DNA from: Caballeronia sp. NK8 | GTDB taxonomy: Bacteria; Pseudomonadota; Gammaproteobacteria; Burkholderiales; Burkholderiaceae | Direction of reading: 5' to 3' | NCBI RefSeq assembly: GCF_018408855.1 | Contig: NZ_AP024326.1 | Location: 310,001-374,000, forward strand | DNA: 64,000 nucleotides | Shown here: positions 1 to 64,000 of the stretch, in pieces | Layout: each line of letters starts with the position of its first letter | How positions within the stretch are numbered: position 1 is the stretch's first letter | The notes under the pieces: model-generated | The model's input: the letters and a program-made list of their open reading frames with translations, nothing else | The model's database searches: none | What the model was told of the DNA's origin: nothing | Position numbers and translations under genes: made by a program

Positions 1-283
1 CGAGTTGCGCGTGCGCGCGCGAATGGCCGCCGAGCAGATGCGATCCGCCACTGCCCGCGCCGTAGAGCGACGCGCCTTCCGCGAGCGCCGCGCGGATCGC
101 TTCGTGCGCGGCGAGGCCGAGATAATCGTTGCTCGCGAAGCCGATGATCTCGCGGCCATCGACGGTCATGTGCGCGGAGCACGCGCTGTCGATCGTCTTG
201 CGGCGGCGTCGCAGGCCGCGCGCGTCGATATCGGCGAGACCTTGCTTCAGCGTTTCATACAGCGCCTTCGATGTGTTCGTCAT
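1..283 (-). CDS. bioF: 8-amino-7-oxononanoate synthase (BioF), N-terminal part
   Basis: This is the first 94 codons of a gene that runs off the left edge of the window. BioF is the PLP enzyme that condenses pimeloyl-thioester with L-alanine to give 8-amino-7-oxononanoate in biotin synthesis. The visible part contains the family signatures SNDYLGLA and a glycine-rich [13 protein letters not shown] segment, both typical of alpha-oxoamine synthases. The ATG at 283 overlaps the bioA stop codon (ATGA), so bioA and bioF are translationally coupled in one operon, in the order bioA then bioF. The C-terminal part, including the PLP lysine, lies outside the window and cannot be checked. Confidence 0.93.
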
Positions 284-1602
284 GCGGCGTCTCCGCGAAG
301 CGTGGCGTCGAGCGTGTCGCGCGTGCGTTGCGCGAGGAGCAGGAGTTCGTCGTCGGAGAGGATGTACGGCGGCATCATGTAGACCGTCGTACCGATGGGG
401 CGCATCAGCAGTTCGCGCTTCAATGCGTTCGCGAAGAAACGGCGCGAGAACGTCTTGTCGTCGATATCGACATCGAACGCGAAGATCGTGCCGCGCTGGC
501 GCAGATTGCGCACGCGCTCATGTTCGAGAAGCGGCTGCAACGCTTCGTGCAGCAACGCGGACTTGCGCCGGTTTTCCGCCAGCACGTTCGCGCGTTCGAA
601 CAGATCGAGCGTCGCCAATGCGGCGCGGCACGCGAGCGGGTTGCCCGTGTACGAATGCGAATGCAGAAAGGCGCGGGTGATGTCGTCGTCGTAGAAGGCG
701 GCGTAGATGTCGTCGCGCGTGAGGACGATCGAAAGCGGCAGATAGCCGCCGCTGATGCCCTTCGACAGGCAGATGAAATCCGGCCAGATGCCCGCCTGCT
801 CGCACGCGAAAAAAGTGCCGGTGCGCCCGCAGCCGACCGCGATTTCATCGGCGATCAGATGCACGCCGAATTCGTCGCACAACGCGCGCAATTGCGTGAG
901 ATACGACGCGTCGTACATCGCCATGCCGGCCGCGCATTGCACGAGCGGCTCGACGATGACCGCCGCGAGTGTCGACGCACGTTGCGCGAAAAGCGCGCGC
1001 ATCGCAGCGATGGCTTCGTCGACGCCGACAGCCGCCGGCGACGCGACCACATGCGCATGACGAATCAGCGGATCGTAAGCGTCCTTGAAAATGGCGACGT
1101 CGGTCACGCCGAGCGCGCCGATCGTTTCGCCGTGATAGCTGTTCGCGAGGCACGCGAACTCGCGCTTCTCGCTCTGCCCGCTATTGCGCCAGAAGTGAAA
1201 GCTCATCTTCAGCGCGATCTCGACCGCCGACGCGCCATCCGATGCGAAAAACGCATGGCCTAGCGTGCCGCCGGTGAGCGCGGAAAGACGCTCGGCCAGT
1301 TCGACCGCCGGGGCGTGCGTGCAGCCCGCGAGCATCGCGTGTTCGAGCGTGTCGAGCTGATCCTTCAGCGCGCGGTTGATGTCGTCGTTCGCGTGGCCGA
1401 AGAGGTTCACCCACCACGAGCTGATCGCATCGAGATAGCGGTTGCCCTGCGGATCGTAGAGCCACGCGCCCTTGCCGCGCGCGATCGGCACGAGCGGCAC
1501 ACGCTCGTGATGTTTCATCTGGGTGCACGGGTGCCACACGGCGGAAAGCGAGCGGGCAACCCAGAGATCGTTTTCGGTGGTATCTAAACCTTGAACGTGC
1601 AT
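280..1602 (-). CDS. bioA: Adenosylmethionine-8-amino-7-oxononanoate aminotransferase (BioA)
   Basis: A class III PLP aminotransferase of 440 residues, the usual BioA length. It transfers the amino group of S-adenosylmethionine to 8-amino-7-oxononanoate to give 7,8-diaminononanoate. The sequence shows the BioA N-terminal WHPCTQMK motif, [10 protein letters not shown] near residues 61-70, the PLP-contact aspartate D252 in IADEI, and the Schiff-base lysine K281 in [12 protein letters not shown]. An upstream in-frame start exists at 1653, but the ATG at 1602 has AGGAAG about 9 nt upstream and gives the normal family N-terminus. It overlaps bioF by 4 nt. This biotin operon lies near the biotin-dependent carboxylase at 4.8-8.3 kb, but the two are separate transcription units. 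Confidence 0.95.
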
Positions 1603-1706
1603 GATGCACCGCTTCCTGTTGTGTGCCCTTAGTACGCTTTCCGTAGAGAGCAACGGCCGAGCGTCCCAACAATAGATAAATACTTCTACGGGAAACGCTT
1701 AACGCT

Positions 1707-2339
1707 CTAATAATTCACTACATCGGTTGCTTCGAGAGGCTTAAACGAATGTCCGGTTTTATCGAAAACGGTAACCGATCCTGACTCAATGTCGTAGACC
1801 CATCCATGCAGATCAAGGCGACCTTGTGCGATTGCCAACGCCACTGACGGATGAGTGCGCAAATTGTTGATCTGGCAGATCACGTTCTCCTTAATCATCG
1901 ATTCAAGGCGCTCGCTGCGAGACCGATGCGGCCTGGCATCGTTGATCAGCTTCGCAGAGTCGGCATACCGCAACCAGCTTCTTACAGCCGGCAAATCCGC
2001 CATACAGTCGCAATTCGCGATCGCCTTCATCGCTCCGCAATCGGAGTGGCCACACACCACGATGTCCCGCACACCCAACACCGACACTGCATACTCCACA
2101 GTAGCGGTGACCCCGCCGGGCTCAGGGCCAAAAGAAGGAATGATATTTCCTGCATTCCGAATAACGAAGAGTTCGCCTGGTTCACGTTGAGTGATCAGCT
2201 CCGGGACCATTCGGCTGTCTGAGCACGCGATGAACAAAGTGCGGGGCTGCTGATTCGCGGCCAATTTCCGGAAGAGGTCTCTCCTCTCTGGAAAAATGTC
2301 ACGCCGAAACTTGAAAAATCCATCGATGATTTCTTGCAC
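1707..2339 (-). CDS. Beta-class carbonic anhydrase
   Basis: Cytoplasmic zinc enzyme interconverting CO2 and bicarbonate. The beta-class zinc site is intact: CSDSR (Cys39, with the Asp41/Arg43 dyad) and HSDC (His98, Cys101), plus the conserved RNAGN segment. About 210 residues, normal for the CynT/Can group. The start is taken as the GTG at 2339 because GGAG lies about 6 nt upstream; a TTG two codons earlier (2345) has its GGAG too close. It is the last gene of a run that includes a biotin-dependent carboxylase and a permease, and bicarbonate is the carboxylase co-substrate. The 168-bp gap upstream leaves open whether it is co-transcribed. Confidence 0.9.
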
Positions 2340-2513
2340 TCTCAACTCCGAATCGATTCAACGCCGGAATAGGTTGCCGTTCCAATCAAGAGCATCTTTA
2401 CCGATGCCGCCCTCAACTCACAACTTGAGTGTCGTGCGAGGCACAGGCACCCGGTTGGACAAGTGCCGTTCAGGCGCGCTCGGATGAAGAGCGCAACCTA
2501 GCGCCAAGGATTG

Positions 2514-4190
2514 TCAGTGTGAAGCGGGCGAGCTTGCACCGATTCCTGTCTGGCTCCGCACATATAGATCGGCAAACCGGGCGCGCTCAGATAACGCTGA
2601 TTCGCTTCGATCCAACCACGACACGGCGATCGCGACCGCGAACGCGAGAGGCATGGAGAAAAGGGCGGGCTGGGAATAAGGGAAAATTGCTTGCGCGTGA
2701 CCCAAGACATCTACCCATACCGACTTCGAGATGAAGACCAACAGGACAGCCGATACGAGGCCAGTGTACCCCCCCGCTAGCGCGCCCTTCGTCGTAAAGT
2801 TCTTCCAAAACATTGACAGAAAGAGCACAGGAAAATTTGCTGAGGCAGCCACACCGAATGCAAGGGCCACCATGAACGCCACATTGACCTTCTGAAACGC
2901 CATCCCGAGAAAAATCGCAACGATCCCAATTGCGAGCGACGCGAATTTTGTAAGACGCAATTCGCCTTTCTCATCCGCGGCCCCTCGCCGGATCACATGC
3001 GAGTAAAGATCGTATGCAATTGCGGAGGCACCAGCAAGGGCCAATCCCGACACTACGGCAAGAATCGTAGCAAAGGTCACCGCTGCGAGGAAACCAAACA
3101 TCAAGTCGCCTCCGACCGCATGGGCCAGATGCATCGCCACCATGTTTCCCCCGCCCAGCAATTTCCCGTGAATGTCGCCCCCCTCGAAGAACCGGGGGTC
3201 CCTACTGACGATAACGATAGACGCCAGCCCCAAGATCAGAATGACATTAAAGAAATACGCGATAAAACTACTTGCGTAAAGCACGGACTTTCGCGCTTCT
3301 TTCGCGTCCTTGACAGTGAAGAATCGCATCAGGATGTGAGGCATACCAGCTGTACCGAAGATTAGGCCCAGACTGAGCGAAATCGCTGCGACGGGATCCG
3401 CCAGAAGCTTGCCAGGCATCATTAGTGCCGCACCTCGCTTGTGAATCTCCATCGCACGGGACAGGAGCGTCTCGAAACTGAAGTGAAAATCTGAGAACGC
3501 AAGGACAGCGACGATCGAGCCACCAACCAACAACAGAAACGCTTTCGTAATTTGCACCCACGTGGTCGCCACCATACCGCCGAAAGTAACGTAGGCCATC
3601 ATCAATACACCGACAATTACCAGCGCCCAGCTGTAGTCAAGGCCGAACAAGAGCTTGATTAATTGACCCGCGCCGACCATCTGTGCGATCAAATAAAAGC
3701 AGACCACAACGAGCGAACTAATTGCCGACATTGCACGGAGGGGCCGCTGCGAAAGTCGATAGGAAGTAATATCAGCAAATGTGAACTTTCCAAGATTTCT
3801 CAGGCGATCAGTCATTAACAGCAGAAGCACCGGCCACCCAGCAAAAAACGCTATCAGATAAATATATCCGTCCACGCCATCCGTATAAATAAGTGCAGTG
3901 ATGCCGAGGAGCGTTGAAGCAGACATGTAGTCACCAGCCAGAGCAAGGCCGTTCTGAAAACCCGTGATGCCGCCACCCGCACTGTAGAAGTCGGAGGTCG
4001 ACCTCGTTCTTTTTGCTGCCCAAAAGGTGATCCCGAGCGTAAACAAAACAAAACAGAAGAACAAAGCTATCGCTTGAATGTTCAGCGGTTGGCGGGTAGT
4101 CGCTTGTATTGCATCGCCGGCCCACGCAGCCTTAGACACCACTACCAACAGAAGCGAGCTGGCCCCACATCGCGTCGTCCGTGCCATCAT
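2514..4190 (-). CDS. actP: Sodium:solute symporter, acetate/pyruvate permease ActP type
   Basis: A 558-residue member of the solute:sodium symporter family with about 13 predicted membrane helices. The N-terminus has a cleavable-looking signal segment ending near AWAGDA, as E. coli ActP does. TRSTSDFYSAGGGITGFQNGLALAGDYMSA-type residues mark the first helices of acetate permeases; they are cited here as the family hallmark read in the gene. The start is the ATG at 4190, which overlaps the stop of the DUF485 gene (ATGA); the upstream 61 codons of the open frame lie inside that gene. ActP-type carriers move short monocarboxylates such as acetate and pyruvate. The adjacent 2-oxoacid carboxylase suggests a 2-oxoacid as substrate, but this is inferred. 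Confidence 0.88.
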   Translation of the reverse strand: MMARTTRCGASSLLLVVVSKAAWAGDAIQATTRQPLNIQAIALFFCFVLFTLGITFWAAKRTRSTSDFYSAGGGITGFQNGLALAGDYMSASTLLGITALIYTDGVDGYIYLIAFFAGWPVLLLLMTDRLRNLGKFTFADITSYRLSQRPLRAMSAISSLVVVCFYLIAQMVGAGQLIKLLFGLDYSWALVIVGVLMMAYVTFGGMVATTWVQITKAFLLLVGGSIVAVLAFSDFHFSFETLLSRAMEIHKRGAALMMPGKLLADPVAAISLSLGLIFGTAGMPHILMRFFTVKDAKEARKSVLYASSFIAYFFNVILILGLASIVIVSRDPRFFEGGDIHGKLLGGGNMVAMHLAHAVGGDLMFGFLAAVTFATILAVVSGLALAGASAIAYDLYSHVIRRGAADEKGELRLTKFASLAIGIVAIFLGMAFQKVNVAFMVALAFGVAASANFPVLFLSMFWKNFTTKGALAGGYTGLVSAVLLVFISKSVWVDVLGHAQAIFPYSQPALFSMPLAFAVAIAVSWLDRSESALSERARFADLYVRSQTGIGASSPASH

Positions 4191-4549
4191 CTCGTCCCTT
4201 TTCCTTGTGTCAGAATACTGCTCAGAAGTGCGTCGAATTTTCCGTTTGCGAACGATACGTAGATCGCCGAGATTGCAAGAAAGACGATGAAAAGAACGAG
4301 TTCGGCAGCAACACCAACAGTCACGCCAGCACCATCGTATAGCGGCATTGCCACCATCGATGGATACCAGCAAACCATCGCCAAAAAAGCGAAATATCCT
4401 GCGAAGATCACGAGCAGTAGAAATGACACGAGACGATTTCGGCTCGTAACGAGCCTAGTAAATTTCGGATCGGAATGGATGTCGCGGAACCGCCGTGCGA
4501 ACTCGGCAGCAGTCCCGCTGTTTTCTACGTCTGAATGAATATCACGCAC
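4187..4549 (-). CDS. DUF485 small inner-membrane protein (ActP partner)
   Basis: A 120-residue protein with two hydrophobic helices (around residues 40-65 and 75-100) typical of DUF485 (YjcH), which is almost always encoded directly upstream of ActP-type symporters. The open frame extends to 4714, but the GTG at 4549 has a strong GGAGGAG 7 nt upstream and gives the usual family length, so the longer N-terminus is rejected. Its stop overlaps the actP start. The role is probably assembly or function of the symporter, but no biochemical function is established for the family. Confidence 0.82.
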   Translation of the reverse strand: MRDIHSDVENSGTAAEFARRFRDIHSDPKFTRLVTSRNRLVSFLLLVIFAGYFAFLAMVCWYPSMVAMPLYDGAGVTVGVAAELVLFIVFLAISAIYVSFANGKFDALLSSILTQGKGTR

Positions 4550-4844
4550 AAATGTCTCCTCCCTATCACGGTTAAGTCCGCCACTTCGGTGCTCGCGATA
4601 ACCGCATCGAAAGACGGGTTCATGCCGCACGCTTAAATCTGGATTCCGGCGCCGCGCTTTCTCGGACAGCCGTTTAAGCTTCAATGTATGCCTTACGCCT
4701 CCTTCATCCCGCACCGATGCGAGAGCGAATATCGAGCGTTCTTCGATCGCCCGAGCGGGCCGCGCCTTTCGTTTCTCGTTCGTTATGCGAATGGATTACA
4801 TCTATTGCACCAAGTCGGACAACATCGATCGAGCGAGGTCATCT

Positions 4845-6215
4845 TCAACCTTTATTCGATTTAGCTGGCAAGTAGGTATCCTGAATGTACCGAGTATGAA
4901 TTTTCGCCTCAGCAAAGTCCTTGCTGCCAATCAGGTCAAGGTGGAAGTCTCGAGTCGTATGAACGCCATCGATTTCCAGTTCATGCAATGCGCGCTTCAT
5001 TCTCGAGATGGCTTCTTCTCGCGTCTCGCCCCAACAGATGATCTTTCCGAGGAGGGAGTCGTAATAAGGTGGCACTACATATCCTGAGAACAGATGGCTG
5101 TCCATCCTAACGCCGATTCCGCCTGGCGGTGAATAGCGCTGGACCCGTCCCGGCTTGGGCTGGAAATCCTGCGCGGGATCCTCCGCATTGATACGACATT
5201 CGATTGCGTGACCATTCAAACGAACCTCCGACTGCAGCACTTCGATTTCCTCACCGGAGGCGATACGAATCTGCGCCTTCACGAGATCGATGCCCGAAAC
5301 CATTTCGGTAACCGGATGCTCGACCTGTATCCGCGTATTCATCTCCATGAAATAGAAGCTTTCTGATGCTGGATCCAAAATGCACTCGATTGTCCCGGCG
5401 CTCCGATAGTGGACGTGCTTGCAGAGGCGAACGGCTGCCTCCCCGATCCTCGCCCGCAGGGTGGCGGAGAGGACAGGAGATGGACTTTCCTCGATGAGTT
5501 TCTGGTTCCGACGTTGAGTCGAACAATCCCGCTCACCGAGATGCAGGACATTCTTTCCATCACCGAGCACCTGAATTTCGATATGTCGGATATCGGTTAA
5601 GAACTTCTCCAAGTACATCGCCCCGTTTCCGAACGCAATGGTAGCTTCGCGTGATGCCTCAAGAAACGCCTTTTCGATGCTTGAGCGATCTTGAACCACC
5701 CGCATTCCCCGACCGCCGCCGCCGGCGGATGCTTTCAGTAAAATGGGGTAACCGATGGTCTCGGCGATTTCCGCAGCCGCTGCGGCGTCGGTAACTACGC
5801 CCTTGGAGCCAGGCGTCGTTGGTACTCCAGCCTCCTCGGCGAGCTTACGTGCCATTGCCTTATCGCCCATCGAACGAATGGAGGCGCCTGTCGGCCCGAC
5901 GAAAATGAAGCCTTCCGCTTCGACGAGGTCCGCAAAGTCGGCATTCTCCGAAAGGAATCCGTAGCCCGGGTGGATCGCATCGACGTTGAGGGCTGAGGCG
6001 GCGGCCAGGATACGCCGCGGTTGCAGATAGCTGTCCTGAGGCTTCGGACCGCCGATGCACACGGCGCGATCAGCCATCTTCGCGGCCAGGGAGTTCCTAT
6101 CTGCTTCCGAGAAAACCTGAACCGTTTCAATACCCAATTCGCGGCACGCTCGAATGATGCGGACAGCGATCTCGCCACGGTTGGCAACGAGGAGGCGCTT
6201 AATCTTGATACCCAT
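4845..6215 (-). CDS. Biotin carboxylase subunit (AccC/PycA type)
   Basis: A 456-residue ATP-grasp biotin carboxylase. It uses ATP and bicarbonate to carboxylate the biotin carried by the neighbouring BCCP. The sequence shows the N-terminal LVANRGEIAVRI signature, KASAGGGGRGMR (ATP lysine K161 and the glycine loop 165-169), the RDCSTQRRNQKLIEE segment near 229-243, and EMNTRIQVEHPVTE near 291-304 with the catalytic Arg295. GGGGAG precedes the ATG. It lies 8 bp after the BCCP gene and clearly belongs to that operon. It is not the housekeeping accBC copy by context, because a carboxyltransferase of the 2-oxoacid type heads the operon. Confidence 0.92.
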   Translation of the reverse strand: MGIKIKRLLVANRGEIAVRIIRACRELGIETVQVFSEADRNSLAAKMADRAVCIGGPKPQDSYLQPRRILAAASALNVDAIHPGYGFLSENADFADLVEAEGFIFVGPTGASIRSMGDKAMARKLAEEAGVPTTPGSKGVVTDAAAAAEIAETIGYPILLKASAGGGGRGMRVVQDRSSIEKAFLEASREATIAFGNGAMYLEKFLTDIRHIEIQVLGDGKNVLHLGERDCSTQRRNQKLIEESPSPVLSATLRARIGEAAVRLCKHVHYRSAGTIECILDPASESFYFMEMNTRIQVEHPVTEMVSGIDLVKAQIRIASGEEIEVLQSEVRLNGHAIECRINAEDPAQDFQPKPGRVQRYSPPGGIGVRMDSHLFSGYVVPPYYDSLLGKIICWGETREEAISRMKRALHELEIDGVHTTRDFHLDLIGSKDFAEAKIHTRYIQDTYLPAKSNKG

Positions 6216-6223
6216 GTTCTCCC

Positions 6224-6757
6224 CTATCGGCTTGCCGGATCGATCACAATCAGCGGTTGGCCGTACTCAACTGTTTCACCATCCGATACCAAAATCTTTT
6301 TGACAACGCCTCCGGATTCGGCAGCGAGTGCGTTCATCAATTTCATCACCTCGATGATGCAAACCGTGTCTTGAGCGGCGATCGTATCTCCGACGGACAC
6401 AAACGGTTCCGCGCCGGGTTCCGGGGCGCAATAGAACGTGCCGACCATCGGCGCGCGAACTGTGACGAAATGTTCAGGCCACCCCTCCTGAACGACCGGT
6501 TTCGATCCCGCAGGCACCTCGACATTCCGCACGGAATCGCTCCGGACGCTTTCCGGCAGGTCTGCCGGCTTTGCAGACGAATCCGGCTTCGAGATCGATG
6601 TTTGTATTTGAGTTGAAATGTCCGCTGGGCGTGAGTTCTTGCTCAGTGAAATTTCAATGTCGTCATACCGGAGGCGAAACTCGCTGAATTTGTCTGCCTC
6701 CTCGACTAGCTTAATGATCTCTCGGACGTCTTCGTACGTAAGCTGCTTGATGCTCAT
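6224..6757 (-). CDS. Biotin carboxyl carrier protein (AccB-like)
   Basis: A 177-residue carrier. The N-terminal 40 residues resemble the AccB segment, a Ser/Pro/Asp-rich linker runs from about 42 to 95, and a C-terminal biotinyl domain carries EVMKLMN with the biotin-accepting lysine K139. It shuttles carboxybiotin between the biotin carboxylase and the carboxyltransferase. GGGAG stands 6 nt before the ATG. It sits between the carboxyltransferase (30 bp upstream) and the biotin carboxylase (8 bp downstream), so all three parts of one multisubunit carboxylase are present. Having an AccB-type carrier instead of a biotinyl domain fused to the carboxyltransferase is less common for pyruvate-type carboxylases. 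Confidence 0.92.
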   Translation of the reverse strand: MSIKQLTYEDVREIIKLVEEADKFSEFRLRYDDIEISLSKNSRPADISTQIQTSISKPDSSAKPADLPESVRSDSVRNVEVPAGSKPVVQEGWPEHFVTVRAPMVGTFYCAPEPGAEPFVSVGDTIAAQDTVCIIEVMKLMNALAAESGGVVKKILVSDGETVEYGQPLIVIDPASR

Positions 6758-6787
6758 GAAAAACTCCCAGTTAAACAGTCTCGGCTC

Positions 6788-8257
6788 TCAATTGCCGGAG
6801 ATATCCAGTTGAAACTCACCGCGAGAAATATGGACACGGCCGATTTTGGGGCGCTGCGAGAGGTTTTTGAGCAACGCCACGATGGAGTGATCGTGCTGGT
6901 ATTCACGAGTCATATCGCCCTTCTCGCGAAGCATTTCGTCTACCTGGGAGCCAGCGAACATGTACCGCAAGAGTCTCTCGTCATCCGACGCGTTCGGATA
7001 TTTTTTGCGTAGCGCAGCCACGGCCGGTTCGGGCGGAGTAGGCTTCAGCGCGATCTGTTTAGACCCGTTCTCCACAATGCGATCGAGCATGTCGGGTGCG
7101 ACAGGGGCGAGAAGCTTGCCGTAGTAACCCAGCGCGTACTTCTTGATTTCATTCGGCACAACGCGATATCTCTCGCCATGGACGACATTCAGCACAGCCT
7201 GCGTGCCGACCAATTGGGCGAACGGCGTGATCATGATTGGATAGCCGAGTTCCTCGCGAACTCTCGCCACCTCTTCAAGCAGTTGATCGTATCGATCAGA
7301 AAGACCCGCGTCGGCCAACTGTGACTTGAAGTTACTTAACATGCCACCCGGCATCTGGTGCTGGTAGTGAAACACATCGTATTCCAGCACCTCTCCAACA
7401 GGCTTGCCCTCTGCCTCGGCGATACGTTGGAAATGTTCCCCGACCATGTCGACCGTCAGGTCGTCGAGTGGGACGTCATATCCCATCAGGCGCAGATTCC
7501 TTGCGGTGCTTTGCGTCGCGGGTTGAGCCGCTCCGTTTGCCATCGGTGCGATCGAAGTATGAAGAAGATCCGCACCACATTTAACGGCCTCGAGGTAGAC
7601 GAGAGGAGCCAAGCCGGTCAAGCAATGGCTGTGGATCTCGAGCGGCAAATTGCCGATGACCTGCTTGATTGCAGGCACGAGCGTACGGATACGATCTACG
7701 GTCAAAAGACCGGCCGCGTCCTTAAGCATGATTCCGTCGACTGATTTGCTTTTTACCAACTCCCGAGCGGTTCTGACATACAGCTCGTCGGTATGAACCG
7801 GGCTAAGCGAATAAGACAGGGCGGCAAACGTCTCCACACCGAGTCGTCTAGCGACCCTTGTCGTTGCCAAGATGTTTTCCACATCGTTGAGCCCATCAAA
7901 CGAGCCGACGATACGAAAGCCGTTTGCTACCGCGCGCTCGACCCAGAGCTCGAGGATGTCATCCGGCAGCATGTCGAATGTCATCAAGTTCTTGCTTCGC
8001 ACGAGAAACCGAAGTGGCGTTTTCTGTACCTTACTACGCATTAGCCGCACACGCTCCCAAGGATCCTCCTTGAGGTAGCGAACACAGACGTCGAATTGAA
8101 TTGGTGCTACGAGGTCAATCTGTGCGAACCCTGCGTTGTCCATAGCTTCCGCAACGGGAAGCATATGTGCCGTTCTCATCCGTGTCGCCCAGAGACACTG
8201 ATGAGCATCGCGCAGTGTTGTGTCGACGATGCCGATCTTCTTACCCTGCCTGTCCAT
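6788..8257 (-). CDS. 2-oxoacid carboxyltransferase subunit (PycB/OadA-alpha-like)
   Basis: A 489-residue HMGL-like TIM-barrel carboxyltransferase followed by the conserved PycB/OadA C-terminal domain. DTTLRDAHQ at about residues 12-20 and ATRMRT carry the metal- and oxoacid-binding residues of pyruvate carboxylase and oxaloacetate decarboxylase. MLKDAAGLL contains the conserved catalytic-site lysine, and EIHSHC gives the His-X-His metal ligands. No biotinyl domain is fused; a separate BCCP gene follows. The start is the ATG at 8257 with GGAGG close upstream; a GTG at 8278 has no ribosome site. The residues point to a 2-oxoacid substrate (pyruvate or 2-oxoglutarate), not acetyl-CoA. Which one cannot be decided from sequence. 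Confidence 0.87.
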   Translation of the reverse strand: MDRQGKKIGIVDTTLRDAHQCLWATRMRTAHMLPVAEAMDNAGFAQIDLVAPIQFDVCVRYLKEDPWERVRLMRSKVQKTPLRFLVRSKNLMTFDMLPDDILELWVERAVANGFRIVGSFDGLNDVENILATTRVARRLGVETFAALSYSLSPVHTDELYVRTARELVKSKSVDGIMLKDAAGLLTVDRIRTLVPAIKQVIGNLPLEIHSHCLTGLAPLVYLEAVKCGADLLHTSIAPMANGAAQPATQSTARNLRLMGYDVPLDDLTVDMVGEHFQRIAEAEGKPVGEVLEYDVFHYQHQMPGGMLSNFKSQLADAGLSDRYDQLLEEVARVREELGYPIMITPFAQLVGTQAVLNVVHGERYRVVPNEIKKYALGYYGKLLAPVAPDMLDRIVENGSKQIALKPTPPEPAVAALRKKYPNASDDERLLRYMFAGSQVDEMLREKGDMTREYQHDHSIVALLKNLSQRPKIGRVHISRGEFQLDISGN

Positions 8258-8983
8258 TCTACCTCCGATCAGTTTCACTTACTGCATAGTAACAGGACGT
8301 CTGAAAAAAGACTCGATGGTGTTTTCCCTATGAGATTCGTCCGTTGTAAGCGCTGGTGTAGTGGGAAGTAACGAGGTCTAAGCGCTAATTTAAGGTTCTG
8401 AGATGGTCGGCGAGTCTCATCGAACAGGAGGCGGATTTCAATGGCCGCTTGGTATTTACTATAGTGTATATAGCCGAACCAGACTTACGCGGATCCACCG
8501 CTCTCACCTAATGCGTCTGAAGGCCGGCAGCGGGCTTGGCACTCGCCGCTCTCCCGTCGAACTGGCTCATTGATGCCAGACATGCCGTTCCGTCAACGTC
8601 GTGGGAGGCCGATCCAAGGGTTCCAATCTGAAGCGGGCGCCGTACCCGGAAGGCGAGTGCCCCGTTTCGTCAGCATTGGATGCCGAATTCCGCGCAAGGC
8701 TGCGCGGTGCTGCTGAGCGGTAGGTTGGAATGGACACGTGCCGTCGTCCCACTTGAGCGGCAAGTAACTCGTCTAGCCTGACTCTCATGCTCTCACGGGG
8801 CGACGGCACGACCTCAAGCCGGAATACACAACCCGAGAACGCAGGTCAGCGCTGAAGACCGCACGGCACGGGGCTCAAGAAGGAAAGCATTGACGGCTTG
8901 ATCCTACTGTTGGAATCGATTCGCTATGCTATTCCCACCTGCGATTGTCCATATCGAGAGCCGTCAGAGTTTCGGTACTGCGT
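8258..8983. other. Intergenic region without a supported gene
   Basis: About 725 bp with no convincing coding frame. It must hold the promoter of the carboxylase operon, but I could not pick a clear -10/-35. Two copies of TAAGCGCT, at 8347-8354 and 8379-8386 (32 bp apart), are the only regular element I found. A minus-strand open frame of 80 codons near 8567-8809 has no ribosome site and no recognisable motif. The stretch may be decayed sequence. Confidence 0.4.
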
Positions 8984-10435
8984 TCAATGAGGGGGTGGTC
9001 GCTTCGCCCGTCGAAGAACCACCGCCAAAGCAAGATCTACAAGCTTTCCGAACGGCGCACGCAGCAGGGTTGGAAAATTCCACCGGCCCTGAACAAAGAC
9101 CCCTTTGGCGTGGCTCATCGCGCGAAAGCCCTCGATGCCATGATAGGCCCCCATCCCACTTGGCCCAACTCCGCCGAAAGGCAGTTCATCCTGGGCCACG
9201 TGCAGGAGCGTGTTGTTGATGCCGGTGTTGCCAGAGGTCGTCCGCTTGAGCAGCGTCTCACACGCCTGGTCCTCGTTGCCAAAATAGTAGAGAACGAGTG
9301 GACGCGGGCGGGCGTTCACGTAGTCGATGACCTCGTTCATGCTTTGATAAGTGCGTACCGGCAAGATCGGGCCGAAAATCTCCTCCTGCATGATGGCGCT
9401 TGCATCGCTGGCCCCGATAACCAACGTCGGTGCAAGTGTGCGCACTCGCGCTGTGGCACTCTCCGGCCTGACGCCCGCTTCGACCAATCGTGCACCTTGG
9501 CGCCTGGCATCTGCGACGAGGCCGACAAGGCGCTCGTAATGTCTGTCGCTGACGATCGAGGTGTAGTCTTTGCTAGTGGGCCCCTCCGGATAGCATCGGG
9601 CCACCGTTGCATTGAACTGCGTGACGAAGGTCTCAAGGTCGTCTTCGTGGACGAGCGCATAGTCAGGCGCGACGCAGGTCTGACCGCTGTTCGAGAGCTT
9701 GCCGAAGACGATGCTGCCCATGGTTCGCTCGTCGACGTGGCCGCGTGCAACGATGGCCGGGCTCTTGCCACCCAGCTCGAGCGTAACCGGCACCAGATTG
9801 TCGCTGGCCGCCTTCATGACCTTGCGGCCGACCTGCGTGCTGCCCGTAAACACCAGATGGTCGAACGGCAAGCTGCTGAACGCAGCGCCGACTTCCGGCC
9901 CGCCCAGCACGACGGCCACTTCGTCCGCTGAGAAGATTTCAGCGAGCATCCGCCGGATGACCTCGCTGGTGCGCGGCGTCAGCTCCGATGGCTTGAGCAT
10001 CACGCGGTTGCCGGCCGCGAGCGCTGTCGCAAGGGGAATGAACGTCAATGAAAACGGGTAGTTCCACGGCGCCATCACCCCGACCACGCCCTTCGGCTGG
10101 TATTCGACCCACGCCCGGCCGGACTGGTAGAAGATCTCGACGTGCCGCCGTTCGCGCTTCATGAACCGGCGCAGATTTTGCGTCAAGTAGTCGATCGACT
10201 GGACCACGCCGACCAGTTCCATGATGTCCGTCTCGTGATATGAGCGATGCCCGAAATCGGCGCTAATCGCCTCTTTCACCTCGCTGCGATACCTAAGGAC
10301 TACCGCGCGCAGCCGGGCGAGCCGCGCCTTGCGCTGAGCGAGATCTGGCGGCCCCTCTTTGAGGAAGGCGCTGCGCTGAACTCCTAGCAAATCGGCCGCG
10401 TCGATGCCGTGAATGGGCTCTGCGGGGATGGTCAT
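8984..10435 (-). CDS. Coniferyl-aldehyde-dehydrogenase-type aldehyde dehydrogenase
   Basis: A 483-residue NAD(P)-dependent aldehyde dehydrogenase. It shows the MAPWNYPF cofactor-site segment, LELGGKSP with the general-base glutamate, and NSGQTCVAPDY with the catalytic cysteine. The C-terminal LPFGGVGPSGMGAYHG and hydrophobic tail match the coniferyl aldehyde dehydrogenase / fatty aldehyde dehydrogenase branch of class 3 ALDHs. The ATG at 10435 is chosen because GAGGT lies 6 nt upstream; the open frame begins at 10456. It appears to be a single-gene unit. Likely substrates are aromatic or medium-chain aldehydes. Confidence 0.88.
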   Translation of the reverse strand: MTIPAEPIHGIDAADLLGVQRSAFLKEGPPDLAQRKARLARLRAVVLRYRSEVKEAISADFGHRSYHETDIMELVGVVQSIDYLTQNLRRFMKRERRHVEIFYQSGRAWVEYQPKGVVGVMAPWNYPFSLTFIPLATALAAGNRVMLKPSELTPRTSEVIRRMLAEIFSADEVAVVLGGPEVGAAFSSLPFDHLVFTGSTQVGRKVMKAASDNLVPVTLELGGKSPAIVARGHVDERTMGSIVFGKLSNSGQTCVAPDYALVHEDDLETFVTQFNATVARCYPEGPTSKDYTSIVSDRHYERLVGLVADARRQGARLVEAGVRPESATARVRTLAPTLVIGASDASAIMQEEIFGPILPVRTYQSMNEVIDYVNARPRPLVLYYFGNEDQACETLLKRTTSGNTGINNTLLHVAQDELPFGGVGPSGMGAYHGIEGFRAMSHAKGVFVQGRWNFPTLLRAPFGKLVDLALAVVLRRAKRPPPH

Positions 10436-10537
10436 CGTGTACCTCACGGAGAGCATCTAAACGTAAATGCCGTCAATTTGATCATCGTGGATGGCAGGCT
10501 GTGCAATGGATATGTAGCGTCGGCCGCTTGCCGGCCG

Positions 10538-11221
10538 TCATAACAATGCCGCAACTTGCTCCGCTGTTGCCCTGGCGGACTGCGGGTTCTGACCGGTCAC
10601 TAGCCGCCCATCTGTGACGACCTTCGAGACGAACGGCAGCAGGGCCTTTTCGTAGAGCGCGCCGCGCCGCATCATCTCCTCCTCGGCGTTGTAGGGGACT
10701 TTGCTTGCGACGCCTGCGAGCACTTCCTCCACCCATGAGTAGCCGGTGATTCGCCGCTCGGCCACGAGAAGCTTGCCGTCGGAGAGCTTCACGTTGAGCA
10801 AGCCGCAGTAGCCGTGGCAGACGGACGAGACTACGCCGCCGCGCTCGTAGATCTCCCGTGTGACCCGATGCAAGTTCGCATCATCGGGAAAGTCCCACAT
10901 GACGGCGTGTCCGCCGGTGAAATAGATCGCATCAAACACCGCCGGATTGATCTGGTCGGGGCGCGCAGTCGTCGCCAGAAGCGTCTGGCGATCCTTATCG
11001 TTCAGCCACTCCTTCACCGAAGCATCGGCTAGCGGCCATTTGAGCGAGCGAGGCTCCAGGGGCGAGACGCCGCCCTTCGGGCTCACGAGACGTTGATCGT
11101 AGCCTTTTTCAGCGAAGACATGCCAGGCATGGGTCAGCTCGGATAGCCAGAGGCCAGTCGGCTCAGCCCGGTCCGCATAGTTGGCGACGTTGCTGACAAC
11201 GTGAAGTACGCGCTTGGTCAA
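10538..11221 (-). CDS. DJ-1/PfpI-family protein (type 1 glutamine-amidotransferase-like)
   Basis: About 227 residues of the DJ-1/PfpI/Hsp31 superfamily. It contains PTGLWLSELTHAWHVF near the N-terminus, IYFTGGHAVMWDFPD, and the nucleophile elbow SVCHGYCGLL with the conserved cysteine followed by histidine. Members are chaperone/glyoxalase-like or protease-like; the exact activity is not predictable. The open frame reaches 11368, but similarity starts just after 11221, where a TTG is preceded by AAAGGGAAA. An ATG at 11269 overlaps the -10 of the MerR-type promoter at 11265-11295, which argues against it. The gene lies directly downstream of a merR gene, with that promoter between them, so it is the probable MerR target. 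Confidence 0.82.
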   Translation of the reverse strand: MTKRVLHVVSNVANYADRAEPTGLWLSELTHAWHVFAEKGYDQRLVSPKGGVSPLEPRSLKWPLADASVKEWLNDKDRQTLLATTARPDQINPAVFDAIYFTGGHAVMWDFPDDANLHRVTREIYERGGVVSSVCHGYCGLLNVKLSDGKLLVAERRITGYSWVEEVLAGVASKVPYNAEEEMMRRGALYEKALLPFVSKVVTDGRLVTGQNPQSARATAEQVAALL

Positions 11222-11264
11222 GTTGTATTTCCCTTTCAATCTGCCACCGGAAGCTGCAGAGGAA

Positions 11265-11295
11265 ACCATATCGTTAAAGTAAAGCTGAATGTCAA
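11265..11295 (-). promoter_or_regulatory. MerR-type promoter (19-bp spacer) of the DJ-1 gene
   Basis: On the minus strand a perfect -35 TTGACA (11290-11295) and a -10 TATGGT (11265-11270) are separated by 19 bp. MerR-family activators typically work at promoters with such over-long 19-20 bp spacers. The site lies between merR (ending at 11402) and the DJ-1 gene (starting at 11221). Confidence 0.68.
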
Positions 11296-11401
11296 GGCGT
11301 TTCGAGATTTGGATCGGTTGATGAAGAGTCTCTGGCCAGCGGCGCATCCAGTAGGGTCGAGAGGGCATCTACGATGGCATGATCGCCTATCGCCTGCACC
11401 G

Positions 11402-11881
11402 CTAACGGACTTTGACCGACCGGCGCCGGCTCGTCCTGTGACGTTTCGTGGTGTCGTCCGTGGCTGTCGCGCGTTTCAATTCCCCCGACTGCATCCGGGA
11501 CAACAGCCTCTTTGCGTTGGTAGCGCAGTCGATTTCCTCAGGCTTCGCCTCGATTTCGTCCAGAAGCGTAACGAGGTGTTGCTTGCTTTTCGCGAGCCGT
11601 ACCTCCATCGCCTCAATGTCCCGCACCTTGCTACGCAGCGCTTCGACCAGCGTGCCGTGCTTCCATTGCGTCAAATCGGGCGGTAGCAACATGCGAATCT
11701 CGTCGAGACTGAAGCCGGCCTGTTGCGCCGCCCCGATCAGGTCGAGCATGAGCACCGCCTCGGGCGGATAAATCCGGTAGCCGTTCGACTGGCGTTGAAC
11801 CTCTAACAGCCCTATGCCCTCATAGAAGCGAATGCGCGACGCAGCAATGCCCGTGCGTGCTGCCAATTCACCGATCTTCAC
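11402..11881 (-). CDS. MerR-family transcriptional regulator
   Basis: A 159-residue regulator with an N-terminal winged HTH (KIGELAARTGIAASRIRFYE), the YRIYPPEAV wing, and a coiled-coil dimerisation helix at about residues 75-115. The C-terminal tail is Lys/Arg-rich and has no cluster of cysteines suggesting a metal site, so an organic or redox ligand is more likely. The GTG at 11881 with AAGGAG 10 nt upstream is preferred over the GTG at 11905. It follows the saccharopine-dehydrogenase-like gene by 81 bp and precedes the DJ-1 gene, whose promoter has the MerR-type spacer. It is a paralogue of the regulator at 14420-14869. Confidence 0.88.
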   Translation of the reverse strand: MKIGELAARTGIAASRIRFYEGIGLLEVQRQSNGYRIYPPEAVLMLDLIGAAQQAGFSLDEIRMLLPPDLTQWKHGTLVEALRSKVRDIEAMEVRLAKSKQHLVTLLDEIEAKPEEIDCATNAKRLLSRMQSGELKRATATDDTTKRHRTSRRRSVKVR

Positions 11882-11962
11882 GATTTGGATACTCCTTACC
11901 CTCACCGAAGCTGGCCTTCAATTGCATTTCCACGCCGAGTCGAGTCCCAACTACATGGGGTA

Positions 11963-13207
11963 TCAGATCCGCTCGAAAAGTAAGCCTGCATGGCGCCTCA
12001 GACGCTCGATGAAGCGCTCGTCGAATACCGTGGCCGGTGTCCAGAAGCCGCCCGCACGCCCAACCTTGGCGCCGTCCTTGACGAGGTCCCTCGCAAGACT
12101 GATGGCCGCCTGACCCAGCATCTTGCCGGTTGAGCCATAGCCCGGATCGCGATCCCCAGTCACTTTGATGCGCAACGCCTGGCCGTCATCCGTGCGCCCG
12201 AAAAACCGTAAGTCGTAACGGCCTGCCAACTGTGCCTCAGGGCTTGGGCCTTCGCCGGGTTGCGGCAGGAGGAAGCGTTGCATCATGCTGCGAACCGGGC
12301 CGGTGACGATGGCCGCCATGAACGCTCCCAGCCCGGCCACGGTGACCAGCGCACTCAGGCGACCCTTCAGGCCTGTGCCGGTCAATATGGCTTCGTCATA
12401 GGTAAACCGGCCGCCATAGGCGTTGCCAGAGAGGGCATTGGAGCGATGCACCACACGCTCGTTGATGGCCGCCATCACGAAGGGGGCGACCCATGACCCG
12501 AAAGCGGAATCAAACTCCGCGGACTTGACATTGTGTTGGCGCGTCTGAAAACCATGTCCTTTGGGGCAGAGCGCGTAGGGATTGGCGAGTTCCTTTCGTA
12601 AGGACGGGTTGGCAGCCGCCTCCTTGACGACGTTGATCAGACTGGCGACTGTGCCGCCTGATGCCCCGCCCTTGAGTGTCTTGACCCGCATCTTGACTTG
12701 GGTTGCCGGTGCACCGAATTCTTGCATTGCTTGTCGCTGCAGGAACCAGACCCCCATGTCGGAGGGCACCGAATCGAAGCCACAGCAATGCACGATGCGT
12801 GCCCCCGACTCTTGAGCCCTGGACTCATATTTTTCGATCATTCGTTTGATCCACTGGGTCTCGCCAGTGAGATCGCAGTAGTCAATGCCGCTTTCTACGC
12901 AAACCTTGATCAGCAGTTCACCATAATGCGCATATGGGCCGACGGTCGATACGATCACCCGGGTCTGCGCGCACATAGCGCGCAACTGGCTCTCATTCGC
13001 GGCGTCCGCCACAATGATGGGCAGAGACTGCCCCACCCCGCCCAGCGAGCGCTTGACATCGTTGAGCCTCGCTGCGGATCGGCCCGCGATGGCCCAACTA
13101 AGCGTTTCGACCTGGCCCGAGAAGTATTCGGCAAGATATCGCGCCAAGATGTGGCCTACAAAGCTGGTGGCTCCAAATACGACCACGTCATAGTCTGGAG
13201 TGCTCAT
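11963..13207 (-). CDS. Saccharopine-dehydrogenase-like oxidoreductase
   Basis: A 414-residue protein with an N-terminal Rossmann fold (VVFGATSFVGHILARYL) and the saccharopine dehydrogenase / trans-acting enoyl reductase layout: STVGPYAHYGELLIKVC, CVESGIDYCDLTGE and HCCGFDSVPSD. Family members reduce C=C or C=N bonds with NAD(P)H, for example in complex-lipid synthesis; the substrate is unknown here. AAGGAA precedes the ATG. It follows the acetoacetate-decarboxylase-like gene by 54 bp, so the two are probably one unit driven by the MerR-type promoter at 14247-14277. A distant functional cousin lies at 45119-46252. Confidence 0.8.
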   Translation of the reverse strand: MSTPDYDVVVFGATSFVGHILARYLAEYFSGQVETLSWAIAGRSAARLNDVKRSLGGVGQSLPIIVADAANESQLRAMCAQTRVIVSTVGPYAHYGELLIKVCVESGIDYCDLTGETQWIKRMIEKYESRAQESGARIVHCCGFDSVPSDMGVWFLQRQAMQEFGAPATQVKMRVKTLKGGASGGTVASLINVVKEAAANPSLRKELANPYALCPKGHGFQTRQHNVKSAEFDSAFGSWVAPFVMAAINERVVHRSNALSGNAYGGRFTYDEAILTGTGLKGRLSALVTVAGLGAFMAAIVTGPVRSMMQRFLLPQPGEGPSPEAQLAGRYDLRFFGRTDDGQALRIKVTGDRDPGYGSTGKMLGQAAISLARDLVKDGAKVGRAGGFWTPATVFDERFIERLRRHAGLLFERI

Positions 13208-13261
13208 GGATGCTTCCTTGCGGGGCTGCTTCTCGAGGAGCTAGAATTCATACGATTACGT

Positions 13262-14173
13262 TCAATTTCCTGGACAATCGAACGTCTTCAACGGTGTTGG
13301 CAGATTCAACACCATTTGCGCGTCCTTGACCACGTCCAGACGAAGGATTCTCGAGGCACCCAAACCCTTCAGCAACTGGGTCAAGGGGCCGCCGCTTCGC
13401 AATAGCTGTATGTCCCGCGGAAGAAGTCGTTGAGCGAACGACAACATGTTGGTCTGGACCGCCGTCTGATGCCATTGCCCATCAATCATGTTGATCGTAG
13501 TCGTCATTGCCATATGCGACTGAGGCACGACATTGCGCAAGGCCGGAAGCGGCGCGCTCAGGGTAAGGTCTGGCGTGCCGCCCGGGCCGGCTATTTGAGC
13601 CCGTACGTCGGCGTCGATGTTCACTTCGATTGCGGTGCGCCACTTGGGCAACTGGTACCCGTACAGGCCGCGTACGCGTGCGATTTCCGTGGTAACGGGC
13701 AATGCCAACACGTGCGCGAAGAAATTTCGTCGTCGCATGGAGTTGAGTAGCTCCAGCATATGGGGTCCATGCGCGCCGGGACGACGGATCACGATCGCGA
13801 TGGAAACTTCGTCGTACGGGTCGTTATCGCAAACGGCATACGAAAAGAAAGTCAGCGCTAAGAGCCCGTAGCCTGGGAACGCACGCAGTGGCTCGAGGGG
13901 CGTCGGTAGCATCGACCTAAGCCGGGGCATAGGTGCGAGGAACAGCACCTGGATACTGCTTGCGCGATAGTAGAAATTGGGGGCCCAGGTCGGACCCACA
14001 CGCGAAGCAACCAGTTGCTTTGGAATCCGCCGGAAAAAATCGATGTTCCCCGCGGCAGGGTCCCGGGCGACCTCATCAAGGTCGGGGTTCATTCGGAAGC
14101 GGTCATAATATCCCCCTGCGGGCACTTCGACCTGCTGCGGCCCGAATTCGACCAGTGTATGTCGCCTATCCAT
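13262..14173 (-). CDS. Acetoacetate-decarboxylase-like protein
   Basis: About 303 residues resembling the acetoacetate decarboxylase superfamily: a beta-rich cone with RVRGLYGYQLPKWRTAIEV, where the lysine aligns with the family segment that carries the Schiff-base lysine. Family members decarboxylate, hydrolyse or aldol-cleave small oxoacids; true acetoacetate decarboxylase activity is not assured. The open frame starts at 14248, but the ATG at 14173 has AAAGG 8 nt upstream and the extra 25 codons overlap the promoter. It heads the unit with the saccharopine-dehydrogenase-like gene and is preceded by merR plus a MerR-type promoter. Confidence 0.68.
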   Translation of the reverse strand: MDRRHTLVEFGPQQVEVPAGGYYDRFRMNPDLDEVARDPAAGNIDFFRRIPKQLVASRVGPTWAPNFYYRASSIQVLFLAPMPRLRSMLPTPLEPLRAFPGYGLLALTFFSYAVCDNDPYDEVSIAIVIRRPGAHGPHMLELLNSMRRRNFFAHVLALPVTTEIARVRGLYGYQLPKWRTAIEVNIDADVRAQIAGPGGTPDLTLSAPLPALRNVVPQSHMAMTTTINMIDGQWHQTAVQTNMLSFAQRLLPRDIQLLRSGGPLTQLLKGLGASRILRLDVVKDAQMVLNLPTPLKTFDCPGN

Positions 14174-14246
14174 TCGTTGACCTTTCTCAATGAGTAACCT
14201 GGCATCTTGTGCCCGAGACATTCCGCCAAAGCGCCCGGCAGCCATC

Positions 14247-14277
14247 ACTTTAAGGTTGAACTCAACTTGAAGGTCAA
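14247..14277 (-). promoter_or_regulatory. MerR-type promoter (19-bp spacer) of the decarboxylase-like gene
   Basis: Minus-strand -35 TTGACC (14272-14277) and -10 TAAAGT (14247-14252) with a 19-bp spacer that contains the perfect palindrome TTGAGTTCAA. This is the layout expected for MerR activation. It lies just downstream of the merR gene ending at 14420. Confidence 0.68.
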
Positions 14278-14419
14278 GCGTCTAGATATGCATATCGCAG
14301 CGCGTGCTCGGCCCTTCCTCTAGGCGGTGCTGGCGAAGCAAGTGCTGAAGGCATCTGCGCGAAGTAAGCGCCTTAAGAAATTTACAAACTATTTTGGAAC
14401 AGTTTTCCGCTACGGGCCG

Positions 14420-14869
14420 TCATTTTGCGGTGGAAGGACGAGACTTGCCCGGCGCTGGTACAACGCCGTCTTCGCGCAGGCGCTCTAACACCCATTTCTT
14501 CCTGTCAGAACACGTCAAATCCAGTGGCCGATTTTCTATGCTCTTTATCGCCGCGAGCAGATGCGCCCTATTTTCTTTGAGGCGCTTTTGCATGTCCTCG
14601 ATCTCTGCAACCTTCCGCCTCAGGGCTTCGAGCAATTCATCATGTTGCCAGTTGCCCGAGCCGTTCGGCAGCAGATGGCGGATCTGATCGAGCGAAAATC
14701 CCGCACCCTGCGCGCTAGCGATGATTTCCAGCATCGACACCGTCTCAGGAGGGTAATCGCGATAACCATTCGCCTTGCGCTCGACCGCGGAGATCAATCC
14801 GGCGCTCTCGTAAAAGCGGATGCGCGAGGCCGTCAACCCGCTGAGCTTTGCCAGTTCTCCAATCCTCAT
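14420..14869 (-). CDS. MerR-family transcriptional regulator
   Basis: A 149-residue MerR protein with HTH RIGELAKLSGLTASRIRFYE, the YRDYPPETV wing and a dimerisation coiled coil. It has LTCSDR near the C-terminus, a single cysteine that is not a metal cluster. The ATG at 14869 has AGGTG 5 nt upstream; the open frame to 14938 runs through a divergent promoter and is rejected. It sits between two MerR-type promoters, one driving the decarboxylase-like gene downstream and one pointing away on the plus strand at 14889-14919. It therefore once controlled two units. Confidence 0.9.
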   Translation of the reverse strand: MRIGELAKLSGLTASRIRFYESAGLISAVERKANGYRDYPPETVSMLEIIASAQGAGFSLDQIRHLLPNGSGNWQHDELLEALRRKVAEIEDMQKRLKENRAHLLAAIKSIENRPLDLTCSDRKKWVLERLREDGVVPAPGKSRPSTAK

Positions 14870-14888
14870 ACGGCACCTGAAAAAAGCA

Positions 14889-14919
14889 GTGACAGTAAGG
14901 TTAACTTTAATCCTACAGT
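14889..14919 (+). promoter_or_regulatory. Divergent MerR-type promoter leading to a truncated gene
   Basis: Plus-strand -35 GTGACA (14889-14894), 19-bp spacer with GGTTAACTTTAA, and -10 TACAGT (14914-14919). The only reading frame it could drive is the 16-codon remnant at 15027. Confidence 0.6.
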
Positions 14920-15026
14920 GTGTCACGGTTGGCGACACGGTTCGGTGAAGCGGGTCGCGGGCAAGCGCACCTCAGCCGTTCTACTATTCCATACAGCATC
15001 GCCAACGCCACTAATGGAGGAAAAAC

Positions 15027-15077
15027 ATGCCCGACGCAGCCCCGATTCAACCCGGTAACGGTCGCGACGGAAGCTAG
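15027..15077 (+). pseudogene. Decapitated gene remnant: 16 codons behind an intact ribosome site
   Basis: GGAGG (15016-15020) precedes an ATG by 6 nt, and a frame beginning MPDAAPIQPG runs 16 codons to a TAG. The arrangement (MerR-type promoter, about 110-nt leader, strong ribosome site, short frame) looks like the 5' end of a gene whose body was lost. The 3' end of the convergent gntR gene starts 26 bp further on. A functional leader peptide is the alternative, but nothing follows on the plus strand for it to regulate. Confidence 0.45.
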
Positions 15078-15102
15078 TTACGTCACTTCCGGTCGTTTTT
15101 CT

Positions 15103-15855
15103 TCAAAGGTACAAACGTGGGCCACCCGACGGAAGATACAACCGCTGATAAAAAACCGGCTCCCCGCGAGAACTGCTACCCATTATCTCTATGTGGGCTC
15201 CATACGTCCTGCTTGGAAGTTGCAGCGCATCCGACACGGTCTTGGGGAGAATGTCGGCCTTGACCGTGTGTACGATTTTTGTCGCGGAAACTTTGTAGAC
15301 TGTTTTAGTTAACCTCACGAAATTTTCGCTCTCGAGATCGTCCAGCGGTATCTCGGCGAAATAAGGAAAGCGGGTTGCGTCCGCGAAGTAATGACTTATG
15401 AATGAGTGATCTTCCGCATCGATTTTCCGATCAAGGCGAATGATATTGCGATCGTCGCCAGCGCCGCATAGCCAGCGCGCCCAGCTGTCATCGGATTCGA
15501 TTTGTACCCGACGTATTACCGTACTCGTCATCGGAATGAATCTTGTCCCGTCCGACGAGAGGACTTGGTAGATCCATGGCTCGCCCAGCCGTTTTTCCCG
15601 AGGGATGACGAAAGTTCCCAGCGCTCTCTTCCTCTCGACATAACCCTCATTGACTAGTGAGCCTACAGCCTTCTGAATGGTGCCAAGACTAAAGGGGACC
15701 ATCTGAGACATCTCCTGCTCCGTTGGCAGTTTGTCTCCGTCTTTCCAAAATCCATCTTCGATCGCCGCGATGAATACTTCCTTCAAATACTCGTGTTTAA
15801 CGGGATTATCCACCACGCGGGATTGATAGATATTGAAAAAATTCTTGTTCTTCAT
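15103..15855 (-). CDS. GntR-family (HutC-like) transcriptional regulator
   Basis: A 250-residue regulator. The N-terminal winged HTH (about residues 20-80) includes DKLPTEQEMSQMVPFSLGTIQKAVGSLVNEGYVERKRALGTFV-type residues; the key hallmarks are LPTE, the recognition helix around GTIQKAV, and the GTFV wing. A UTRA-like ligand domain follows from about residue 95 to the end. The ATG at 15855 with GGAG 5 nt upstream is chosen over an earlier start at 15897. It has no obvious partner gene: its 5' side faces an empty stretch and its 3' side faces a truncated gene. It probably arrived with the transposase-bearing segment. Confidence 0.8.
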   Translation of the reverse strand: MKNKNFFNIYQSRVVDNPVKHEYLKEVFIAAIEDGFWKDGDKLPTEQEMSQMVPFSLGTIQKAVGSLVNEGYVERKRALGTFVIPREKRLGEPWIYQVLSSDGTRFIPMTSTVIRRVQIESDDSWARWLCGAGDDRNIIRLDRKIDAEDHSFISHYFADATRFPYFAEIPLDDLESENFVRLTKTVYKVSATKIVHTVKADILPKTVSDALQLPSRTYGAHIEIMGSSSRGEPVFYQRLYLPSGGPRLYL

Positions 15856-16564
15856 ATGTCTCCGTTCTTTCGCGGCGTCCTTCGTGTTAATCCCCAATTC
15901 ATCGGGCTATCTATTAAAATCTTGGGCAGAAGCTTATCGACTGAATATCATACTACATAGTATATGTGGAAAAGTGCAGTTGGTCGGATCGTTGAAGCAG
16001 CAAGCGTTTGCAAACGTATATTTGGGTATCGATGGAAGGGTTGGGAGGTTTGCCGCACGAGACGCGGAGGCTCTAGGGCGGCTGAGGCGGCTAGATTCTT
16101 CGCACCTGTCGATAACTGAGAATCGTAATCACAAAAGCCGGTCGATGGCGAAGGCCATCCGCCCCGTCGACGCGGCGACAAGATTCGCTGGCAGTCAAGT
16201 TCTTCTACTCTGACAATGTTTGCGAATTTGCTGGTGGCGTGGAACGCGACATACGTGGCATGCGCTCGGGCCACTACACGCCTCCGGAATGAAATCGCCC
16301 GCACCGGATCGACTCACAAGTGCCGCGGTCACAAATATGCAGGACATCAATTTACGTGGAAGCTTCGTGTCTCCCGCGGGCTATACGAGCGGCCTCCCTC
16401 CAAGCTTGGTTCGAGGTGCTTCTACGTGTGCCGGCAATCAGCGCGCTTCGTTAGTCGACCCTGAACAATTCTCAGAGCCTTACGCGATAAGGCGTTGCAC
16501 CCCAAACCATGTTGAGCGAATTGCAGGAAGAAGGCATATTAACGCTTGATTCCTGCATTTTTAG
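15856..16564. other. Intergenic region, no supported gene; AT-richer than surroundings
   Basis: About 700 bp between gntR and the transposase relic. No frame has both a ribosome site and recognisable motifs. It holds the palindrome at 15950-15963 and a small hairpin GCCTTA/TAAGGC at 16477-16493 shortly before the transposase frame. Confidence 0.4.
15950..15963. promoter_or_regulatory. Candidate GntR operator palindrome
   Basis: The perfect inverted repeat ATACTA-CA-TAGTAT lies about 95 bp upstream of the gntR start. Its size and A/T-rich symmetric form fit a GntR-family autoregulatory site. This is an inference from position and symmetry only. Confidence 0.4.
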
Positions 16565-17140
16565 TTGTATCTTCAACATGCGTTTGACCTGTCCCACGAA
16601 GAGATCGTGTGGCAATGGGTGGAGAACCCATATTGGCAGGTCATCACGGGCGAGACGTATCTGCAGACTGAGCCGCCGATCGACCCGTCGAGCCTCACGC
16701 GTTGGAGGAAGCGTCTGGGTGAAGCCGGTGTCGCGATGGCCGGAAATCCCTACGACGGCCACACGCTGGCCGAGGCATTGGAGCAGGCATTGATCCTGAG
16801 CGACGTGAAGCCGGAAGTCGCCATCGTTGATCGTGGCTACAAGGGAGTGGCTGTCGACGGCGTAAAGATCTATCACCCGGGATTGAGGCGCGGTATTACG
16901 CGCGGCATGCGAGCGATGATCCGAAGGGGCAGTGCGATCGAGCCCGCCATCGGCCACATGAAGGCGGAGGGAAAACTCGATCGGAACTGGCTCAAAGGCA
17001 CCCTCGGCGACGCGATTCACGCGGTGCTGTGCGGTGCCGGCCACAACCTACGCATGATCCTCAGAAAGCTGCGGTTTTATTGCGCCCTCGTCCTTCTCGC
17101 TTTACTCAAACACTCAGCCGTACTGTCCTTCGCCGCATAA
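16565..17140 (+). pseudogene. IS5-family transposase, internally deleted remnant
   Basis: A 191-codon frame that joins an N-terminal transposase part (SHEEIVWQWVENPYWQVITG, then DPSSLTRWRKRLGEAGV) directly to a C-terminal part (AMAGNPYDGHTLAEALEQ, AIVDRGYKGVAVDG, SAIEPAIGHMK, NWLKGTLGDAIHAVLCGAGHN). In intact IS5-type transposases of this group about 200 residues, including the first catalytic aspartate, separate these parts, so the protein cannot be active. The extreme N-terminus is missing too. The deletion is in frame, with the join near 16730-16740. I could not identify terminal inverted repeats or a target-site duplication with confidence. Confidence 0.82.
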
Positions 17141-17608
17141 GTGCCCGTACGACGCAAAACGAATATTCAGGCCCGACCCGTTAGTATGCCCTCTCGCCCA
17201 TGCGTCTCCGTGATCGGAGACGTCCTCGCAACGCATTTTGTGGTAGACAGCAGGGGTCTGATTTATAAACGGATTATTTTAGTGCCAGAAGACGAAGCCT
17301 TGTCAGAGCTGGACCGCGCTAACCCGGAATTTGCATGAGAATCAAGTCGACCCCGAAGTTGCGCGTTCAGCGAACTAACCGTCGCCGCCCTCCCGATCGA
17401 ATCGGAGGCCACGAGCGACTAGGTATGGAGGTCGATCGTAGGCCAATGGTTCGGCGACCGGAGCCGTGCCTCTCCCACAGCCGGCAGCGGTCTCTAGTGC
17501 GTCTAAGCAATCTATCCGTTGTCAGTCGCATTAGCTCAGCGCTTCCATTTGAATCAAAATGCTGCTTGACCTGTCGGCCTTCATGCGATTACGACCAGCA
17601 TCGCTTAA
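17141..17608. other. Intergenic region without a supported gene
   Basis: About 470 bp after the transposase relic. Short plus-strand frames, such as a 65-codon frame at 17141-17338, lack a ribosome site and known motifs. It may be insertion-element flank or decayed coding sequence. Confidence 0.4.
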
Positions 17609-18451
17609 TTACAACCTTAAACTCAAGTACGCCCGGCTCAACAACGGTCGACCATGTACCCAGAGTCGGGTTGCCAGCCATGATGCGGGGCGGTCGCGCA
17701 CGGCCAACCGCGCGATAGTCCGCTCGGCATCCTTGTTATCCCGTTTCGATTGCGTATTAGTACCCCGATGACATGTATAAAGTAAATTGAAGCCCTCATT
17801 CAGCGCGATCTCCCGATAATCGCGATCGTAAAAGCCTTCTGGCCAGCAAAGATGACGCGACTCAGTTCCCAGCCGCGCCAAGAGTTCATTTCGTCCCGCT
17901 CGCAAATCTTCTTTCAGACAAGCCCGCTTCGCCGTGCGCGAAGTCGTTAGATGATCCCAACGCCTGTGCGTGTGCGTATGGCTATGAAATTCGAAAGTTC
18001 CTGCACGTCTCATCGCTTCGATTTCGGACCAGCGCATGATGGCGTCATCGGCCTTTCCATTCTGGATGGCGATCTGCGAGTCCTCGTGAGAGAGTACGCG
18101 GGGCGAACCGGCCGATGCGTCGACTGAAGTCGGACGAACGGGTCCATCGCCGGGCCAACTCGTGACCAGGAAGCAAAGTGCCTTGAATCCCCAACGCTGC
18201 AGGATCGGATGCGCGAAAACCCAGTTGTCCAGATAGCCATCGTCAAACGTGATGACCACCGACTTGGCAGGAACCTGCTCGCCGCAAAGAAATGCCGCCA
18301 GGCCGTCGCCATCGAGCGTCTGGTAGCCCGCACGACGAAGGTAGGCGATCTGCTGCGTAAAGTGCTCAACGGTGACAGTGAGCATGCCCGGTGAATTGCT
18401 GACGTGGTGATACATCAACACAGGTACCGCTCGCGCATGGTGCGGCTTCAT
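17609..18451 (-). CDS. Polysaccharide deacetylase family protein
   Basis: A 280-residue carbohydrate esterase family 4 (NodB-fold) protein. It shows VPVLMYHHVSN at the N-terminus, motif 1 ITFDDGYLDNW with the catalytic and metal aspartates, and motif 2 FEFHSHTHTHRRWDH with the histidine metal ligands. Such enzymes remove N- or O-acetyl groups from surface polysaccharides or glycans. No signal peptide is evident. The start is the ATG at 18451, which overlaps the stop of the glycosyltransferase gene by 4 nt; the much longer upstream frame is inside that gene. The two gene products probably act on the same glycan. Confidence 0.88.
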   Translation of the reverse strand: MKPHHARAVPVLMYHHVSNSPGMLTVTVEHFTQQIAYLRRAGYQTLDGDGLAAFLCGEQVPAKSVVITFDDGYLDNWVFAHPILQRWGFKALCFLVTSWPGDGPVRPTSVDASAGSPRVLSHEDSQIAIQNGKADDAIMRWSEIEAMRRAGTFEFHSHTHTHRRWDHLTTSRTAKRACLKEDLRAGRNELLARLGTESRHLCWPEGFYDRDYREIALNEGFNLLYTCHRGTNTQSKRDNKDAERTIARLAVRDRPASWLATRLWVHGRPLLSRAYLSLRL

Positions 18452-19545
18452 GCGTGATAGCCTCTTTCTTGGAGCGAGCGTCGATAGAAGCACATTGTGT
18501 CGTACACCATGTTCGTCACGCTGAAGCCTTTCGACAAAATGAATCGACCTGCATGACTCAGTTCGTGTCGAAGCGATGCGTTGTCGATGAGCCGTACGAG
18601 CGCTTCTGCCAAAGCGACGGGATCGCGCGGAGGAACCAGCAGACCGTTCACTTCGTCGCTGATCAGCTCGGGCACCCCTCCCACGTCCGTTCCGATGACC
18701 GGAAGGCCCAGCGACATCGCCTCGATGAAGGCTTGGCCGAGCGCCTCCTGATGCGTCGGAAGCACGAAGAAATCGCATCCGGCCATGATGTTTGGAACGT
18801 CGCTGCGGAATCCCAACAGGTGAATCCGATGCTCGAGGCCGCGGTTCAAGACCATGCGCTTTATTTCTGCGAACATCGGGCCGTCTCCGGCCAGCACGAC
18901 ATGGAATTTCTCACGCGACTCCAGTAGCGGGACGACGGCCGCAATGAGGTCTTCGTGACCCTTCCCTTCCCGCATGATGGCGACCATGCAAGCGACGACA
19001 TCATCGTCCCGGAGCCCCAGCTCCGTGCGCAGTGTCGACTTCCCGCCCTCAGCGAGTTTCTCAATACCGTCATAGATGGTTTCGACCCGGTCCGCGCCGA
19101 CTCCGGCGCCGATCAAATACTTCCGAACGTGGTGACTCACCGCGATCACGCGGTGAGGGAGCCAGTTGTAGGTCGCAAGCGAAGTGATGGGCAACGCAAG
19201 GTGACGCGTCCGTACAACCAGCGGCGTACCGGCCAGGCGGGCGGCAAAGCCTGCGACCAGGCTGTCGTGGCCACTGTGCGTGTTGAGCACGTCGCAAGCT
19301 CGACGCCGCAACATGCATGCAATATCGATTGCGGAGGCGACATCGCCACCCGTCCTCATCTCCGAATGATGCACGGCGAATCCGGCGGCAGCACCGTGCA
19401 TTCCGATCGACGCGTCACGCGGGCAAATCAGTTCAACACGGTGGCCGGTGTCGCGCATGCCGATCATTTCCCTGAGAGTGCGCATTTCCTGCCCTCCCCA
19501 CCCCTTCGACGATTCGCTGTGGATGATGCTTAAACTGCGGTTCAT
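18448..19545 (-). CDS. Glycosyltransferase, GT4 type (group 1)
   Basis: A 365-residue GT-B glycosyltransferase. The N-terminal SSKGWGGQEMRTL glycine-rich loop and the C-terminal GT4 region (HLLGFRSDVPNIMAGCDFFVLPTHQEALGQ and FIEAMSLGLPVIGTDVGG with the conserved EX7E donor-binding pattern) are visible. It transfers a sugar from a nucleotide sugar to a glycan or lipid acceptor. The ATG at 19545 is chosen because family similarity begins there and GAGGG lies about 9 nt upstream; the open frame continues to 20013 through the divergent efflux-pump promoter region. It is the first gene of a two-gene unit with the deacetylase. Confidence 0.87.
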   Translation of the reverse strand: MNRSLSIIHSESSKGWGGQEMRTLREMIGMRDTGHRVELICPRDASIGMHGAAAGFAVHHSEMRTGGDVASAIDIACMLRRRACDVLNTHSGHDSLVAGFAARLAGTPLVVRTRHLALPITSLATYNWLPHRVIAVSHHVRKYLIGAGVGADRVETIYDGIEKLAEGGKSTLRTELGLRDDDVVACMVAIMREGKGHEDLIAAVVPLLESREKFHVVLAGDGPMFAEIKRMVLNRGLEHRIHLLGFRSDVPNIMAGCDFFVLPTHQEALGQAFIEAMSLGLPVIGTDVGGVPELISDEVNGLLVPPRDPVALAEALVRLIDNASLRHELSHAGRFILSKGFSVTNMVYDTMCFYRRSLQERGYHA

Positions 19546-19617
19546 GCGACCGATCCCTCGAAAAATTTGCTCGAGAGGGCAATGTTGAAGATGGATCGAT
19601 AAGCAACGTTGGAGAAC

Positions 19618-19684
19618 TGATGGAGAAACTGTGAAGCCGGACGAGCACTTTGAAGATGACTGCGTCTTCATCGTTTCTCCATCA
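19618..19684. repeat. Nested inverted repeats in the GT/efflux divergent intergenic region
   Basis: Perfect 12-bp outer arms TGATGGAGAAAC (19618-19629) and GTTTCTCCATCA (19673-19684) enclose inner arms TGAAGA (19651-19656) and TCTTCA (19665-19670). The element lies between the divergent glycosyltransferase gene and the efflux operon (start 19766). It could be a regulator site or a transcribed leader structure. Confidence 0.6.
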
Positions 19685-19765
19685 AATCGCGAAGGAAACC
19701 CCATCGTTCGAACGCAGACTTCTTGCCGTTCAAGCGGGCGACTGCCTGCGTCTGATGGAGTTCTT

Positions 19766-20926
19766 ATGAAACTTGAAAGATGGTCTCTGGGTGGCAGTTT
19801 GTGCGTGCTGCTGCTGGAGGCAATGCTTGCGGGCTGCGGGCAAGCCGAACAGCTGGGCGCCTCCCCCGCGATTCCCGTGGCGTCGGCGACCGTGGTGCAC
19901 GCTTCGCTCAGACTCACGGAAGATTTGCCGGGTCGGGTCGCGGCAATGCGCGTCGCTGAGATACGGCCGCAGGTCAGCGGTATCGTGATGCGCCGGCTGT
20001 TCGAGCAAGGCACCGAGGTGCGTGCCGGCCAGCCGCTGTTTCAGATCAACCCTGCGCCGTTCAAGGCTGACAGGGACACGGCCGCGGCGGCGCTGCAACG
20101 CGCCAAGGCCGCGCTTGCGCGCGCGAAGGTGCAAACGGCACGCCTGCAGCCGCTCGTCGAAGCCGACGCCATCAGCCGCCAGGTCTACGACGACGCCGTC
20201 TCGCAGCGCGACCAGGCCGTCGCAGACGTGGCTCAGGCAAGCGCCACGCTCGCGCGCCGGCAGCTCGATCTGAAGTTCGCGACGGTCGAGGCGCCGATCT
20301 CGGGCCGCATCGATCAGGCGCTGATGACCGAGGGAGCGCTGGTCGCCAGTAGCGACAGCCAACCCATGGCGCGCATCCAGCAGATCGATCAGGTCTATGT
20401 GGATGTGCGCCAGCCGGCGGCATCGCTCGAATCGCTGCGCAACATGCTGTCGACGCAACAACAAGGCGGCGGCGGTGGCCTTCCGGTGAAAGTTCTGCGC
20501 GACGACGACACACCGTACGACGTGAAAGGCCGCGTGCTCTTTTCGGGCGTCAACGTCGATTCCGGGACCGGCGATGTGCTGTTGCGCGTGCTGGTCGACA
20601 ACCCGAAGCGGCAGCTTCTTCCGGGAATGTATGTACGGGCCCGGATTCCGCGCGCGAACTACGCGCGCACGCTGCTTGTTCCGCAGCAGGCGGTCGTACG
20701 CGTCGCGGGCAAGCCGCAGGTCTGGGTGATCGACGCGACGAGCCACGCGCGGCCAAGGCCCGTCGAGCTCGGCGAGCTGAGCGGACGTCATTACCGCATT
20801 CAATCGGGTCTCACGTCCGGGCAGAAGATCGTGGTCGAAGGCATGGAGCGCCTGAACGACGGCGCGCTGGTCGCCGCGAGCGACGGGAAATCGCCCGGTG
20901 CGCCGCTGGCTGCACCCACGCACTGA
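19766..20926 (+). CDS. RND efflux periplasmic adaptor (membrane fusion) lipoprotein
   Basis: A 386-residue HlyD/AcrA-type adaptor. The signal peptide ends in a lipobox LAGC with the lipidated cysteine at residue 24. A lipoyl half-motif (RVAEIRPQVSG) is followed by an alpha-hairpin rich in Ala/Gln/Arg (about 95-165), the second lipoyl half (EAPISGRID) and beta-barrel and membrane-proximal domains. It links the inner-membrane pump to the outer-membrane channel. The ATG at 19766 has GGAG about 6 nt upstream; the open frame from 19631 is not used because it crosses a nested inverted repeat and gives no signal peptide. First gene of an adaptor-pump-channel operon. Confidence 0.92.
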   Translation: MKLERWSLGGSLCVLLLEAMLAGCGQAEQLGASPAIPVASATVVHASLRLTEDLPGRVAAMRVAEIRPQVSGIVMRRLFEQGTEVRAGQPLFQINPAPFKADRDTAAAALQRAKAALARAKVQTARLQPLVEADAISRQVYDDAVSQRDQAVADVAQASATLARRQLDLKFATVEAPISGRIDQALMTEGALVASSDSQPMARIQQIDQVYVDVRQPAASLESLRNMLSTQQQGGGGGLPVKVLRDDDTPYDVKGRVLFSGVNVDSGTGDVLLRVLVDNPKRQLLPGMYVRARIPRANYARTLLVPQQAVVRVAGKPQVWVIDATSHARPRPVELGELSGRHYRIQSGLTSGQKIVVEGMERLNDGALVAASDGKSPGAPLAAPTH

Positions 20927-20945
20927 GTCACGGGAGCGTCCAGCC

Positions 20946-23900
20946 ATGTCCGAATTCTTCATCCGGCGACCCGTCTTCGCGTGGGTGATCGCCCTCTTCA
21001 TCATCCTGCTGGGCCTGATCGCGATACCGCAACTGCCGATCGAACGTTACCCTTCGGTCGCGCCGCCCGCCGTCACCATTACCGCGACGTATCCCGGCGC
21101 CACGCCGCAAACCATGAGCGACTCCGTGCTGAGCCTGATCGAGCGCGAGCTGTCGGGCGTCAAAAATCTGCTCTACTTCGAGTCGTCGGCCGATACGTCG
21201 GGCACCGCGCAGATCACGGTGACGTTCAAGCCCGGCACGAATCCCGCGCTCGCCCAGGTCGACGTTCAGAACCAGCTCAAGACCGTCGAGCCGCGCCTGC
21301 CCCCGGTCGTGCGCCAGTCCGGCGTGACCGTGGAGTCGGCTTCCTCGGGCTTCCTGATGCTCATCGGTCTCAAGTCCGACAGCGGTCTCTACGACGCGAG
21401 CATGCTCAGCGACTACATGGCGCGCAACGTCGTCGAGGAGCTGCGACGCGTCGATGGCGTCGGCCGCGTACAGTTGTTCGGTTCCGAACGGGCGATGCGC
21501 ATCTGGGTCGATCCGAACAAGCTGATCGGCTATGGCTTGTCGATGAACGACCTGACGACTGCGATCAGCCAGCAGAACGTGCAGATCGCGCCGGGCAGCG
21601 TCGGTGCGTCGCCGGCTCTGACCGGTCAGCGGGTGACCGTGCCGCTTACCGCACAAGGGCAACTGACGACCCCGGAACAGTTTGCCGCGATCGTGCTGCG
21701 CGCCAACGCCGATGGCTCCCGGGTCGTACTGCGCGACGTCGCGCGGGTCGAGCTCGGCTCGCAGTCGTACAGCTTCGTCAGCAGCGAGAACGGCAAGCCC
21801 GCCGCCTTCGCTGGCGTGCAGCTCGCGCCCGGCGCCAATGCGGTCAAGACCGCGGCGGCCGTGCGCGAGCGTCTGAAGGAAGCGGGCAAGGCGATGCCGG
21901 CCGGTATCAGCTATTCGATCCCGTTCGATACTTCTCCGTTCGTTCAGATTTCGATCGAGAAGGTTCTCCATACGCTCGTCGAGGCGATGGTGCTCGTGTT
22001 CCTCGTGATGTACCTGTTCCTGCAGAACGTGCGCTACACGCTGATCCCCGCCATCGTCGCGCCCGTGGCGATGCTCGGCACATTCACGATCATGTTGGCG
22101 ACAGGCTTCTCCATCAACGTGCTGACGATGTTCGGCATGGTGCTCGCGATCGGCATCATCGTCGACGATGCGATCGTCGTGGTGGAGAACGTCGAGCGCC
22201 TGATGACCGAGGAAGGTCTCTCGCCGAAGCTCGCAACGTCGAAGGCCATGAAGGAGATCTCCGGCGCGATCGTCGGCATCACACTGGTGCTGACCGCGGT
22301 GTTCATCCCGATGGCGCTGGCAAGCGGCTCGGTTGGCGTGATCTACCAGCAGTTCACGCTGTCGATGGCAGTCTCCATTCTGTTCTCGGCGCTCCTCGCG
22401 CTGACGCTGACGCCCGCTCTGTGCGCGACGATGCTCAAGCCGATCGCGCCTGGTAACCACGAGAAACGTGGCTTCTTCGGCTGGTTCAACCGTCGTTTCG
22501 AGCGGATGACGCGCTCGTACGAGTCGCGCGTCGGCCGGCTCGTCGGCCGAACCGGGCGCGTGATGCTGCTGTTCGTGGCCATTTCCGGCGCACTCGTCAT
22601 CGGCTTTCGCATGCTGCCGTCGTCGTTTCTGCCAGACGAGGATCAGGGCTACTTCATGACAAGCGTCCTGCTGCCCGCCGACGCGACCGCCGAGCGCACG
22701 CAGGATGTGGTCGGGACGCTGCAGCGCCATCTCGCGTCGCGCCCGGCGATCCAGTCGAGCATTTCGATCGTCGGCTATGGCTTCTCAGGCTCCGGACCGA
22801 ATGCCGCGCTGAACTTTGCGGTGCTCAAGGACTGGGACAGGCGCGGCGACGCGACGACGCCCAATGAGAACACGCGTGCACAGCAAGCCATGGCTTCGGT
22901 GACCGAGGGATCCGTGATGAGCCTGCTGCCGCCCGCGATCGACGAGCTCGGCACCAGCTCAGGCTTCACGTTGCGTCTGCAGGATCGCGCCAATCACGGC
23001 GACGAAGCGCTGAAGGCGGCCCAAGCCAAGCTGCTGGAGCTCGCGGCGAAGAGTGACATCGTAACGGGCGTCTACCCCGATAGCCTGCCGGCGGGTGCCA
23101 GCATCCACCTGGAGATTGACCGGCCCAAGGCCGAGGCGCTGGGTGTGTCCTTCACCAGCATCAGCGAAACGCTGTCGGCAGCGATCGGCTCGACCTACGT
23201 CAACGACTTCCCGAATGCCGGACGTATGCAGCAGGTCATCATCCAGGCCGACGCGTCCGCGCGCATGCAGATCAACGACGTGCTGAAGCTGTACGTGCGC
23301 AATGCCGGCGGCGGCATGGTGCCGCTATCGGAAGTGATCCGTCCCGTCTGGTCCGAGTCGCCACTGCAACTGACGCGCTTCGAGGGCTATCCGGCCGCGC
23401 GCATATCGGGCAGCGCCGCGCCGGGTCATTCCAGCGGCGCGGCGATGGCCGAGATGGAACGTCTCGCCGCGCGGTTGCCCTCGGGCTTCACGGTCGAGTG
23501 GACCGGACAGTCACTGCAGGAGCGTCAGTCGGCGTCGCAGGCTCCGATGCTAATGGCGCTGTCGATGGTGGTCGTGTTCCTCGTGCTGGCCGCGCTCTAC
23601 GAGAGCTGGTCGATTCCGCTGTCGGTGATGCTGGTGATACCGCTCGGGCTGATCGGCGCGCTCAGCGCGGTGCTGCTCCGCGGATTGCCGAACGACGTGT
23701 TCTTCAAAGTCGGGATGATCACCGTGATCGGCCTGTCCGCGAAGAACGCGATCCTCATCATCGAGTTCGCGAAGCAGTTGCGCGAACAGGGCAAGGGGCT
23801 GGCGGAAGCCGCCGTGGAAGCTGCCCGGCTGCGCCTGCGTCCAATCCTGATGACATCGCTAGCGTTCGGCCTCGGCGTGGTGCCGCTGATGATCGCGACC

Positions 23901-24089
23901 GGCGTGAGCGCGGAAACACAGCACGCGATCGGTACTGGCGTGTTCGGCGGCATGGTCACTGCGACAATCCTCGCCGTCTTCTTCGTGCCCGTCTTCTTCG
24001 TTTTCGTGATGAGCATCCAGGAACGCATCGCGGCATGGCGGGCAACCCACCGTAAAAGCGCGGCCGTGCGTCAAGAACAAGAGAGTTGA
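20946..24089 (+). CDS. RND multidrug efflux pump, inner-membrane transporter (HAE1 family)
   Basis: A 1047-residue AcrB/AdeB/MexB-type proton antiporter. MSEFFIRRPVFAWV is the HAE1 N-terminus. Twelve membrane helices and two large periplasmic loops are evident. The proton-relay aspartates D407/D408 lie in GIIVDDAIVVVENVER, and a lysine-containing segment (GLSAKNAILIIEF) in TM10 completes the relay. It exports hydrophobic drugs and solvents. The ATG at 20946 follows the adaptor stop by about 20 bp. Length is normal. The specificity is not predictable, but the linked two-component system resembles AdeRS-AdeABC style control. Confidence 0.95.
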   Translation: MSEFFIRRPVFAWVIALFIILLGLIAIPQLPIERYPSVAPPAVTITATYPGATPQTMSDSVLSLIERELSGVKNLLYFESSADTSGTAQITVTFKPGTNPALAQVDVQNQLKTVEPRLPPVVRQSGVTVESASSGFLMLIGLKSDSGLYDASMLSDYMARNVVEELRRVDGVGRVQLFGSERAMRIWVDPNKLIGYGLSMNDLTTAISQQNVQIAPGSVGASPALTGQRVTVPLTAQGQLTTPEQFAAIVLRANADGSRVVLRDVARVELGSQSYSFVSSENGKPAAFAGVQLAPGANAVKTAAAVRERLKEAGKAMPAGISYSIPFDTSPFVQISIEKVLHTLVEAMVLVFLVMYLFLQNVRYTLIPAIVAPVAMLGTFTIMLATGFSINVLTMFGMVLAIGIIVDDAIVVVENVERLMTEEGLSPKLATSKAMKEISGAIVGITLVLTAVFIPMALASGSVGVIYQQFTLSMAVSILFSALLALTLTPALCATMLKPIAPGNHEKRGFFGWFNRRFERMTRSYESRVGRLVGRTGRVMLLFVAISGALVIGFRMLPSSFLPDEDQGYFMTSVLLPADATAERTQDVVGTLQRHLASRPAIQSSISIVGYGFSGSGPNAALNFAVLKDWDRRGDATTPNENTRAQQAMASVTEGSVMSLLPPAIDELGTSSGFTLRLQDRANHGDEALKAAQAKLLELAAKSDIVTGVYPDSLPAGASIHLEIDRPKAEALGVSFTSISETLSAAIGSTYVNDFPNAGRMQQVIIQADASARMQINDVLKLYVRNAGGGMVPLSEVIRPVWSESPLQLTRFEGYPAARISGSAAPGHSSGAAMAEMERLAARLPSGFTVEWTGQSLQERQSASQAPMLMALSMVVVFLVLAALYESWSIPLSVMLVIPLGLIGALSAVLLRGLPNDVFFKVGMITVIGLSAKNAILIIEFAKQLREQGKGLAEAAVEAARLRLRPILMTSLAFGLGVVPLMIATGVSAETQHAIGTGVFGGMVTATILAVFFVPVFFVFVMSIQERIAAWRATHRKSAAVRQEQES

Positions 24090-24093
24090 TGTC

Positions 24094-25557
24094 ATGCGAG
24101 CCCTCATTCTTCCCGTCGTGCTGGCCGTGTCGGCCTGCTCTTTGACCCCGGCGTTCGTCAGGCCGGCTGCGCCCGTCCCCATGACATACACGACAGGCGC
24201 CGCGTCCGATGTGCGCACGAACGCAGCCGATCTGGGCTGGCGCACGATGTTCGGTGACCGGCGTTTGCAGCGTCTCATTGAACTCGCGCTCGAAAGCAAT
24301 CGCGATCTGCGGCTCGCCGCGCTGAACGTCGAAGCTGCCGCGGCCCAGTATGGCATCCAGCGCGCTGCACAATTGCCTTCTGTCGACGCCACAGGCGGTT
24401 TCACACGCCAGCGCATCGCCGCCAATGCCGAGACCGATCCGCCCATCGCCGCGATGACCCAGAAGCAATACGGCGTCAACGTCGGGATCAGCGCGTTCGA
24501 GATCGATCTGTTCGGCCGCGTTCGCTCCCTGTCGGATGGCGCGTTCGCCCGTTACCTCGAAAGCGATGACGGACGCCGTGCCGCGCAGATCGCGCTCGTT
24601 GGTGCGGTGGCCGACGCGTACTTCGCCGAGCGCCTCGCACAGGAGCAGCGCGAGTTGGCCGAACACACCCTTGCGGACTGGCGGGAGTCACTCGACCTCG
24701 CGCGCCGGCTCAGGAACGCCCATCAGGCGAGCAGCGTCGACGTGGCCGGCGCCGAAGGTCAAGTTGCCAGCGCCGAAGCAGATCTGGAGGCGCGCGCACG
24801 CATGGTCGAGCAGGCCGGCAATGCACTGCGGCTCCTGATCGGCGCCGACTTCCCGAAGGATCTGCCGGAGCCGACCCCGCTGGCGCAGCAACCGGTCATG
24901 ACGCGACTGCCAGCAGGCCTGCCGTCCGACCTGCTGTTCCGGCGGCCCGATATTTTGCAGGCGGAACAGGACCTGATCGCCGCCAATGCCGATATCGGTG
25001 CGGCGCGCGCCGCATTCTTTCCACGACTCTCATTGACAAGTTCTTTGGGTTTGATCAGTCCGGCCATGAGCGGCCTTTTCGACGGCGACCATCGGGCATG
25101 GACCTTCGCGCCGCAGGTCACAGTCCCGCTGTTTCAGGGCGGCCGCCTGCGCGCCGAGCTCCGACTCGCCGAAGTGCGCAAGACAAGCGCGGTTGCCGGA
25201 TACGAACGGGCTGTGCAAATCGCGTTCCGCGAAGTCGCCGACGGCCTAGCGGGTCGCGACACCTTCCATCGGCAGATCGAGGCTCAGGTGCGGGTGGTGG
25301 CGAGCGCCGAGCGTCGCACTGATCTGTCTACCCTGCGCTATCGCGCCGGCGTCGACGGACGCCTCGAATTGCTGGATTCCCAGAGGCAGCTTTATGCATC
25401 GAGGCAGGTGCTGCTGGACTTGCGCCGCGCGGAGTTCGGCAATGCCGTCGCCCTTTACAAGGCGCTCGGCGGTGGCCTGACCGAGACCGACGTGAGGCCT
25501 CCCGACCCCGCGCCCGAGCTGAGCCTTGCCGCGCCCCACCCATTGGCACGATCATGA
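24094..25557 (+). CDS. Efflux outer-membrane channel lipoprotein, NodT/OprM family
   Basis: A 487-residue TolC-like outer-membrane factor. The signal peptide ends with the lipobox VSAC (Cys15). Two outer-membrane-efflux repeats are visible, with family hallmarks such as WRTMFGDRRLQRLIELALESN-type residues early and FFPRLSLTSSLG and VPLFQGGRLRAELR in the second half. It completes the tripartite pump. It starts 4 bp after the pump gene stop. Confidence 0.93.
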   Translation: MRALILPVVLAVSACSLTPAFVRPAAPVPMTYTTGAASDVRTNAADLGWRTMFGDRRLQRLIELALESNRDLRLAALNVEAAAAQYGIQRAAQLPSVDATGGFTRQRIAANAETDPPIAAMTQKQYGVNVGISAFEIDLFGRVRSLSDGAFARYLESDDGRRAAQIALVGAVADAYFAERLAQEQRELAEHTLADWRESLDLARRLRNAHQASSVDVAGAEGQVASAEADLEARARMVEQAGNALRLLIGADFPKDLPEPTPLAQQPVMTRLPAGLPSDLLFRRPDILQAEQDLIAANADIGAARAAFFPRLSLTSSLGLISPAMSGLFDGDHRAWTFAPQVTVPLFQGGRLRAELRLAEVRKTSAVAGYERAVQIAFREVADGLAGRDTFHRQIEAQVRVVASAERRTDLSTLRYRAGVDGRLELLDSQRQLYASRQVLLDLRRAEFGNAVALYKALGGGLTETDVRPPDPAPELSLAAPHPLARS

Positions 25558-26321
25558 AACAACCCGAAAAACGTCGCACCGTCGCTCTTCTGATTCATGG
25601 CCTCGGCGGCACGGAGCACGATCTTGGTATCTTGCGCAAGTCTTTGAACCAGATTGGGATCGATACGCACGCGCTTTCGTTGCCGGGACACGGATCGAGC
25701 CCGGAGGACCTGATCATGGCTCGGGCGGAGCAATGGATAAACGTAGCGACGCGGGAATATGACATGCTCGCCCGTACCTATGAAACGGTGCATCTCATCG
25801 GTATGTGCATGGGAGCGCTTCTCGCATTGATCGTCGCGGAGCGTCGACCGCGCGACGGCAAGCTCGTCCTGCTCGCAGCACCGGTCTTTCTCGACGGGTG
25901 GTCGATGCCGTTTTATCGGCGACTCCGGTATTTCCTCTACCTCATTCCTTGTCTGGCCCGAAGAATGAGAGTCACCGAGCAAGATCCTTATGGAATCAAG
26001 AACGCGTTGACGCGATCCTTGATCAAGGCCCGGTTCCAAAGGGGCGACGCGTTTCACTACCGCTGGGTTCCGCTGGCGTGTATTCGCCAGGTCGATCGAC
26101 TGCGCTACAAGGTGTGGAAGGTCGCGAGACACATCAGACATCCGACGCTCGTGATCAATTCTCGCGAAGACGAAGTGACCTCGGTCAAGTCCGCTTCATT
26201 TCTGGTCGACGCCATACCCACGTCCAGATGCCTGATCGTAGAGAACAGCTATCACATGTTATGCATCGACAACGATCGGAAGCAGATAGCGGAAACGATG
26301 ACGGCGTTCCTTGGAAACTGA
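25554..26321 (+). CDS. Alpha/beta hydrolase with a cysteine nucleophile
   Basis: A 255-residue alpha/beta hydrolase of the Est30-like carboxylesterase / S33 group. It has LLIHGLGGT (oxyanion hole), the nucleophile elbow G83-M-C85-M-G87, and a C-terminal half in which D206 (SREDEVTS) and H234 (NSYHML) fit the acid and base. The usual nucleophile is serine; cysteine is seen in dienelactone hydrolases and PHA synthases (GxCxG). So either a Cys-dependent acyltransferase/hydrolase or a modified esterase is possible. Its ATG overlaps the channel gene stop (ATGA), placing it within the efflux operon. No signal peptide, so it is cytoplasmic. Confidence 0.8.
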   Translation: MKQPEKRRTVALLIHGLGGTEHDLGILRKSLNQIGIDTHALSLPGHGSSPEDLIMARAEQWINVATREYDMLARTYETVHLIGMCMGALLALIVAERRPRDGKLVLLAAPVFLDGWSMPFYRRLRYFLYLIPCLARRMRVTEQDPYGIKNALTRSLIKARFQRGDAFHYRWVPLACIRQVDRLRYKVWKVARHIRHPTLVINSREDEVTSVKSASFLVDAIPTSRCLIVENSYHMLCIDNDRKQIAETMTAFLGN

Positions 26322-26431
26322 CAGGAAAGGGATGTTCGCTGTGTTGAGATATCATCGAGATTTCATGGAGCTGATTGCGTATTCGGCGGTGCTGCCCCAC
26401 GATGTCGCTTCTGCCGGAAGCCTGTAACGAC

Positions 26432-27139
26432 ATGAACGCGCTGATTCTCATCGCCGAAGACGAACCCGAAATCGCGGAAATTCTCGACGCTTATCTTGTA
26501 CGCGAGGGGTATCGCACTTATCGGGTCGGCAATGGACAGACCGCGCTCGATGTTCATTCGACACTGAAGCCGGATCTCGTGCTTCTCGACATCCGCATGC
26601 CCGGCAAGGACGGCTGGGAAGTGCTCGCTGAACTGCGTCGGCGCGGCGATACCCCGGTCGTCGTCGTAACGGCGCTCGATCAGGATATCGACAGGCTACA
26701 GGGCTTGCGCATCGGAGCGGATGACTACGTCTCGAAGCCGTTCAACCCGGTCGAAGTCGTGGCGCGGGTCGGCGCGGTGCTGCGGCGCACGGCTGCGTCA
26801 CGGACTGAAACAGTCATTCGCGTGGGCCGGCTCGAGATCGACACGGAAAGCTACGTCGCCAGCATCCGGCAAGCGGGCACGAGTGCAGCTCCAGCCGGAA
26901 ACGCGGTCCAACTTGCCCTCACGCTCACCGAATTCCGCGTGCTTACCCATATGGCGAGATCGCCGCAGCGGGTATTCACTCGCAGCGAACTGATCGATGC
27001 CTGCATGCCCGGCAGTGGCGCGCTCGAACGCACGGTCGACAGCCACGTCAGCAACTTGCGCAAAAAGCTCGAAAAGGCTGGCGCGGCGGAAATCATCACG
27101 GTAGTACGGGGCGTCGGTTACCGACTCGCGAGCACGTGA
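26432..27139 (+). CDS. OmpR-family response regulator (BaeR/AdeR-like)
   Basis: A 235-residue regulator. The receiver domain has the acidic pair in AEDEPE (9-13), phospho-acceptor D53 in LLDIRMPG, and the conserved lysine in VSKPF near residue 103. A winged-helix DNA-binding domain follows, with LTLTEFRVLTHMARSPQRVFTR-type residues and the C-terminal VRGVGYRL hallmark. The ATG at 26432 gives the standard N-terminus; GGAAG is 11 nt upstream. The stop overlaps the kinase start. It most likely controls the preceding efflux operon. Confidence 0.92.
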   Translation: MNALILIAEDEPEIAEILDAYLVREGYRTYRVGNGQTALDVHSTLKPDLVLLDIRMPGKDGWEVLAELRRRGDTPVVVVTALDQDIDRLQGLRIGADDYVSKPFNPVEVVARVGAVLRRTAASRTETVIRVGRLEIDTESYVASIRQAGTSAAPAGNAVQLALTLTEFRVLTHMARSPQRVFTRSELIDACMPGSGALERTVDSHVSNLRKKLEKAGAAEIITVVRGVGYRLAST

Positions 27140-28233
27140 TGGAGAAGACGCAGCGCAATGAAGCTCAACATCGCGGACGCCTCAGTCGTCAGATCGTGCT
27201 TTCGATGGGCCTGGTATCGATTATCACGATGCTCATCGCCTTTGTCGGATCGGTCGTGATCTACGGCTGGCTGTATGCGCTCTCGCCTCCTGAGCTTCCC
27301 AAGACGCCCGTCGAGTGGCTCATTCCCGATTCGATCGATTTCCTGATCTTCGCCACGCTGCTGTTGATCGGCCTCGTAGTGGCGGTCGTCATGGCGTCTC
27401 GCCTGGCCCGCCGTATTCTCGCGCCACTGAACTCGCTTGCTGAAGGCGCGCGCCGCATCGCAGCAGGCGACCTCGAAGCACGCGCGCTTCCCGGTGACCG
27501 TTCGCTCGGCGACACCGCGCTCCTTGTCGATGATTTCAATGCGATGGCCATCAGGCTGCAGCAAATGGCGGCTGACATGACAGCCTGGAACGCGGCGATC
27601 GCGCACGAGTTGCGCACACCACTGACGATTTTGCGCGGCCGCCTTCAAGGAATGCGCGATGGCGTGTTCAAGCCCGATGATGCGCAGATTCGCGGACTGC
27701 TGTATCAGGTAGAAGGCCTTGCGCGGATCGTCGACGACCTCCACATCATCACGCTTCAGGACATCGGCCGGCTGGAAATGCATTTCGAACCGACACGCAT
27801 CGACATTGAGATACGTCGAGCGGTCGATTCCATCAGCGACGCACTGTATGAGGCAGGTTTTACGATAGAACTCGACGTCAGTGACGCAATGGTCGTATGC
27901 GATGGTGCGCGCATCCGGCAAGCTCTTCTTGCGCTGCTCGACAACGCACGGCGCTATGCGATTCCAGGTCGATTGCGAGTGGCGCTTGGGCTCGCGCCGG
28001 CCGCCTTGGTGCTGAGTGTCGAGGATGGCGGCCCCGGCCTTGCGCCCGAATTTGCGAAGCTGGTATTCGAGCCTTTCACGCGCGCCGACGCGTCACGCTC
28101 CAGACAGTTTGGCGGATCGGGATTGGGTCTGTCGGTGGTACGCGCAATTGCGCTCGCCCATCGGGGCCGCGCGACCTTCCGCCCGTCGGCCGCCGGAGGC
28201 TCGATTTTCGAGCTCACGCTACCTCGCATTTGA
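27139..28233 (+). CDS. Sensor histidine kinase (BaeS/AdeS-like)
   Basis: A 364-residue membrane kinase. Two transmembrane helices (about 20-45 and 66-86) frame a very short periplasmic loop. A HAMP domain follows (ILAPLNSLAEGARRIAAGDLEARAL), then the dimerisation helix with H156 in AAIAHELRTPLTILRG, and an ATPase domain with LLDNARRYA (N box), VEDGGPGLA (G1) and FGGSGLGLSVVRAIA (G2). The small periplasmic part suggests it senses a membrane-located or intramembrane signal. The start codon overlaps the regulator stop (TGATG); a GTG one codon earlier is an alternative. Confidence 0.93.
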   Translation: MEKTQRNEAQHRGRLSRQIVLSMGLVSIITMLIAFVGSVVIYGWLYALSPPELPKTPVEWLIPDSIDFLIFATLLLIGLVVAVVMASRLARRILAPLNSLAEGARRIAAGDLEARALPGDRSLGDTALLVDDFNAMAIRLQQMAADMTAWNAAIAHELRTPLTILRGRLQGMRDGVFKPDDAQIRGLLYQVEGLARIVDDLHIITLQDIGRLEMHFEPTRIDIEIRRAVDSISDALYEAGFTIELDVSDAMVVCDGARIRQALLALLDNARRYAIPGRLRVALGLAPAALVLSVEDGGPGLAPEFAKLVFEPFTRADASRSRQFGGSGLGLSVVRAIALAHRGRATFRPSAAGGSIFELTLPRI

Positions 28234-28417
28234 CGCCCTATCTACTTTTTCCCGGATATAAATGCATCGTCATTGCAACGGCGATCGTGTGACCGCCGAC
28301 CGCTTCAACTTCATTTAGAGTGAATCCGGCTCGTCTTTGCGCCAATCGGTTTTGCGCAGGGCACGTAATGATGGGCTGCATCCGCGCGTCTACCGTGTAG
28401 ATACAGCCTCTGGGCAA

Positions 28418-28729
28418 TCAGGCCTTTTTGCTATAGGCATTACACCAACCCTTACCTGCGACCTGCTTACCGCCGAACATCGGACACGGAGCGGACACGT
28501 CATTCGGCCTGCCCTGATAAAACGTACAGTTACGGCAAGCCTGATCCGCTGTGTACTTCGCATACTTAAGCTTGTCGACCGTGGCCGCATCGGCCTTGTA
28601 ACCGAGCGCGAGCGATGTTGGATCGGTTTCCGACGCATCGGCTGGACCAGCAAAGGCAATGCGAGACAGCGCTAGTCCCGAAGCAACGCCCGCGGTGGTG
28701 ATCATAAAAGTGCGACGGGACTTCCTCAT
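28418..28729 (-). CDS. High-potential iron-sulfur protein (HiPIP), Tat-exported
   Basis: A 103-residue periplasmic electron carrier with one [4Fe-4S] cluster. Tat signal RKSRRTFMITTAGVASG is followed by an Ala-X-Ala-type site near IAFAGPA. Four cysteines fit the HiPIP pattern: C-X2-C (CRNC), then CPMFGG, then GWCN near the C-terminus. The ATG at 28729 with GGAG 8 nt upstream replaces the longer open frame to 28810. HiPIPs pass electrons between the cytochrome bc1 complex or periplasmic dehydrogenases and terminal acceptors. It lies just downstream of pntAB, 104 bp from pntB, and near two exported flavin-oxidase/cytochrome pairs that could be its partners. Confidence 0.9.
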   Translation of the reverse strand: MRKSRRTFMITTAGVASGLALSRIAFAGPADASETDPTSLALGYKADAATVDKLKYAKYTADQACRNCTFYQGRPNDVSAPCPMFGGKQVAGKGWCNAYSKKA

Positions 28730-28833
28730 GTAAGCTCTCCATTTTGTGAAATTGGTGTGTGACCAAGGCCTGCAAAAACCTATAGTCGGTAAAACAACGT
28801 TGATTAGCAATGGGCAGGACCCAGGCGTTGCGT

Positions 28834-30246
28834 TCAGACTTTCAGCGCGCCGAAAATTTCGCTCAACATGGTCTTCGCGTCGCCGAACAGCATGCGATTG
28901 TTGTCCTTGTAGAAGAGCGGGTTGTCTACGCCGGCGTAGCCCGAGGCCATGCTGCGTTTCATCACGATTGAGGTTTTGGCCTTCCAGACCTCCAGCACCG
29001 GCATGCCGGCGATCGGGCTCGCCGGGTCCTCCTGCGCCGCCGGGTTCACGATGTCGTTCGCGCCGATAACCATTGACACGTCCGCCTCGCGGAAGTCAGC
29101 GTTAATCTCTTCCATCTCCATCACGATGTTGTAGGGCACCTTCGCTTCGGCCAGCAGCACGTTCATGTGGCCCGGCATGCGGCCCGCCACCGGATGAATC
29201 GCGAACCGCACGTCGACGCCCTTTTCGCGCAACAGCCTGGTGAGTTCGAACACCGTGTGCTGGGCCTGCGCGACTGCCATGCCATAGCCGGGCACGATGA
29301 TTACGCTTTTCGCATCGCGCAGCAGCTCGGCGGTTTCGGCGGCGCTCACTGCCACCACCTCGCCGGCCGGCTGCGCACCGGCGCCCGCCGGTGCCGATAC
29401 GCCGCTGCCGGTACCGAAGCCGCCGGCAATCACGCTGATGAAGTTGCGATTCATCGCGCGGCACATGATGTACGACAGAATCGCGCCCGACGAGCCCACC
29501 AGCGCACCGATCACGATCAGCAAGTCGTTGCTGAGCATGAAGCCGGTGGCCGCCGCCGCCCAACCCGAGTAGCTGTTGAGCATCGACACCACTACGGGCA
29601 TGTCGGCGCCGCCGATCGCCATCACCATGTGCACACCGAACAGGAGCGAAATCGCCGTCATCACGAAGAGCGGCGTCATGCCGTCCTGAATCGTCCCCGC
29701 ATGCAGAAACGCACGGCCGAACACGATCACCACCAGCAGCGCGGCGAGGTTCAGCCAGTGCCGTGCCGGCAGCAGCAGCGGTTTTCCGCCGATCTTGCCC
29801 GACAGCTTGCCGAACGCAATGACCGATCCCGCGAAAGTCACCGCACCGATCAGAATGCCGACATAAATCTCGACTTCGTGGATCGCCTTCTCGGCGCCGG
29901 TGAACTGCACGGAGGTGTCGATGTAGCTGGCAAAGCCCACCAGGCAGGCCGCCAGGCCCACCAGGCTGTGCATCAGCGCGACCAGTTCGGGCATCTGCGT
30001 CATCTGCACCTTCTTCGCGGCGAACAGGCCGACGGCGCCGCCGACGACCAGCGCAGCGACAACGTACGGAATGCCTGCGGCCGACACGCGCGGACCGAGT
30101 CCGGTGGCCAGCACCGCGATGAGCATGCCGATCATGCCGAGCAAGTTGCCGCGGCGCGCGGTTTCGGGATTGGCCAGTCCGCCGAGGCTCAGGATGAAGA
30201 GAATCGCCGCGCCAATATAGGAGACGGTAGTCAGGTTGGAAGTCAT
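28834..30246 (-). CDS. pntB: NAD(P) transhydrogenase subunit beta
   Basis: A 470-residue PntB. The N-terminal part has about 8-9 membrane helices (domain II), and the C-terminal NADP(H)-binding domain III shows [32 protein letters not shown], and [22 protein letters not shown] with the conserved NADPH-site residues. With PntA it couples hydride transfer from NADH to NADP+ to proton entry. GGGGAC precedes the ATG; the gene follows pntA by 13 bp. Length equals the family norm. Confidence 0.96.
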
Positions 30247-30259
30247 TGTTGTCGTCCCC

Positions 30260-31861
30260 TTATTTGCGGAACATCGCCAGCATGCGCCGCGTCACCGCGA
30301 AGCCGCCGAACATGTTGACGGCCGTGAGTGCCAACGCGCCCACGGCCAGGCTCAGGATCAGCCCCGACGGCCGGTCGCCTGCGCCTGCGGCCAGTTCGCC
30401 CAGCGGCGGTGCGACCTGCACCAGCGCACCGATGGCGATGATCGACGAGATCGCGTTGGTCACGCTCATCAGCGGCGTGTGCAGCGACGGCGTGACATTC
30501 CAGATCACCATGTAGCCGATGAAGCAGGCCAGTACGAACACCGTGAAGTGCGACAGGAACGTGGCCGGCGCAAACAGCCCCACCAGCAGGAACGCCAGTG
30601 CACCGATGCCGAACACGATGACCAGCGCCTTGACCGACATCGGCTCGCTGTTGCCGTGGACGTTGCTCTTTTTGGGTGCGGCCGCTGCGGGCGCGGCCGA
30701 CTGAGGCTTGGGGACGACGGTCGGCTGCTTGATCGGCGGCGGCGGCCAAGTGATGTTGCCTTCCTTGATAACCGTAAGGCCGCGGATGGCATCGTCATCG
30801 AAGTCGACGTTGATCGTGCCGTCCTTGGTCTTGCACAATTCCTCGACCACGCGCAACAGGTTGTTGCCATACAACGTGGACGACTGCCGCGCCAGGCGCG
30901 AGGCGAGATCCGTATAGCCAACGATGGTCACGCCGTGACGCACCACTGCCTCGCCGGGCACGGTGAGCTCGCAGTTGCCGCCTTGCTCCGCTGCCATGTC
31001 CACGATCACGCTGCCCGGCTTCATCGACTGCACCATTTCGGCCGTGATGAGCTTCGGAGCCGGCTTGCCGGGAATCAGCGCGGTCGTGATGATGATGTCC
31101 GCGTCCCTGGCCTGCTGCGCGTACATCGCGCGCTGCGCTTGCTGGAAACCCTCGCTCATGACCTTGGCGTAGCCACCACCGCCCGAGCCTTCCTCGTCGT
31201 AGTCCACCTTGACGAATTCGCCACCCAGGGACTTGACCTGGTCGGCCACCTCGGCGCGCGTGTCGTTGGCGCGCACGATCGCACCAAGACTGGCTGCGGT
31301 GCCGATTGCAGCCAAGCCTGCTACGCCAGCGCCAGCGATGAAGACCTTGGCAGGCGGGATCTTGCCGGCGGCGGTGACCTGACCGTTCAGGAAGCGGCCG
31401 AAAGCATGTGCTGCCTCGATCACCGCACGGTAGCCGCTGATGCCAGCCATCGAGGTAAGCGCGTCCATCTTCTGCGCGCGTGACAGCGTGCGCGGCAGCG
31501 AATCGATCGCCAGCACCGTGGCCTGCTTGGCGGCCAGCTGCTGCATCAGCTCGGGGTTTTGTGCCGGCCAGACGAAACCGATCAAGATGCCGCCGTCGCG
31601 CATCAGCGCCACTTCCTCGCTGCTCGGGGCGCGCACCTTGAAAACGATATCGCTGCGAGCCCAGAGTTCGGCGGCCGAAGCCACGACCTCGGCACCGGCC
31701 GCACGGTAGGCGTCATCGTCAAAATTTCCGGCGGCGCCGGCACCGCTTTGCACAGCCACCCGAAACCCCAGCTTGAGCAATTTCTCGACTACCTCCGGTA
31801 CGGTCGCGACGCGCCGTTCGCCAGTGGTTACTTCCGAAGGAATGCCAATCAGTAATGTCAT
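30260..31861 (-). CDS. pntA: NAD(P) transhydrogenase subunit alpha, full-length (AA and AB parts joined)
   Basis: A 533-residue PntA. The NAD-binding domain I, built from two Rossmann folds, includes [14 protein letters not shown] at the N-terminus, [20 protein letters not shown] and [17 protein letters not shown] proline-rich linker (around 380-410) leads into about four C-terminal membrane helices. Many alpha-proteobacteria split this subunit; here it is a single protein as in enterobacteria. It starts with ATG at 31861 with a weak ribosome site. It forms a pntAB operon supplying NADPH. Confidence 0.95.
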
Positions 31862-32035
31862 AGGGAAAGTTGATTGTTCACATTGGTATCGATCATCGCA
31901 AGGAGCTTGAACCTCTGTCTCACTGAAACTTCTCCTTGCTGGATGGGGTTGCGCGCGTGGATCTCCAACGAAGTGTGCGAGGAGGTGCGATGCAGGCGCG
32001 GCGGTAATGGCGAAGTCAGGCCAGCGGCGCGATGA

Positions 32036-32332
32036 TCAATCGTCCGCGCAGAAAATCGACGCGGCGATATTGGTGAAGTTCTTCACGTCGCCAATCACCT
32101 CGGCGGCTTTGGCGGAGGAAAGAGCCATATTGATGCTGGCCTGATCGCTGAAGCGCAGTATTGCCACGCATGCGAAGGGTTGTGGATCGGATGACGGAAA
32201 CAGGACCTCGGCCGATTGAAGACCGAACTCACTCCACGCCGAGCGGACAAGCGGAGCATGGGTCGAAAGGTAATATTCGCGGTCGAACGTCGCACCTTCT
32301 GCGTTCAGGTAGGTCACCATCAGGGTAGTCAT
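32036..32332 (-). CDS. EthD-family small protein
   Basis: A 98-residue protein of the dimeric alpha/beta-barrel EthD family: MTTLMVTYLNAEGATFDREYYLSTHAPL-type start (hallmark FDxxYY...H.PL), then RFSDQASINMAL and a C-terminal DVKNFTN. EthD was named from an ether-degradation locus, and relatives occur beside many catabolic oxygenases; the molecular role is usually unknown. The start overlaps the stop of the upstream membrane-protein gene (ATGA), so they are coupled. Confidence 0.82.
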   Translation of the reverse strand: MTTLMVTYLNAEGATFDREYYLSTHAPLVRSAWSEFGLQSAEVLFPSSDPQPFACVAILRFSDQASINMALSSAKAAEVIGDVKNFTNIAASIFCADD

Positions 32333-33099
32333 ATTGAATCCTTTGTTGAGAGATGTGAGAGAGTCGCCTTATTAGCTGCGCCAGCGCCTTGAAAGCGATT
32401 TGGCATCGTCCGTGCACGGCGCAGCAACTGACCGCCAAACAACAACATCCACAGCGGCAGAACGAGCACGACCACCATCTCGCTGGAGCTCGACAGCGCC
32501 TCGAGGTCTGGAAAAAAGCCGAACAAGAAGAAGACCGCGAAGGCCCAGCCGACGATCTTCAGCAGAATCGATCCCTTCCAGCCGGCCTTTTTGAGCACGT
32601 TGGCGGCGATCAGCGTCCAGAAGAGAACGAGCGGACCCTCAATCCACCAGAGGCCGTTTTGTGTCGCATTAGCTATTGCCGTCCATACTGCCGCCGCGGC
32701 GCTTCTCGTAGCGTCGTCGCCGCCCGCGTAAAGATGGGCGAGTGGGTGAAGGGTTGCAAACTGCATGACGGCACCGGTCACGCCCACCATGACATACAAC
32801 GCGACAGCCATCGCCACCATACTGCCTAGCGAGCCCAGTTCTTCGCGAAATGCGTGCACAAAGTAGCCGCCAATGACGACGAAGGGCAGATAGAACCCGA
32901 GTGTGTCGGCAACCATGCACCAGCGAAACAGCTCGCGACTATTCGGTGGCAAGGCGAGCATCGATGCGCCGTGCAGCACCATATCCGCATCCGGACCAGT
33001 TACTGCAAAAGACAATCCGACATTCGCGTACGCCAGAACGCCACCGATGATCGCGCTCCAAGCCGTGAAGCGCATTACCTTGCGCGAGGTCTGATTCAT
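32329..33099 (-). CDS. Multi-pass membrane protein, function unknown
   Basis: About 256 residues with roughly seven hydrophobic helices (for example FTAWSAIIGGVLAYANVGL and LYVMVGVTGAVMQF). No recognisable domain beyond a general DUF4386-like appearance. ATG codons stand at 33102 and 33099; GGAG is better spaced (6 nt) for 33099. It overlaps the EthD gene by 4 nt. It lies near the FAD-oxidase/cytochrome unit but with a 77-bp gap, so membership in that operon is uncertain. Confidence 0.6.
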   Translation of the reverse strand: MNQTSRKVMRFTAWSAIIGGVLAYANVGLSFAVTGPDADMVLHGASMLALPPNSRELFRWCMVADTLGFYLPFVVIGGYFVHAFREELGSLGSMVAMAVALYVMVGVTGAVMQFATLHPLAHLYAGGDDATRSAAAAVWTAIANATQNGLWWIEGPLVLFWTLIAANVLKKAGWKGSILLKIVGWAFAVFFLFGFFPDLEALSSSSEMVVVLVLPLWMLLFGGQLLRRARTMPNRFQGAGAANKATLSHLSTKDSI

Positions 33100-33179
33100 C
33101 ATAATCTCCAGGAGAAACGTTTAGCGCTGCGCACATAGACTTCCAGTCGCCCGGAACTTAGCAACAGCGTCGTCTTCGC

Positions 33180-33857
33180 TTAATTGCGGTAAGGGGCGAG
33201 ACTCTCCGCCATCAGGCTCCCGCTTTGAGCACGCTCCAGGGCGCAATAGCCGTAGTAGATGGCCGGCATGAAATAGGCCCATGTACACAGCGCTAACGTG
33301 AAAAAATTGAGCACGACGTTGGTTTCCTCGCCGGGGATTTTGTAGAAATCGTAGATACCTGCAATCGCGAACGAGGCCACTAGCGACACAACGACGCCCA
33401 GCGCCTCAAGCATGGCGCCCACGTTTAGCAATCGTTTGACGAAATAAGCGAGATAGATCGACAGGCAGATCCACATCGCAAGATAGTAGTAAGGCAAAAA
33501 CCCGGAAATAAAATCTGCTCCGACTAAAACGAATGTGAGCACAAACGAAGCGGCAAACACCGCGACGTCCTGCCGAATTGACGGCTTGTAGCCGTGCGTA
33601 ATCGCCAATAAGCCGGCGACGGCGATGATGGGCATGCCGAACCCTCGAGAGAACGCGTCGAAGAAGTGCGCTATCTCATAGGAAACTGCGTTACCTGTGG
33701 CAAAGAATAGGATAGCGTTCGTCGCCGAGGTGCCGACGATCCACATCTCCAGACCGAGAAGATAGTTTTTTTTCTTGACGAACTTCCAGCCATAAAAGAA
33801 TGAGCTCACCGCCAGCAAAGCACTAGAGAGCATAAGAACTAAAGATCTGAGGTCCAT
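33180..33857 (-). CDS. Seven-helix membrane protein, function unknown
   Basis: A 225-residue integral membrane protein with about seven evenly spaced helices, short charged loops (FVKKKNYLLG, THGYKPSIRQD) and a tyrosine-rich FLPYYYLAMW segment. GGGAG precedes the ATG by 6 nt. It follows the cytochrome c gene by 33 bp, and that gene follows the flavin oxidase by 6 bp, so these three form a unit. It could anchor or receive electrons from the cytochrome, but no haem-ligand pattern is evident. I do not recognise the family. Confidence 0.62.
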   Translation of the reverse strand: MDLRSLVLMLSSALLAVSSFFYGWKFVKKKNYLLGLEMWIVGTSATNAILFFATGNAVSYEIAHFFDAFSRGFGMPIIAVAGLLAITHGYKPSIRQDVAVFAASFVLTFVLVGADFISGFLPYYYLAMWICLSIYLAYFVKRLLNVGAMLEALGVVVSLVASFAIAGIYDFYKIPGEETNVVLNFFTLALCTWAYFMPAIYYGYCALERAQSGSLMAESLAPYRN

Positions 33858-33890
33858 CGCTTACTCCCAATTCCGGTTGTATCTGATTGG

Positions 33891-34550
33891 TCAATCTTTC
33901 TTCGGTTCAAGGCTTGCCAGATAGGTGGCAACGGCTTTGCGATCTTCAGGCGAAAAACCCATTGCAAGGTTTTTCATCACGCCTGTAGGTTCGCTGCGGG
34001 TGCCCGAAGCGAAGTGATCGAACTGCGCAAGCAGATAGTCGTACCCCTGGCCAGCCAGACGCGGAAACTGATCGTGGCCCATCAATCGAGCGCCATGACA
34101 TGCGGCACAGTTGGCAGCGGCTACCAGATGCAGCCCTTTCTCGCGCAGTTGCGCATCCGGCCTGAAGTAACGATTCGCGACAGGGGGCACACCCGCGAAA
34201 TATGCCGCCAGCGACTTGATCTGCGCATCGCTCATCGTCAACGCGAGAGGCGTCATATTCGGATTTCGCCGCGCCTGACCTGAGAAGTCGTGGAGTTGAG
34301 CCTCTAGGTAAGGTGCTGGTTGCCCCGCCAAGCTCGGATACCCCTGGTGGAGTGAATTGCCCTTGACGCCGTGGCAGCCCATGCAGACATCGGTTACATG
34401 TGGCCAAGCGCCACCGTCGACCAGGTAAGCGGTCGTCGAGTTAGCGATATAGCTCTGAAGCCGATAAAGACCCAGCAGATCGGAACCGAAAATGGCCAGC
34501 AACAGTACGACGGCCAAAGGAACGCAAATCAATAGGATTTTTTTCATCAT
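33891..34550 (-). CDS. Membrane-anchored diheme cytochrome c (c4-like)
   Basis: A 219-residue cytochrome. An uncleaved-looking N-terminal helix (about residues 4-28) is followed by two c-type haem motifs, C56-M-G-C59-H60 and C148-A-A-C151-H152. Each sits in a domain that repeats YPSLAGQ / FPRLAGQ and an internal Met (NMTPLAL, MKNLAMG) that could be the sixth ligand. It probably accepts electrons in the periplasm from the flavin oxidase encoded 6 bp upstream. Its paralogue at 46471-47157 is paired with the paralogous oxidase. Confidence 0.88.
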   Translation of the reverse strand: MMKKILLICVPLAVVLLLAIFGSDLLGLYRLQSYIANSTTAYLVDGGAWPHVTDVCMGCHGVKGNSLHQGYPSLAGQPAPYLEAQLHDFSGQARRNPNMTPLALTMSDAQIKSLAAYFAGVPPVANRYFRPDAQLREKGLHLVAAANCAACHGARLMGHDQFPRLAGQGYDYLLAQFDHFASGTRSEPTGVMKNLAMGFSPEDRKAVATYLASLEPKKD

Positions 34551-34556
34551 CGCCTC

Positions 34557-36041
34557 TTACGCCCGACGCAGGGCGTTCAGGGCCTGAAGCGCGCCCTGAT
34601 GTCCTGAGCGCACGGCGCCATCCATGTAGCCGGCCCAAATATTCGCAGTCTCCGTCCCCGACCAGATCAGCCTGCCGCACGACGGGCGGAGAGCCTCGCC
34701 GTGTGCACTCCAAAATCCCGGAGGAATGGCGGAAACGCAGGTTAAGGTCCAGCGATCCGCCTGGCCCCAGTCTTGATCGTGGTAGGCAACGGGAGACAGC
34801 GCTTCGTCGCCCCATGCCTGGGCGTAGAACTGCTTATGCATAGCGATCGCCGCGTCCCGTTCCGATGGCACCTTGGCGTTCTCGACGAATGCATTGATGA
34901 CGCCGATCTCTGCGGCGGGCGGAGAGTTGTCATAGGCCCAGATGATTGGGCCATTAAACTGAAAAATGCTCCCGTTCATTCCCTTGTCGCGCCAGAATGG
35001 ACGGCGATACACCATGGCCGTTTTCCTCGCGGGAGAATGCGCGGGCCAGGCGCGCTGCAGAGCCGCGCGCTTTTCTGGCAGCGGAGGATCGAACTGGATC
35101 TGATGACACAATGCAGGATGGATGGCCATGACGACGGTTCGCGCGCGCACTTCGCCATGGTCGGTATGCAGGGTGACGACGTCGCCATCCCATCCAGCAA
35201 TCCGGCGCACCGGAGTTGACAGGCGCACCTTACTGCTCAGTTGCTGGGCCATCTTAATGCTGAGGATTTGCGAGCCGCCAATGAAACGTGTTTCCTGGGC
35301 GCTATGCTTGATGCTGTCAAGCTGCGAGTAATCGCAATCTGCGGAATTGATCATCGAAAGGAAGTGCAGCAATCCCATCTTCGCCGGGGCCGTGCCGCCC
35401 GAAAGGGTGATGCTGCCATTCCATGCCACTTGGTCTTCTGGCTTGATATTCTGTTTTTGCAGCCAGTCGCCGACAGACAGCTTGTCCAGTTCGCCGGCCA
35501 TCGGAGACGTCCAGGGCGTGCCGCAAGGCACATCGCGCGCGAGTCTGCTGAGCTTTGCCCCGATCGCCTCGTCGGTGCCGAAAGTGCCTTTTAGATCGAC
35601 TGTCACGCGACCGTCGCCGCCGAGAACAACTGTATTGCCATCGTAATAAGTTGGGAAGGTACCGACACCCAATTCGCGCGCAAGATCTGCGACGGCTGTC
35701 TGACCAGGACCGATCCATTGGCCGCCGACTTCCGAAACGTACCCGCCGGGAATGTTGTAGTTGAGCGTTCGCCCCCCCACACGATCACGGGCTTCCAGCA
35801 CCAGAATGGACTCGCAGCCTGCTTGATGCAGATCTCGCGCGGCGGTCAGTCCAGCCAGCCCCGCTCCTATGATGGCGACGTCGAGAACGTCGTCCGCGCT
35901 TGGCGCGCTCTTGGGGACGGTCGCAAAAGACTGTCGGGCACCGACGGCGAGCGTGCCGACGGCCGCTGAGGCACCGGCATACTTAAGCCATTGCCTGCGC
36001 CCCAGGCTTTCGGCGCCTTCAGGGAACAATTTTTCTGCCAT
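34557..36041 (-). CDS. Flavin monoamine oxidase family protein, Tat-exported (copy 1)
   Basis: A 494-residue FAD amine-oxidase-fold protein. The N-terminus carries a twin-arginine segment (GRRQWLKYAGASAAVG) ahead of the Rossmann FAD site VAIIGAGLAGLTAARDL and EARDRVGGRT. The C-terminal WSGTETANIWAGYMDGAVRSG is the MAO flavin-site signature. It should oxidise an amine (or other C-H/C-N bond) in the periplasm. Instead of O2 its acceptor may be the cytochrome c encoded just downstream, as for nicotine oxidoreductase NicA2 and its cytochrome CycN. It is paralogous to 47158-48657. A TATATT -10 with the TAGGTC element lies about 200 bp upstream. Confidence 0.85.
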   Translation of the reverse strand: MAEKLFPEGAESLGRRQWLKYAGASAAVGTLAVGARQSFATVPKSAPSADDVLDVAIIGAGLAGLTAARDLHQAGCESILVLEARDRVGGRTLNYNIPGGYVSEVGGQWIGPGQTAVADLARELGVGTFPTYYDGNTVVLGGDGRVTVDLKGTFGTDEAIGAKLSRLARDVPCGTPWTSPMAGELDKLSVGDWLQKQNIKPEDQVAWNGSITLSGGTAPAKMGLLHFLSMINSADCDYSQLDSIKHSAQETRFIGGSQILSIKMAQQLSSKVRLSTPVRRIAGWDGDVVTLHTDHGEVRARTVVMAIHPALCHQIQFDPPLPEKRAALQRAWPAHSPARKTAMVYRRPFWRDKGMNGSIFQFNGPIIWAYDNSPPAAEIGVINAFVENAKVPSERDAAIAMHKQFYAQAWGDEALSPVAYHDQDWGQADRWTLTCVSAIPPGFWSAHGEALRPSCGRLIWSGTETANIWAGYMDGAVRSGHQGALQALNALRRA

Positions 36042-36415
36042 AGTGCCTCTGTCTGCGTGATGAGGTCCCGCTGTTGCGTTTCCCCGAAACTGCCCCGTTC
36101 AGGCTCCAGGCTCCATATCCGGGTCGAAATAACGTCCTGCGCATATCCTCAAAAGCCCCTTCAGAACAATTGATAAGCTTTATGCGAGACTGCGGATCTG
36201 CCGTTCCAGTGCCGTGCATATAGTCCAACATGACAAATATAGGTCGCTATACCAATCATTAAGGCGAAGAGATGCAGCGCGACTCGCAACGTTTCGCTGT
36301 CGGACGTCTCGCTAAGTACCAAAGTGCAGCGCCATAGAAAGATCTTGATCCGGGCTGGTAAGCAGGATCGGCCCGCATCCGTCCGAACATCACTGGCGCA
36401 TGTCCGGACTAGCGC
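36042..36415. other. Intergenic region between oxidase copy 1 and etfA
   Basis: About 370 bp without a supported gene. It holds the GACCTATATT element (minus strand, 36236-36245), which matches the -10 surroundings of other promoters in this cluster but lacks the GACAGG palindrome 33 bp upstream. Confidence 0.5.
36236..36245 (-). promoter_or_regulatory. Candidate -10/GACCTA element upstream of oxidase copy 1
   Basis: Minus-strand GACCTATATT, with -10 TATATT at 36236-36241, inside the short dyad TATAG-CGAC-CTATA. It resembles the -10 regions at 39667, 56805 and 57742. Supported by similarity and position only. Confidence 0.4.
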
Positions 36416-37348
36416 TCACATTGACGACACCAGCTCCGGCACGATCTGGAAAAGATCGCCCACGAGACCGTAGTCGGCCACGCTGAAAATTGGCGCTTCT
36501 TCATCCTTGTTGATTGCGACAATCACCTTTGAGTCCTTCATGCCAGCCAGGTGCTGAATCGCACCCGAGATGCCCACGGCAACGTACAGGTGCGGTGCGA
36601 CGATCTTGCCGGTCTGGCCGACTTGGTAGTCGTTTGACACATATCCCGCATCCACTGCCGCACGCGAGGCGCCGAGTGCTGCGTTGAGCTTGTCGGCGAG
36701 CGGCTCCAGAATCGACGCAAAACTCTCGCTGCTGCCCAGGCCGCGGCCACCCGAAACGACGATCTTTGCGCTAGTCAGCTCCGGACGGTCGAGTTTCGTG
36801 ACTTCACGGCCAACGAATTGCGAGAGGCCGCTGTCCGCTGACGCGTCGAGCCTTTCCACGACGGCATTGCCACCGTGTGTGGAATCTGCATCAAATGCCG
36901 TGGGCCGCACCGTGATGACCTTGATCGGATCCACTGACTGAACAGTTACGATCGCATTGCCCGCATAGACTGGACGCTCGAACGTGTCCGGCGAGTTCAC
37001 TGCCGTGATTTCCGAGATTTGCGCGACGTCAAGCTTTGCAGCAATCCGCGGCGTAACGTTTTTGCCCGCTGCCGTGGCCGGCGCGAGAATGTGCGAATAG
37101 TTCCTCGCAATCGAAAGCACCGTCGCTTCAACGTTCTCTGCGAGGCCTACTTCGAGGTGCGGGGCATCGGCTAGCAGCACCTTCGAAACGCCCGCGATCT
37201 TCGCCGCTGAATCGGCCGCGGCCTTTGCGTTGTGACCTAAAATCAGCACGTGCACGTCGCCCCCGATCTTCTGTGCAGCGGCGACCGTGTTCAGCGTTGC
37301 AGCTCTAACCGACACGTTATCGTGTTCAGCAATAACCAGGTTCGTCAT
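36416..37348 (-). CDS. etfA: Electron transfer flavoprotein subunit alpha
   Basis: A 310-residue EtfA. The N-terminal domain is followed by the FAD-binding C-terminal domain with [46 protein letters not shown] and [22 protein letters not shown]. It carries electrons from acyl-CoA dehydrogenases to ETF-ubiquinone oxidoreductase, whose gene lies at 61716-63422. GGGAG precedes the ATG. It follows etfB by 19 bp. Close to a dedicated acyl-CoA dehydrogenase, it is probably the private carrier of this pathway. Confidence 0.96.
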
Positions 37349-37367
37349 CTCTCTCGCTCCCTAACCT

Positions 37368-38117
37368 TCAGATAACCTTGGCTTCAGTCTTCAGCTTCTC
37401 GACGAGTGCCTTCACGTCGGCAACCTTCACACCAGCCGAGCGCGCGGGCGGCTCAGCGACCTTCAGGGTTCGCAGACGCGGCGTGACGTCCACACCAAAG
37501 TCGTCGGGCTTAACCGTCTCCAGCGGCTTCTTCTTCGCCTTCATGATGTTCGGCAGCGTGACGTAGCGCGGCTCGTTCAAACGAAGGTCGGTAGTCACAA
37601 CTGCGGGCAGTTTGAGCGACAGCGTTTCCGCACCGCCATCGACTTCACGTACGACCGTGGCCTCGCCATCAGCGATGGTGATCTTCGAAGCGAAGGTCGC
37701 TTGCGGCAAGTTCGCGATCGCGGCGAGCATCTGGCCGGTCTGGTTCGAATCGTCGTCGATGGACTGCTTACCGAGGATCACGAGCTGCGGTTGCTCCTTG
37801 TCGACAAGTGCCTTGAGCAGCTTTGCCACGGCGAGCGGTTGCAGGATCTCATTCGACTCGATGAGGATCGCGCGATCCGCGCCTATCGCGAGTGCCGTCC
37901 GCAGAGTCTCCTGGACCTGCATCACCCCCGCGGACACCGCGATGATCTCCGTGGCCAAGCCGGCTTCCTTAAGACGCACCGCCTCTTCCACGGCAATTTC
38001 GTCGAATGGGTTTATCGACATCTTCACATTGGCGATATCGATACCTGTTCCGTCGGACTTCACGCCGACCTTCACATTCGCGTCCACGACCCGCTTCACC
38101 GCCACCAACACTTTCAT
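37368..38117 (-). CDS. etfB: Electron transfer flavoprotein subunit beta
   Basis: A 249-residue EtfB with the AMP-binding fold: [12 protein letters not shown] start, [33 protein letters not shown] and [16 protein letters not shown]. It forms the heterodimer with EtfA. It follows the acyl-CoA dehydrogenase gene by 178 bp, a gap that shows no clear gene or terminator, so co-transcription from the promoter at 39667-39722 is plausible. Confidence 0.96.
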
Positions 38118-38295
38118 TGCTGTTCCTCGTTTAATCCACTTGCGCTGCGTGCGCTCGTCGCGGGCACCTGAGTCGAAGCGGCGACAGTCGTTAGCACAGC
38201 AGCGAGCTGCACTGCCCTCTCATCAGCCACGTTCTGATACCTGGACCGGGGGTGCCGTGGAGCCGACGCGAAGCCAACTTGCGCCGACGGGTTGT

Positions 38296-39585
38296 TCACT
38301 CTTTCATCCAACCGTTCTGATAAAGCTTTCCTGCGAGCACGCCAAGACGCAACGTGAGGTGGTAATTCTCGCCGTCCTCGATCAGTGCGGACCGGACATC
38401 ACGGAACAGCTTCTCGATCGGGAACTCGCGTGTGGTGCCATTACCGCCGAAGAGCTGGAACGCCTCAGTCGTAATCTTCATGGCTTCCTCCGTCACGCTG
38501 ACCTTGGCCTGGGCTGTTGCGTACGGATGGCTCTTCGGAGACAGACGTGAGAATGCGAGGCTGCGTCGCGCGATCGCACGCGCCATTTCCAGCCGACGCA
38601 GCATCTCGCCCACGCGCAATTGCGTCATCTGATGGTCGATCAACAGCGCTCCGCCTTGCTTGCGTTCGTGGCAGTATCCCAGCGCGAGTTCGAACGCGGC
38701 GCGGGCCACGCCTACGAACACCTGGCACATGTGCGTGCCGGCGAACGACCATGTTGAGGCCAGGTTGCCGAGGTAATCGTCCTGCAGCGCAATTGCGAAG
38801 CGCTTGGGCACCTTCACGTTGTCGAAGTAGATTTCGCCCTGCGGCAGTGAGCGCTGGCCAATCTTGTCGAGCGGTTTGCCTCGGGAGACACCTGGCAAAT
38901 CAAGCGGAAGAATCATGCCGATTCCGTTCGTGAACGCACTTCGTTCCCCGCTTCCATAGAAGCCATCGCCATAATCCGCCGCCATGTACGCGAGCGCCAC
39001 CTGAGCGACCGAGCCGTTGGAGATCCATGCGGAACTTTGACCGTTGATGACGATTTCATCCGCGACTACCTTCGCGGTAAGGTTACCCAACGGCTGCTTG
39101 CCGATCGCGCTGATCTCGTCGCGATAGAGAATCGCGGCATCGGTGCCGCGGTCAGGCTGGGTATTCATCCAACAACCAATCTTGCCGGCGCACATATCGA
39201 TCAGCTCCTGGTTGCCGACCGATTGCGCCATCATCAGCGGGGCTGGCGCCACGCCGATCGAAACAGCAAGCCCTGCATCACCCCAACCGAGCTCTTCGCC
39301 AATCAGCGATTCGATGCGCACCGCCATGTCCGGCGGAAGCTGCGCGAGCAACTGCGGATCAAGGCCAAGCTTCGCGCTCTCCATCATGGCGGTCCAGTAC
39401 GGCGAGCCGGGTGCGATCACTTCCTCCGGCGTCATTCGATCGAGTTCGCGGCCGACGGGCCTCAACACATCGCGTGCGAAACGGTGAACCGTGTCCTGGA
39501 TCGCACGTTCTTCCTCGCCCAACGGGGTTTCGAAGCCGGTCAATCCAGCCAGCGGCAATCCTACGGACTTGTGTAGTCGAATCAT
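38296..39585 (-). CDS. Acyl-CoA dehydrogenase
   Basis: A 429-residue flavoenzyme of the acyl-CoA dehydrogenase fold. It has N-terminal helices, a beta-domain around VINGQSSAWISNGSVAQV, and the C-terminal FQLFGGNGTTREFPIEKLFRDVRSALIEDG, in which the glutamate before DG occupies the usual catalytic-region position. The insert at 210-235 (DYGDGFYGSGERSAFTNG) is unlike housekeeping short-chain enzymes, so a special substrate is likely. Strong AGGAGGAAT ribosome site. It heads the unit with etfBA. Its upstream region holds both the shared palindrome promoter and a perfect TetR-like inverted repeat. Confidence 0.9.
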   Translation of the reverse strand: MIRLHKSVGLPLAGLTGFETPLGEEERAIQDTVHRFARDVLRPVGRELDRMTPEEVIAPGSPYWTAMMESAKLGLDPQLLAQLPPDMAVRIESLIGEELGWGDAGLAVSIGVAPAPLMMAQSVGNQELIDMCAGKIGCWMNTQPDRGTDAAILYRDEISAIGKQPLGNLTAKVVADEIVINGQSSAWISNGSVAQVALAYMAADYGDGFYGSGERSAFTNGIGMILPLDLPGVSRGKPLDKIGQRSLPQGEIYFDNVKVPKRFAIALQDDYLGNLASTWSFAGTHMCQVFVGVARAAFELALGYCHERKQGGALLIDHQMTQLRVGEMLRRLEMARAIARRSLAFSRLSPKSHPYATAQAKVSVTEEAMKITTEAFQLFGGNGTTREFPIEKLFRDVRSALIEDGENYHLTLRLGVLAGKLYQNGWMKE

Positions 39586-39616
39586 TCCGATATTCCTCCT
39601 GTCCAGGATGCAACTC

Positions 39617-39641
39617 GACCAGACTGCCTGGCAGTCTGGTC
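39617..39641. promoter_or_regulatory. Perfect 12-bp inverted repeat, candidate TetR operator
   Basis: Arms GACCAGACTGCC and GGCAGTCTGGTC are separated by one base. The site lies about 25-50 bp downstream of the -10 element and 32 bp before the acyl-CoA dehydrogenase ATG, an ideal place for repression. The TetR gene at 39801-40469 is adjacent. No T-run follows on either strand, so it is not a typical terminator. Confidence 0.62.
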
Positions 39642-39666
39642 ACCTCAATTGTAGATATAAATACCA

Positions 39667-39722
39667 AACATAGGTCACGATACAAATTACAACATGGAAA
39701 AAAAAGACGGGTATTCCCTGTC
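39667..39722 (-). promoter_or_regulatory. Shared-architecture promoter, copy b (acyl-CoA dehydrogenase/etf unit)
   Basis: Minus-strand -10 TATGTT (39667-39672) overlaps GACCTA (39671-39676). Exactly 33 bp upstream lies the palindrome read on the plus strand as GACGGGTATTCCCTGTC (39706-39722), with one arm imperfect. No good -35 is present, which suggests an activator bound at the palindrome. Confidence 0.65.
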
Positions 39723-39800
39723 CTTCTTATCCGGATCGCGACTAAATGTTTCTTCTATGGCCTGTTCACGCTTCCAGCCAGCCCTAAACAATCTTCGCGT

Positions 39801-40469
39801 CTATCGCGTTTCCCCAACCAAGGTATGCGCGATCTCGAACAACTTCGCCTCGAACTTTCGCATGTACGCCCGGCTACTGCGCACGGTGCCCAGATGGAAG
39901 GTCACGCCGTCGAGCATGGAAATGAGCAGCACTGCGATGTGCGCGCTCTCGGCGGCTCCACGTGCCGGATTTGCGGCATGAATGAGATCAGCAACTTGAC
40001 TTGTCAAGGTGTCGTACCAGTCGTTGCGCATTTGCGCGCACTCGGGGTCAGTAGACGCAAACGAAAAGAAATGCCACCACAGCGAGATGTACTCTGAGTC
40101 CTTGGCGTCCTGCACCGACTGATGGAGAATGGCGTCGATCGTCGCACGCGGCGAAGCATTGCTTTGGAGCGCCCGCTTCAACGCATCGAAATATGTGTCG
40201 ATCGCGGGTAGCATGACCGCCCGCAGGACGGCAGAGCGTGTTGGGAAGTAATACTGGAGGTTGCTGACACTGATTCCCGCACGCAAAGCAACGGCGCGCA
40301 GCGAGAACGCCATGGGCCCACTCTCGAGCAAAAGCTTCCTTGCCGCACGGATGATGGCATTGCGCGTACGTAAGCCTTGGGCGCGCAGGCCATCAGCGGG
40401 ATGTCCCAAGGAAGAGGCTGCGCCCGATGCGCGCCGCTTACGGGGACTGGGCTCTTTTCGCACTGTCAT
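39801..40469 (-). CDS. TetR/AcrR-family transcriptional regulator
   Basis: A 222-residue regulator. A basic N-terminal extension (RKEPSPRKRRA) is followed by the TetR HTH with LRAVALRAGISVSNLQYYFPTRSAVL-type residues (hallmark SxxxLQYYF) and an all-helical ligand domain. GGGAGGG precedes the ATG at 40469; the frame to 40580 is not needed. It lies between the DadA-like gene and the acyl-CoA dehydrogenase gene, all on one strand, and next to the operator candidate at 39617-39641. It likely represses the acyl-CoA dehydrogenase/etf unit until a pathway intermediate binds. Its HTH resembles the two HTHs of the tandem regulator at 57784-59202. Confidence 0.88.
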   Translation of the reverse strand: MTVRKEPSPRKRRASGAASSLGHPADGLRAQGLRTRNAIIRAARKLLLESGPMAFSLRAVALRAGISVSNLQYYFPTRSAVLRAVMLPAIDTYFDALKRALQSNASPRATIDAILHQSVQDAKDSEYISLWWHFFSFASTDPECAQMRNDWYDTLTSQVADLIHAANPARGAAESAHIAVLLISMLDGVTFHLGTVRSSRAYMRKFEAKLFEIAHTLVGETR

Positions 40470-40729
40470 CGCTTTCCCTCCCGAGTGAGGTGTACGCCCC
40501 CGCCGGGGCCGTAATGCAGTCACGATTGCGCCCAAGGTACACATGGCTTCGAGCACATCGGGACGTACCTCCGTCCGCATAGTGCGTGCGCCGCAACGTC
40601 CGATCGCACTCCTCCTGACCTCGGTTCGTTTTTCCGGTCATCGCGCCTCTCACCCTCTGCGTTCAACAAGACAGATTCGAAACGTGGTCGATACGTATCC
40701 ACTGCAAGCGTCTCGTCACGCAACGCCGG

Positions 40730-42241
40730 TTACGACATTCGCGCCTGCGCAGCGCGAACCTTGCTGTTCACACGCTCGTCGAGCGCGTTCACCACACCCA
40801 GCGCCCCCGTCATGACGCACCATCGCAGGGGCTCAGGCAGCATCGATGGCGTCTTGTGATCTAGCGCCGAAAGCAGCGGATTGTCGGTGCCGCGAATCCG
40901 CCCTGCAATCATGCTTCCGACCATCGATTGCGAGGCCACGCCGTGGCCGGAGCATCCGGCGCTGTAGAAGATGTTCTGATGCGACCCAATGGTCCCGACA
41001 ACGGGTAGCGCATCATTGGCCAGGCTGATGTAGCCGCTCCAGCATGCCCGCAGCGCGACGCCCTTGAGTGAGGGAAAGCGGTCATGCAGGGCCGTGCGCA
41101 GCTCGCGGTATGACTCGTAGTCGGGCACGTTCGGTGTTTTGGAGCCGTACGGATAATGGATTCGCTTCGTCGTGACCACGAGCGTGTTGTTCACGGTCAA
41201 GCGATGGCTTTCCATGGTCCAGTGTGCCGTCACGATCCCTTCGCGTCGTGGCCAGCCTAAGGCCTTGCGCTGAGGCTCGGAGAGCGGCCTAGTCTCGATC
41301 GCCGAGACCCGCAACGGTACGACTTTGTCTGCAAGCAGGCCGAGTTGCGGCGTATAGGCGTTGGTGGCCAGCATCATAGCCGGTGCGCTTGCACTTCCGC
41401 GCGGTGTTTGCACCTTGATGACAGACCCTTCCGTGTAGGACAGCAGCGGCGTATTCTCGAAAATCCTCACGCCTGCCCGAAGCGCTGCGCGCCTGAGCCC
41501 CATCACATACTTGCCGGGGTGAAGCGTGCCGCCGCGCGACACGTAGTTGCCAAACAGAAACGCGGGCGGAATGCCGCGTGCACGCATCTCAGCCTGATCG
41601 AGAAATTCCGACTGACAGCCCAATTCGGCGCCGGTTCGCATGCTTTCGCGCACCTTATCTTCCTGCGAGGGATCGATGCCCGCACGGATAATGCCCGTCT
41701 GATTGTAGTCGCAGTCGATCTCGTACTCTTTCAGCTTGCCCTCCACGAAGGGGACCGCGTCCTCGTAGTAGCGAACGATCTCTTTCCCTTTCTCGTTGCC
41801 TATGTTCTTGAGAAAGAGATCATATTCGAGCCCGAGTGCGCCGGCCAGATAACCCGCGTTGCGTCCGCTTGCACCAAAGCCCGCAAACTCGCGCTCGAGC
41901 ACGACCACGTTCGCGCCGTGCTTGACGAGTTCAAGCGCCGCCGATAGCCCGGCAAAACCCGCGCCGATGATGACCACATCCGCATTCACGTCGCCCACGA
42001 GTTCTGGTTGCAAGTCGTCTGGCCTTTCCACCCAGACTCCAAGCGCGCGGTATTTCTCCATGTCAGAGGCCATTCTGGCTTCTTCCACTGGACTACCTGA
42101 TTCATTGCTCGAGCATTGTGTAGCCGCCACTGCCGGCGCCACTACGGCTGCCGCCGCCGCACCCTTGAGGAACGTGCGGCGGTTCACTGCAGAACGAGAG
42201 TCAGCTTGCTGTTCTGCCTGTGTTTCCGTCGTCTCACTCAT
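40730..42241 (-). CDS. FAD-dependent oxidoreductase, DadA/PuuB type, Tat-exported
   Basis: A 503-residue D-amino-acid-oxidase-fold (DAO) protein. The Tat signal NRRTFLKGAAAAAVV ends at AATQC, which could be a lipobox (Tat lipoprotein) or a plain signal peptide. The FAD site is VVIIGAGFAGLSAALEL, and AGCSGHGVASQSMVG is the C-terminal DAO signature of gamma-glutamylputrescine-oxidase-like enzymes. It should oxidise a secondary or primary amine outside the cytoplasm. It follows the thiolase gene by 10 bp, so it is the last gene of the saccharopine-ligase-thiolase-oxidase unit. Confidence 0.85.
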   Translation of the reverse strand: MSETTETQAEQQADSRSAVNRRTFLKGAAAAAVVAPAVAATQCSSNESGSPVEEARMASDMEKYRALGVWVERPDDLQPELVGDVNADVVIIGAGFAGLSAALELVKHGANVVVLEREFAGFGASGRNAGYLAGALGLEYDLFLKNIGNEKGKEIVRYYEDAVPFVEGKLKEYEIDCDYNQTGIIRAGIDPSQEDKVRESMRTGAELGCQSEFLDQAEMRARGIPPAFLFGNYVSRGGTLHPGKYVMGLRRAALRAGVRIFENTPLLSYTEGSVIKVQTPRGSASAPAMMLATNAYTPQLGLLADKVVPLRVSAIETRPLSEPQRKALGWPRREGIVTAHWTMESHRLTVNNTLVVTTKRIHYPYGSKTPNVPDYESYRELRTALHDRFPSLKGVALRACWSGYISLANDALPVVGTIGSHQNIFYSAGCSGHGVASQSMVGSMIAGRIRGTDNPLLSALDHKTPSMLPEPLRWCVMTGALGVVNALDERVNSKVRAAQARMS

Positions 42242-42251
42242 AACTACTCCA

Positions 42252-43493
42252 TCAAATCTTGCTTAGAATGTGGACCGCGAGCGCGGCTTCCTCGACACCC
42301 TGAAAGCCGCCGCCGTTTTCCTGAATCGCGTGACGCGCGCCGGGAACCTGCCGCGGGCCCGCTTCTCCACGCAGTTGAGTAACCAGTTCATAGAGCTGAC
42401 CGATTCCCGTCGCACCCAACGGGTGGCCTTTCGATTCGAGGCCGCCGGACGTGTTGATGGGGATGCGGCCGCCGAGCGTGAACTCGCCGCGCTCGGCAGC
42501 GGGTCCGCCCTCGCCGAACGGTACGAGCCCGAGATTTTCGGCCTGGATGATTTCGCCCATCGCTGAGGCGTCGTGCACCTCCGCCACATCCACGTCCTCT
42601 GGACCGAGTCCCGCCTGGTCGTATGCCTGAAGTGCCGCGAGGCGGCCGATGTTCTTCTCTGGCTCGTCGATACGTCGATGCGTGAAGCTGCGGATCACGC
42701 TCGCCGCAATCCTGACGCACCGGCGACGGTCGGCGCCGATGCGTCGCAAGCCCTCCTCGGTACACACGATCGCCGCCGCCGCGCCGTCCGAAACCGGCGC
42801 ACACATGGGCAGCGTGATCGGATACGTGATCGGCGGTGCGGCGAGCACTTCGTCGATGGTGAATGGCTGTCGGAACTGCGAATACGGGTTGTGCACCGAA
42901 TGCAGGTGATTTTTCGCCGAAACCGCAGCGATCTGCCGTTGCGTGGTTCCGTAAGTCTTCATGTGATACCTGCACAGCGCGGCATAGACCGACATGAAGC
43001 GGCTATACGGCCGGTCGGACTCCGACCCGGGTGGCGGCTCGATGCCTTCGCCGAGCCTCATCAGACTGGCGAAGTTCTCGTCGACGCGCGACACATCCCA
43101 GCCCGCCCCGAACAAGGCGAATGACTTCGCCTTGTCCGGGACGTTCATCTTCTCTGCGCCGAGCGCGAGAACTACATCGCAGGCACCCGACCGAAGCGCC
43201 TGGGCCGCGAGATGCACCGCGGTGCTCCCGGATGCGCAGGCGTTTTCGACGTTGTAGACCGGGATGCCTTCAATCCCGATCTTGCTGAACACGATCTGCC
43301 CCGGAATGGACAGTTGGCCCTGCAGCGGCCCGTTGGTGATGCCAGCATAGAAAGCCGCGCCGATCGCCGCGGCATCGCAACCCGCATCCTTCAATGCGCC
43401 GCGTAGCGCTTCGCCCGCGAGATCGTCGATGCTGCGCTCGCAGTGACGGCCAAACATGGTCATCGCAATGCCCGCGATGTAAATGTCGCTCAT
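42252..43493 (-). CDS. Thiolase family protein, SCP2/lipid-transfer type
   Basis: A 413-residue thiolase. The nucleophile cysteine is in VENACASGSTAVHLA, the second-domain EVHDASAMGEI and GGLESKGHPLGATGIGQ carry the conserved histidines, and the C-terminus has QENGGGFQG where biosynthetic thiolases have a second catalytic cysteine. This pattern defines the SCP-x/SCP2-thiolase branch, which cleaves branched or steroid-like 3-oxoacyl-CoA chains and sometimes acts as a retro-aldolase-type partner. It follows the acyl-CoA ligase by 24 bp. It is clearly different from the housekeeping thiolase at 60480-61676. Confidence 0.87.
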   Translation of the reverse strand: MSDIYIAGIAMTMFGRHCERSIDDLAGEALRGALKDAGCDAAAIGAAFYAGITNGPLQGQLSIPGQIVFSKIGIEGIPVYNVENACASGSTAVHLAAQALRSGACDVVLALGAEKMNVPDKAKSFALFGAGWDVSRVDENFASLMRLGEGIEPPPGSESDRPYSRFMSVYAALCRYHMKTYGTTQRQIAAVSAKNHLHSVHNPYSQFRQPFTIDEVLAAPPITYPITLPMCAPVSDGAAAAIVCTEEGLRRIGADRRRCVRIAASVIRSFTHRRIDEPEKNIGRLAALQAYDQAGLGPEDVDVAEVHDASAMGEIIQAENLGLVPFGEGGPAAERGEFTLGGRIPINTSGGLESKGHPLGATGIGQLYELVTQLRGEAGPRQVPGARHAIQENGGGFQGVEEAALAVHILSKI

Positions 43494-43517
43494 GGTGTTT
43501 TTCTCAAATTGACTGAC

Positions 43518-45071
43518 TCAGATCCGTCGGCCTTGACCCTGCCAGTACTGCTCGCGCAGATCTTTCTTCAGCACCTTGCCGGCGGTGCTACGCGGCAGTG
43601 CCGCAATGAAGTCCACGCTCTTCGGTGACTTCACCGAGCCGAGTTTCTCCTTGCATAACGCCACGAGCTCTTCTGCACTGACGCTCTGACCGGCGTTGAG
43701 CTCCACCACCGCCTTCACCGCCTCACCCCACTTGTCGTCGGGGACCCCGATCACCGCGCAATCCTGTACTGCCGGGTGCGCCCAGATCACCTGTTCGACT
43801 TCGCTCGGGTAGACATTGAAGCCACCGCTGATGATCATGTCCTTCTTGCGGTCGGTGATGTACAGATATCCTTCGTCATCCAGATGACCGACGTCGCCGG
43901 TGCGCAACCAGCCGTTCACGATCGTTTCGGCGGTTTTGTCGGGCGCCTTGAAGTAGCCCTTCATCACGAGGTCGCCACGTACGCAGATTTCGCCGGTTTC
44001 GCCCCGAGGTAGGAGCTCGCCACGATCGCTCATGATTTCGACGCGAATCAGCGGATTGGGTCTGCCCACCGACGAAAGCCGGCTTTCCGGAGCAAGCGCG
44101 CCATCTACGAAGTGCTCGGCCGGCGTGAGATAGGAGATCGACGCCGGGGCTTCCGTCTGACCATATCCGCCCGCCATGATCGGACCGAACACCTCGATCG
44201 CGCGCTTGAGCTTCTCCACCGACATGGGTGCCGCTCCATACAGAAAGCATTTGAGCGAGGAGAAATCCTGGTTCTCGATACCGGGGATATCGAGCAGGCG
44301 GTAGATCACCGTCGGCGGCAGGAAGAACTCCGTCACCCGATGTTTCGCGATCGCCGCGAGCAGCGGCGCCGGCTCTGGCTTGGGCAGTACGACCACTGTG
44401 CCGCCGCGGGCGGTGCACGGCAGCGAGAGCATTCCCGCGGTATGGGTCATAGGCGCCGCCGCAAGATTCACCGGACGCTCCACGCCATACGGAAACGCAA
44501 TCATGAACTGCGCGAAATAGGTTTGAAACGCGCGATGCGTGTTCATCACCCCCTTCGGCAAACCCGTCGTTCCGCCCGTGGCAGAAAGCGTCACGATGTC
44601 GTCCATGTCGTACTCGACGCTCGGCCCGGTCGCAGGTTGCGCCGCGCTCCATGTCTCGAGCGATGGCGCCCACGGCAGATCGGCATCGATACAGACCCAG
44701 AGCCTCACTTTGGGCAGGCTGGGACGCAGCGCCTCGATTGCCGGTGCGAATGCCTGATGAAAGAACAGCGCTTCGCAATCGAACGCGTCGAGGAGGTACT
44801 GGTTCTCCTGCGGCGCGTTGCGCCCGTTGACCGGGATCCACACCACCCCTGCGCGCCACAGCCCCAGCGTGCAGGTCCATGCCGTGACGTCGTTATCGGC
44901 CCAGACCGCCGCCTTCGCTTCTTTTTCGAAGCCTGCCTCGAGCAGTCCGTTAGCGATACGGCACGACAGCGCGTGAACTTCACTGAACGAATAGCTTCGC
45001 TCGTCCTGAATGTAGGCGATGCCGTTGGGATTGATACGCCAACCGCGATCGAAAAAGTCAATGATTGCCAT
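43518..45071 (-). CDS. AMP-forming acyl-CoA synthetase/ligase
   Basis: A 517-residue member of the adenylate-forming family. The P-loop motif is in LSATGGTTGLPKGVMNTH, followed by GGYGQTEAP (A5), the hinge and A7/A8 region WLRTGDVGHLDDEGYLYITDRKKDMI, and the C-terminal catalytic lysine in PRSTAGKVLKKDL. It activates a carboxylic acid with ATP and CoA. The ATG at 45071 is preceded by GGGAC. It is the second gene of the unit starting with the saccharopine-dehydrogenase-like gene, 47 bp downstream of it. Acid specificity cannot be told from sequence. Confidence 0.92.
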   Translation of the reverse strand: MAIIDFFDRGWRINPNGIAYIQDERSYSFSEVHALSCRIANGLLEAGFEKEAKAAVWADNDVTAWTCTLGLWRAGVVWIPVNGRNAPQENQYLLDAFDCEALFFHQAFAPAIEALRPSLPKVRLWVCIDADLPWAPSLETWSAAQPATGPSVEYDMDDIVTLSATGGTTGLPKGVMNTHRAFQTYFAQFMIAFPYGVERPVNLAAAPMTHTAGMLSLPCTARGGTVVVLPKPEPAPLLAAIAKHRVTEFFLPPTVIYRLLDIPGIENQDFSSLKCFLYGAAPMSVEKLKRAIEVFGPIMAGGYGQTEAPASISYLTPAEHFVDGALAPESRLSSVGRPNPLIRVEIMSDRGELLPRGETGEICVRGDLVMKGYFKAPDKTAETIVNGWLRTGDVGHLDDEGYLYITDRKKDMIISGGFNVYPSEVEQVIWAHPAVQDCAVIGVPDDKWGEAVKAVVELNAGQSVSAEELVALCKEKLGSVKSPKSVDFIAALPRSTAGKVLKKDLREQYWQGQGRRI

Positions 45072-45118
45072 GTCCCATGTGTCCCTGGATCGGTTTCGAA
45101 TCTCTGTTCTCGCGGCCG

Positions 45119-46252
45119 TTACAGTTGGGCGACTGTCGCGCGCGCGAGCCCGCGCTGCTCGAGGAACCCAAGCAGGTAGCGATGGCCGAATGCCTTCGAA
45201 CCGGATGCAAAGCCAACCTTCGCGGTGTCGCCGTCGAGAAGCTTGGCAATACCGGCGGCATGAATGGCTCCGGTGGCGATATACGGCGTGATGCCGTGCA
45301 CGGTCGCCCGAACTGCCGCAAGCTGACCGCGGCCGATCGCAAAGTCGACAGTGCGATGAAGCGACGTGCGCTCGCGCGGCGGCATCGACGGTGTCACGGA
45401 ATCGACAAGCTGTTTGAGTACCGTATCCTGCTGCTCACGTGGCAGGTGTGCGTATTCCGCATCCCACTTCTGACTGAGCCCATGCACCATCTGCATTGCG
45501 TTGTTGTCGTAGAAGCCAACGCACGAGATACAGCTGCGCACGCGGGGATCCTGCTCGAAATACACCGGCAGCGAGGTGCCGCCCCACGGCAACGCGAATA
45601 CTGGTTGCAGAAAATCGGGGGAGGCAACATTGAACGAAGCGTGCTTGTCATGCGGCACCAGCTTCTTTTCCCATAGATAGCAAGATTCCTGGCGATAGCC
45701 TCCGAAGATGGTCGCCGTAGAGCCCACGCTCACACCGGCGCCGGCACCGCGCGGGCCGCGCGTCAAGGTCGCCGTCTCCAGCGCATCGACGCCAGGCGTC
45801 TCGAGTGCCAGCTCGGCGGCAATTTCCGCAAACGTGTACATGTACGCGTTTGACGGCGACAACAGTAGACCGGCCTGACGGTAGGGTTCGCCAAACTGTT
45901 CGCGTGCCTGGCGGATAAAGTGTTGCTCGCCGGTGGTGTCGAGGTAGTGACAACCGGCCTTGATTGCCGCCTCCACCGCGACCAGGCCGAAATCGAAGAA
46001 CGGCCCGACGGTGGCGCACACGACCTTCGCGCCGCGAAAGGCATTCGCAAGCGAATCGACGTTGTGTTCGGCCTCGATGATTTCGTAGCTCGCAGATTCG
46101 AGGCGCACGACCCGCTGCGCCATCATTTCCTGCGTACGCCTTGCGTTGCGCGCCACAGCGGTAAAAGGAATGTTCTGGTCGATCAGCCAGTCCATGATCA
46201 ACATGCCGGTATAACCACTTGCGCCATATACAACGACGGGATGCTTTGCCAT
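45119..46252 (-). CDS. Saccharopine-dehydrogenase-like oxidoreductase
   Basis: A 377-residue Rossmann protein: VVYGASGYTGMLIMDWL, VCATVGPFFDFGLVAVEAAIKAG, YLDTTGEQHFIRQAR, then a long C-terminal domain. It belongs to the saccharopine dehydrogenase / trans-acting enoyl reductase group, which reduces or oxidises C=C or C=N bonds with NAD(P). AGGAGACAGGC precedes the ATG. It heads the unit that continues with ligase, thiolase and DadA-like oxidase. The shared-architecture promoter lies at 46384-46439. Only the fold, not the sequence detail, is shared with the protein at 11963-13207. Confidence 0.8.
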   Translation of the reverse strand: MAKHPVVVYGASGYTGMLIMDWLIDQNIPFTAVARNARRTQEMMAQRVVRLESASYEIIEAEHNVDSLANAFRGAKVVCATVGPFFDFGLVAVEAAIKAGCHYLDTTGEQHFIRQAREQFGEPYRQAGLLLSPSNAYMYTFAEIAAELALETPGVDALETATLTRGPRGAGAGVSVGSTATIFGGYRQESCYLWEKKLVPHDKHASFNVASPDFLQPVFALPWGGTSLPVYFEQDPRVRSCISCVGFYDNNAMQMVHGLSQKWDAEYAHLPREQQDTVLKQLVDSVTPSMPPRERTSLHRTVDFAIGRGQLAAVRATVHGITPYIATGAIHAAGIAKLLDGDTAKVGFASGSKAFGHRYLLGFLEQRGLARATVAQL

Positions 46253-46383
46253 GCCTGTCTCCTAGAAGGTGATTGGGTTCAACGGTGCGTCTTTCAAATG
46301 CGGCGGATGCCGGCGGCGGTGACGAGCTCCGCTATCAGAGAATGCAGCGATGATGCAGGTCCATTTTATAGAACATCGTATCT

Positions 46384-46439
46384 AACATAGTCATAGTCTA
46401 CAAACATTTTAAGTTTAAAAAAGACAGGTATTTCCTGTC
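46384..46439 (-). promoter_or_regulatory. Shared-architecture promoter, copy c (saccharopine-like/ligase unit)
   Basis: Minus-strand -10 TATGTT (46384-46389) with the palindrome GACAGG-TATTT-CCTGTC (46423-46439) exactly 33 bp upstream. The run between is A/T-rich. The GACCTA element is present only in a one-base-shorter form (GACTA). Confidence 0.68.
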
Positions 46440-46470
46440 CTTAGACCTCTTTTCGGTTACGCGATGGTTG

Positions 46471-47157
46471 TTATTCAGCGCCTGCGCCTGCGTTGCTGCC
46501 GACCGGCGTCAGACTGGCAAGATAGCTGGCCACCGCCTTGACGTCTTCGCCCGACAGAGTGCCCGCCAACCCATTCATTGCGCCGCTCGGGTCATGACGC
46601 TCGCCGGTCTTGAATGCAGCAAGCTGCCTCACGAGATAGGTCTCTCCCTGTCCCGCCAGACGCGGAATCTGGTTTTCCCCCATGAACGCCGCTCCGTGGC
46701 ACGCTTGGCAACTTTTTTCTGCCACGAGTTCCATACCGCGCTTCTCTAGCCCGGCTTGAGTGCGCGCCGGCTCGCTTCGGGCCGGAGTCTGCCGCGCAAA
46801 ATAGGCACCCAGTGATTTGATCTGTTCGTCGGTCAGATCCCTTGAAATCGGCCCCATATAAGCGTTGGGCCGTTCCCCGTCAGCGAAGGCGCGCAATTGG
46901 GCGATGAGATAAGCCTGTGGCTGTCCTGCCAGCGACGGATACCAGGCGTTCGCGGACTGCCCGTGCGCACCGTGGCAGAAATAGCAGGTCTCTTGCGGTT
47001 GCGGCCAGGAGCCACCGTTGGCCACTTGCAACCTGTCGATCTCGTTCATCGCTTTTTCGAAATGCATACCGTCCAGGTACTCGCGTCCGTAAAGCGCTCC
47101 CACGCCCACCACAGCGGCGAGCCCGACGACTCCACTTACGATCCATGCCCGTCTCAT
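46471..47157 (-). CDS. Membrane-anchored diheme cytochrome c (c4-like), paralogue
   Basis: A 228-residue cytochrome with an N-terminal helix (about residues 5-23) and two haem motifs, C58-Y-F-C61-H62 and C150-Q-A-C153-H154. Repeats WYPSLAGQP and IPRLAGQG and late Met residues (AYMGPIS, AMNGLAG) mirror the protein at 33891-34550, so both come from one ancestral gene pair. Its ATG directly abuts the stop of the flavin oxidase (TGA then ATG with no gap). It is the likely electron acceptor of that enzyme. Confidence 0.88.
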   Translation of the reverse strand: MRRAWIVSGVVGLAAVVGVGALYGREYLDGMHFEKAMNEIDRLQVANGGSWPQPQETCYFCHGAHGQSANAWYPSLAGQPQAYLIAQLRAFADGERPNAYMGPISRDLTDEQIKSLGAYFARQTPARSEPARTQAGLEKRGMELVAEKSCQACHGAAFMGENQIPRLAGQGETYLVRQLAAFKTGERHDPSGAMNGLAGTLSGEDVKAVASYLASLTPVGSNAGAGAE

Positions 47158-48657
47158 TCAGGCCACCTCGCCGCGTCGAGTGAAACCAGCCAGCGCCTGC
47201 AAAGCAGCACGATGGCCCGAACGCACGGCACCGTCCATCGCACCCGCCCAGATGTCGGCAGTTTCGGTGCCCGACCAGATCAGGCGCCCCACTTCGGGGT
47301 GCAGATACTTTCCCCACTTCGTCCAGAAGCCTGGCGGCATGGGGTTGATGCAATGCAGGGTCCACTGATCGACCCGGCCCCAGTCGTAGTCATGGAACTG
47401 CGTCGGATGCAGCGCGCGGTCTCCGAATGCCTTCGCAAATGTGGCCGACAGCGTCTTCTCGGCCGTCGCGGGATCATCAGGCAACATCCCTGGCGCCACG
47501 AATGCGGCGATCACGCCGAGCGATGCGTCGGGAGGCGAATTGTCGTACGTCATGAAAACGGGACCGCCGACCTGGAAGATCGTTCCGCAGTACCCGGCGT
47601 CGCGCCAGAACGGCTTGTCATAGACGTGGACAGTCTTTCGCATTGGGGCGCTCGTGGGCCAATGCTGCTGGAGTTGCGCCCGCCCGCTGGGCAACGGCGG
47701 ATCGAAAACCACCTGATTGCAAAGCGCCGGATTCATCGCAACGATGACGCGACCGGCCTTAATCAAGCCTTGATCCGTGTGCAGCTCGACGACTTCGCGA
47801 TCCCAGCCAGTGATCTTGCGCACCGGCGAGGAAAGCCTGACCTTGTCGCCGAGCTGCTCGGCCATCTTGATGCTCAGACGCTGCGAGCCGCCGACGATGC
47901 GCGTTTCCTGTGCCCCGCCTTTGAATGCTTCGAGTTGCGTATAGTTGCAGCTTGCGCTGTTGATCATCGACAAGTAGTGCAGCAGACCCAACTGGGCCGG
48001 CGCACCGCCCGTCGTCAGCTTCGCGGCTAGCGCGAGAAAGTAGCCGTCCTCGTATTTCACGCCCTGCTGCAAAAGCCATTCGCCGTAAGATAGCCTATCC
48101 AATTCCGCCAGATTCGGTGCCTTCCATGGCGCGCCGGATGGCACGCCCCGCGACAGTTCGGCAAGCCGGTTGCCAATCGTGTCGTCACCCCCGGTGCCGC
48201 CATGAAAATCTTGGGCCACGATAGCGCCCTGCGCCATCACGACGGTCTTCCCTGCGTACCAGCTCGGAAACGTGTCGATCTCGAGTTGACGTGCCAGATC
48301 GAAGATCGCGGTCTGACCGGGACCGATCCACTGCCCTCCGGCTTCAGAAACGACGCCGCGGCCAAGGTCATGGTTATAGGTTCGGCCACCGACGCGATTG
48401 CGTGCCTCGAGCACGACAAACGAATCGCATCCAGCCAGCTGGAGGTCGCGGCCCGCCGTCAATCCTGCGAGACCCGCACCGATGATCGCGACGTCCAATA
48501 CCTCACGGTCTCTCGGGGGCTTCGTAACCGCACTTTGCGCGAGTGACACTCCATCGGCAGCCAGCGTCGCAGCACCTGCTGCGGCAAGGTGGAGGAACCG
48601 GCGCCGGCTCCGCGCGGGGGGCCTGCGAATCATTTTCGGTTCCGTCTCGACTTCCAT
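47158..48657 (-). CDS. Flavin monoamine oxidase family protein, Tat-exported (copy 2)
   Basis: A 499-residue amine-oxidase-fold flavoprotein. A Tat signal (RSRRRFLHLAAAGAAT) precedes the FAD site VAIIGAGLAGLTAGRDL; VVSEAGGQWIGPGQTA, LLHYLSMINSASCNYTQ and WSGTETADIWAGAMDGAVRSG closely match copy 1 at 34557-36041. AGGAG lies 8 nt before the ATG. Followed without a gap by the diheme cytochrome. Conserved pairing in both copies argues that the flavin is reoxidised by cytochrome c, as known for NicA2/CycN. The substrate is likely an amine, but other MAO-fold reactions (desaturation, C-C oxidation) are possible. Confidence 0.86.
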   Translation of the reverse strand: MEVETEPKMIRRPPARSRRRFLHLAAAGAATLAADGVSLAQSAVTKPPRDREVLDVAIIGAGLAGLTAGRDLQLAGCDSFVVLEARNRVGGRTYNHDLGRGVVSEAGGQWIGPGQTAIFDLARQLEIDTFPSWYAGKTVVMAQGAIVAQDFHGGTGGDDTIGNRLAELSRGVPSGAPWKAPNLAELDRLSYGEWLLQQGVKYEDGYFLALAAKLTTGGAPAQLGLLHYLSMINSASCNYTQLEAFKGGAQETRIVGGSQRLSIKMAEQLGDKVRLSSPVRKITGWDREVVELHTDQGLIKAGRVIVAMNPALCNQVVFDPPLPSGRAQLQQHWPTSAPMRKTVHVYDKPFWRDAGYCGTIFQVGGPVFMTYDNSPPDASLGVIAAFVAPGMLPDDPATAEKTLSATFAKAFGDRALHPTQFHDYDWGRVDQWTLHCINPMPPGFWTKWGKYLHPEVGRLIWSGTETADIWAGAMDGAVRSGHRAALQALAGFTRRGEVA

Positions 48658-48724
48658 GTTGCCACTCCTGTTTCAATTATATGCAGTACTGCGATATACA
48701 CATGCGGCAGGAAATGCAGCATGC

Positions 48725-49690
48725 TCAAGGCCTCACCAGCACACCGTCCTGCGAAAACAGCAACGGCTTTCCGGTGCGATCGATCACTGCGGCTGTGAGG
48801 GACGCACGATCCGCGCGCTGTTGAACCTCGAACGAAGTACTGCCCTCGCGTTGCCGGAAAACAAGGCCATCGAGCCCGACGCCCATCAGTCCATTCCCGG
48901 TCGTCAAAAGATCAGTGATCGAACTCTTCGTGCCCGCGTTCAACGCCGTCCATGTCGCCCCATCGTCGCTGCTCTGGTACAGGCCGCCCAGCAAACCGCC
49001 TACGATGATTCGGCCGTCGGGCAGCGCCACGCCCGTCCACAGCGTCCCTTTGCCGCCCGTCGCCTGATAATTCCAGTTCGCCCCGCCATCCGTGGACTTC
49101 AGCACCATTCCCTGCTCAGAGTCGATGTAAAGCACACCGTGACGATCAGAAAAGACGTGGTAAAGGTTGCGGTCGGCACGACCACTACCCGGTGGTTTCG
49201 GCACACTCACTTTCGTCCACGACTTGCCACCATCATGGGTGACGAGCATGAGTGACCATAGGCCCACCGCGATTCCGTCCCGAGCAGTAGTAAAGAGCAC
49301 GGAGAACAACGGCTGGTCAACTGAGAGGTCTATCCGCTGCTTTTGCCATGTCTCGCCGCCGTCGCTCGTCGCGAGAATCACGCCCCACTGTCCGACCGTC
49401 CAGCCGTGCTGCGCGTCGGCAAAAGTGACCGCAGAAAGGGTTGCGGAAACCGGAACATGGTTTGACTGACGCCACGTTTTTCCCTCGTCATCTGACATCA
49501 CGACTACGCCGTGCTCCCCTACGGCAACGATGCGCGAACCGGCACGCGCCGCGTCCATCAACATCATGTGCCTCGGCGCTGTCCAGGCATGCGCGGGTTT
49601 GGCCGCCCAGTCCGCGACCGCTCCCTGTGCTTGAGCGAAGGCCGCGACGCTCGCACACAAGGCCGCGCCGGCAACAAACATCTTGATCAT
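48725..49690 (-). CDS. YCF48-like beta-propeller protein, exported
   Basis: A 321-residue protein with a Sec signal peptide (KMFVAGAALCASVAAFAQA) followed by a BNR/YCF48 propeller with repeated S-D-D-G-x-T/N-W units: DDEGKTW, SDGGETW, HDGGKSW, TDGGANW and DDGATW. The name comes from photosystem II assembly factors, but heterotrophs encode such propellers next to MMPL/RND transporters and DUF1302/DUF1329 proteins. It probably forms a periplasmic part of that transport module. It follows the transporter gene by 13 bp; GGAGACC precedes the ATG. Confidence 0.86.
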   Translation of the reverse strand: MIKMFVAGAALCASVAAFAQAQGAVADWAAKPAHAWTAPRHMMLMDAARAGSRIVAVGEHGVVVMSDDEGKTWRQSNHVPVSATLSAVTFADAQHGWTVGQWGVILATSDGGETWQKQRIDLSVDQPLFSVLFTTARDGIAVGLWSLMLVTHDGGKSWTKVSVPKPPGSGRADRNLYHVFSDRHGVLYIDSEQGMVLKSTDGGANWNYQATGGKGTLWTGVALPDGRIIVGGLLGGLYQSSDDGATWTALNAGTKSSITDLLTTGNGLMGVGLDGLVFRQREGSTSFEVQQRADRASLTAAVIDRTGKPLLFSQDGVLVRP

Positions 49691-49703
49691 GATTGGTCTC
49701 CAG

Positions 49704-52064
49704 TCAGTGGCTGAAAAGCCCCGGCGCGCGCGCCGGCTTGCGGCGCGGAAACCAGCGCTCCAGGACCGACGCCAACGCCGGCAGCGCGGTCATCGCCATC
49801 AGCAGGTTCACAAGGAACATGAACGCCAGCAGCTTGCCCATGTCCGCCTGAAATTTCAGTGCTGAGAAGCTCCACGTCGCCACACCGATGGCCAATGTGA
49901 TCGCCGTGAAGATCGTCGCTACGCCGACCTCGAGCATCGCGTGCTGCACCGCCTTCACAATGTTCTGGCCACCCGCTAGATGCACCTGCAAGCGGTTGTA
50001 GATATAGAACGCATAGTCCACGCCAATACCTACGGCCAGTACCATGACCGGAAGCGTCGCCACCGTCAGCCCGATTTGCAACTCCTTCATGAACCAATAA
50101 CCAATGAAAGTTGCGACCGTGAGCGGCAAGCAGCACGCCAGCATTGCACGCCAGTCACGGTAGGCGAGGAACACCAAAATCAGGATGGCAGCGTAGACAT
50201 AGAGCATCATCGGCAACTCGCTCTTCTCCACCTCTTCGTTGATGGCCGCTAGCACGCCCGCGTTTCCCGCCGCAAGCCGTACATTGATACCCGGAAATAC
50301 GTGCGATGCGCGGTATTGCTTCACGTCGTCCAGGATTCGGCTAATCGTCGTGGCCTTGTGATCGGTGAGAAAAAGATGAACCGCTGTCATGCCACAATTG
50401 GCCTTCATGAAGCCCTTCACTCGGCCAGCATCCACCGAAACCGCTCCGTAGTTTTCGGGGTCGATCGGCACAACGTTCATCTTCGGATAGTCTTCGTTAT
50501 AGCCCTGGTTGTAGCGGCGCAGCATCCCGGCGTATGACTGCACTGACACCACGCCGGGCTCGTCACGCAGCGTGCTCGTCAGATCGTCTTCGTAGAGTCC
50601 GACAGCAGGGTTGTCGCATGCCTTGCCTCCCGACTCGATTGCGAGCGTGAGCCAATCGAGGCCAATGTCGTAGTTCGCCGCGATCGACGTCGCATCTTGG
50701 TTGAAGCGCGCATCCGCACGCAGTTCGGGCGCACCCGGCTGAAGCGTACCGATCACGCGGTCGCGGCTTTGCCAGGCAGAGAGAGCGAAAACCACGAGCG
50801 TCAGCGCCACGGTCACGCCTGCATAGCGCGGCTGGGCGATGCGGGCGAGTCCACGCAACCATGACGAGCGCCGCTCGCTGCGTTTGAGTGCGCTGTCCGC
50901 ATAGCTCTTTGTGAAGTGAAAGCACGAAGCGGCGACGGGCAGCAATACGAGGTTCGTCACGATTTTGTAGCCGACGCCGAGCGACGCAGTAATAGCCAGC
51001 TCGCGCACCATGGGAATCGGAATCAACAGCAGCGTGATGAAAGACACGAATGCGGTGACGAGGGCCAGCACACCCGGAATCAGCAAACCGCTGAAGCTAT
51101 GGCGCGCCGCATCAAACGAACTGTTGCCATGCGCGATCTCACGCACGATGAAGTTGACCTGCTGCACGCCGTGCGACACGCCAATCGCGAAAACCAGGAA
51201 AGGCACCAGCACGGCGAGCGGATCGAGGCCGAATCCCAGTAGCTTAAGCGTCCCGAACTGCCAGACCAGTGACGTGAGGGAACATGCGATCAGCAGCACC
51301 GTGAAGCGAATCGAATGGCAGTACCAGTAGACCGCGAGCGCAGTCAACAGTAGTGCGATGCCGCAGAAACCGAGCACGGCCGTGGCGCCATCGGCGATAT
51401 CGCCAATTTGTTTCGCGAAGCCGATGATCTGGATCTCATAGCCTGCGTCCTCGAACGGCTTGCGGATCTGCGCCTCGAGCAGGTGATTGAACTTGACATA
51501 GTCGAGCACCTTGCCGTTACGGTCGCGCTCGTTGAGCTCGGCCGTGATCATGGCGCTGTCTTCGTTATGCGAAACAAGCGTTCCGACGTAGCCGCCCTGG
51601 GTGGTCGCATGCCGAATCGCGGTGACAAGCTCGGGCGTCAGTTGCTCAGGCGTGATGGTGCCTGAGATGATCGGCTCGGCGCGAAAACCTTCATCAGTGA
51701 TCTCGTTCACGTATGCGTTCGGCGTCCAGAGCGACTGCACGCCGATCCGATCCACGTTCGGCAGATACGTCACCGCCTGAGTCACTCTATATAGACGGGT
51801 GAGCCCTTCCTTCGTCCAGATGGAGCCGTGGCGAGATCGTACGACGAAGGTTATCCGGTTCGCACCGAGCAGGTCGGAGCGATATTTCTGGAACGTCCGG
51901 ATGTACTCGTGACCGATCGGCATCTGCTTCTCGAACCCCGCGTCCATGCGCAGTTGCACGGCGAACACGGCCATGGCGACCGTAAATACCCCGACCGTCA
52001 CAAGCACCGCTGCTCGGTGTCCGAAGCACAATCTTTCCAACGTTTTAACCAGGCGATTTAGCAC
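49704..52064 (-). CDS. RND/MMPL-family transporter
   Basis: A 786-residue MMPL-type transporter. It has an N-terminal helix (VLVTVGVFTVAMAVFAV), a large periplasmic domain to about residue 230, five helices, a second periplasmic domain and a second helix cluster with VMVLAVGIGVDYAFYIYNRLQ, the hallmark of proton-driven lipid exporters of the MmpL/HpnN class. It starts with GTG (52064) behind AGGGA. It moves hydrophobic molecules across or out of the inner membrane. Encoded between DUF1302 and YCF48 genes, a combination repeatedly associated with catabolism of hydrophobic substrates. Confidence 0.88.
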   Translation of the reverse strand: MLNRLVKTLERLCFGHRAAVLVTVGVFTVAMAVFAVQLRMDAGFEKQMPIGHEYIRTFQKYRSDLLGANRITFVVRSRHGSIWTKEGLTRLYRVTQAVTYLPNVDRIGVQSLWTPNAYVNEITDEGFRAEPIISGTITPEQLTPELVTAIRHATTQGGYVGTLVSHNEDSAMITAELNERDRNGKVLDYVKFNHLLEAQIRKPFEDAGYEIQIIGFAKQIGDIADGATAVLGFCGIALLLTALAVYWYCHSIRFTVLLIACSLTSLVWQFGTLKLLGFGLDPLAVLVPFLVFAIGVSHGVQQVNFIVREIAHGNSSFDAARHSFSGLLIPGVLALVTAFVSFITLLLIPIPMVRELAITASLGVGYKIVTNLVLLPVAASCFHFTKSYADSALKRSERRSSWLRGLARIAQPRYAGVTVALTLVVFALSAWQSRDRVIGTLQPGAPELRADARFNQDATSIAANYDIGLDWLTLAIESGGKACDNPAVGLYEDDLTSTLRDEPGVVSVQSYAGMLRRYNQGYNEDYPKMNVVPIDPENYGAVSVDAGRVKGFMKANCGMTAVHLFLTDHKATTISRILDDVKQYRASHVFPGINVRLAAGNAGVLAAINEEVEKSELPMMLYVYAAILILVFLAYRDWRAMLACCLPLTVATFIGYWFMKELQIGLTVATLPVMVLAVGIGVDYAFYIYNRLQVHLAGGQNIVKAVQHAMLEVGVATIFTAITLAIGVATWSFSALKFQADMGKLLAFMFLVNLLMAMTALPALASVLERWFPRRKPARAPGLFSH

Positions 52065-52109
52065 AGCTTTGATCCCTAAGTTGATTCAACGACCCACGGC
52101 ATCGAGCCA

Positions 52110-53939
52110 TCAGAAGTTCCGTGTCACGAACATCCCTACAAAGTTGCGGTCTGCATATGGCTGACCCCCGGTGTTGTGTCCGCCCCAGAACAACGTGTAG
52201 TTGATGCCCGCCTGCCACGTGGCCGGGTTCTGGTTGAAAAGCACATAAAGGTTCAGCGACTTCGCGCCCTGCAGGTAGTTCGCGCTGAGCGTCGGCGTAT
52301 AGCCGTAGAGTCCGGTGGCGAACGTGACGCCTGGCGTCACCTGCCAGCCGCGGATCAGTGTGCCGTCGTAGGTCCAGTTGAAGTCGATGGTCGCGCCTAC
52401 TGAGCTCGATGTGCCCTGCGCCATCCCGATCGGATAGCCAAGATTCGAGGTGTTGTTCAGCCAGGGAAAATAGCCCGCCTGCGGCACCTGCGTAACCACT
52501 TGTCCGTCGACCGTACGGGTGACGCCCTGCGAGCTAAGACCCGGGTAGTAGACCCAGGTCAGCTCTGCAGTCAACGTCGCGGAATCCGCACCGATCAACT
52601 TGAGAAACGGATACTCGCTGCGCGTCAGGGCCAGGATGCCGTTGATGTCGAACTGGAACCGCTTCATGTCGGCCCACTGCTGACAATTGACGCCCGCCAC
52701 GCCGTTCGTGTTCAGGTCGGGTGGGCCGCCCGCGCCATAGCAGCTCGACAGCGCCACGGCGTCATGTGGCCGATATGACAGCTCGGTGCCAATAGCCCAG
52801 TCCCCCAGCCCGAAATTCGCGCTCAAGCCGAAGAGCTGGCGGTTCTGAAGATACGACCACTGCTCGGTCCCATTGGCCAACGATGAAAGCACCGGCGACT
52901 TGTCCGTGTAGTTGACGTAGTAAAACGCGAAGTTCGCACCGAAGGAGCGCGGTGAAAAGTTAAGCTTGAAACCGAACTGTGGTTTGTACTTCGATGGCGA
53001 CTGCCATGAAACCGGGAGCCCGATATCGTTGAAAGGGGGGCCAGCATACGTGCCGTTCACGAGGCCCGTGTTAATTCCGTCGAGGACATTCTGGTTGCCA
53101 CTGTTCGGTCCGGCGATCGTGCCCGCACTTGGACCGGCTACATTCAAGTTGTTCGTGCTGATGGTGAGCGGCTGCGTGCCACGCCCGAGGCTGTTCGTTG
53201 TCGACCAGTACGATCCGACTGGCGGGTAGCGGTTTCCGTTCCACTGAAACTGGTAGTATTCCTCAGTGCTGAAACCATGTGAAAGATCGGCGGCGAAGCT
53301 CACCATCGGTGCAGGAAGGAGCGCCTGCTTGAGTTGCGAACCCGGCACGAGCAGCTTCTGGATGTCGAGCGAGTTCGTCGCGTTGATCCCGCCCATCGCG
53401 TACATGCTCTCGCCCCAGTTGATCACCTGGTTGCCGAGCCGCACGTGCGCGGCATTCCCGGCAATGGTGAAATCCTTCTCGGCCCACAGATCGAGCAGTT
53501 GCGCATCGTAGACGACCTGCGCCGACGCGGTGCTCGACAATGGCGTTCTTGCCGTATCTTTCGCGAGGAAGTCGTACATGCCCGTGCCCCGGATCATGAA
53601 CTTGAGCCCTTCGCTCGGCATCTTCATCAGCAACTCGCTCGTCGCGCTGGCGTAGGCGCTGTATGCCTGCCCCTTGCGGTAATTCAGATCGCCGTTATCG
53701 CCGAAACCCCATTGATTGGTGTTGGCCCCCGCTCCGCAACCCGCGGAATTGGGGTCGCCAGTGAGAGAGCAACTCGGATTCTTGGTCCGGATCCCCGCAC
53801 CCGCCGTCAGGTTGGTCACCCACGAGCCTGTGAGATCGTTGATCCCGGTCGTGAAGTCGTAACCGTACGCACTTGATGCTGCCGTGCCGAATATGGCCAG
53901 CGATACCGCAACATACCTGCCGATTATCTTCGTTGTCAT
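52110..53939 (-). CDS. DUF1302-family outer-membrane protein
   Basis: A 609-residue protein with a signal peptide ending near SSAYGYDF, many amphipathic beta-strands and a C-terminal phenylalanine (FVTRNF), typical of outer-membrane beta-barrels. VRLGNQVINWGESM is the DUF1302 hallmark. It probably forms a channel or lipid-binding barrel for hydrophobic compounds. The ATG at 53939 is used because the signal peptide starts there; the open frame reaches 54131. It follows the DUF1329 gene by 76 bp, the usual neighbour. Confidence 0.87.
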   Translation of the reverse strand: MTTKIIGRYVAVSLAIFGTAASSAYGYDFTTGINDLTGSWVTNLTAGAGIRTKNPSCSLTGDPNSAGCGAGANTNQWGFGDNGDLNYRKGQAYSAYASATSELLMKMPSEGLKFMIRGTGMYDFLAKDTARTPLSSTASAQVVYDAQLLDLWAEKDFTIAGNAAHVRLGNQVINWGESMYAMGGINATNSLDIQKLLVPGSQLKQALLPAPMVSFAADLSHGFSTEEYYQFQWNGNRYPPVGSYWSTTNSLGRGTQPLTISTNNLNVAGPSAGTIAGPNSGNQNVLDGINTGLVNGTYAGPPFNDIGLPVSWQSPSKYKPQFGFKLNFSPRSFGANFAFYYVNYTDKSPVLSSLANGTEQWSYLQNRQLFGLSANFGLGDWAIGTELSYRPHDAVALSSCYGAGGPPDLNTNGVAGVNCQQWADMKRFQFDINGILALTRSEYPFLKLIGADSATLTAELTWVYYPGLSSQGVTRTVDGQVVTQVPQAGYFPWLNNTSNLGYPIGMAQGTSSSVGATIDFNWTYDGTLIRGWQVTPGVTFATGLYGYTPTLSANYLQGAKSLNLYVLFNQNPATWQAGINYTLFWGGHNTGGQPYADRNFVGMFVTRNF

Positions 53940-54015
53940 GGTCTGCCCCACCGTCCCTCTCCCTGCCGGCGCACGCGTGTGACGTGCGCCGGGTCCTTTG
54001 TGCCGACGTCGGATG

Positions 54016-55377
54016 TCAGCGCTCGCTCGCCGAACGCAACGATTCCGCGGTGTAGAAGTCCACCTTGAAGCGAGGATTGTCGACATGCTCGTACCAGCGA
54101 ATGTCCTTGCCCTGCCCGATGGACGATGCATCCAGCACGTAGCGTCCGTTGATCAGGTCGTATTGCACGAAGGGCTCGTTGTCGCAGGCCCCGCCCAACT
54201 CCCACACTGGGATGGGGTAGCTTTCGCGTACCTTCCAGAGCTTGCCCTGCGCGTCGTAGTCTTCGCCGACCAGCGCGAGCCAGCTGTCTTCATCCAGATA
54301 GAAGACTTTCTTCGATGCGACGTGGCGTGCCGTAGGCTTGAGCGTGGCCTCGACGACCCAGACACGGTGGACCTCATAGCGACGGTGATCAGCTGCGATC
54401 CCTTCGGGAGTCGCAACGTCGTGCAGCTTCGTCTTGAAGCTGTACATGCCGAAGTCGTTGTACGGGACGATCATTTCGCGCTTGCCCACCAGCTTCCAGT
54501 TGAAACGGTCGATGGACCCGTTGAACATGTTCGATTCATCGATTAGGTACTGGTTTTCGAAGCCGATCAACGGCGCATCGTGCGTATAAGCGGGCATGCG
54601 TCTCACACGGCGCTGACCCGGAAAATAGTAGTAGGTCTCGGAATCCTTATCGAAGAACTGGCGCTGTACGAAGGCCTGTCCAGCTAATGCCGCGGGTGAG
54701 TTGACGGAGAAATAGGCACCCAGATTGAACTGATCGACGTCCTGCGGCGACGTCTTGCCTTCCTTGCCCGCTGGAAAATAAAAGGTTTGGGGACCCACTG
54801 CGTCGATCCAGTCACTGCTGCCGGGACGCGGGGAAATCGCCGTGACAACCGGGGACCACTCCACTCCCTCGCCGCGGTACCGTGTCTCATAGTTGAGGAT
54901 CGCTTCGGCGCCACTCTTTGGCTGCGGAAATGCCACTCCGGGGAGGGTCGCCGCTTGTACTGTCTCGCCATTCGAAGCCAGTTTCGCGGTGGTGAGATTG
55001 GCCGTGGAATTTTGCTCGGCGAATTCCGGCAACTGACATTCGCGGTGGGACGGATAGACGTCCATCCGATAACCCTTTTGCTGTTTGATCAACTGGATCT
55101 CGCCCGGGGAGAGCTTGTCCGCGTACTTGTCGACGTTTGCCGTGTCGATCGAATAGAGCGGCTTCTCGTCCCGGTGTTTCCAGAAGTCGCCGCGCATCTT
55201 GCCCCACTCCCAACCTGCCGGCGTGGCTTGCCTCCCGGCAAACGCCGGCACCAATCCGTCCTTGCTGGCCGCGCGTTCGGCGCCTACCGGCGTAAGTTCC
55301 TCAGCAACGGCCGCTCCGCCCGCAAGCAAGAGCGCCGCGGCGATGGCCGACAATGTTCCAATAGTGTGCTTTCTCAC
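54016..55377 (-). CDS. DUF1329-family exported protein
   Basis: A 453-residue protein with a Sec signal peptide (TIGTLSAIAAALLLAGGAAVAEE) and the DUF1329 fold, a LolA/LolB-like concave beta-sheet thought to bind lipids. Hallmarks include DYPSHRECQLPEF-type residues, QYLIDESNMFNGSIDRFNWKLVGKREM and DEDSWLALVGEDYD. The GTG at 55377 with AAGGAG 7 nt upstream is chosen; the open frame to 55548 overlaps untranslated sequence. It precedes the DUF1302 gene and likely works with it in carrying hydrophobic substrates across the envelope. Confidence 0.87.
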   Translation of the reverse strand: MRKHTIGTLSAIAAALLLAGGAAVAEELTPVGAERAASKDGLVPAFAGRQATPAGWEWGKMRGDFWKHRDEKPLYSIDTANVDKYADKLSPGEIQLIKQQKGYRMDVYPSHRECQLPEFAEQNSTANLTTAKLASNGETVQAATLPGVAFPQPKSGAEAILNYETRYRGEGVEWSPVVTAISPRPGSSDWIDAVGPQTFYFPAGKEGKTSPQDVDQFNLGAYFSVNSPAALAGQAFVQRQFFDKDSETYYYFPGQRRVRRMPAYTHDAPLIGFENQYLIDESNMFNGSIDRFNWKLVGKREMIVPYNDFGMYSFKTKLHDVATPEGIAADHRRYEVHRVWVVEATLKPTARHVASKKVFYLDEDSWLALVGEDYDAQGKLWKVRESYPIPVWELGGACDNEPFVQYDLINGRYVLDASSIGQGKDIRWYEHVDNPRFKVDFYTAESLRSASER

Positions 55378-55457
55378 CGCAATTCTCCTTCTGATCTCAT
55401 CATAATTAGTAGTACATATCGCGGAAACGTCGGAGCTGGCGTTGTAGAGCAAAGCAC

Positions 55458-55871
55458 TCAGCTCTCGCCGCAGCTTGCCACTGCTACCGCTCTGATCTCG
55501 ATGCACAACTCCGGTAGCGCCAGTTGGGTCACGCCAACGGCCGTCCACGAGGGATAGCGTGTCGGGAAGTACGCGTCCTTGACCGTCGAAAAGGCCTCCA
55601 TTTCCCCTCGCAGGTCCGTGTGAAAGGTGGTCAACTCCACGACGTCGGCCAGACTCGCCCCCGCCGTTTCAAGCACGACCTTCAGGGACTCGAAGGCGAT
55701 GCGTGCCTGCGCCTGCATGTCCTCGCCGGCTTGCATATCCGGGCCGATGCCGACCTGACCAGAAACCCAAATGGTGTCGCCGACTCGGGTTGCGGGTGAA
55801 AAATGAAAAGTGTCGTAGAACGCCTGAAACGGCGGCGGGATAATCGATTGCCGCGAAGTGGACTTTGTCAT
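55458..55871 (-). CDS. RidA/YjgF/UK114-family protein
   Basis: A 137-residue RidA-superfamily protein. It has TIWVSGQVGIGPD, LASLADVVELTTFHTD-type residues, YPSWTAVGVTQLALPELCIEIRAVAV and a C-terminal CIEIRA arginine that binds the carboxylate of imine substrates in true RidA. RidA hydrolyses enamine/imine products of PLP and flavin amine-oxidising enzymes. The ATG at 55871 gives the family length; the longer frame to 56210 lies inside the dioxygenase gene. No strong ribosome site, but it starts 20 bp after that gene. A cluster with three amine-oxidising flavoproteins makes an imine hydrolase sensible. Confidence 0.86.
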   Translation of the reverse strand: MTKSTSRQSIIPPPFQAFYDTFHFSPATRVGDTIWVSGQVGIGPDMQAGEDMQAQARIAFESLKVVLETAGASLADVVELTTFHTDLRGEMEAFSTVKDAYFPTRYPSWTAVGVTQLALPELCIEIRAVAVASCGES

Positions 55872-55891
55872 GGTGGTGATGGTCGGTGTGG

Positions 55892-56725
55892 TCAGACGAG
55901 TTGACGGAAACAGGGTGCGCGAAACGGATCGCCGTCTTTCAACGCGGCAAGTTCTTCGAGGAATAGAACTCCGGCCGACGTGAACCCCGACACGCTCGGT
56001 TGCGGCAGCGGACTGAAAACCGCGTCGTCGCCGAAGAAGCGCAGCACAAGTGTGTGGCGAGTCGGAAATGCCGCGTCCACCGCTCCGCCGCCATGGAGCA
56101 CGCCCGGATGCAGGAGCAGAACATCGCCGGGCTCCGTCTCCCACGAAATGATGTCGTACGCAGCCGGGTTGCTGCGGCGCTCCGCTTCGATATTTGGCAG
56201 GCGCGGCCAAACATCCCCGCCATGCAAAGGGTCAGTGGGATCGTCCGCATTCTGAAAAGTGGTGCCGTCATGACGCGTGCCGCGATGCGAGCCCTTCACG
56301 ATCTCGAGCGCATTCTGCCGGGGAACAGCCTCGAAGCTGATCCAGGCATTGCCAAAGTGCTTGCCCTCCCATGGCAGGTAGGAAGTGTCCTGATGCCAAG
56401 GCGAGCGTCCGCTTGTGCCACCAGCCTTGAGAAACAACTCTTCGGCGAAATACCAAACGTGCTTCGATCCCCAGAGATCGGCGAACAGTTCGCCAAGCGG
56501 TAGCCTGCCGACCAAATCATCCAGGCGCGCCTTCGCGTAGGGATTGGCGTTGTCGTTGTGCGATTTCTGCGCGGTGCCATCGAACAGTGTCGTGGCCATT
56601 GGTCCCGGATTCTCGATACCCCAATCGAAGACGTGCCGACAGAGGGCCAGTTGCTCTCTGTTGAGGAGGCCTTTTATCAGGATCGCGCCATCTTCGGCGA
56701 AAGCCCTATGCCCGAATTCATCCAT
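55892..56725 (-). CDS. Phytanoyl-CoA dioxygenase family protein (Fe(II)/2-oxoglutarate oxygenase)
   Basis: A 277-residue jelly-roll oxygenase. Iron ligands are H111 and D113 in WHQDTSYLPW and the distal histidine H211 in HPGVLHGGGAVD, with R226 (FPTRHTLVLRFF) suited to bind 2-oxoglutarate. Such enzymes hydroxylate fatty-acyl chains or small natural products. The ATG at 56725 has GGGAG 7 nt upstream, better than the TTG at 56728. It heads the large unit that continues with RidA and probably the DUF1329-DUF1302-MMPL-YCF48-oxidase-cytochrome genes. The shared-architecture promoter lies at 56805-56861. Confidence 0.87.
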   Translation of the reverse strand: MDEFGHRAFAEDGAILIKGLLNREQLALCRHVFDWGIENPGPMATTLFDGTAQKSHNDNANPYAKARLDDLVGRLPLGELFADLWGSKHVWYFAEELFLKAGGTSGRSPWHQDTSYLPWEGKHFGNAWISFEAVPRQNALEIVKGSHRGTRHDGTTFQNADDPTDPLHGGDVWPRLPNIEAERRSNPAAYDIISWETEPGDVLLLHPGVLHGGGAVDAAFPTRHTLVLRFFGDDAVFSPLPQPSVSGFTSAGVLFLEELAALKDGDPFRAPCFRQLV

Positions 56726-56804
56726 CAATGTTCTCCCGGCTCTTCAGTCGACGGTCCAAGCGCGAGCGCGCGCCGGACGATGCCCGTACTAGAAAACTGT
56801 GGTA

Positions 56805-56861
56805 ATCATAGGTCATCATGACAAAGAAAAACTGAAATCAAAAGACAGGGTATTCCCTGTC
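56805..56861 (-). promoter_or_regulatory. Shared-architecture promoter, copy d (dioxygenase unit)
   Basis: Minus-strand -10 TATGAT (56805-56810) next to TGACC. Exactly 33 bp upstream is the near-perfect palindrome GACAGGGTATTCCCTGTC (56844-56861, plus-strand reading). This is the cleanest of the three copies. Confidence 0.7.
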
Positions 56862-56945
56862 GTTCATCTGATTTGCCTCGAAAATGTCGAGAATTGGGCC
56901 GTCCGCCGACGACCACGACGGACCCGCGTTTTTTAACGCTGACCG

Positions 56946-57137
56946 TCAATAATCACGATGAAGCGGATGATCAGCGCGGTCGTCGGAAGTTTCGCTCGAG
57001 ATCGACTGGAGCAAGTTGTCGGCAAAGCGCTGAAGGGCCTGGAAAGACCCGTACACGCTCTTGTACTCCACGCGGCCGATCCGGCCATCGAGCACGACCA
57101 GCATGCCCGAATCATTCGCAAGCCTTTCGATATCCAT
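56946..57137 (-). CDS. Small protein of unknown function (63 residues)
   Basis: A short frame starting MDIERLANDSGMLVVLDGRIGRVEYK and ending in an acidic/basic tail. AAGGGG stands about 7 nt before the ATG at 57137. It lies 38 bp downstream of another small gene on the same strand, in the space between the dioxygenase promoter and the tandem TetR gene. The hydrophobic strand MLVVLDG followed by a charged helix suggests a small folded protein. I do not recognise the family. Confidence 0.55.
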   Translation of the reverse strand: MDIERLANDSGMLVVLDGRIGRVEYKSVYGSFQALQRFADNLLQSISSETSDDRADHPLHRDY

Positions 57138-57175
57138 CACGTTTCCCCTTCGAAACGAAGAAAAACCCGCAGTCC

Positions 57176-57424
57176 CTAGTCTGCCGACAGCGAAGCACCC
57201 AACGTAGGTCGATGGGGACCCGGAGGGAACACTCGCCACGATCCATCACCGTGCTGGAAGAAAAGAATCGCCAGAGGGCCTGACGACAGAAATGACTCCG
57301 CGCGCACGCACCGAATGGGCCTGCGTGAAGCGCACGAAAGCCGGGTCAACCGGATCGGTGAGGCTGTGGTCGGGGCCAGCCACTTCTCGATCATGTCGCG
57401 CAAGGAAACCACGTCGTTGCTCAT
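57176..57424 (-). CDS. Small protein of unknown function (82 residues)
   Basis: A frame starting MSNDVVSLRDMIEKWLAP with an excellent ribosome site (AAGGAG) 6 nt upstream of the ATG at 57424. It ends with AILFFQHGDGSWRVFPPG, which resembles short hypothetical proteins common in Burkholderia. It is the first of two small genes facing the dioxygenase unit. Its upstream region contains the three 22-bp-spaced TAGGTC repeats, so it may belong to the same regulon. Confidence 0.62.
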   Translation of the reverse strand: MSNDVVSLRDMIEKWLAPTTASPIRLTRLSCASRRPIRCVRAESFLSSGPLAILFFQHGDGSWRVFPPGPHRPTLGASLSAD

Positions 57425-57483
57425 TGCCTGCTCCTTCTTGTCAGCCCCCAAACAACTGCGGATAAATGTTAATACGGTTTAAC

Positions 57484-57533
57484 GACCTATCTTTTACGTA
57501 TTCGTGACCTAATAATAGATGTTGATTGACCTA
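57484..57533 (+). repeat. Three GACCTA direct repeats at exact 22-bp spacing
   Basis: Plus-strand GACCTA at 57484-57489, 57506-57511 and 57528-57533 (read as TAGGTC toward the small genes). A period of 22 bp equals about two helical turns, so the sites face the same side of the DNA, as for cooperatively bound regulator dimers. The third copy sits inside the dyad at 57522-57540. Confidence 0.6.
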
Positions 57534-57540
57534 CAATCAA
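57522..57540. promoter_or_regulatory. Perfect 7-bp dyad, candidate operator for the tandem TetR
   Basis: TTGATTG (57522-57528) and CAATCAA (57534-57540) flank ACCTA. A half-matching version, TTGATCTGACCTATAATC, overlaps the tetR -10 at 57731-57748, consistent with autoregulation. Confidence 0.55.
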
Positions 57541-57730
57541 GTCTGGCGATGGCGAGGGAAAACACTGATTCGGGGTGGGTTTAGCTCTCGGGAGCCGCAT
57601 CTGCAGGCAGAACATACGTGTCATTTGACACGGAGCCTTCGCTTCCTCGGCGTTTTTCGGTATGTCGACAGGCGGCGACCGTTCATCCGGAAGAGGTGCT
57701 GCCACGACCTTACGATTATGTTATCTTGCC

Positions 57731-57748
57731 TTGATCTGACCTATAATC
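57731..57748 (+). promoter_or_regulatory. Promoter of the tandem tetR gene
   Basis: Consensus -10 TATAAT (57742-57747) follows TGACC, and a start of transcription near 57754 would give a leader of about 30 nt before the GTG at 57784. No good -35 is visible 17 bp upstream, so regulation by a bound protein is likely. Confidence 0.55.
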
Positions 57749-57783
57749 GGGATCGACCGAGGCAGTTTTTACGGAGCCGCAGC

Positions 57784-59202
57784 GTGCAAGAGAAGGCAAA
57801 AAAAAATTTCGTTGATTCCGGTGGGCCGAGCAACGGGTCGGGATCGGCCACAGGACGAAACCGTGAACTACGCATCGCGCAAATCATCCTCGCCGCGCAG
57901 CAGACGTTTCGGGAGGATGGGTACGCCGGGTTTGCGACACGCGGGGTGGCGGGCCGCGTGGGAATCACCCTGGGAAATCTTCAGTACTACTTTCCGGTGA
58001 AAGAGGAGCTGTTACGCACAGCGCTGCAAGCTTATGTACAGCGGAAACTTGACGACTACATGAAGATCGCGCACCGGCAAGATATCGACGCGGCGCAGCG
58101 TTGTTCCGCGTTGGTCGAGCGGATGATTCTGGATATCCACGAGACCGACCTCCCTCAGTTCCTGTTTGAAATGTTCGCATTCTCCCAGCACGCGATCTAT
58201 GCTGCAGAGCTCGCCGATGAATTTCATGCGCAGTGCCGGGACCTCTTCGCGAGGTTGTTTTCGGAGATCCAGCCTGCGCTCGCTAAAGGAGATTGCCTGG
58301 TTCGTGCAACAGTCCTCCTTGCACAGACGACTGGCATGATGATCTTCAATCGCTATGTGGGCGATGGGGAGAAGGACTACGCGGAATTCGTACGCTTGAC
58401 AAAGCGCTCCGTCAAATCGCTTGTCGAGTTGCCCCCAGAGGCCTTGAAGGGCGATGTTCCTGATGACGGTGTACGCGGCCGCCAACGGGGGATCAAGCAA
58501 AGTGCCGAACTCGGCGCGCGGGTTCAAGGGAGACTATTCAATCTGAGCGTTGGACAAGCACGACGAGACAGTCTCTATTACCGGCCGACGGTCCAAGGAA
58601 AGCGTCGAGAGTTGAAGATTAACGAGATCATATCTTGCGCGGCCAACCTACTGGCGACGGAAGGATATGCACAGTTTACGCAGGCGCGAGTGGCGAGGGA
58701 ACTCGGCATCCTGCCGTCCGCGCTTCAAAATTACTTCCCCACGCATGACGAACTGCTCAGCTCGACAATCGACGCGTTACTGAGGGTTTATCTGGAACGC
58801 TATAAGGAAATGGGGAAGCCGAGCGGCAAACCTGCGCTCGAACGTCTGTGTGAAATTGTAGAAGATGCATTTGAGGAAGCCGTTGACCCAAGGGTAGCCC
58901 GGTTCTCGTTTGAAATATTTGCTCTGGCTCAGCACTCGGACGGTACGCGTGAACTCGTGAGAAGTCTTTACTCTGCCTATCGGGCGATCTATGTCGGACT
59001 AGTACGCGAGATGGACGCCTCCGCAACCGCGCGCGACTGCCTGGCCCGCGCGACGCTGATCGCCGCTCAGATGGAAGGCGCGGCGATGTTAATGTTCGGA
59101 ACACAGAAACAGGCGCCAGATATCAATCGCGTTTTTGAACTGATGAGCGCCATGACAATTCGCGTGGCGTATGGGAATGTCGGCAAAAAGGGAGTGACGT
59201 GA
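57784..59202 (+). CDS. Tandem TetR-family regulator (two complete TetR modules in one chain)
   Basis: A 472-residue protein with two TetR units. The first HTH is near residues 30-75 (ATRGVAGRVGITLGNLQYYF) with a ligand domain to about 220. A linker of about 50 residues follows. The second HTH is near 277-325 (ARVARELGILPSALQNYF) with its own ligand domain to the end. Ordinary TetR proteins are about 200 residues and dimerise; this chain could act as a built-in pseudo-dimer or bind two sites. The GTG at 57784 with GGAG 8 nt upstream is used; the open frame to 57526 covers the promoter. It is divergent from the small genes and near dioxygenase promoter d. Confidence 0.85.
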   Translation: MQEKAKKNFVDSGGPSNGSGSATGRNRELRIAQIILAAQQTFREDGYAGFATRGVAGRVGITLGNLQYYFPVKEELLRTALQAYVQRKLDDYMKIAHRQDIDAAQRCSALVERMILDIHETDLPQFLFEMFAFSQHAIYAAELADEFHAQCRDLFARLFSEIQPALAKGDCLVRATVLLAQTTGMMIFNRYVGDGEKDYAEFVRLTKRSVKSLVELPPEALKGDVPDDGVRGRQRGIKQSAELGARVQGRLFNLSVGQARRDSLYYRPTVQGKRRELKINEIISCAANLLATEGYAQFTQARVARELGILPSALQNYFPTHDELLSSTIDALLRVYLERYKEMGKPSGKPALERLCEIVEDAFEEAVDPRVARFSFEIFALAQHSDGTRELVRSLYSAYRAIYVGLVREMDASATARDCLARATLIAAQMEGAAMLMFGTQKQAPDINRVFELMSAMTIRVAYGNVGKKGVT

Positions 59203-59605
59203 GGCGAGAACCTTGCGCGGCCAGAACGCGACATGGGGCGATCAACTTTGAAGTGCGACGCCGGGATATGCTAAATGTGGGCACTTGACTGCGAGAAATC
59301 AGTAGCAGTTGCGGCCTAACGAACGCGTCACTTTCGCGACCGCGAAGCAGCACGATTTGAGCGAGCGGGCCATGGCCTGCTCGCTCGGTCGCTCATCTGC
59401 CTGCACCAGGCCCGCAGCATGCGCCTTCCGCTCAGTTGTCTACGAGTGGGACTTACTTAGCCTGAATGCCGAGTTCGGTCGCGCTTTTTCGGCGAGAACC
59501 TATCCACGGCGGTATGCCCAAGCAACTGCCGCACGCCGATCGCGTTTCATGGCCGAAGCGAACTATGGCAGATCGCATCGACGAGGGAGCCTTCCCGACA
59601 AGCCA
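59203..59605. other. Intergenic region without a supported gene
   Basis: About 400 bp between the tandem tetR gene and the core hydroxyacyl-CoA dehydrogenase gene. One plus-strand open frame (59309-59638) has no ribosome site and runs into the convergent gene. I see no repeat or integrase trace; it may mark the right border of the accessory region. Confidence 0.4.
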
Positions 59606-60460
59606 CTACACGGTGTAGTCATACACCCCACGTCCTGACTTGCGCCCGAGGCGTCCGGCCGCGACGAGTTCGCGCAACAAGCTGCACGCGCGGTACTTCG
59701 GATCGCCGAAGTCCTTCACGAAGACGTCCATCACGGACAGGCACACATCGAGCCCGATGAGATCGGCGAGCGCGAGCGGACCGATCGGATGATTCGCGCC
59801 GAGCTTCATGCCCTCGTCGATTTCCGCCGCGCTCGCCACACCCTCGTGCAGCACGAAGAACGCCTCGTTGATCATCGGTACGAGAATGCGGTTGACGACG
59901 AAGCCCGGCGAATTGCGCACGCCGATCGGCGACTTGTCGATGCGCTCGGTGAGCGTGCGCACGGCCGCCGCCGTCCGGTCGCTCGTCTGCAGGCCACGAA
60001 TGATCTCGACGAGCGGCATCATCGGCACGGGATTGAAGAAGTGCATGCCGACGAAGCGCGACGGGTCGGCGAGCGGCGCCGCGAGCGCGGTGATCGAGAT
60101 AGACGATGTATTCGTCGCGATGATCGCATCCGTCCGCGCCGCCGCTTCGATCTGCCCGAGAATGCGCCCTTTCAGTTCGACGTTCTCGGTCGCCGCTTCG
60201 ATGACGATATCGGCCGAAGCAAGGCGCGCATAGTCGGTCGACGTCGCGATGCGCCCGAGCGCGGCATCCTGCGCCGCCGCGTCGAGCTTGCCGTTGGAGA
60301 CGAGCCGCGCAAGGCTCGCCCGGACTGCCGCACTGCCCTTGCCGAGCGCCGCTTCGCTGACGTCGATCATCACGACGTCGAGCCCCGCGACGGCCGCCGC
60401 CTGCGCGATGCCGCTGCCCATCGTACCCGCGCCCACGACGCCGATCGTTTCGATATTCAT
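59606..60460 (-). CDS. 3-hydroxybutyryl-CoA dehydrogenase
   Basis: A 284-residue NAD-dependent 3-hydroxyacyl-CoA dehydrogenase. It shows the Rossmann motif GVVGAGTMGSGIAQAAA, ATENVELK, ITALAAPLADPSRFVGMHFFNPVPMMPLVEII-type residues (hallmark HFFNPVP with the catalytic histidine) and the C-terminal NHPIGPLALADLIGLDVCL. The length matches single-domain Hbd/FadB2 enzymes. The ATG at 60460 follows GAGGGA; the frame to 60556 overlaps the thiolase gene. It follows that gene by 19 bp. Confidence 0.94.
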   Translation of the reverse strand: MNIETIGVVGAGTMGSGIAQAAAVAGLDVVMIDVSEAALGKGSAAVRASLARLVSNGKLDAAAQDAALGRIATSTDYARLASADIVIEAATENVELKGRILGQIEAAARTDAIIATNTSSISITALAAPLADPSRFVGMHFFNPVPMMPLVEIIRGLQTSDRTAAAVRTLTERIDKSPIGVRNSPGFVVNRILVPMINEAFFVLHEGVASAAEIDEGMKLGANHPIGPLALADLIGLDVCLSVMDVFVKDFGDPKYRACSLLRELVAAGRLGRKSGRGVYDYTV

Positions 60461-60479
60461 GGAATGTCCCTCGATTCGA

Positions 60480-61676
60480 TCACTGAAGATTTTCGAAGAT
60501 CGCCGCGATCCCCTGACCGCCGCCGATGCACATCGTGACGAGCGCGTACCGGCCACCGGTGCGCTTCAGTTCATACAGCGCCTTGACGGTGATGAGCGCG
60601 CCCGTCGCGCCGACCGGATGGCCAAGCGAAATGCCCGAGCCGTTCGGATTGACCTTGCTCGGATCCAGTCCCAGCTCTTGCGTGACCGCGCAGGCCTGTG
60701 CGGCGAAGGCCTCGTTGGCTTCGATCACATCGAGTTGCGCCACGTCGAGACCCGCGCGTTCGAGCGCCTTGCGCGTCGCCGGCACGGGGCCGATGCCCAT
60801 ATAGGCCGGATCGACACCCGCATGCGCGTAGGACACGAGCCGTGCGAGCGGCCGCGCGCCGCGCCGCTCGGCTTCGCCGCGCTCCATCAGGAGCACGGCC
60901 GCCGCCGCGTCGTTGATGCCCGAGGCGTTGCCGGCCGTCACCGTGCCGTTCTCCTTGACGAACACCGGCTTCAGGGTTTCGAAGTCCCTGGCGCTCGCAT
61001 CGAGGCGCACGTGCTCGTCGGTGTCGAAGACCGCTTCGCCCTTTTTCGTGCGCAGCGTGACCGGCAGGATCTGGTCGCGGAAGCGTCCTTCCGCGATCGC
61101 ACGCTCGGCACGGCGATGCGATTCGAGCGCGAGCGCGTCCTGCGCATCGCGGGCAATGCCGTATTTGCGCGCGACGTTCTCCGCCGTCACGCCCATATGA
61201 ATCGTCTGGAACGGGTCGTGCAGCGCGCCGAGCATCATGTCGACGAGCTTCCCGTCGCCCATGCGCTGGCCGAAGCGCGCGCCCGGCAACGCGTACAGCG
61301 CGCGGCTCATGGATTCGGCGCCGCCGCCGATGACGACGTCCGCATCGCCCAGCAGAATGGTCTGCGCGGCCGAGACGATCGCCTGCAGGCCTGAGCCGCA
61401 CAGGCGGTTCACCGTCAGCGCCGGCACGTGCTGCGCGACGCCGCCGTTGATCGCCGCGACACGCGCGAGATACATGTCCTTCGGCTCCGTATGCACCACG
61501 TGGCCGAACACGACGTGGCTCACTTCATCGCCCGTGACGTTCGCGCGCTGGAGCACTTCGCGCACGGTCATCGCGCCCAGTTCGGTCGGCGCGAAATCCT
61601 TCAGACTGCCGCCGAAATCGCCGATCGCGGTTCGCACGCCGCTCACCACGACTACTTCACGTTTTGCTTCGCTCAT
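60480..61676 (-). CDS. Acetyl-CoA acyltransferase (thiolase)
   Basis: A 398-residue class II thiolase. The nucleophile Cys is in VNRLCGSGLQAIVSAAQ, with the central NEAFAAQ, GGHPVGATGA-like SLGHPVGATGALI, and the second catalytic Cys in VTMCIGGGQGIAAIFE. It cleaves or forms 3-ketoacyl-CoA in beta-oxidation or the acetoacetyl-CoA/PHA route. It follows the ETF-QO gene by 39 bp. Both catalytic cysteines are present, unlike the SCP2-type thiolase at 42252-43493. Confidence 0.95.
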   Translation of the reverse strand: MSEAKREVVVVSGVRTAIGDFGGSLKDFAPTELGAMTVREVLQRANVTGDEVSHVVFGHVVHTEPKDMYLARVAAINGGVAQHVPALTVNRLCGSGLQAIVSAAQTILLGDADVVIGGGAESMSRALYALPGARFGQRMGDGKLVDMMLGALHDPFQTIHMGVTAENVARKYGIARDAQDALALESHRRAERAIAEGRFRDQILPVTLRTKKGEAVFDTDEHVRLDASARDFETLKPVFVKENGTVTAGNASGINDAAAAVLLMERGEAERRGARPLARLVSYAHAGVDPAYMGIGPVPATRKALERAGLDVAQLDVIEANEAFAAQACAVTQELGLDPSKVNPNGSGISLGHPVGATGALITVKALYELKRTGGRYALVTMCIGGGQGIAAIFENLQ

Positions 61677-61715
61677 TGATTCGCTCCGGTTCGTTTGCGC
61701 GTGCGCGCCGCGCGA

Positions 61716-63422
61716 TTACATGTTCGGATAGTTCGGCCCGCCGCCGCCTTCCGGCGTCACCCATACGATGTTCTGCGTCGGGTCCTTGATGTCGCAGGTC
61801 TTGCAGTGCACGCAATTCTGCGCATTGATCTGCAGCCGGTCTTCGTCCTTGCCGTCCGTCTCGTCTCTGACGAACTCGTACACGCCCGCCGGACAGAAGC
61901 GCGCTTCCGGGCCCGCATAGGTGCGCAGATTGACGTCGATGGGCACGTTCCCGTCTTTCAGCGTCAGATGCGCGGGCTGGTTCTCTTCGTGATTGGTGTT
62001 CGAAATGAACACGGAAGACAGCCGGTCGTACGTCAGCTTGCCGTCCGGCTTCGGATAGACGATCGGCGTGCACTGCGCGGCAGGCTTGAGCGTCTCGTGA
62101 TCCGCGTGCCGGTGATGCAGCGTCCACGGCACCTTGCCGCCCAGCAGCTTCTGCTCGATCCCCACCATCAGCGTGCCGAGGTAGAGGCCCTTGCCCATCC
62201 ATTGCTTGAAGTTGCGCGCGCGGTGCAGTTCCGTGTGCAGCCAGGAGCGCCGGAACGACTCCGGATAGGCCTCCAGCTCGTCCGATTCCCGCCCGGCCTG
62301 CAAGGCGTCGAATGCGGCATCGGCGGCGAGCATGCCGGTCTTGAGCGCCGCGTGCGAGCCCTTGATGCGCGACGCGTTGAGAAAGCCCGCATCGTCACCG
62401 ACGAGCGCGCCGCCCGGAAACACCAGCTTCGGCAAGCTCATCAACCCGCCCGCCGCGATCGCGCGCGCGCCGTACGACACGCGCTTGCCGCCTTCGAGGA
62501 ACGTGCGGATCGCCGGGTGCGTCTTGTAGCGCTGAAATTCCTCGAATGGCGAGAGATACGGGTTCGTATATCCGAGGCCGACGACGAAGCCGACCATCAC
62601 CTGATGATTGTCGAGGTGATAGAGGAACGAGCCGCCATAAGTGTCGGTCTGGAGCGGCCAGCCGGCCGTGTGAATGACGAGCCCGGGCTTGTGCTGCGCC
62701 GGATCGATCTCCCACAACTCCTTGATGCCGATGCCGTACACCTGTGGATCGACGCCCTCGCGCAGGCCGAAGCGCGCCGACAGCTGCCGCGCGAGATGAC
62801 CGCGCGCGCCTTCGCAGAACAGCGTGTACTTCGCGTGAAGCTCCATGCCGAGCTGAAACGCCTCGGTCGGCTGTCCGTCGCGGCCGACGCCCACGTTGCC
62901 CGTCGCGACGCCCTTGACCGAGCCGTCATCGTGATAGAGCACTTCGGCGGCGGCGAAGCCCGCGAAGATCTCGACGCCCAGTGCTTCGGCCTGCTGACCC
63001 AGCCAGCGCGTCAGGTTCGCGAGGCTGATCACGTAGTTGCCGTGATTCCTGAAGTTCTCCGGCAGCGCCCAGTTCGGCACGGCCCGCGCGCCTGCTTCCG
63101 ACAGGAACAGAAAGCGGTCCTCGGTCACGGCGACATCGAGCGGCGCGCCTTGCGCTTTCCAGTCGGGAATGAGCTCGTCGAGCGCACGCGGGTCCATGAC
63201 CGCGCCCGACAGAATATGCGCGCCGATTTCCGAGCCCTTTTCGAGCACGCACACGCTGATCTCGGCGCCCTGCTCCGCCGCGCGCTGCTTCAGGCGAATC
63301 GCGGCGGACAGTCCGGCGGGCCCGCCGCCGACGATCACCACGTCGTACTCCATCGATTCACGCGGACCGTATTGCTCGATCCAGTTCGTCGACGCCTCCG
63401 TGCGGGCGTTGTCCAACGTCAT
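61716..63422 (-). CDS. Electron-transfer flavoprotein-ubiquinone oxidoreductase
   Basis: A 568-residue ETF-QO. The FAD site is DVVIVGGGPAGLSAAIRLKQ, followed by the quinone-binding and membrane-surface segments (GLGYTNPYLSPFEEFQRYKTHP) and the [4Fe-4S] domain with cysteines in RFCPAGVYEF and NAQNCVHCKTCDIKDPTQNI. It passes electrons from reduced ETF to ubiquinone. It is the likely exit for electrons collected by the EtfAB pairs, including the cluster copy at 36416-38117. It is preceded by the acyl-CoA dehydrogenase gene 38 bp upstream. Confidence 0.95.
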   Translation of the reverse strand: MTLDNARTEASTNWIEQYGPRESMEYDVVIVGGGPAGLSAAIRLKQRAAEQGAEISVCVLEKGSEIGAHILSGAVMDPRALDELIPDWKAQGAPLDVAVTEDRFLFLSEAGARAVPNWALPENFRNHGNYVISLANLTRWLGQQAEALGVEIFAGFAAAEVLYHDDGSVKGVATGNVGVGRDGQPTEAFQLGMELHAKYTLFCEGARGHLARQLSARFGLREGVDPQVYGIGIKELWEIDPAQHKPGLVIHTAGWPLQTDTYGGSFLYHLDNHQVMVGFVVGLGYTNPYLSPFEEFQRYKTHPAIRTFLEGGKRVSYGARAIAAGGLMSLPKLVFPGGALVGDDAGFLNASRIKGSHAALKTGMLAADAAFDALQAGRESDELEAYPESFRRSWLHTELHRARNFKQWMGKGLYLGTLMVGIEQKLLGGKVPWTLHHRHADHETLKPAAQCTPIVYPKPDGKLTYDRLSSVFISNTNHEENQPAHLTLKDGNVPIDVNLRTYAGPEARFCPAGVYEFVRDETDGKDEDRLQINAQNCVHCKTCDIKDPTQNIVWVTPEGGGGPNYPNM

Positions 63423-63460
63423 ACCGCCTCCTTCTCTCAGGCTCAGGACACGCGTACGCG

Positions 63461-64000
63461 TCAGAATTGCGCTTCGTTCAATGCGAACAGCGGATCGTCG
63501 CCGTGCGCGCTGACGATGGCGGTTTCGAGTCCGCGGGCCCGCGTCAGCACGTATTCGGAGAAGCAGTGCGCGGTCGCGATCTTCGCGCCGTAGAACTGCA
63601 GGTCTTCGGCCCGCTTGCGTTGTGCCGCGAGCAGCGCACGCGCCATCTGCCAGCCCGACAGCACGATGCCCGCGAGCTTCAGATACGGCACGCTGCCGGC
63701 GAACACCGCGTTCGGGTCGCGCTTGCCCGATTCGAGCACGTAGGCGACGACGTTCGCGAGCGCCTCGCGTCCATCGGAAAGACGGCGGTGCATCGCCTCG
63801 AAAACGCGCGCGGCATCGGCGGCATCGGTCGATCGCAACGCTTCGAGCGTCGCGTCGATTTCCTCGAGCAGCGCATGCGCCGCCGCGCCGCCGTCGCGAA
63901 GCGTCTTGCGGCCGACGAGATCGTTGGCCTGAATCGCCGTCGTGCCTTCATAGATCGACAGGATCCGCGCGTCGCGATAGAACTGGGCCGCGCCCGTCTC
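63461..64000 (-). CDS. Acyl-CoA dehydrogenase, C-terminal part (partial)
   Basis: The last 179 codons of a gene that enters from the right edge. The visible part begins inside the flavin domain with FYRDARILSIYEGTTAIQANDLVGRK (catalytic-region glutamate in IYEGTT), then an extra helical C-terminal domain (GWQMARALLAAQRKRAEDLQFYGAKIATAHCFSEYVL) typical of the long acyl-CoA dehydrogenases related to DmdC/FadE. The frame is continuous to the window edge, so the true start lies outside. With ETF-QO, thiolase and hydroxyacyl-CoA dehydrogenase it forms a beta-oxidation-type operon. Confidence 0.92.
   Translation of the reverse strand, partial: ETGAAQFYRDARILSIYEGTTAIQANDLVGRKTLRDGGAAAHALLEEIDATLEALRSTDAADAARVFEAMHRRLSDGREALANVVAYVLESGKRDPNAVFAGSVPYLKLAGIVLSGWQMARALLAAQRKRAEDLQFYGAKIATAHCFSEYVLTRARGLETAIVSAHGDDPLFALNEAQF

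Follow-up and report, generated by a model that had tools for sequence, protein, structure and literature searches.

A palindrome 33 bp upstream of the -10 box as part of a conserved, probably composite promoter in a catabolic gene cluster of Caballeronia sp. NK8

Introduction

What does it mean that one and the same palindrome precedes several operons of a catabolic region, always at the same distance from the -10 box? The question is raised by a stretch of 64,000 nucleotides from Caballeronia sp. NK8 (the window), in which a first-pass annotation had noticed such a palindrome (palindrome A) at three promoters and had read it as an activator-bound site defining a regulon. A search of the available literature found no paper on this promoter module, and none naming DUF5938, the marker of the pathway. 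The reading favoured here, with somewhat better than even confidence and on sequence grounds, is that palindrome A would be a protein-binding site that supplies the upstream part of a composite promoter specific to the operons of this cluster, and that the factor binding it would most likely be local.

Palindrome A in the window and in the genome

The three palindromes lie where the first-pass annotation had placed them, one of them with an imperfect arm (Table 1), and at all three exactly 33 bp separate palindrome A from a TATGWT box on the minus strand. It had also been claimed that these promoters have no good -35, which agrees with a sigma-70 scan of positions 38500-58000, where no -35/-10 pair was returned at the three sites. 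Each palindrome indeed precedes a unit of the catabolic region (acyl-CoA dehydrogenase/etf, DUF5938/ligase/thiolase and PhyH dioxygenase/RidA). The conserved unit is, however, larger than the palindrome plus -10 noted at first: a T-tract lies between the two, and a core element (element B, consensus TTTGTCAT-N2-TGACCTA, followed 19 bp on by another CTA) spans the -10 and the presumed start. A fourth promoter of the cluster, overlooked earlier, has a core resembling element B with 6 mismatches.

Table 1. Features of the window discussed in the text
Feature	Position	Strand	Remarks
B-like core promoter	36221..36256	minus	-10 TATATT; ahead of FAD oxidoreductase/cytochrome c operon; palindrome A lacking
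Acyl-CoA dehydrogenase	38296..39585	minus	first gene of site 1
Site 1, downstream half	39652..39705	minus	T8 39705-39698; element B 39686-39652; -10 TATGTT 39672-39667
Site 1, palindrome A	39706..39722	minus	GACAGGGAATACCCGTC; ahead of acyl-CoA dehydrogenase/etf; one arm mismatch
TetR1, single BetI-like TetR regulator	39801..40580	minus	Pfam TetR_N + TetR_C_6
DUF5938 saccharopine-dehydrogenase-like protein	45119..46252	minus	first gene of site 2
Site 2, downstream half	46369..46422	minus	T6; element B 46404-46369; -10 TATGTT 46389-46384
Site 2, palindrome A	46423..46439	minus	GACAGGAAATACCTGTC; ahead of DUF5938/ligase/thiolase/DAO/TetR1
PhyH-type dioxygenase	55892..56728	minus	first gene of site 3
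Site 3, downstream half	56790..56843	minus	T4; element B 56825-56790; -10 TATGAT 56810-56805
Site 3, palindrome A	56844..56861	minus	GACAGGGAATACCCTGTC; ahead of PhyH dioxygenase/RidA/DUF1329/DUF1302/RND
Class II promoter	57483..57565	minus	A' 57565-57555; -35-like TTGATT and -10 TATTAT 57540-57512
Tandem (double) TetR regulator	57787..59202	plus	start codon uncertain; ORF opens 57526

The window holds three sites only, a number small enough to bring chance to mind. The pattern GACAGG-N3..7-CCTGTC occurs twice in it (sites 2 and 3 and nowhere else) and not once in 100 dinucleotide shuffles, and the palindrome is kept across species, so that a fortuitous origin, already thought improbable in the first-pass annotation, was rejected as next to impossible. 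In the whole 9.2-Mb genome the intact palindrome, with a spacer of 3-8, is restricted to the two window sites and their copies on a contig (C7) carrying a near-identical second copy of the catabolic region, with no scatter over unrelated sites. When the palindrome was sought followed by TATG after 29 to 34 bp, six places were found, namely the three window sites and their three C7 copies, the copy of site 1 having a spacing of 32 bp owing to a one-base difference.

A promoter module conserved in relatives

In related genomes the palindrome, the T-tract and the core-promoter element recur together with the same catabolic operons downstream; the sites and genomes compared are related and not independent. 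A search of 7 Pseudomonas-type genomes did not recover the module. Among six plasmid records examined, a gene table for the stretch was available in Azoarcus alone. When 48 sites (window included) were aligned on the end of palindrome A, making no use of the -10, a TAnnnT appeared exactly 33 bp past it in 39 and 31-34 bp past it in 47, the next best single offset accounting for 21 sites; it is on this alignment that the -10 assignment rests, as the 2.0 bits at -10 positions 1, 2 and 6 and at the three leading T of the T-tract are a product of site picking and no evidence. The loop of palindrome A retains 1.2-1.5 bits, although the search left it free. A conserved -35 was looked for across the sites, and the stretch where it would be expected carries at most about 0.7 bits, with a fit to TTGACA (mean 2.3/6) no better than in shuffled sequence (2.5/6). 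The constancy of the 33-bp spacing is not unique to palindrome A, because the -10-to-start distance at ACAD is also nearly constant (80-87 bp, 87 in 16 of 23); at DUF5938 it amounts to 102-203 bp.

These data support well, at the level of sequence, a cluster-specific regulon sharing palindrome A. The regulon proposed in the first-pass annotation gains strong support from the sequence, position and gene set kept in other species; activation is what we infer. Counted from the inferred start, palindrome A would occupy positions of about -46 to -63 as a sequence-specific site, keeping to one helical face relative to the -10 with the T-tract in between, and a dimeric regulator on it would most likely recruit RNA polymerase. 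This place, the missing -35 and the rigid spacing fit the activator-bound site originally suggested; the activator role itself goes beyond what they prove and is plausible. Against the composite-promoter reading stands the length of palindrome A, which varies from 17 to 19 bp among relatives, a variation unusual for the rigid site of a dimer. Element B, lying over the -10 and the start, is probably a second operator, and its repeat over the core promoter, passed over in the first-pass annotation, could be a repressor site.

Resemblance to intrinsic terminators

A feature overlooked in the first-pass annotation is that palindrome A and the T-tract together have the shape of a terminator, folding at -11 to -12 kcal/mol, although a simple terminator scan flags site 3 (minus strand) and not sites 1 and 2. 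Like intrinsic (rho-independent) terminators, the module has a GC-rich stem, perfect or near-perfect, immediately followed by the T-tract. It could therefore be asked whether it simply insulates each operon from the neighbour upstream, terminator and promoter having spread as one module, which would account for the fixed spacing. At ACAD and DUF5938, palindrome A follows a co-directional gene match at 25-145 nt from its end, as a terminator should; two loci (L137 and L138) have such a hairpin with a different loop behind TetR1 and no promoter element following it; and in two Pseudoduganella/Massilia genomes (L194 and L196) a GC-rich hairpin replaces palindrome A behind TetR1, the other B promoters there having a T-tract and no such hairpin.

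Unlike intrinsic terminators, however, palindrome A has a conserved loop and a fixed distance to the promoter, and some sites have no co-directional gene upstream: in three loci (L027-L029) it precedes PhyH and the gene on its upstream side is divergent, and in another (L119) it precedes FAD1, where a divergent response-regulator gene lies 109 bp off. Moreover, several DUF5938 sites form just 4 of the 6 arm pairs and yet retain GGGAATACCC, and the element that class II promoters carry at the same place forms no hairpin. Divergent neighbours, conserved loop and non-hairpin element led us to reject a pure terminator as the full answer and to keep it as a rival of rather low probability; the palindrome and T-tract behind TetR1 may still double as a terminator. 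In the window, the class II promoter lies 0.65 kb upstream of site 3, in the same direction. An Rfam scan of the window at gathering score gave 0 matches, and a known RNA element was rejected on this account.

TetR1 and other candidate factors

The most likely local factor for palindrome A is TetR1, whose gene is the last of the site-2 run and lies directly upstream of site 1. Of the 26 genomes that have TetR1, 23 gave palindrome A, as against none of the 13 without it, a co-occurrence passed over in the first-pass annotation and partly trivial since TetR1 is linked to the operons. TetR1 resembles the local regulators of the TetR family (BetI-like) in its TetR_N/TetR_C_6 composition and in being encoded beside the genes it would regulate, and the 17-19 bp of palindrome A come close to the 18-21 bp given for typical TetR operators in PMC11667970. 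In contrast to BetI-like operators, the predicted site has a spacer of varying length and lies far upstream of the -10, where an activator would sit, and not over the promoter. The majority of studied TetR proteins are repressors, according to PMC3511530.

It would be expected that every cluster or genome with the TetR1 recognition helix keeps palindrome A, and this fails. Three Massilia/Pseudoduganella genomes (L194-L196) have a TetR1 homologue with a nearly identical recognition helix, and element B, and no AT-centred palindrome A. Among 25 DUF5938 loci whose fetched stretch includes TetR1, two (L023 and L041) kept the recognition helix and have, within that stretch, class II promoters instead of palindrome A; the L011 cluster also has a TetR1 homologue and no palindrome A within the fetched stretches. 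Because of these locus-level exceptions our estimate for TetR1 was lowered slightly, and its assignment to palindrome A is tentative.

TetR1 would be the strongest candidate within the cluster, and an activator encoded elsewhere is about as likely. Such an activator, which we regard as possible though doubtful, would bind palindrome A and be common to class I and class II promoters, leaving TetR1 and the tandem TetR to repress through the repeats of the core promoters. It would explain that A and the class II element A' agree in position and in the TACCCT/TTCCCT half, that Massilia-type genomes have element B and TetR1 without palindrome A, and that element B is present ahead of DUF5938 in L013-L015, three genomes that have the tandem TetR and gave no TetR1 match; element B also covers the -10 and the start, as expected of a repressor site. 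On the other hand, the confinement of palindrome A to this cluster suggests a local regulator, and beyond the TetR genes no conserved regulator was recognised near class I loci. A third one was sought by eye in the translated gap ORFs of L007-L044, where none was recognised; the Pfam scan covered 9 gap ORFs (L119, L120 and L123), the remaining ones being judged by eye.

The module provides a sharply defined, conserved composite promoter, with a candidate regulator, for a little-known degradation pathway of Burkholderia relatives. If TetR1 did activate from palindrome A, this would be a case of activation by a TetR-family protein from a fixed upstream palindrome.

Class II promoters and the tandem TetR

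In the class II promoter of the window, TAGGTC is repeated three times at intervals of 22 bp, with first bases at 57533, 57511 and 57489. The upstream element of this class is non-palindromic. Among the 25 sites scored, the distance from the end of its CCCT to the -10 is 36 bp in 20 and 35-37 bp in all, which is the place of the CCCT in palindrome A (33+3). Direct TAGGYC repeats with the same 22-bp period accompany the tandem TetR genes in 21 of 21 loci. In the window the tandem TetR gene runs divergently from PhyH and site 3, a position from which its product might be supposed to bind palindrome A. This was rejected as highly improbable: at E 1e-40 the tandem TetR had no match in 13 of the 23 genomes with palindrome A (no more than 39 candidates were scored in many genomes), and its genes go with the TAGGYC repeats instead.

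Two TetR_N stretches in one chain (Pfam) and an AlphaFold model with a pTM of 0.81 predict that the tandem TetR combines two TetR domains in a single chain with one TetR-like fold. Mce3R (PDB 9b7y; 8e-8, 12% identity) is the one PDB fold that it matches at E < 0.001, and the likeness in sequence is remote. In PMC11667970, Mce3R of Mycobacterium tuberculosis is described as a double TetR repressor. It likewise unites two TetR domains in a single chain, and both proteins go with non-palindromic sites, putative ones in the case of the tandem TetR. The same text gives two 25-bp sites 53 bp apart for Mce3R, as against the 22-bp direct TAGGTC repeats plus A' of class II.

An exchange of regulators can also be envisaged, which we hold to be unlikely: the same catabolic operons would have switched between two regulators belonging to a single family, with the symmetry of the upstream sites changing accordingly. 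A homodimeric TetR1 activator would act between -46 and -63 on the symmetric palindrome, and the naturally fused tandem TetR at the same place on the asymmetric AGTCGGTGTTTTCCCT, which would keep the half read by the TetR1-like helix domain (NLQYYF) and differ in the half that the other domain (ALQNYF) reads. The class I/class II pair lets homodimeric and fused TetR recognition be compared, as a natural experiment, within the same operons.

Conservation of the promoter module

The three GACAGG/CCTGTC-type palindromes (palindrome A) that the first-pass annotation had described before the genes for an acyl-CoA dehydrogenase (ACAD, site 1), a saccharopine-dehydrogenase-like protein (DUF5938, site 2) and a dioxygenase (PhyH, site 3) were all re-located in the window at the claimed positions, with exactly 33 bp between palindrome and -10 at each site, as had been stated. 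Two are perfect and site 1 is short of one T in an arm. Shuffled window sequence yielded zero such palindromes, in agreement with the non-chance origin originally proposed, and a whole-genome search (9.2 Mb) found the intact palindrome at no other place than the window and a near-identical duplicate of the region, on contig C7. At least 74 kb are present in duplicate (C5:309933-384320, covering window 1-64000 and beyond, and C7:228001-302388), the copies being 99.5-99.97% identical and differing mostly by indels in a comparison made without 2 kb of C7 and with the left end beyond the compared stretch; either a large segment was duplicated recently or the second copy is an artefact of the assembly.

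A scan with alignment of the DUF5938 protein collected 79 named loci from relatives, the closest being Caballeronia megalochromosomata (DUF5938 100%). The module was found to recur before the same catabolic genes as in the window, in loci of Burkholderia, Paraburkholderia, Caballeronia and Cupriavidus. These promoters (class I) consist of palindrome A (17, 18 or 19 bp in relatives), a T-tract, a linker of about 10 bases with poorly conserved sequence, and a core-promoter element (element B, consensus TTTGTCAT-N2-TGACCTA-N12-TGTTCTA), the -10 (TAnnnT) beginning within TGACCTA. Among 48 palindromes directly followed by TTT in 23 loci and the window (50 rows minus two read on the opposite strand), which share descent and hence are not independent, TAnnnT lies 33 bp away in 39 and 31-34 bp away in 47, every other offset occurring at no more than 21 sites. 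The offset is exactly 33 in 21/23 ACAD, 13/18 scored DUF5938 and 4/4 PhyH promoters. The start codon lies a variable 102-203 bp after the -10 for DUF5938 but a nearly constant 80-87 bp for ACAD, so that this contrast is only partly helpful. The reported lack of a good -35 was also confirmed, the would-be -35 of class I sites matching TTGACA no better than shuffled sequence.

With up to five mismatches allowed, 24 of the 38 loci of Burkholderiaceae and Massilia types (L007-L044) contain element B, at 50 sites altogether; shuffled sequence has none, nor do the 41 loci L045-L085, which are mainly from Pseudomonas, with some from other Proteobacteria. Element B is also found without palindrome A, for example in the window before the FAD oxidoreductase/cytochrome operon (FAD1), and in other loci before some genes for DUF5938 and DUF1329; a palindrome-like stretch lies upstream of 70 of 131 permissive matches, many of the remainder being chance. 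Inspection by eye showed a different motif, around AACAAGTGTTGCGTAA, at the corresponding promoters before ACAD or DUF5938 in several Pseudomonas-type clusters (L047, L063, L073, L075, L076, L081). A loose hairpin pattern matched in 89 of 398 genomes sampled from the family; 14 of 30 loci from this search (L125-L154) adjoin the cluster's TetR1, ACAD or FAD1 and carry the module, and the remaining 16 are other hairpins, mostly GGCAGGCC-N3-GGCCTGCC, that are followed by T-tracts and have no cluster genes beside them. The promoter module is real, conserved and cluster-specific.

Palindrome A: regulator site or terminator

Palindrome A and its T-tract have the shape of a terminator, and behind the gene of TetR1, the single BetI-like TetR regulator of the cluster, they may well work as one. 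At 1501 in L137 and L138, a GACAGGGCATGCCCCTGTC hairpin with T-tract and changed loop stands behind TetR1 with no promoter element after it, and GC-rich hairpins occupy this position in L194 and L196 (followed in L196 by TAACTT at 34 bp; in L194 the TAAAAA at 32 bp is not TAnnnT, and the next fitting one lies at 56 bp). That the element is a terminator only is nevertheless rather unlikely, since it also precedes PhyH beside a divergent neighbour gene (L027-L029) and FAD1 in Burkholderia arboris, next to a divergent response regulator, while several DUF5938 sites retain the core GGGAATACCC though arm pairing falls to 4/6. In B. arboris an OmpR-type response regulator and a histidine kinase (L119, 3048-4909) run divergent to FAD1.

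On the best reading, palindrome A would instead serve as the upstream regulator site of promoters without a -35, most likely an activating one. Of the activator-bound regulon first proposed, the conserved, cluster-specific module stands, with activation kept at most likely and the binder at candidate level. The local regulon is new; the type of regulon is already known.

Candidate regulators and class II promoters

Table. Features of the window related to the two promoter classes
Feature	Position	Strand	Remark
TetR1	39801-40580		final gene of site-2 gene run
Short reading frames	56946-57425	minus	between tandem TetR and site 3
Class II promoter	57483-57565	minus	TAGGTC/TAGGCC direct repeats
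Tandem TetR	57787-59202	plus	double-TetR regulator

TetR1 is the leading candidate for binding palindrome A, as suggested by co-occurrence. It is present in 26 of 39 whole genomes carrying the DUF5938 locus, and palindrome A was found in 23 of these 26. It was found in none of the other 13, of which 6 are Burkholderiaceae genomes and 7 belong to Pseudomonas, Stutzerimonas or Marinobacterium. Of the 23, 21 came from a pattern search and two (G063, G069) from the separate palindrome-plus-TTT site set of the loci, meaning that the pattern can miss palindrome variants. The three TetR1 genomes without an AT-centred palindrome are Massilia/Pseudoduganella types, with TetR1 48-54% identical. Per locus the association is looser: L023 and L041 have TetR1 and class II promoters and no palindrome A, the L011 cluster encodes a TetR1 homologue, with no palindrome in the stretches retrieved, and all three genomes contain A elsewhere. 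The TetR1 recognition helix is almost invariant (S[VI]SNLQYYF; TVSNLQYYF in one Massilia copy).

The sister promoters (class II) bear TAGGTC/TAGGCC direct repeats with a 22 bp period and adjoin the tandem-TetR gene in all 21 loci L098-L118; in several tandem-TetR clusters they also precede other genes, e.g., ACAD or DUF5938. Repeat pairs up to 60 bp apart are spaced by 22 bp (21 times), 44 bp (12) or other distances (4). An upstream element resembling GTGTTTTCCCT, which forms no hairpin, is present in 18 of the 21 loci (absent from L108, L113 and L117). In this element the distance from the end of CCCT to the -10 is 36 bp at 20 of 25 scored sites and 35-37 bp at all 25; for the CCCT of palindrome A it comes to 33+3 bp, so that the upstream elements of the two classes occupy the same position. 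In contrast to class I, the window's class II promoter has a -35-like TTGATT 17 bp from TATTAT.

The tandem TetR was rejected as a general binder of palindrome A, because no match to it at E 1e-40 came up in 13 of the 23 palindrome-bearing genomes, 39 candidates being scored in many of them. Among 93 related proteins listed, the named ones belong to Burkholderia, Paraburkholderia, Cupriavidus and kin. The tandem TetR is predicted to fold compactly, with two domains in one chain (mean pLDDT 83.7, pTM 0.81), and its best PDB match is Mce3R, a double TetR repressor with non-palindromic binding sites (PMC11667970). The pairing of symmetric and asymmetric upstream elements with single and fused TetR regulators, respectively, would be an unusual link that is worth testing. 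Downstream of the window's class II promoter, the short reading frames noticed by eye are possibly remnants of a former gene.
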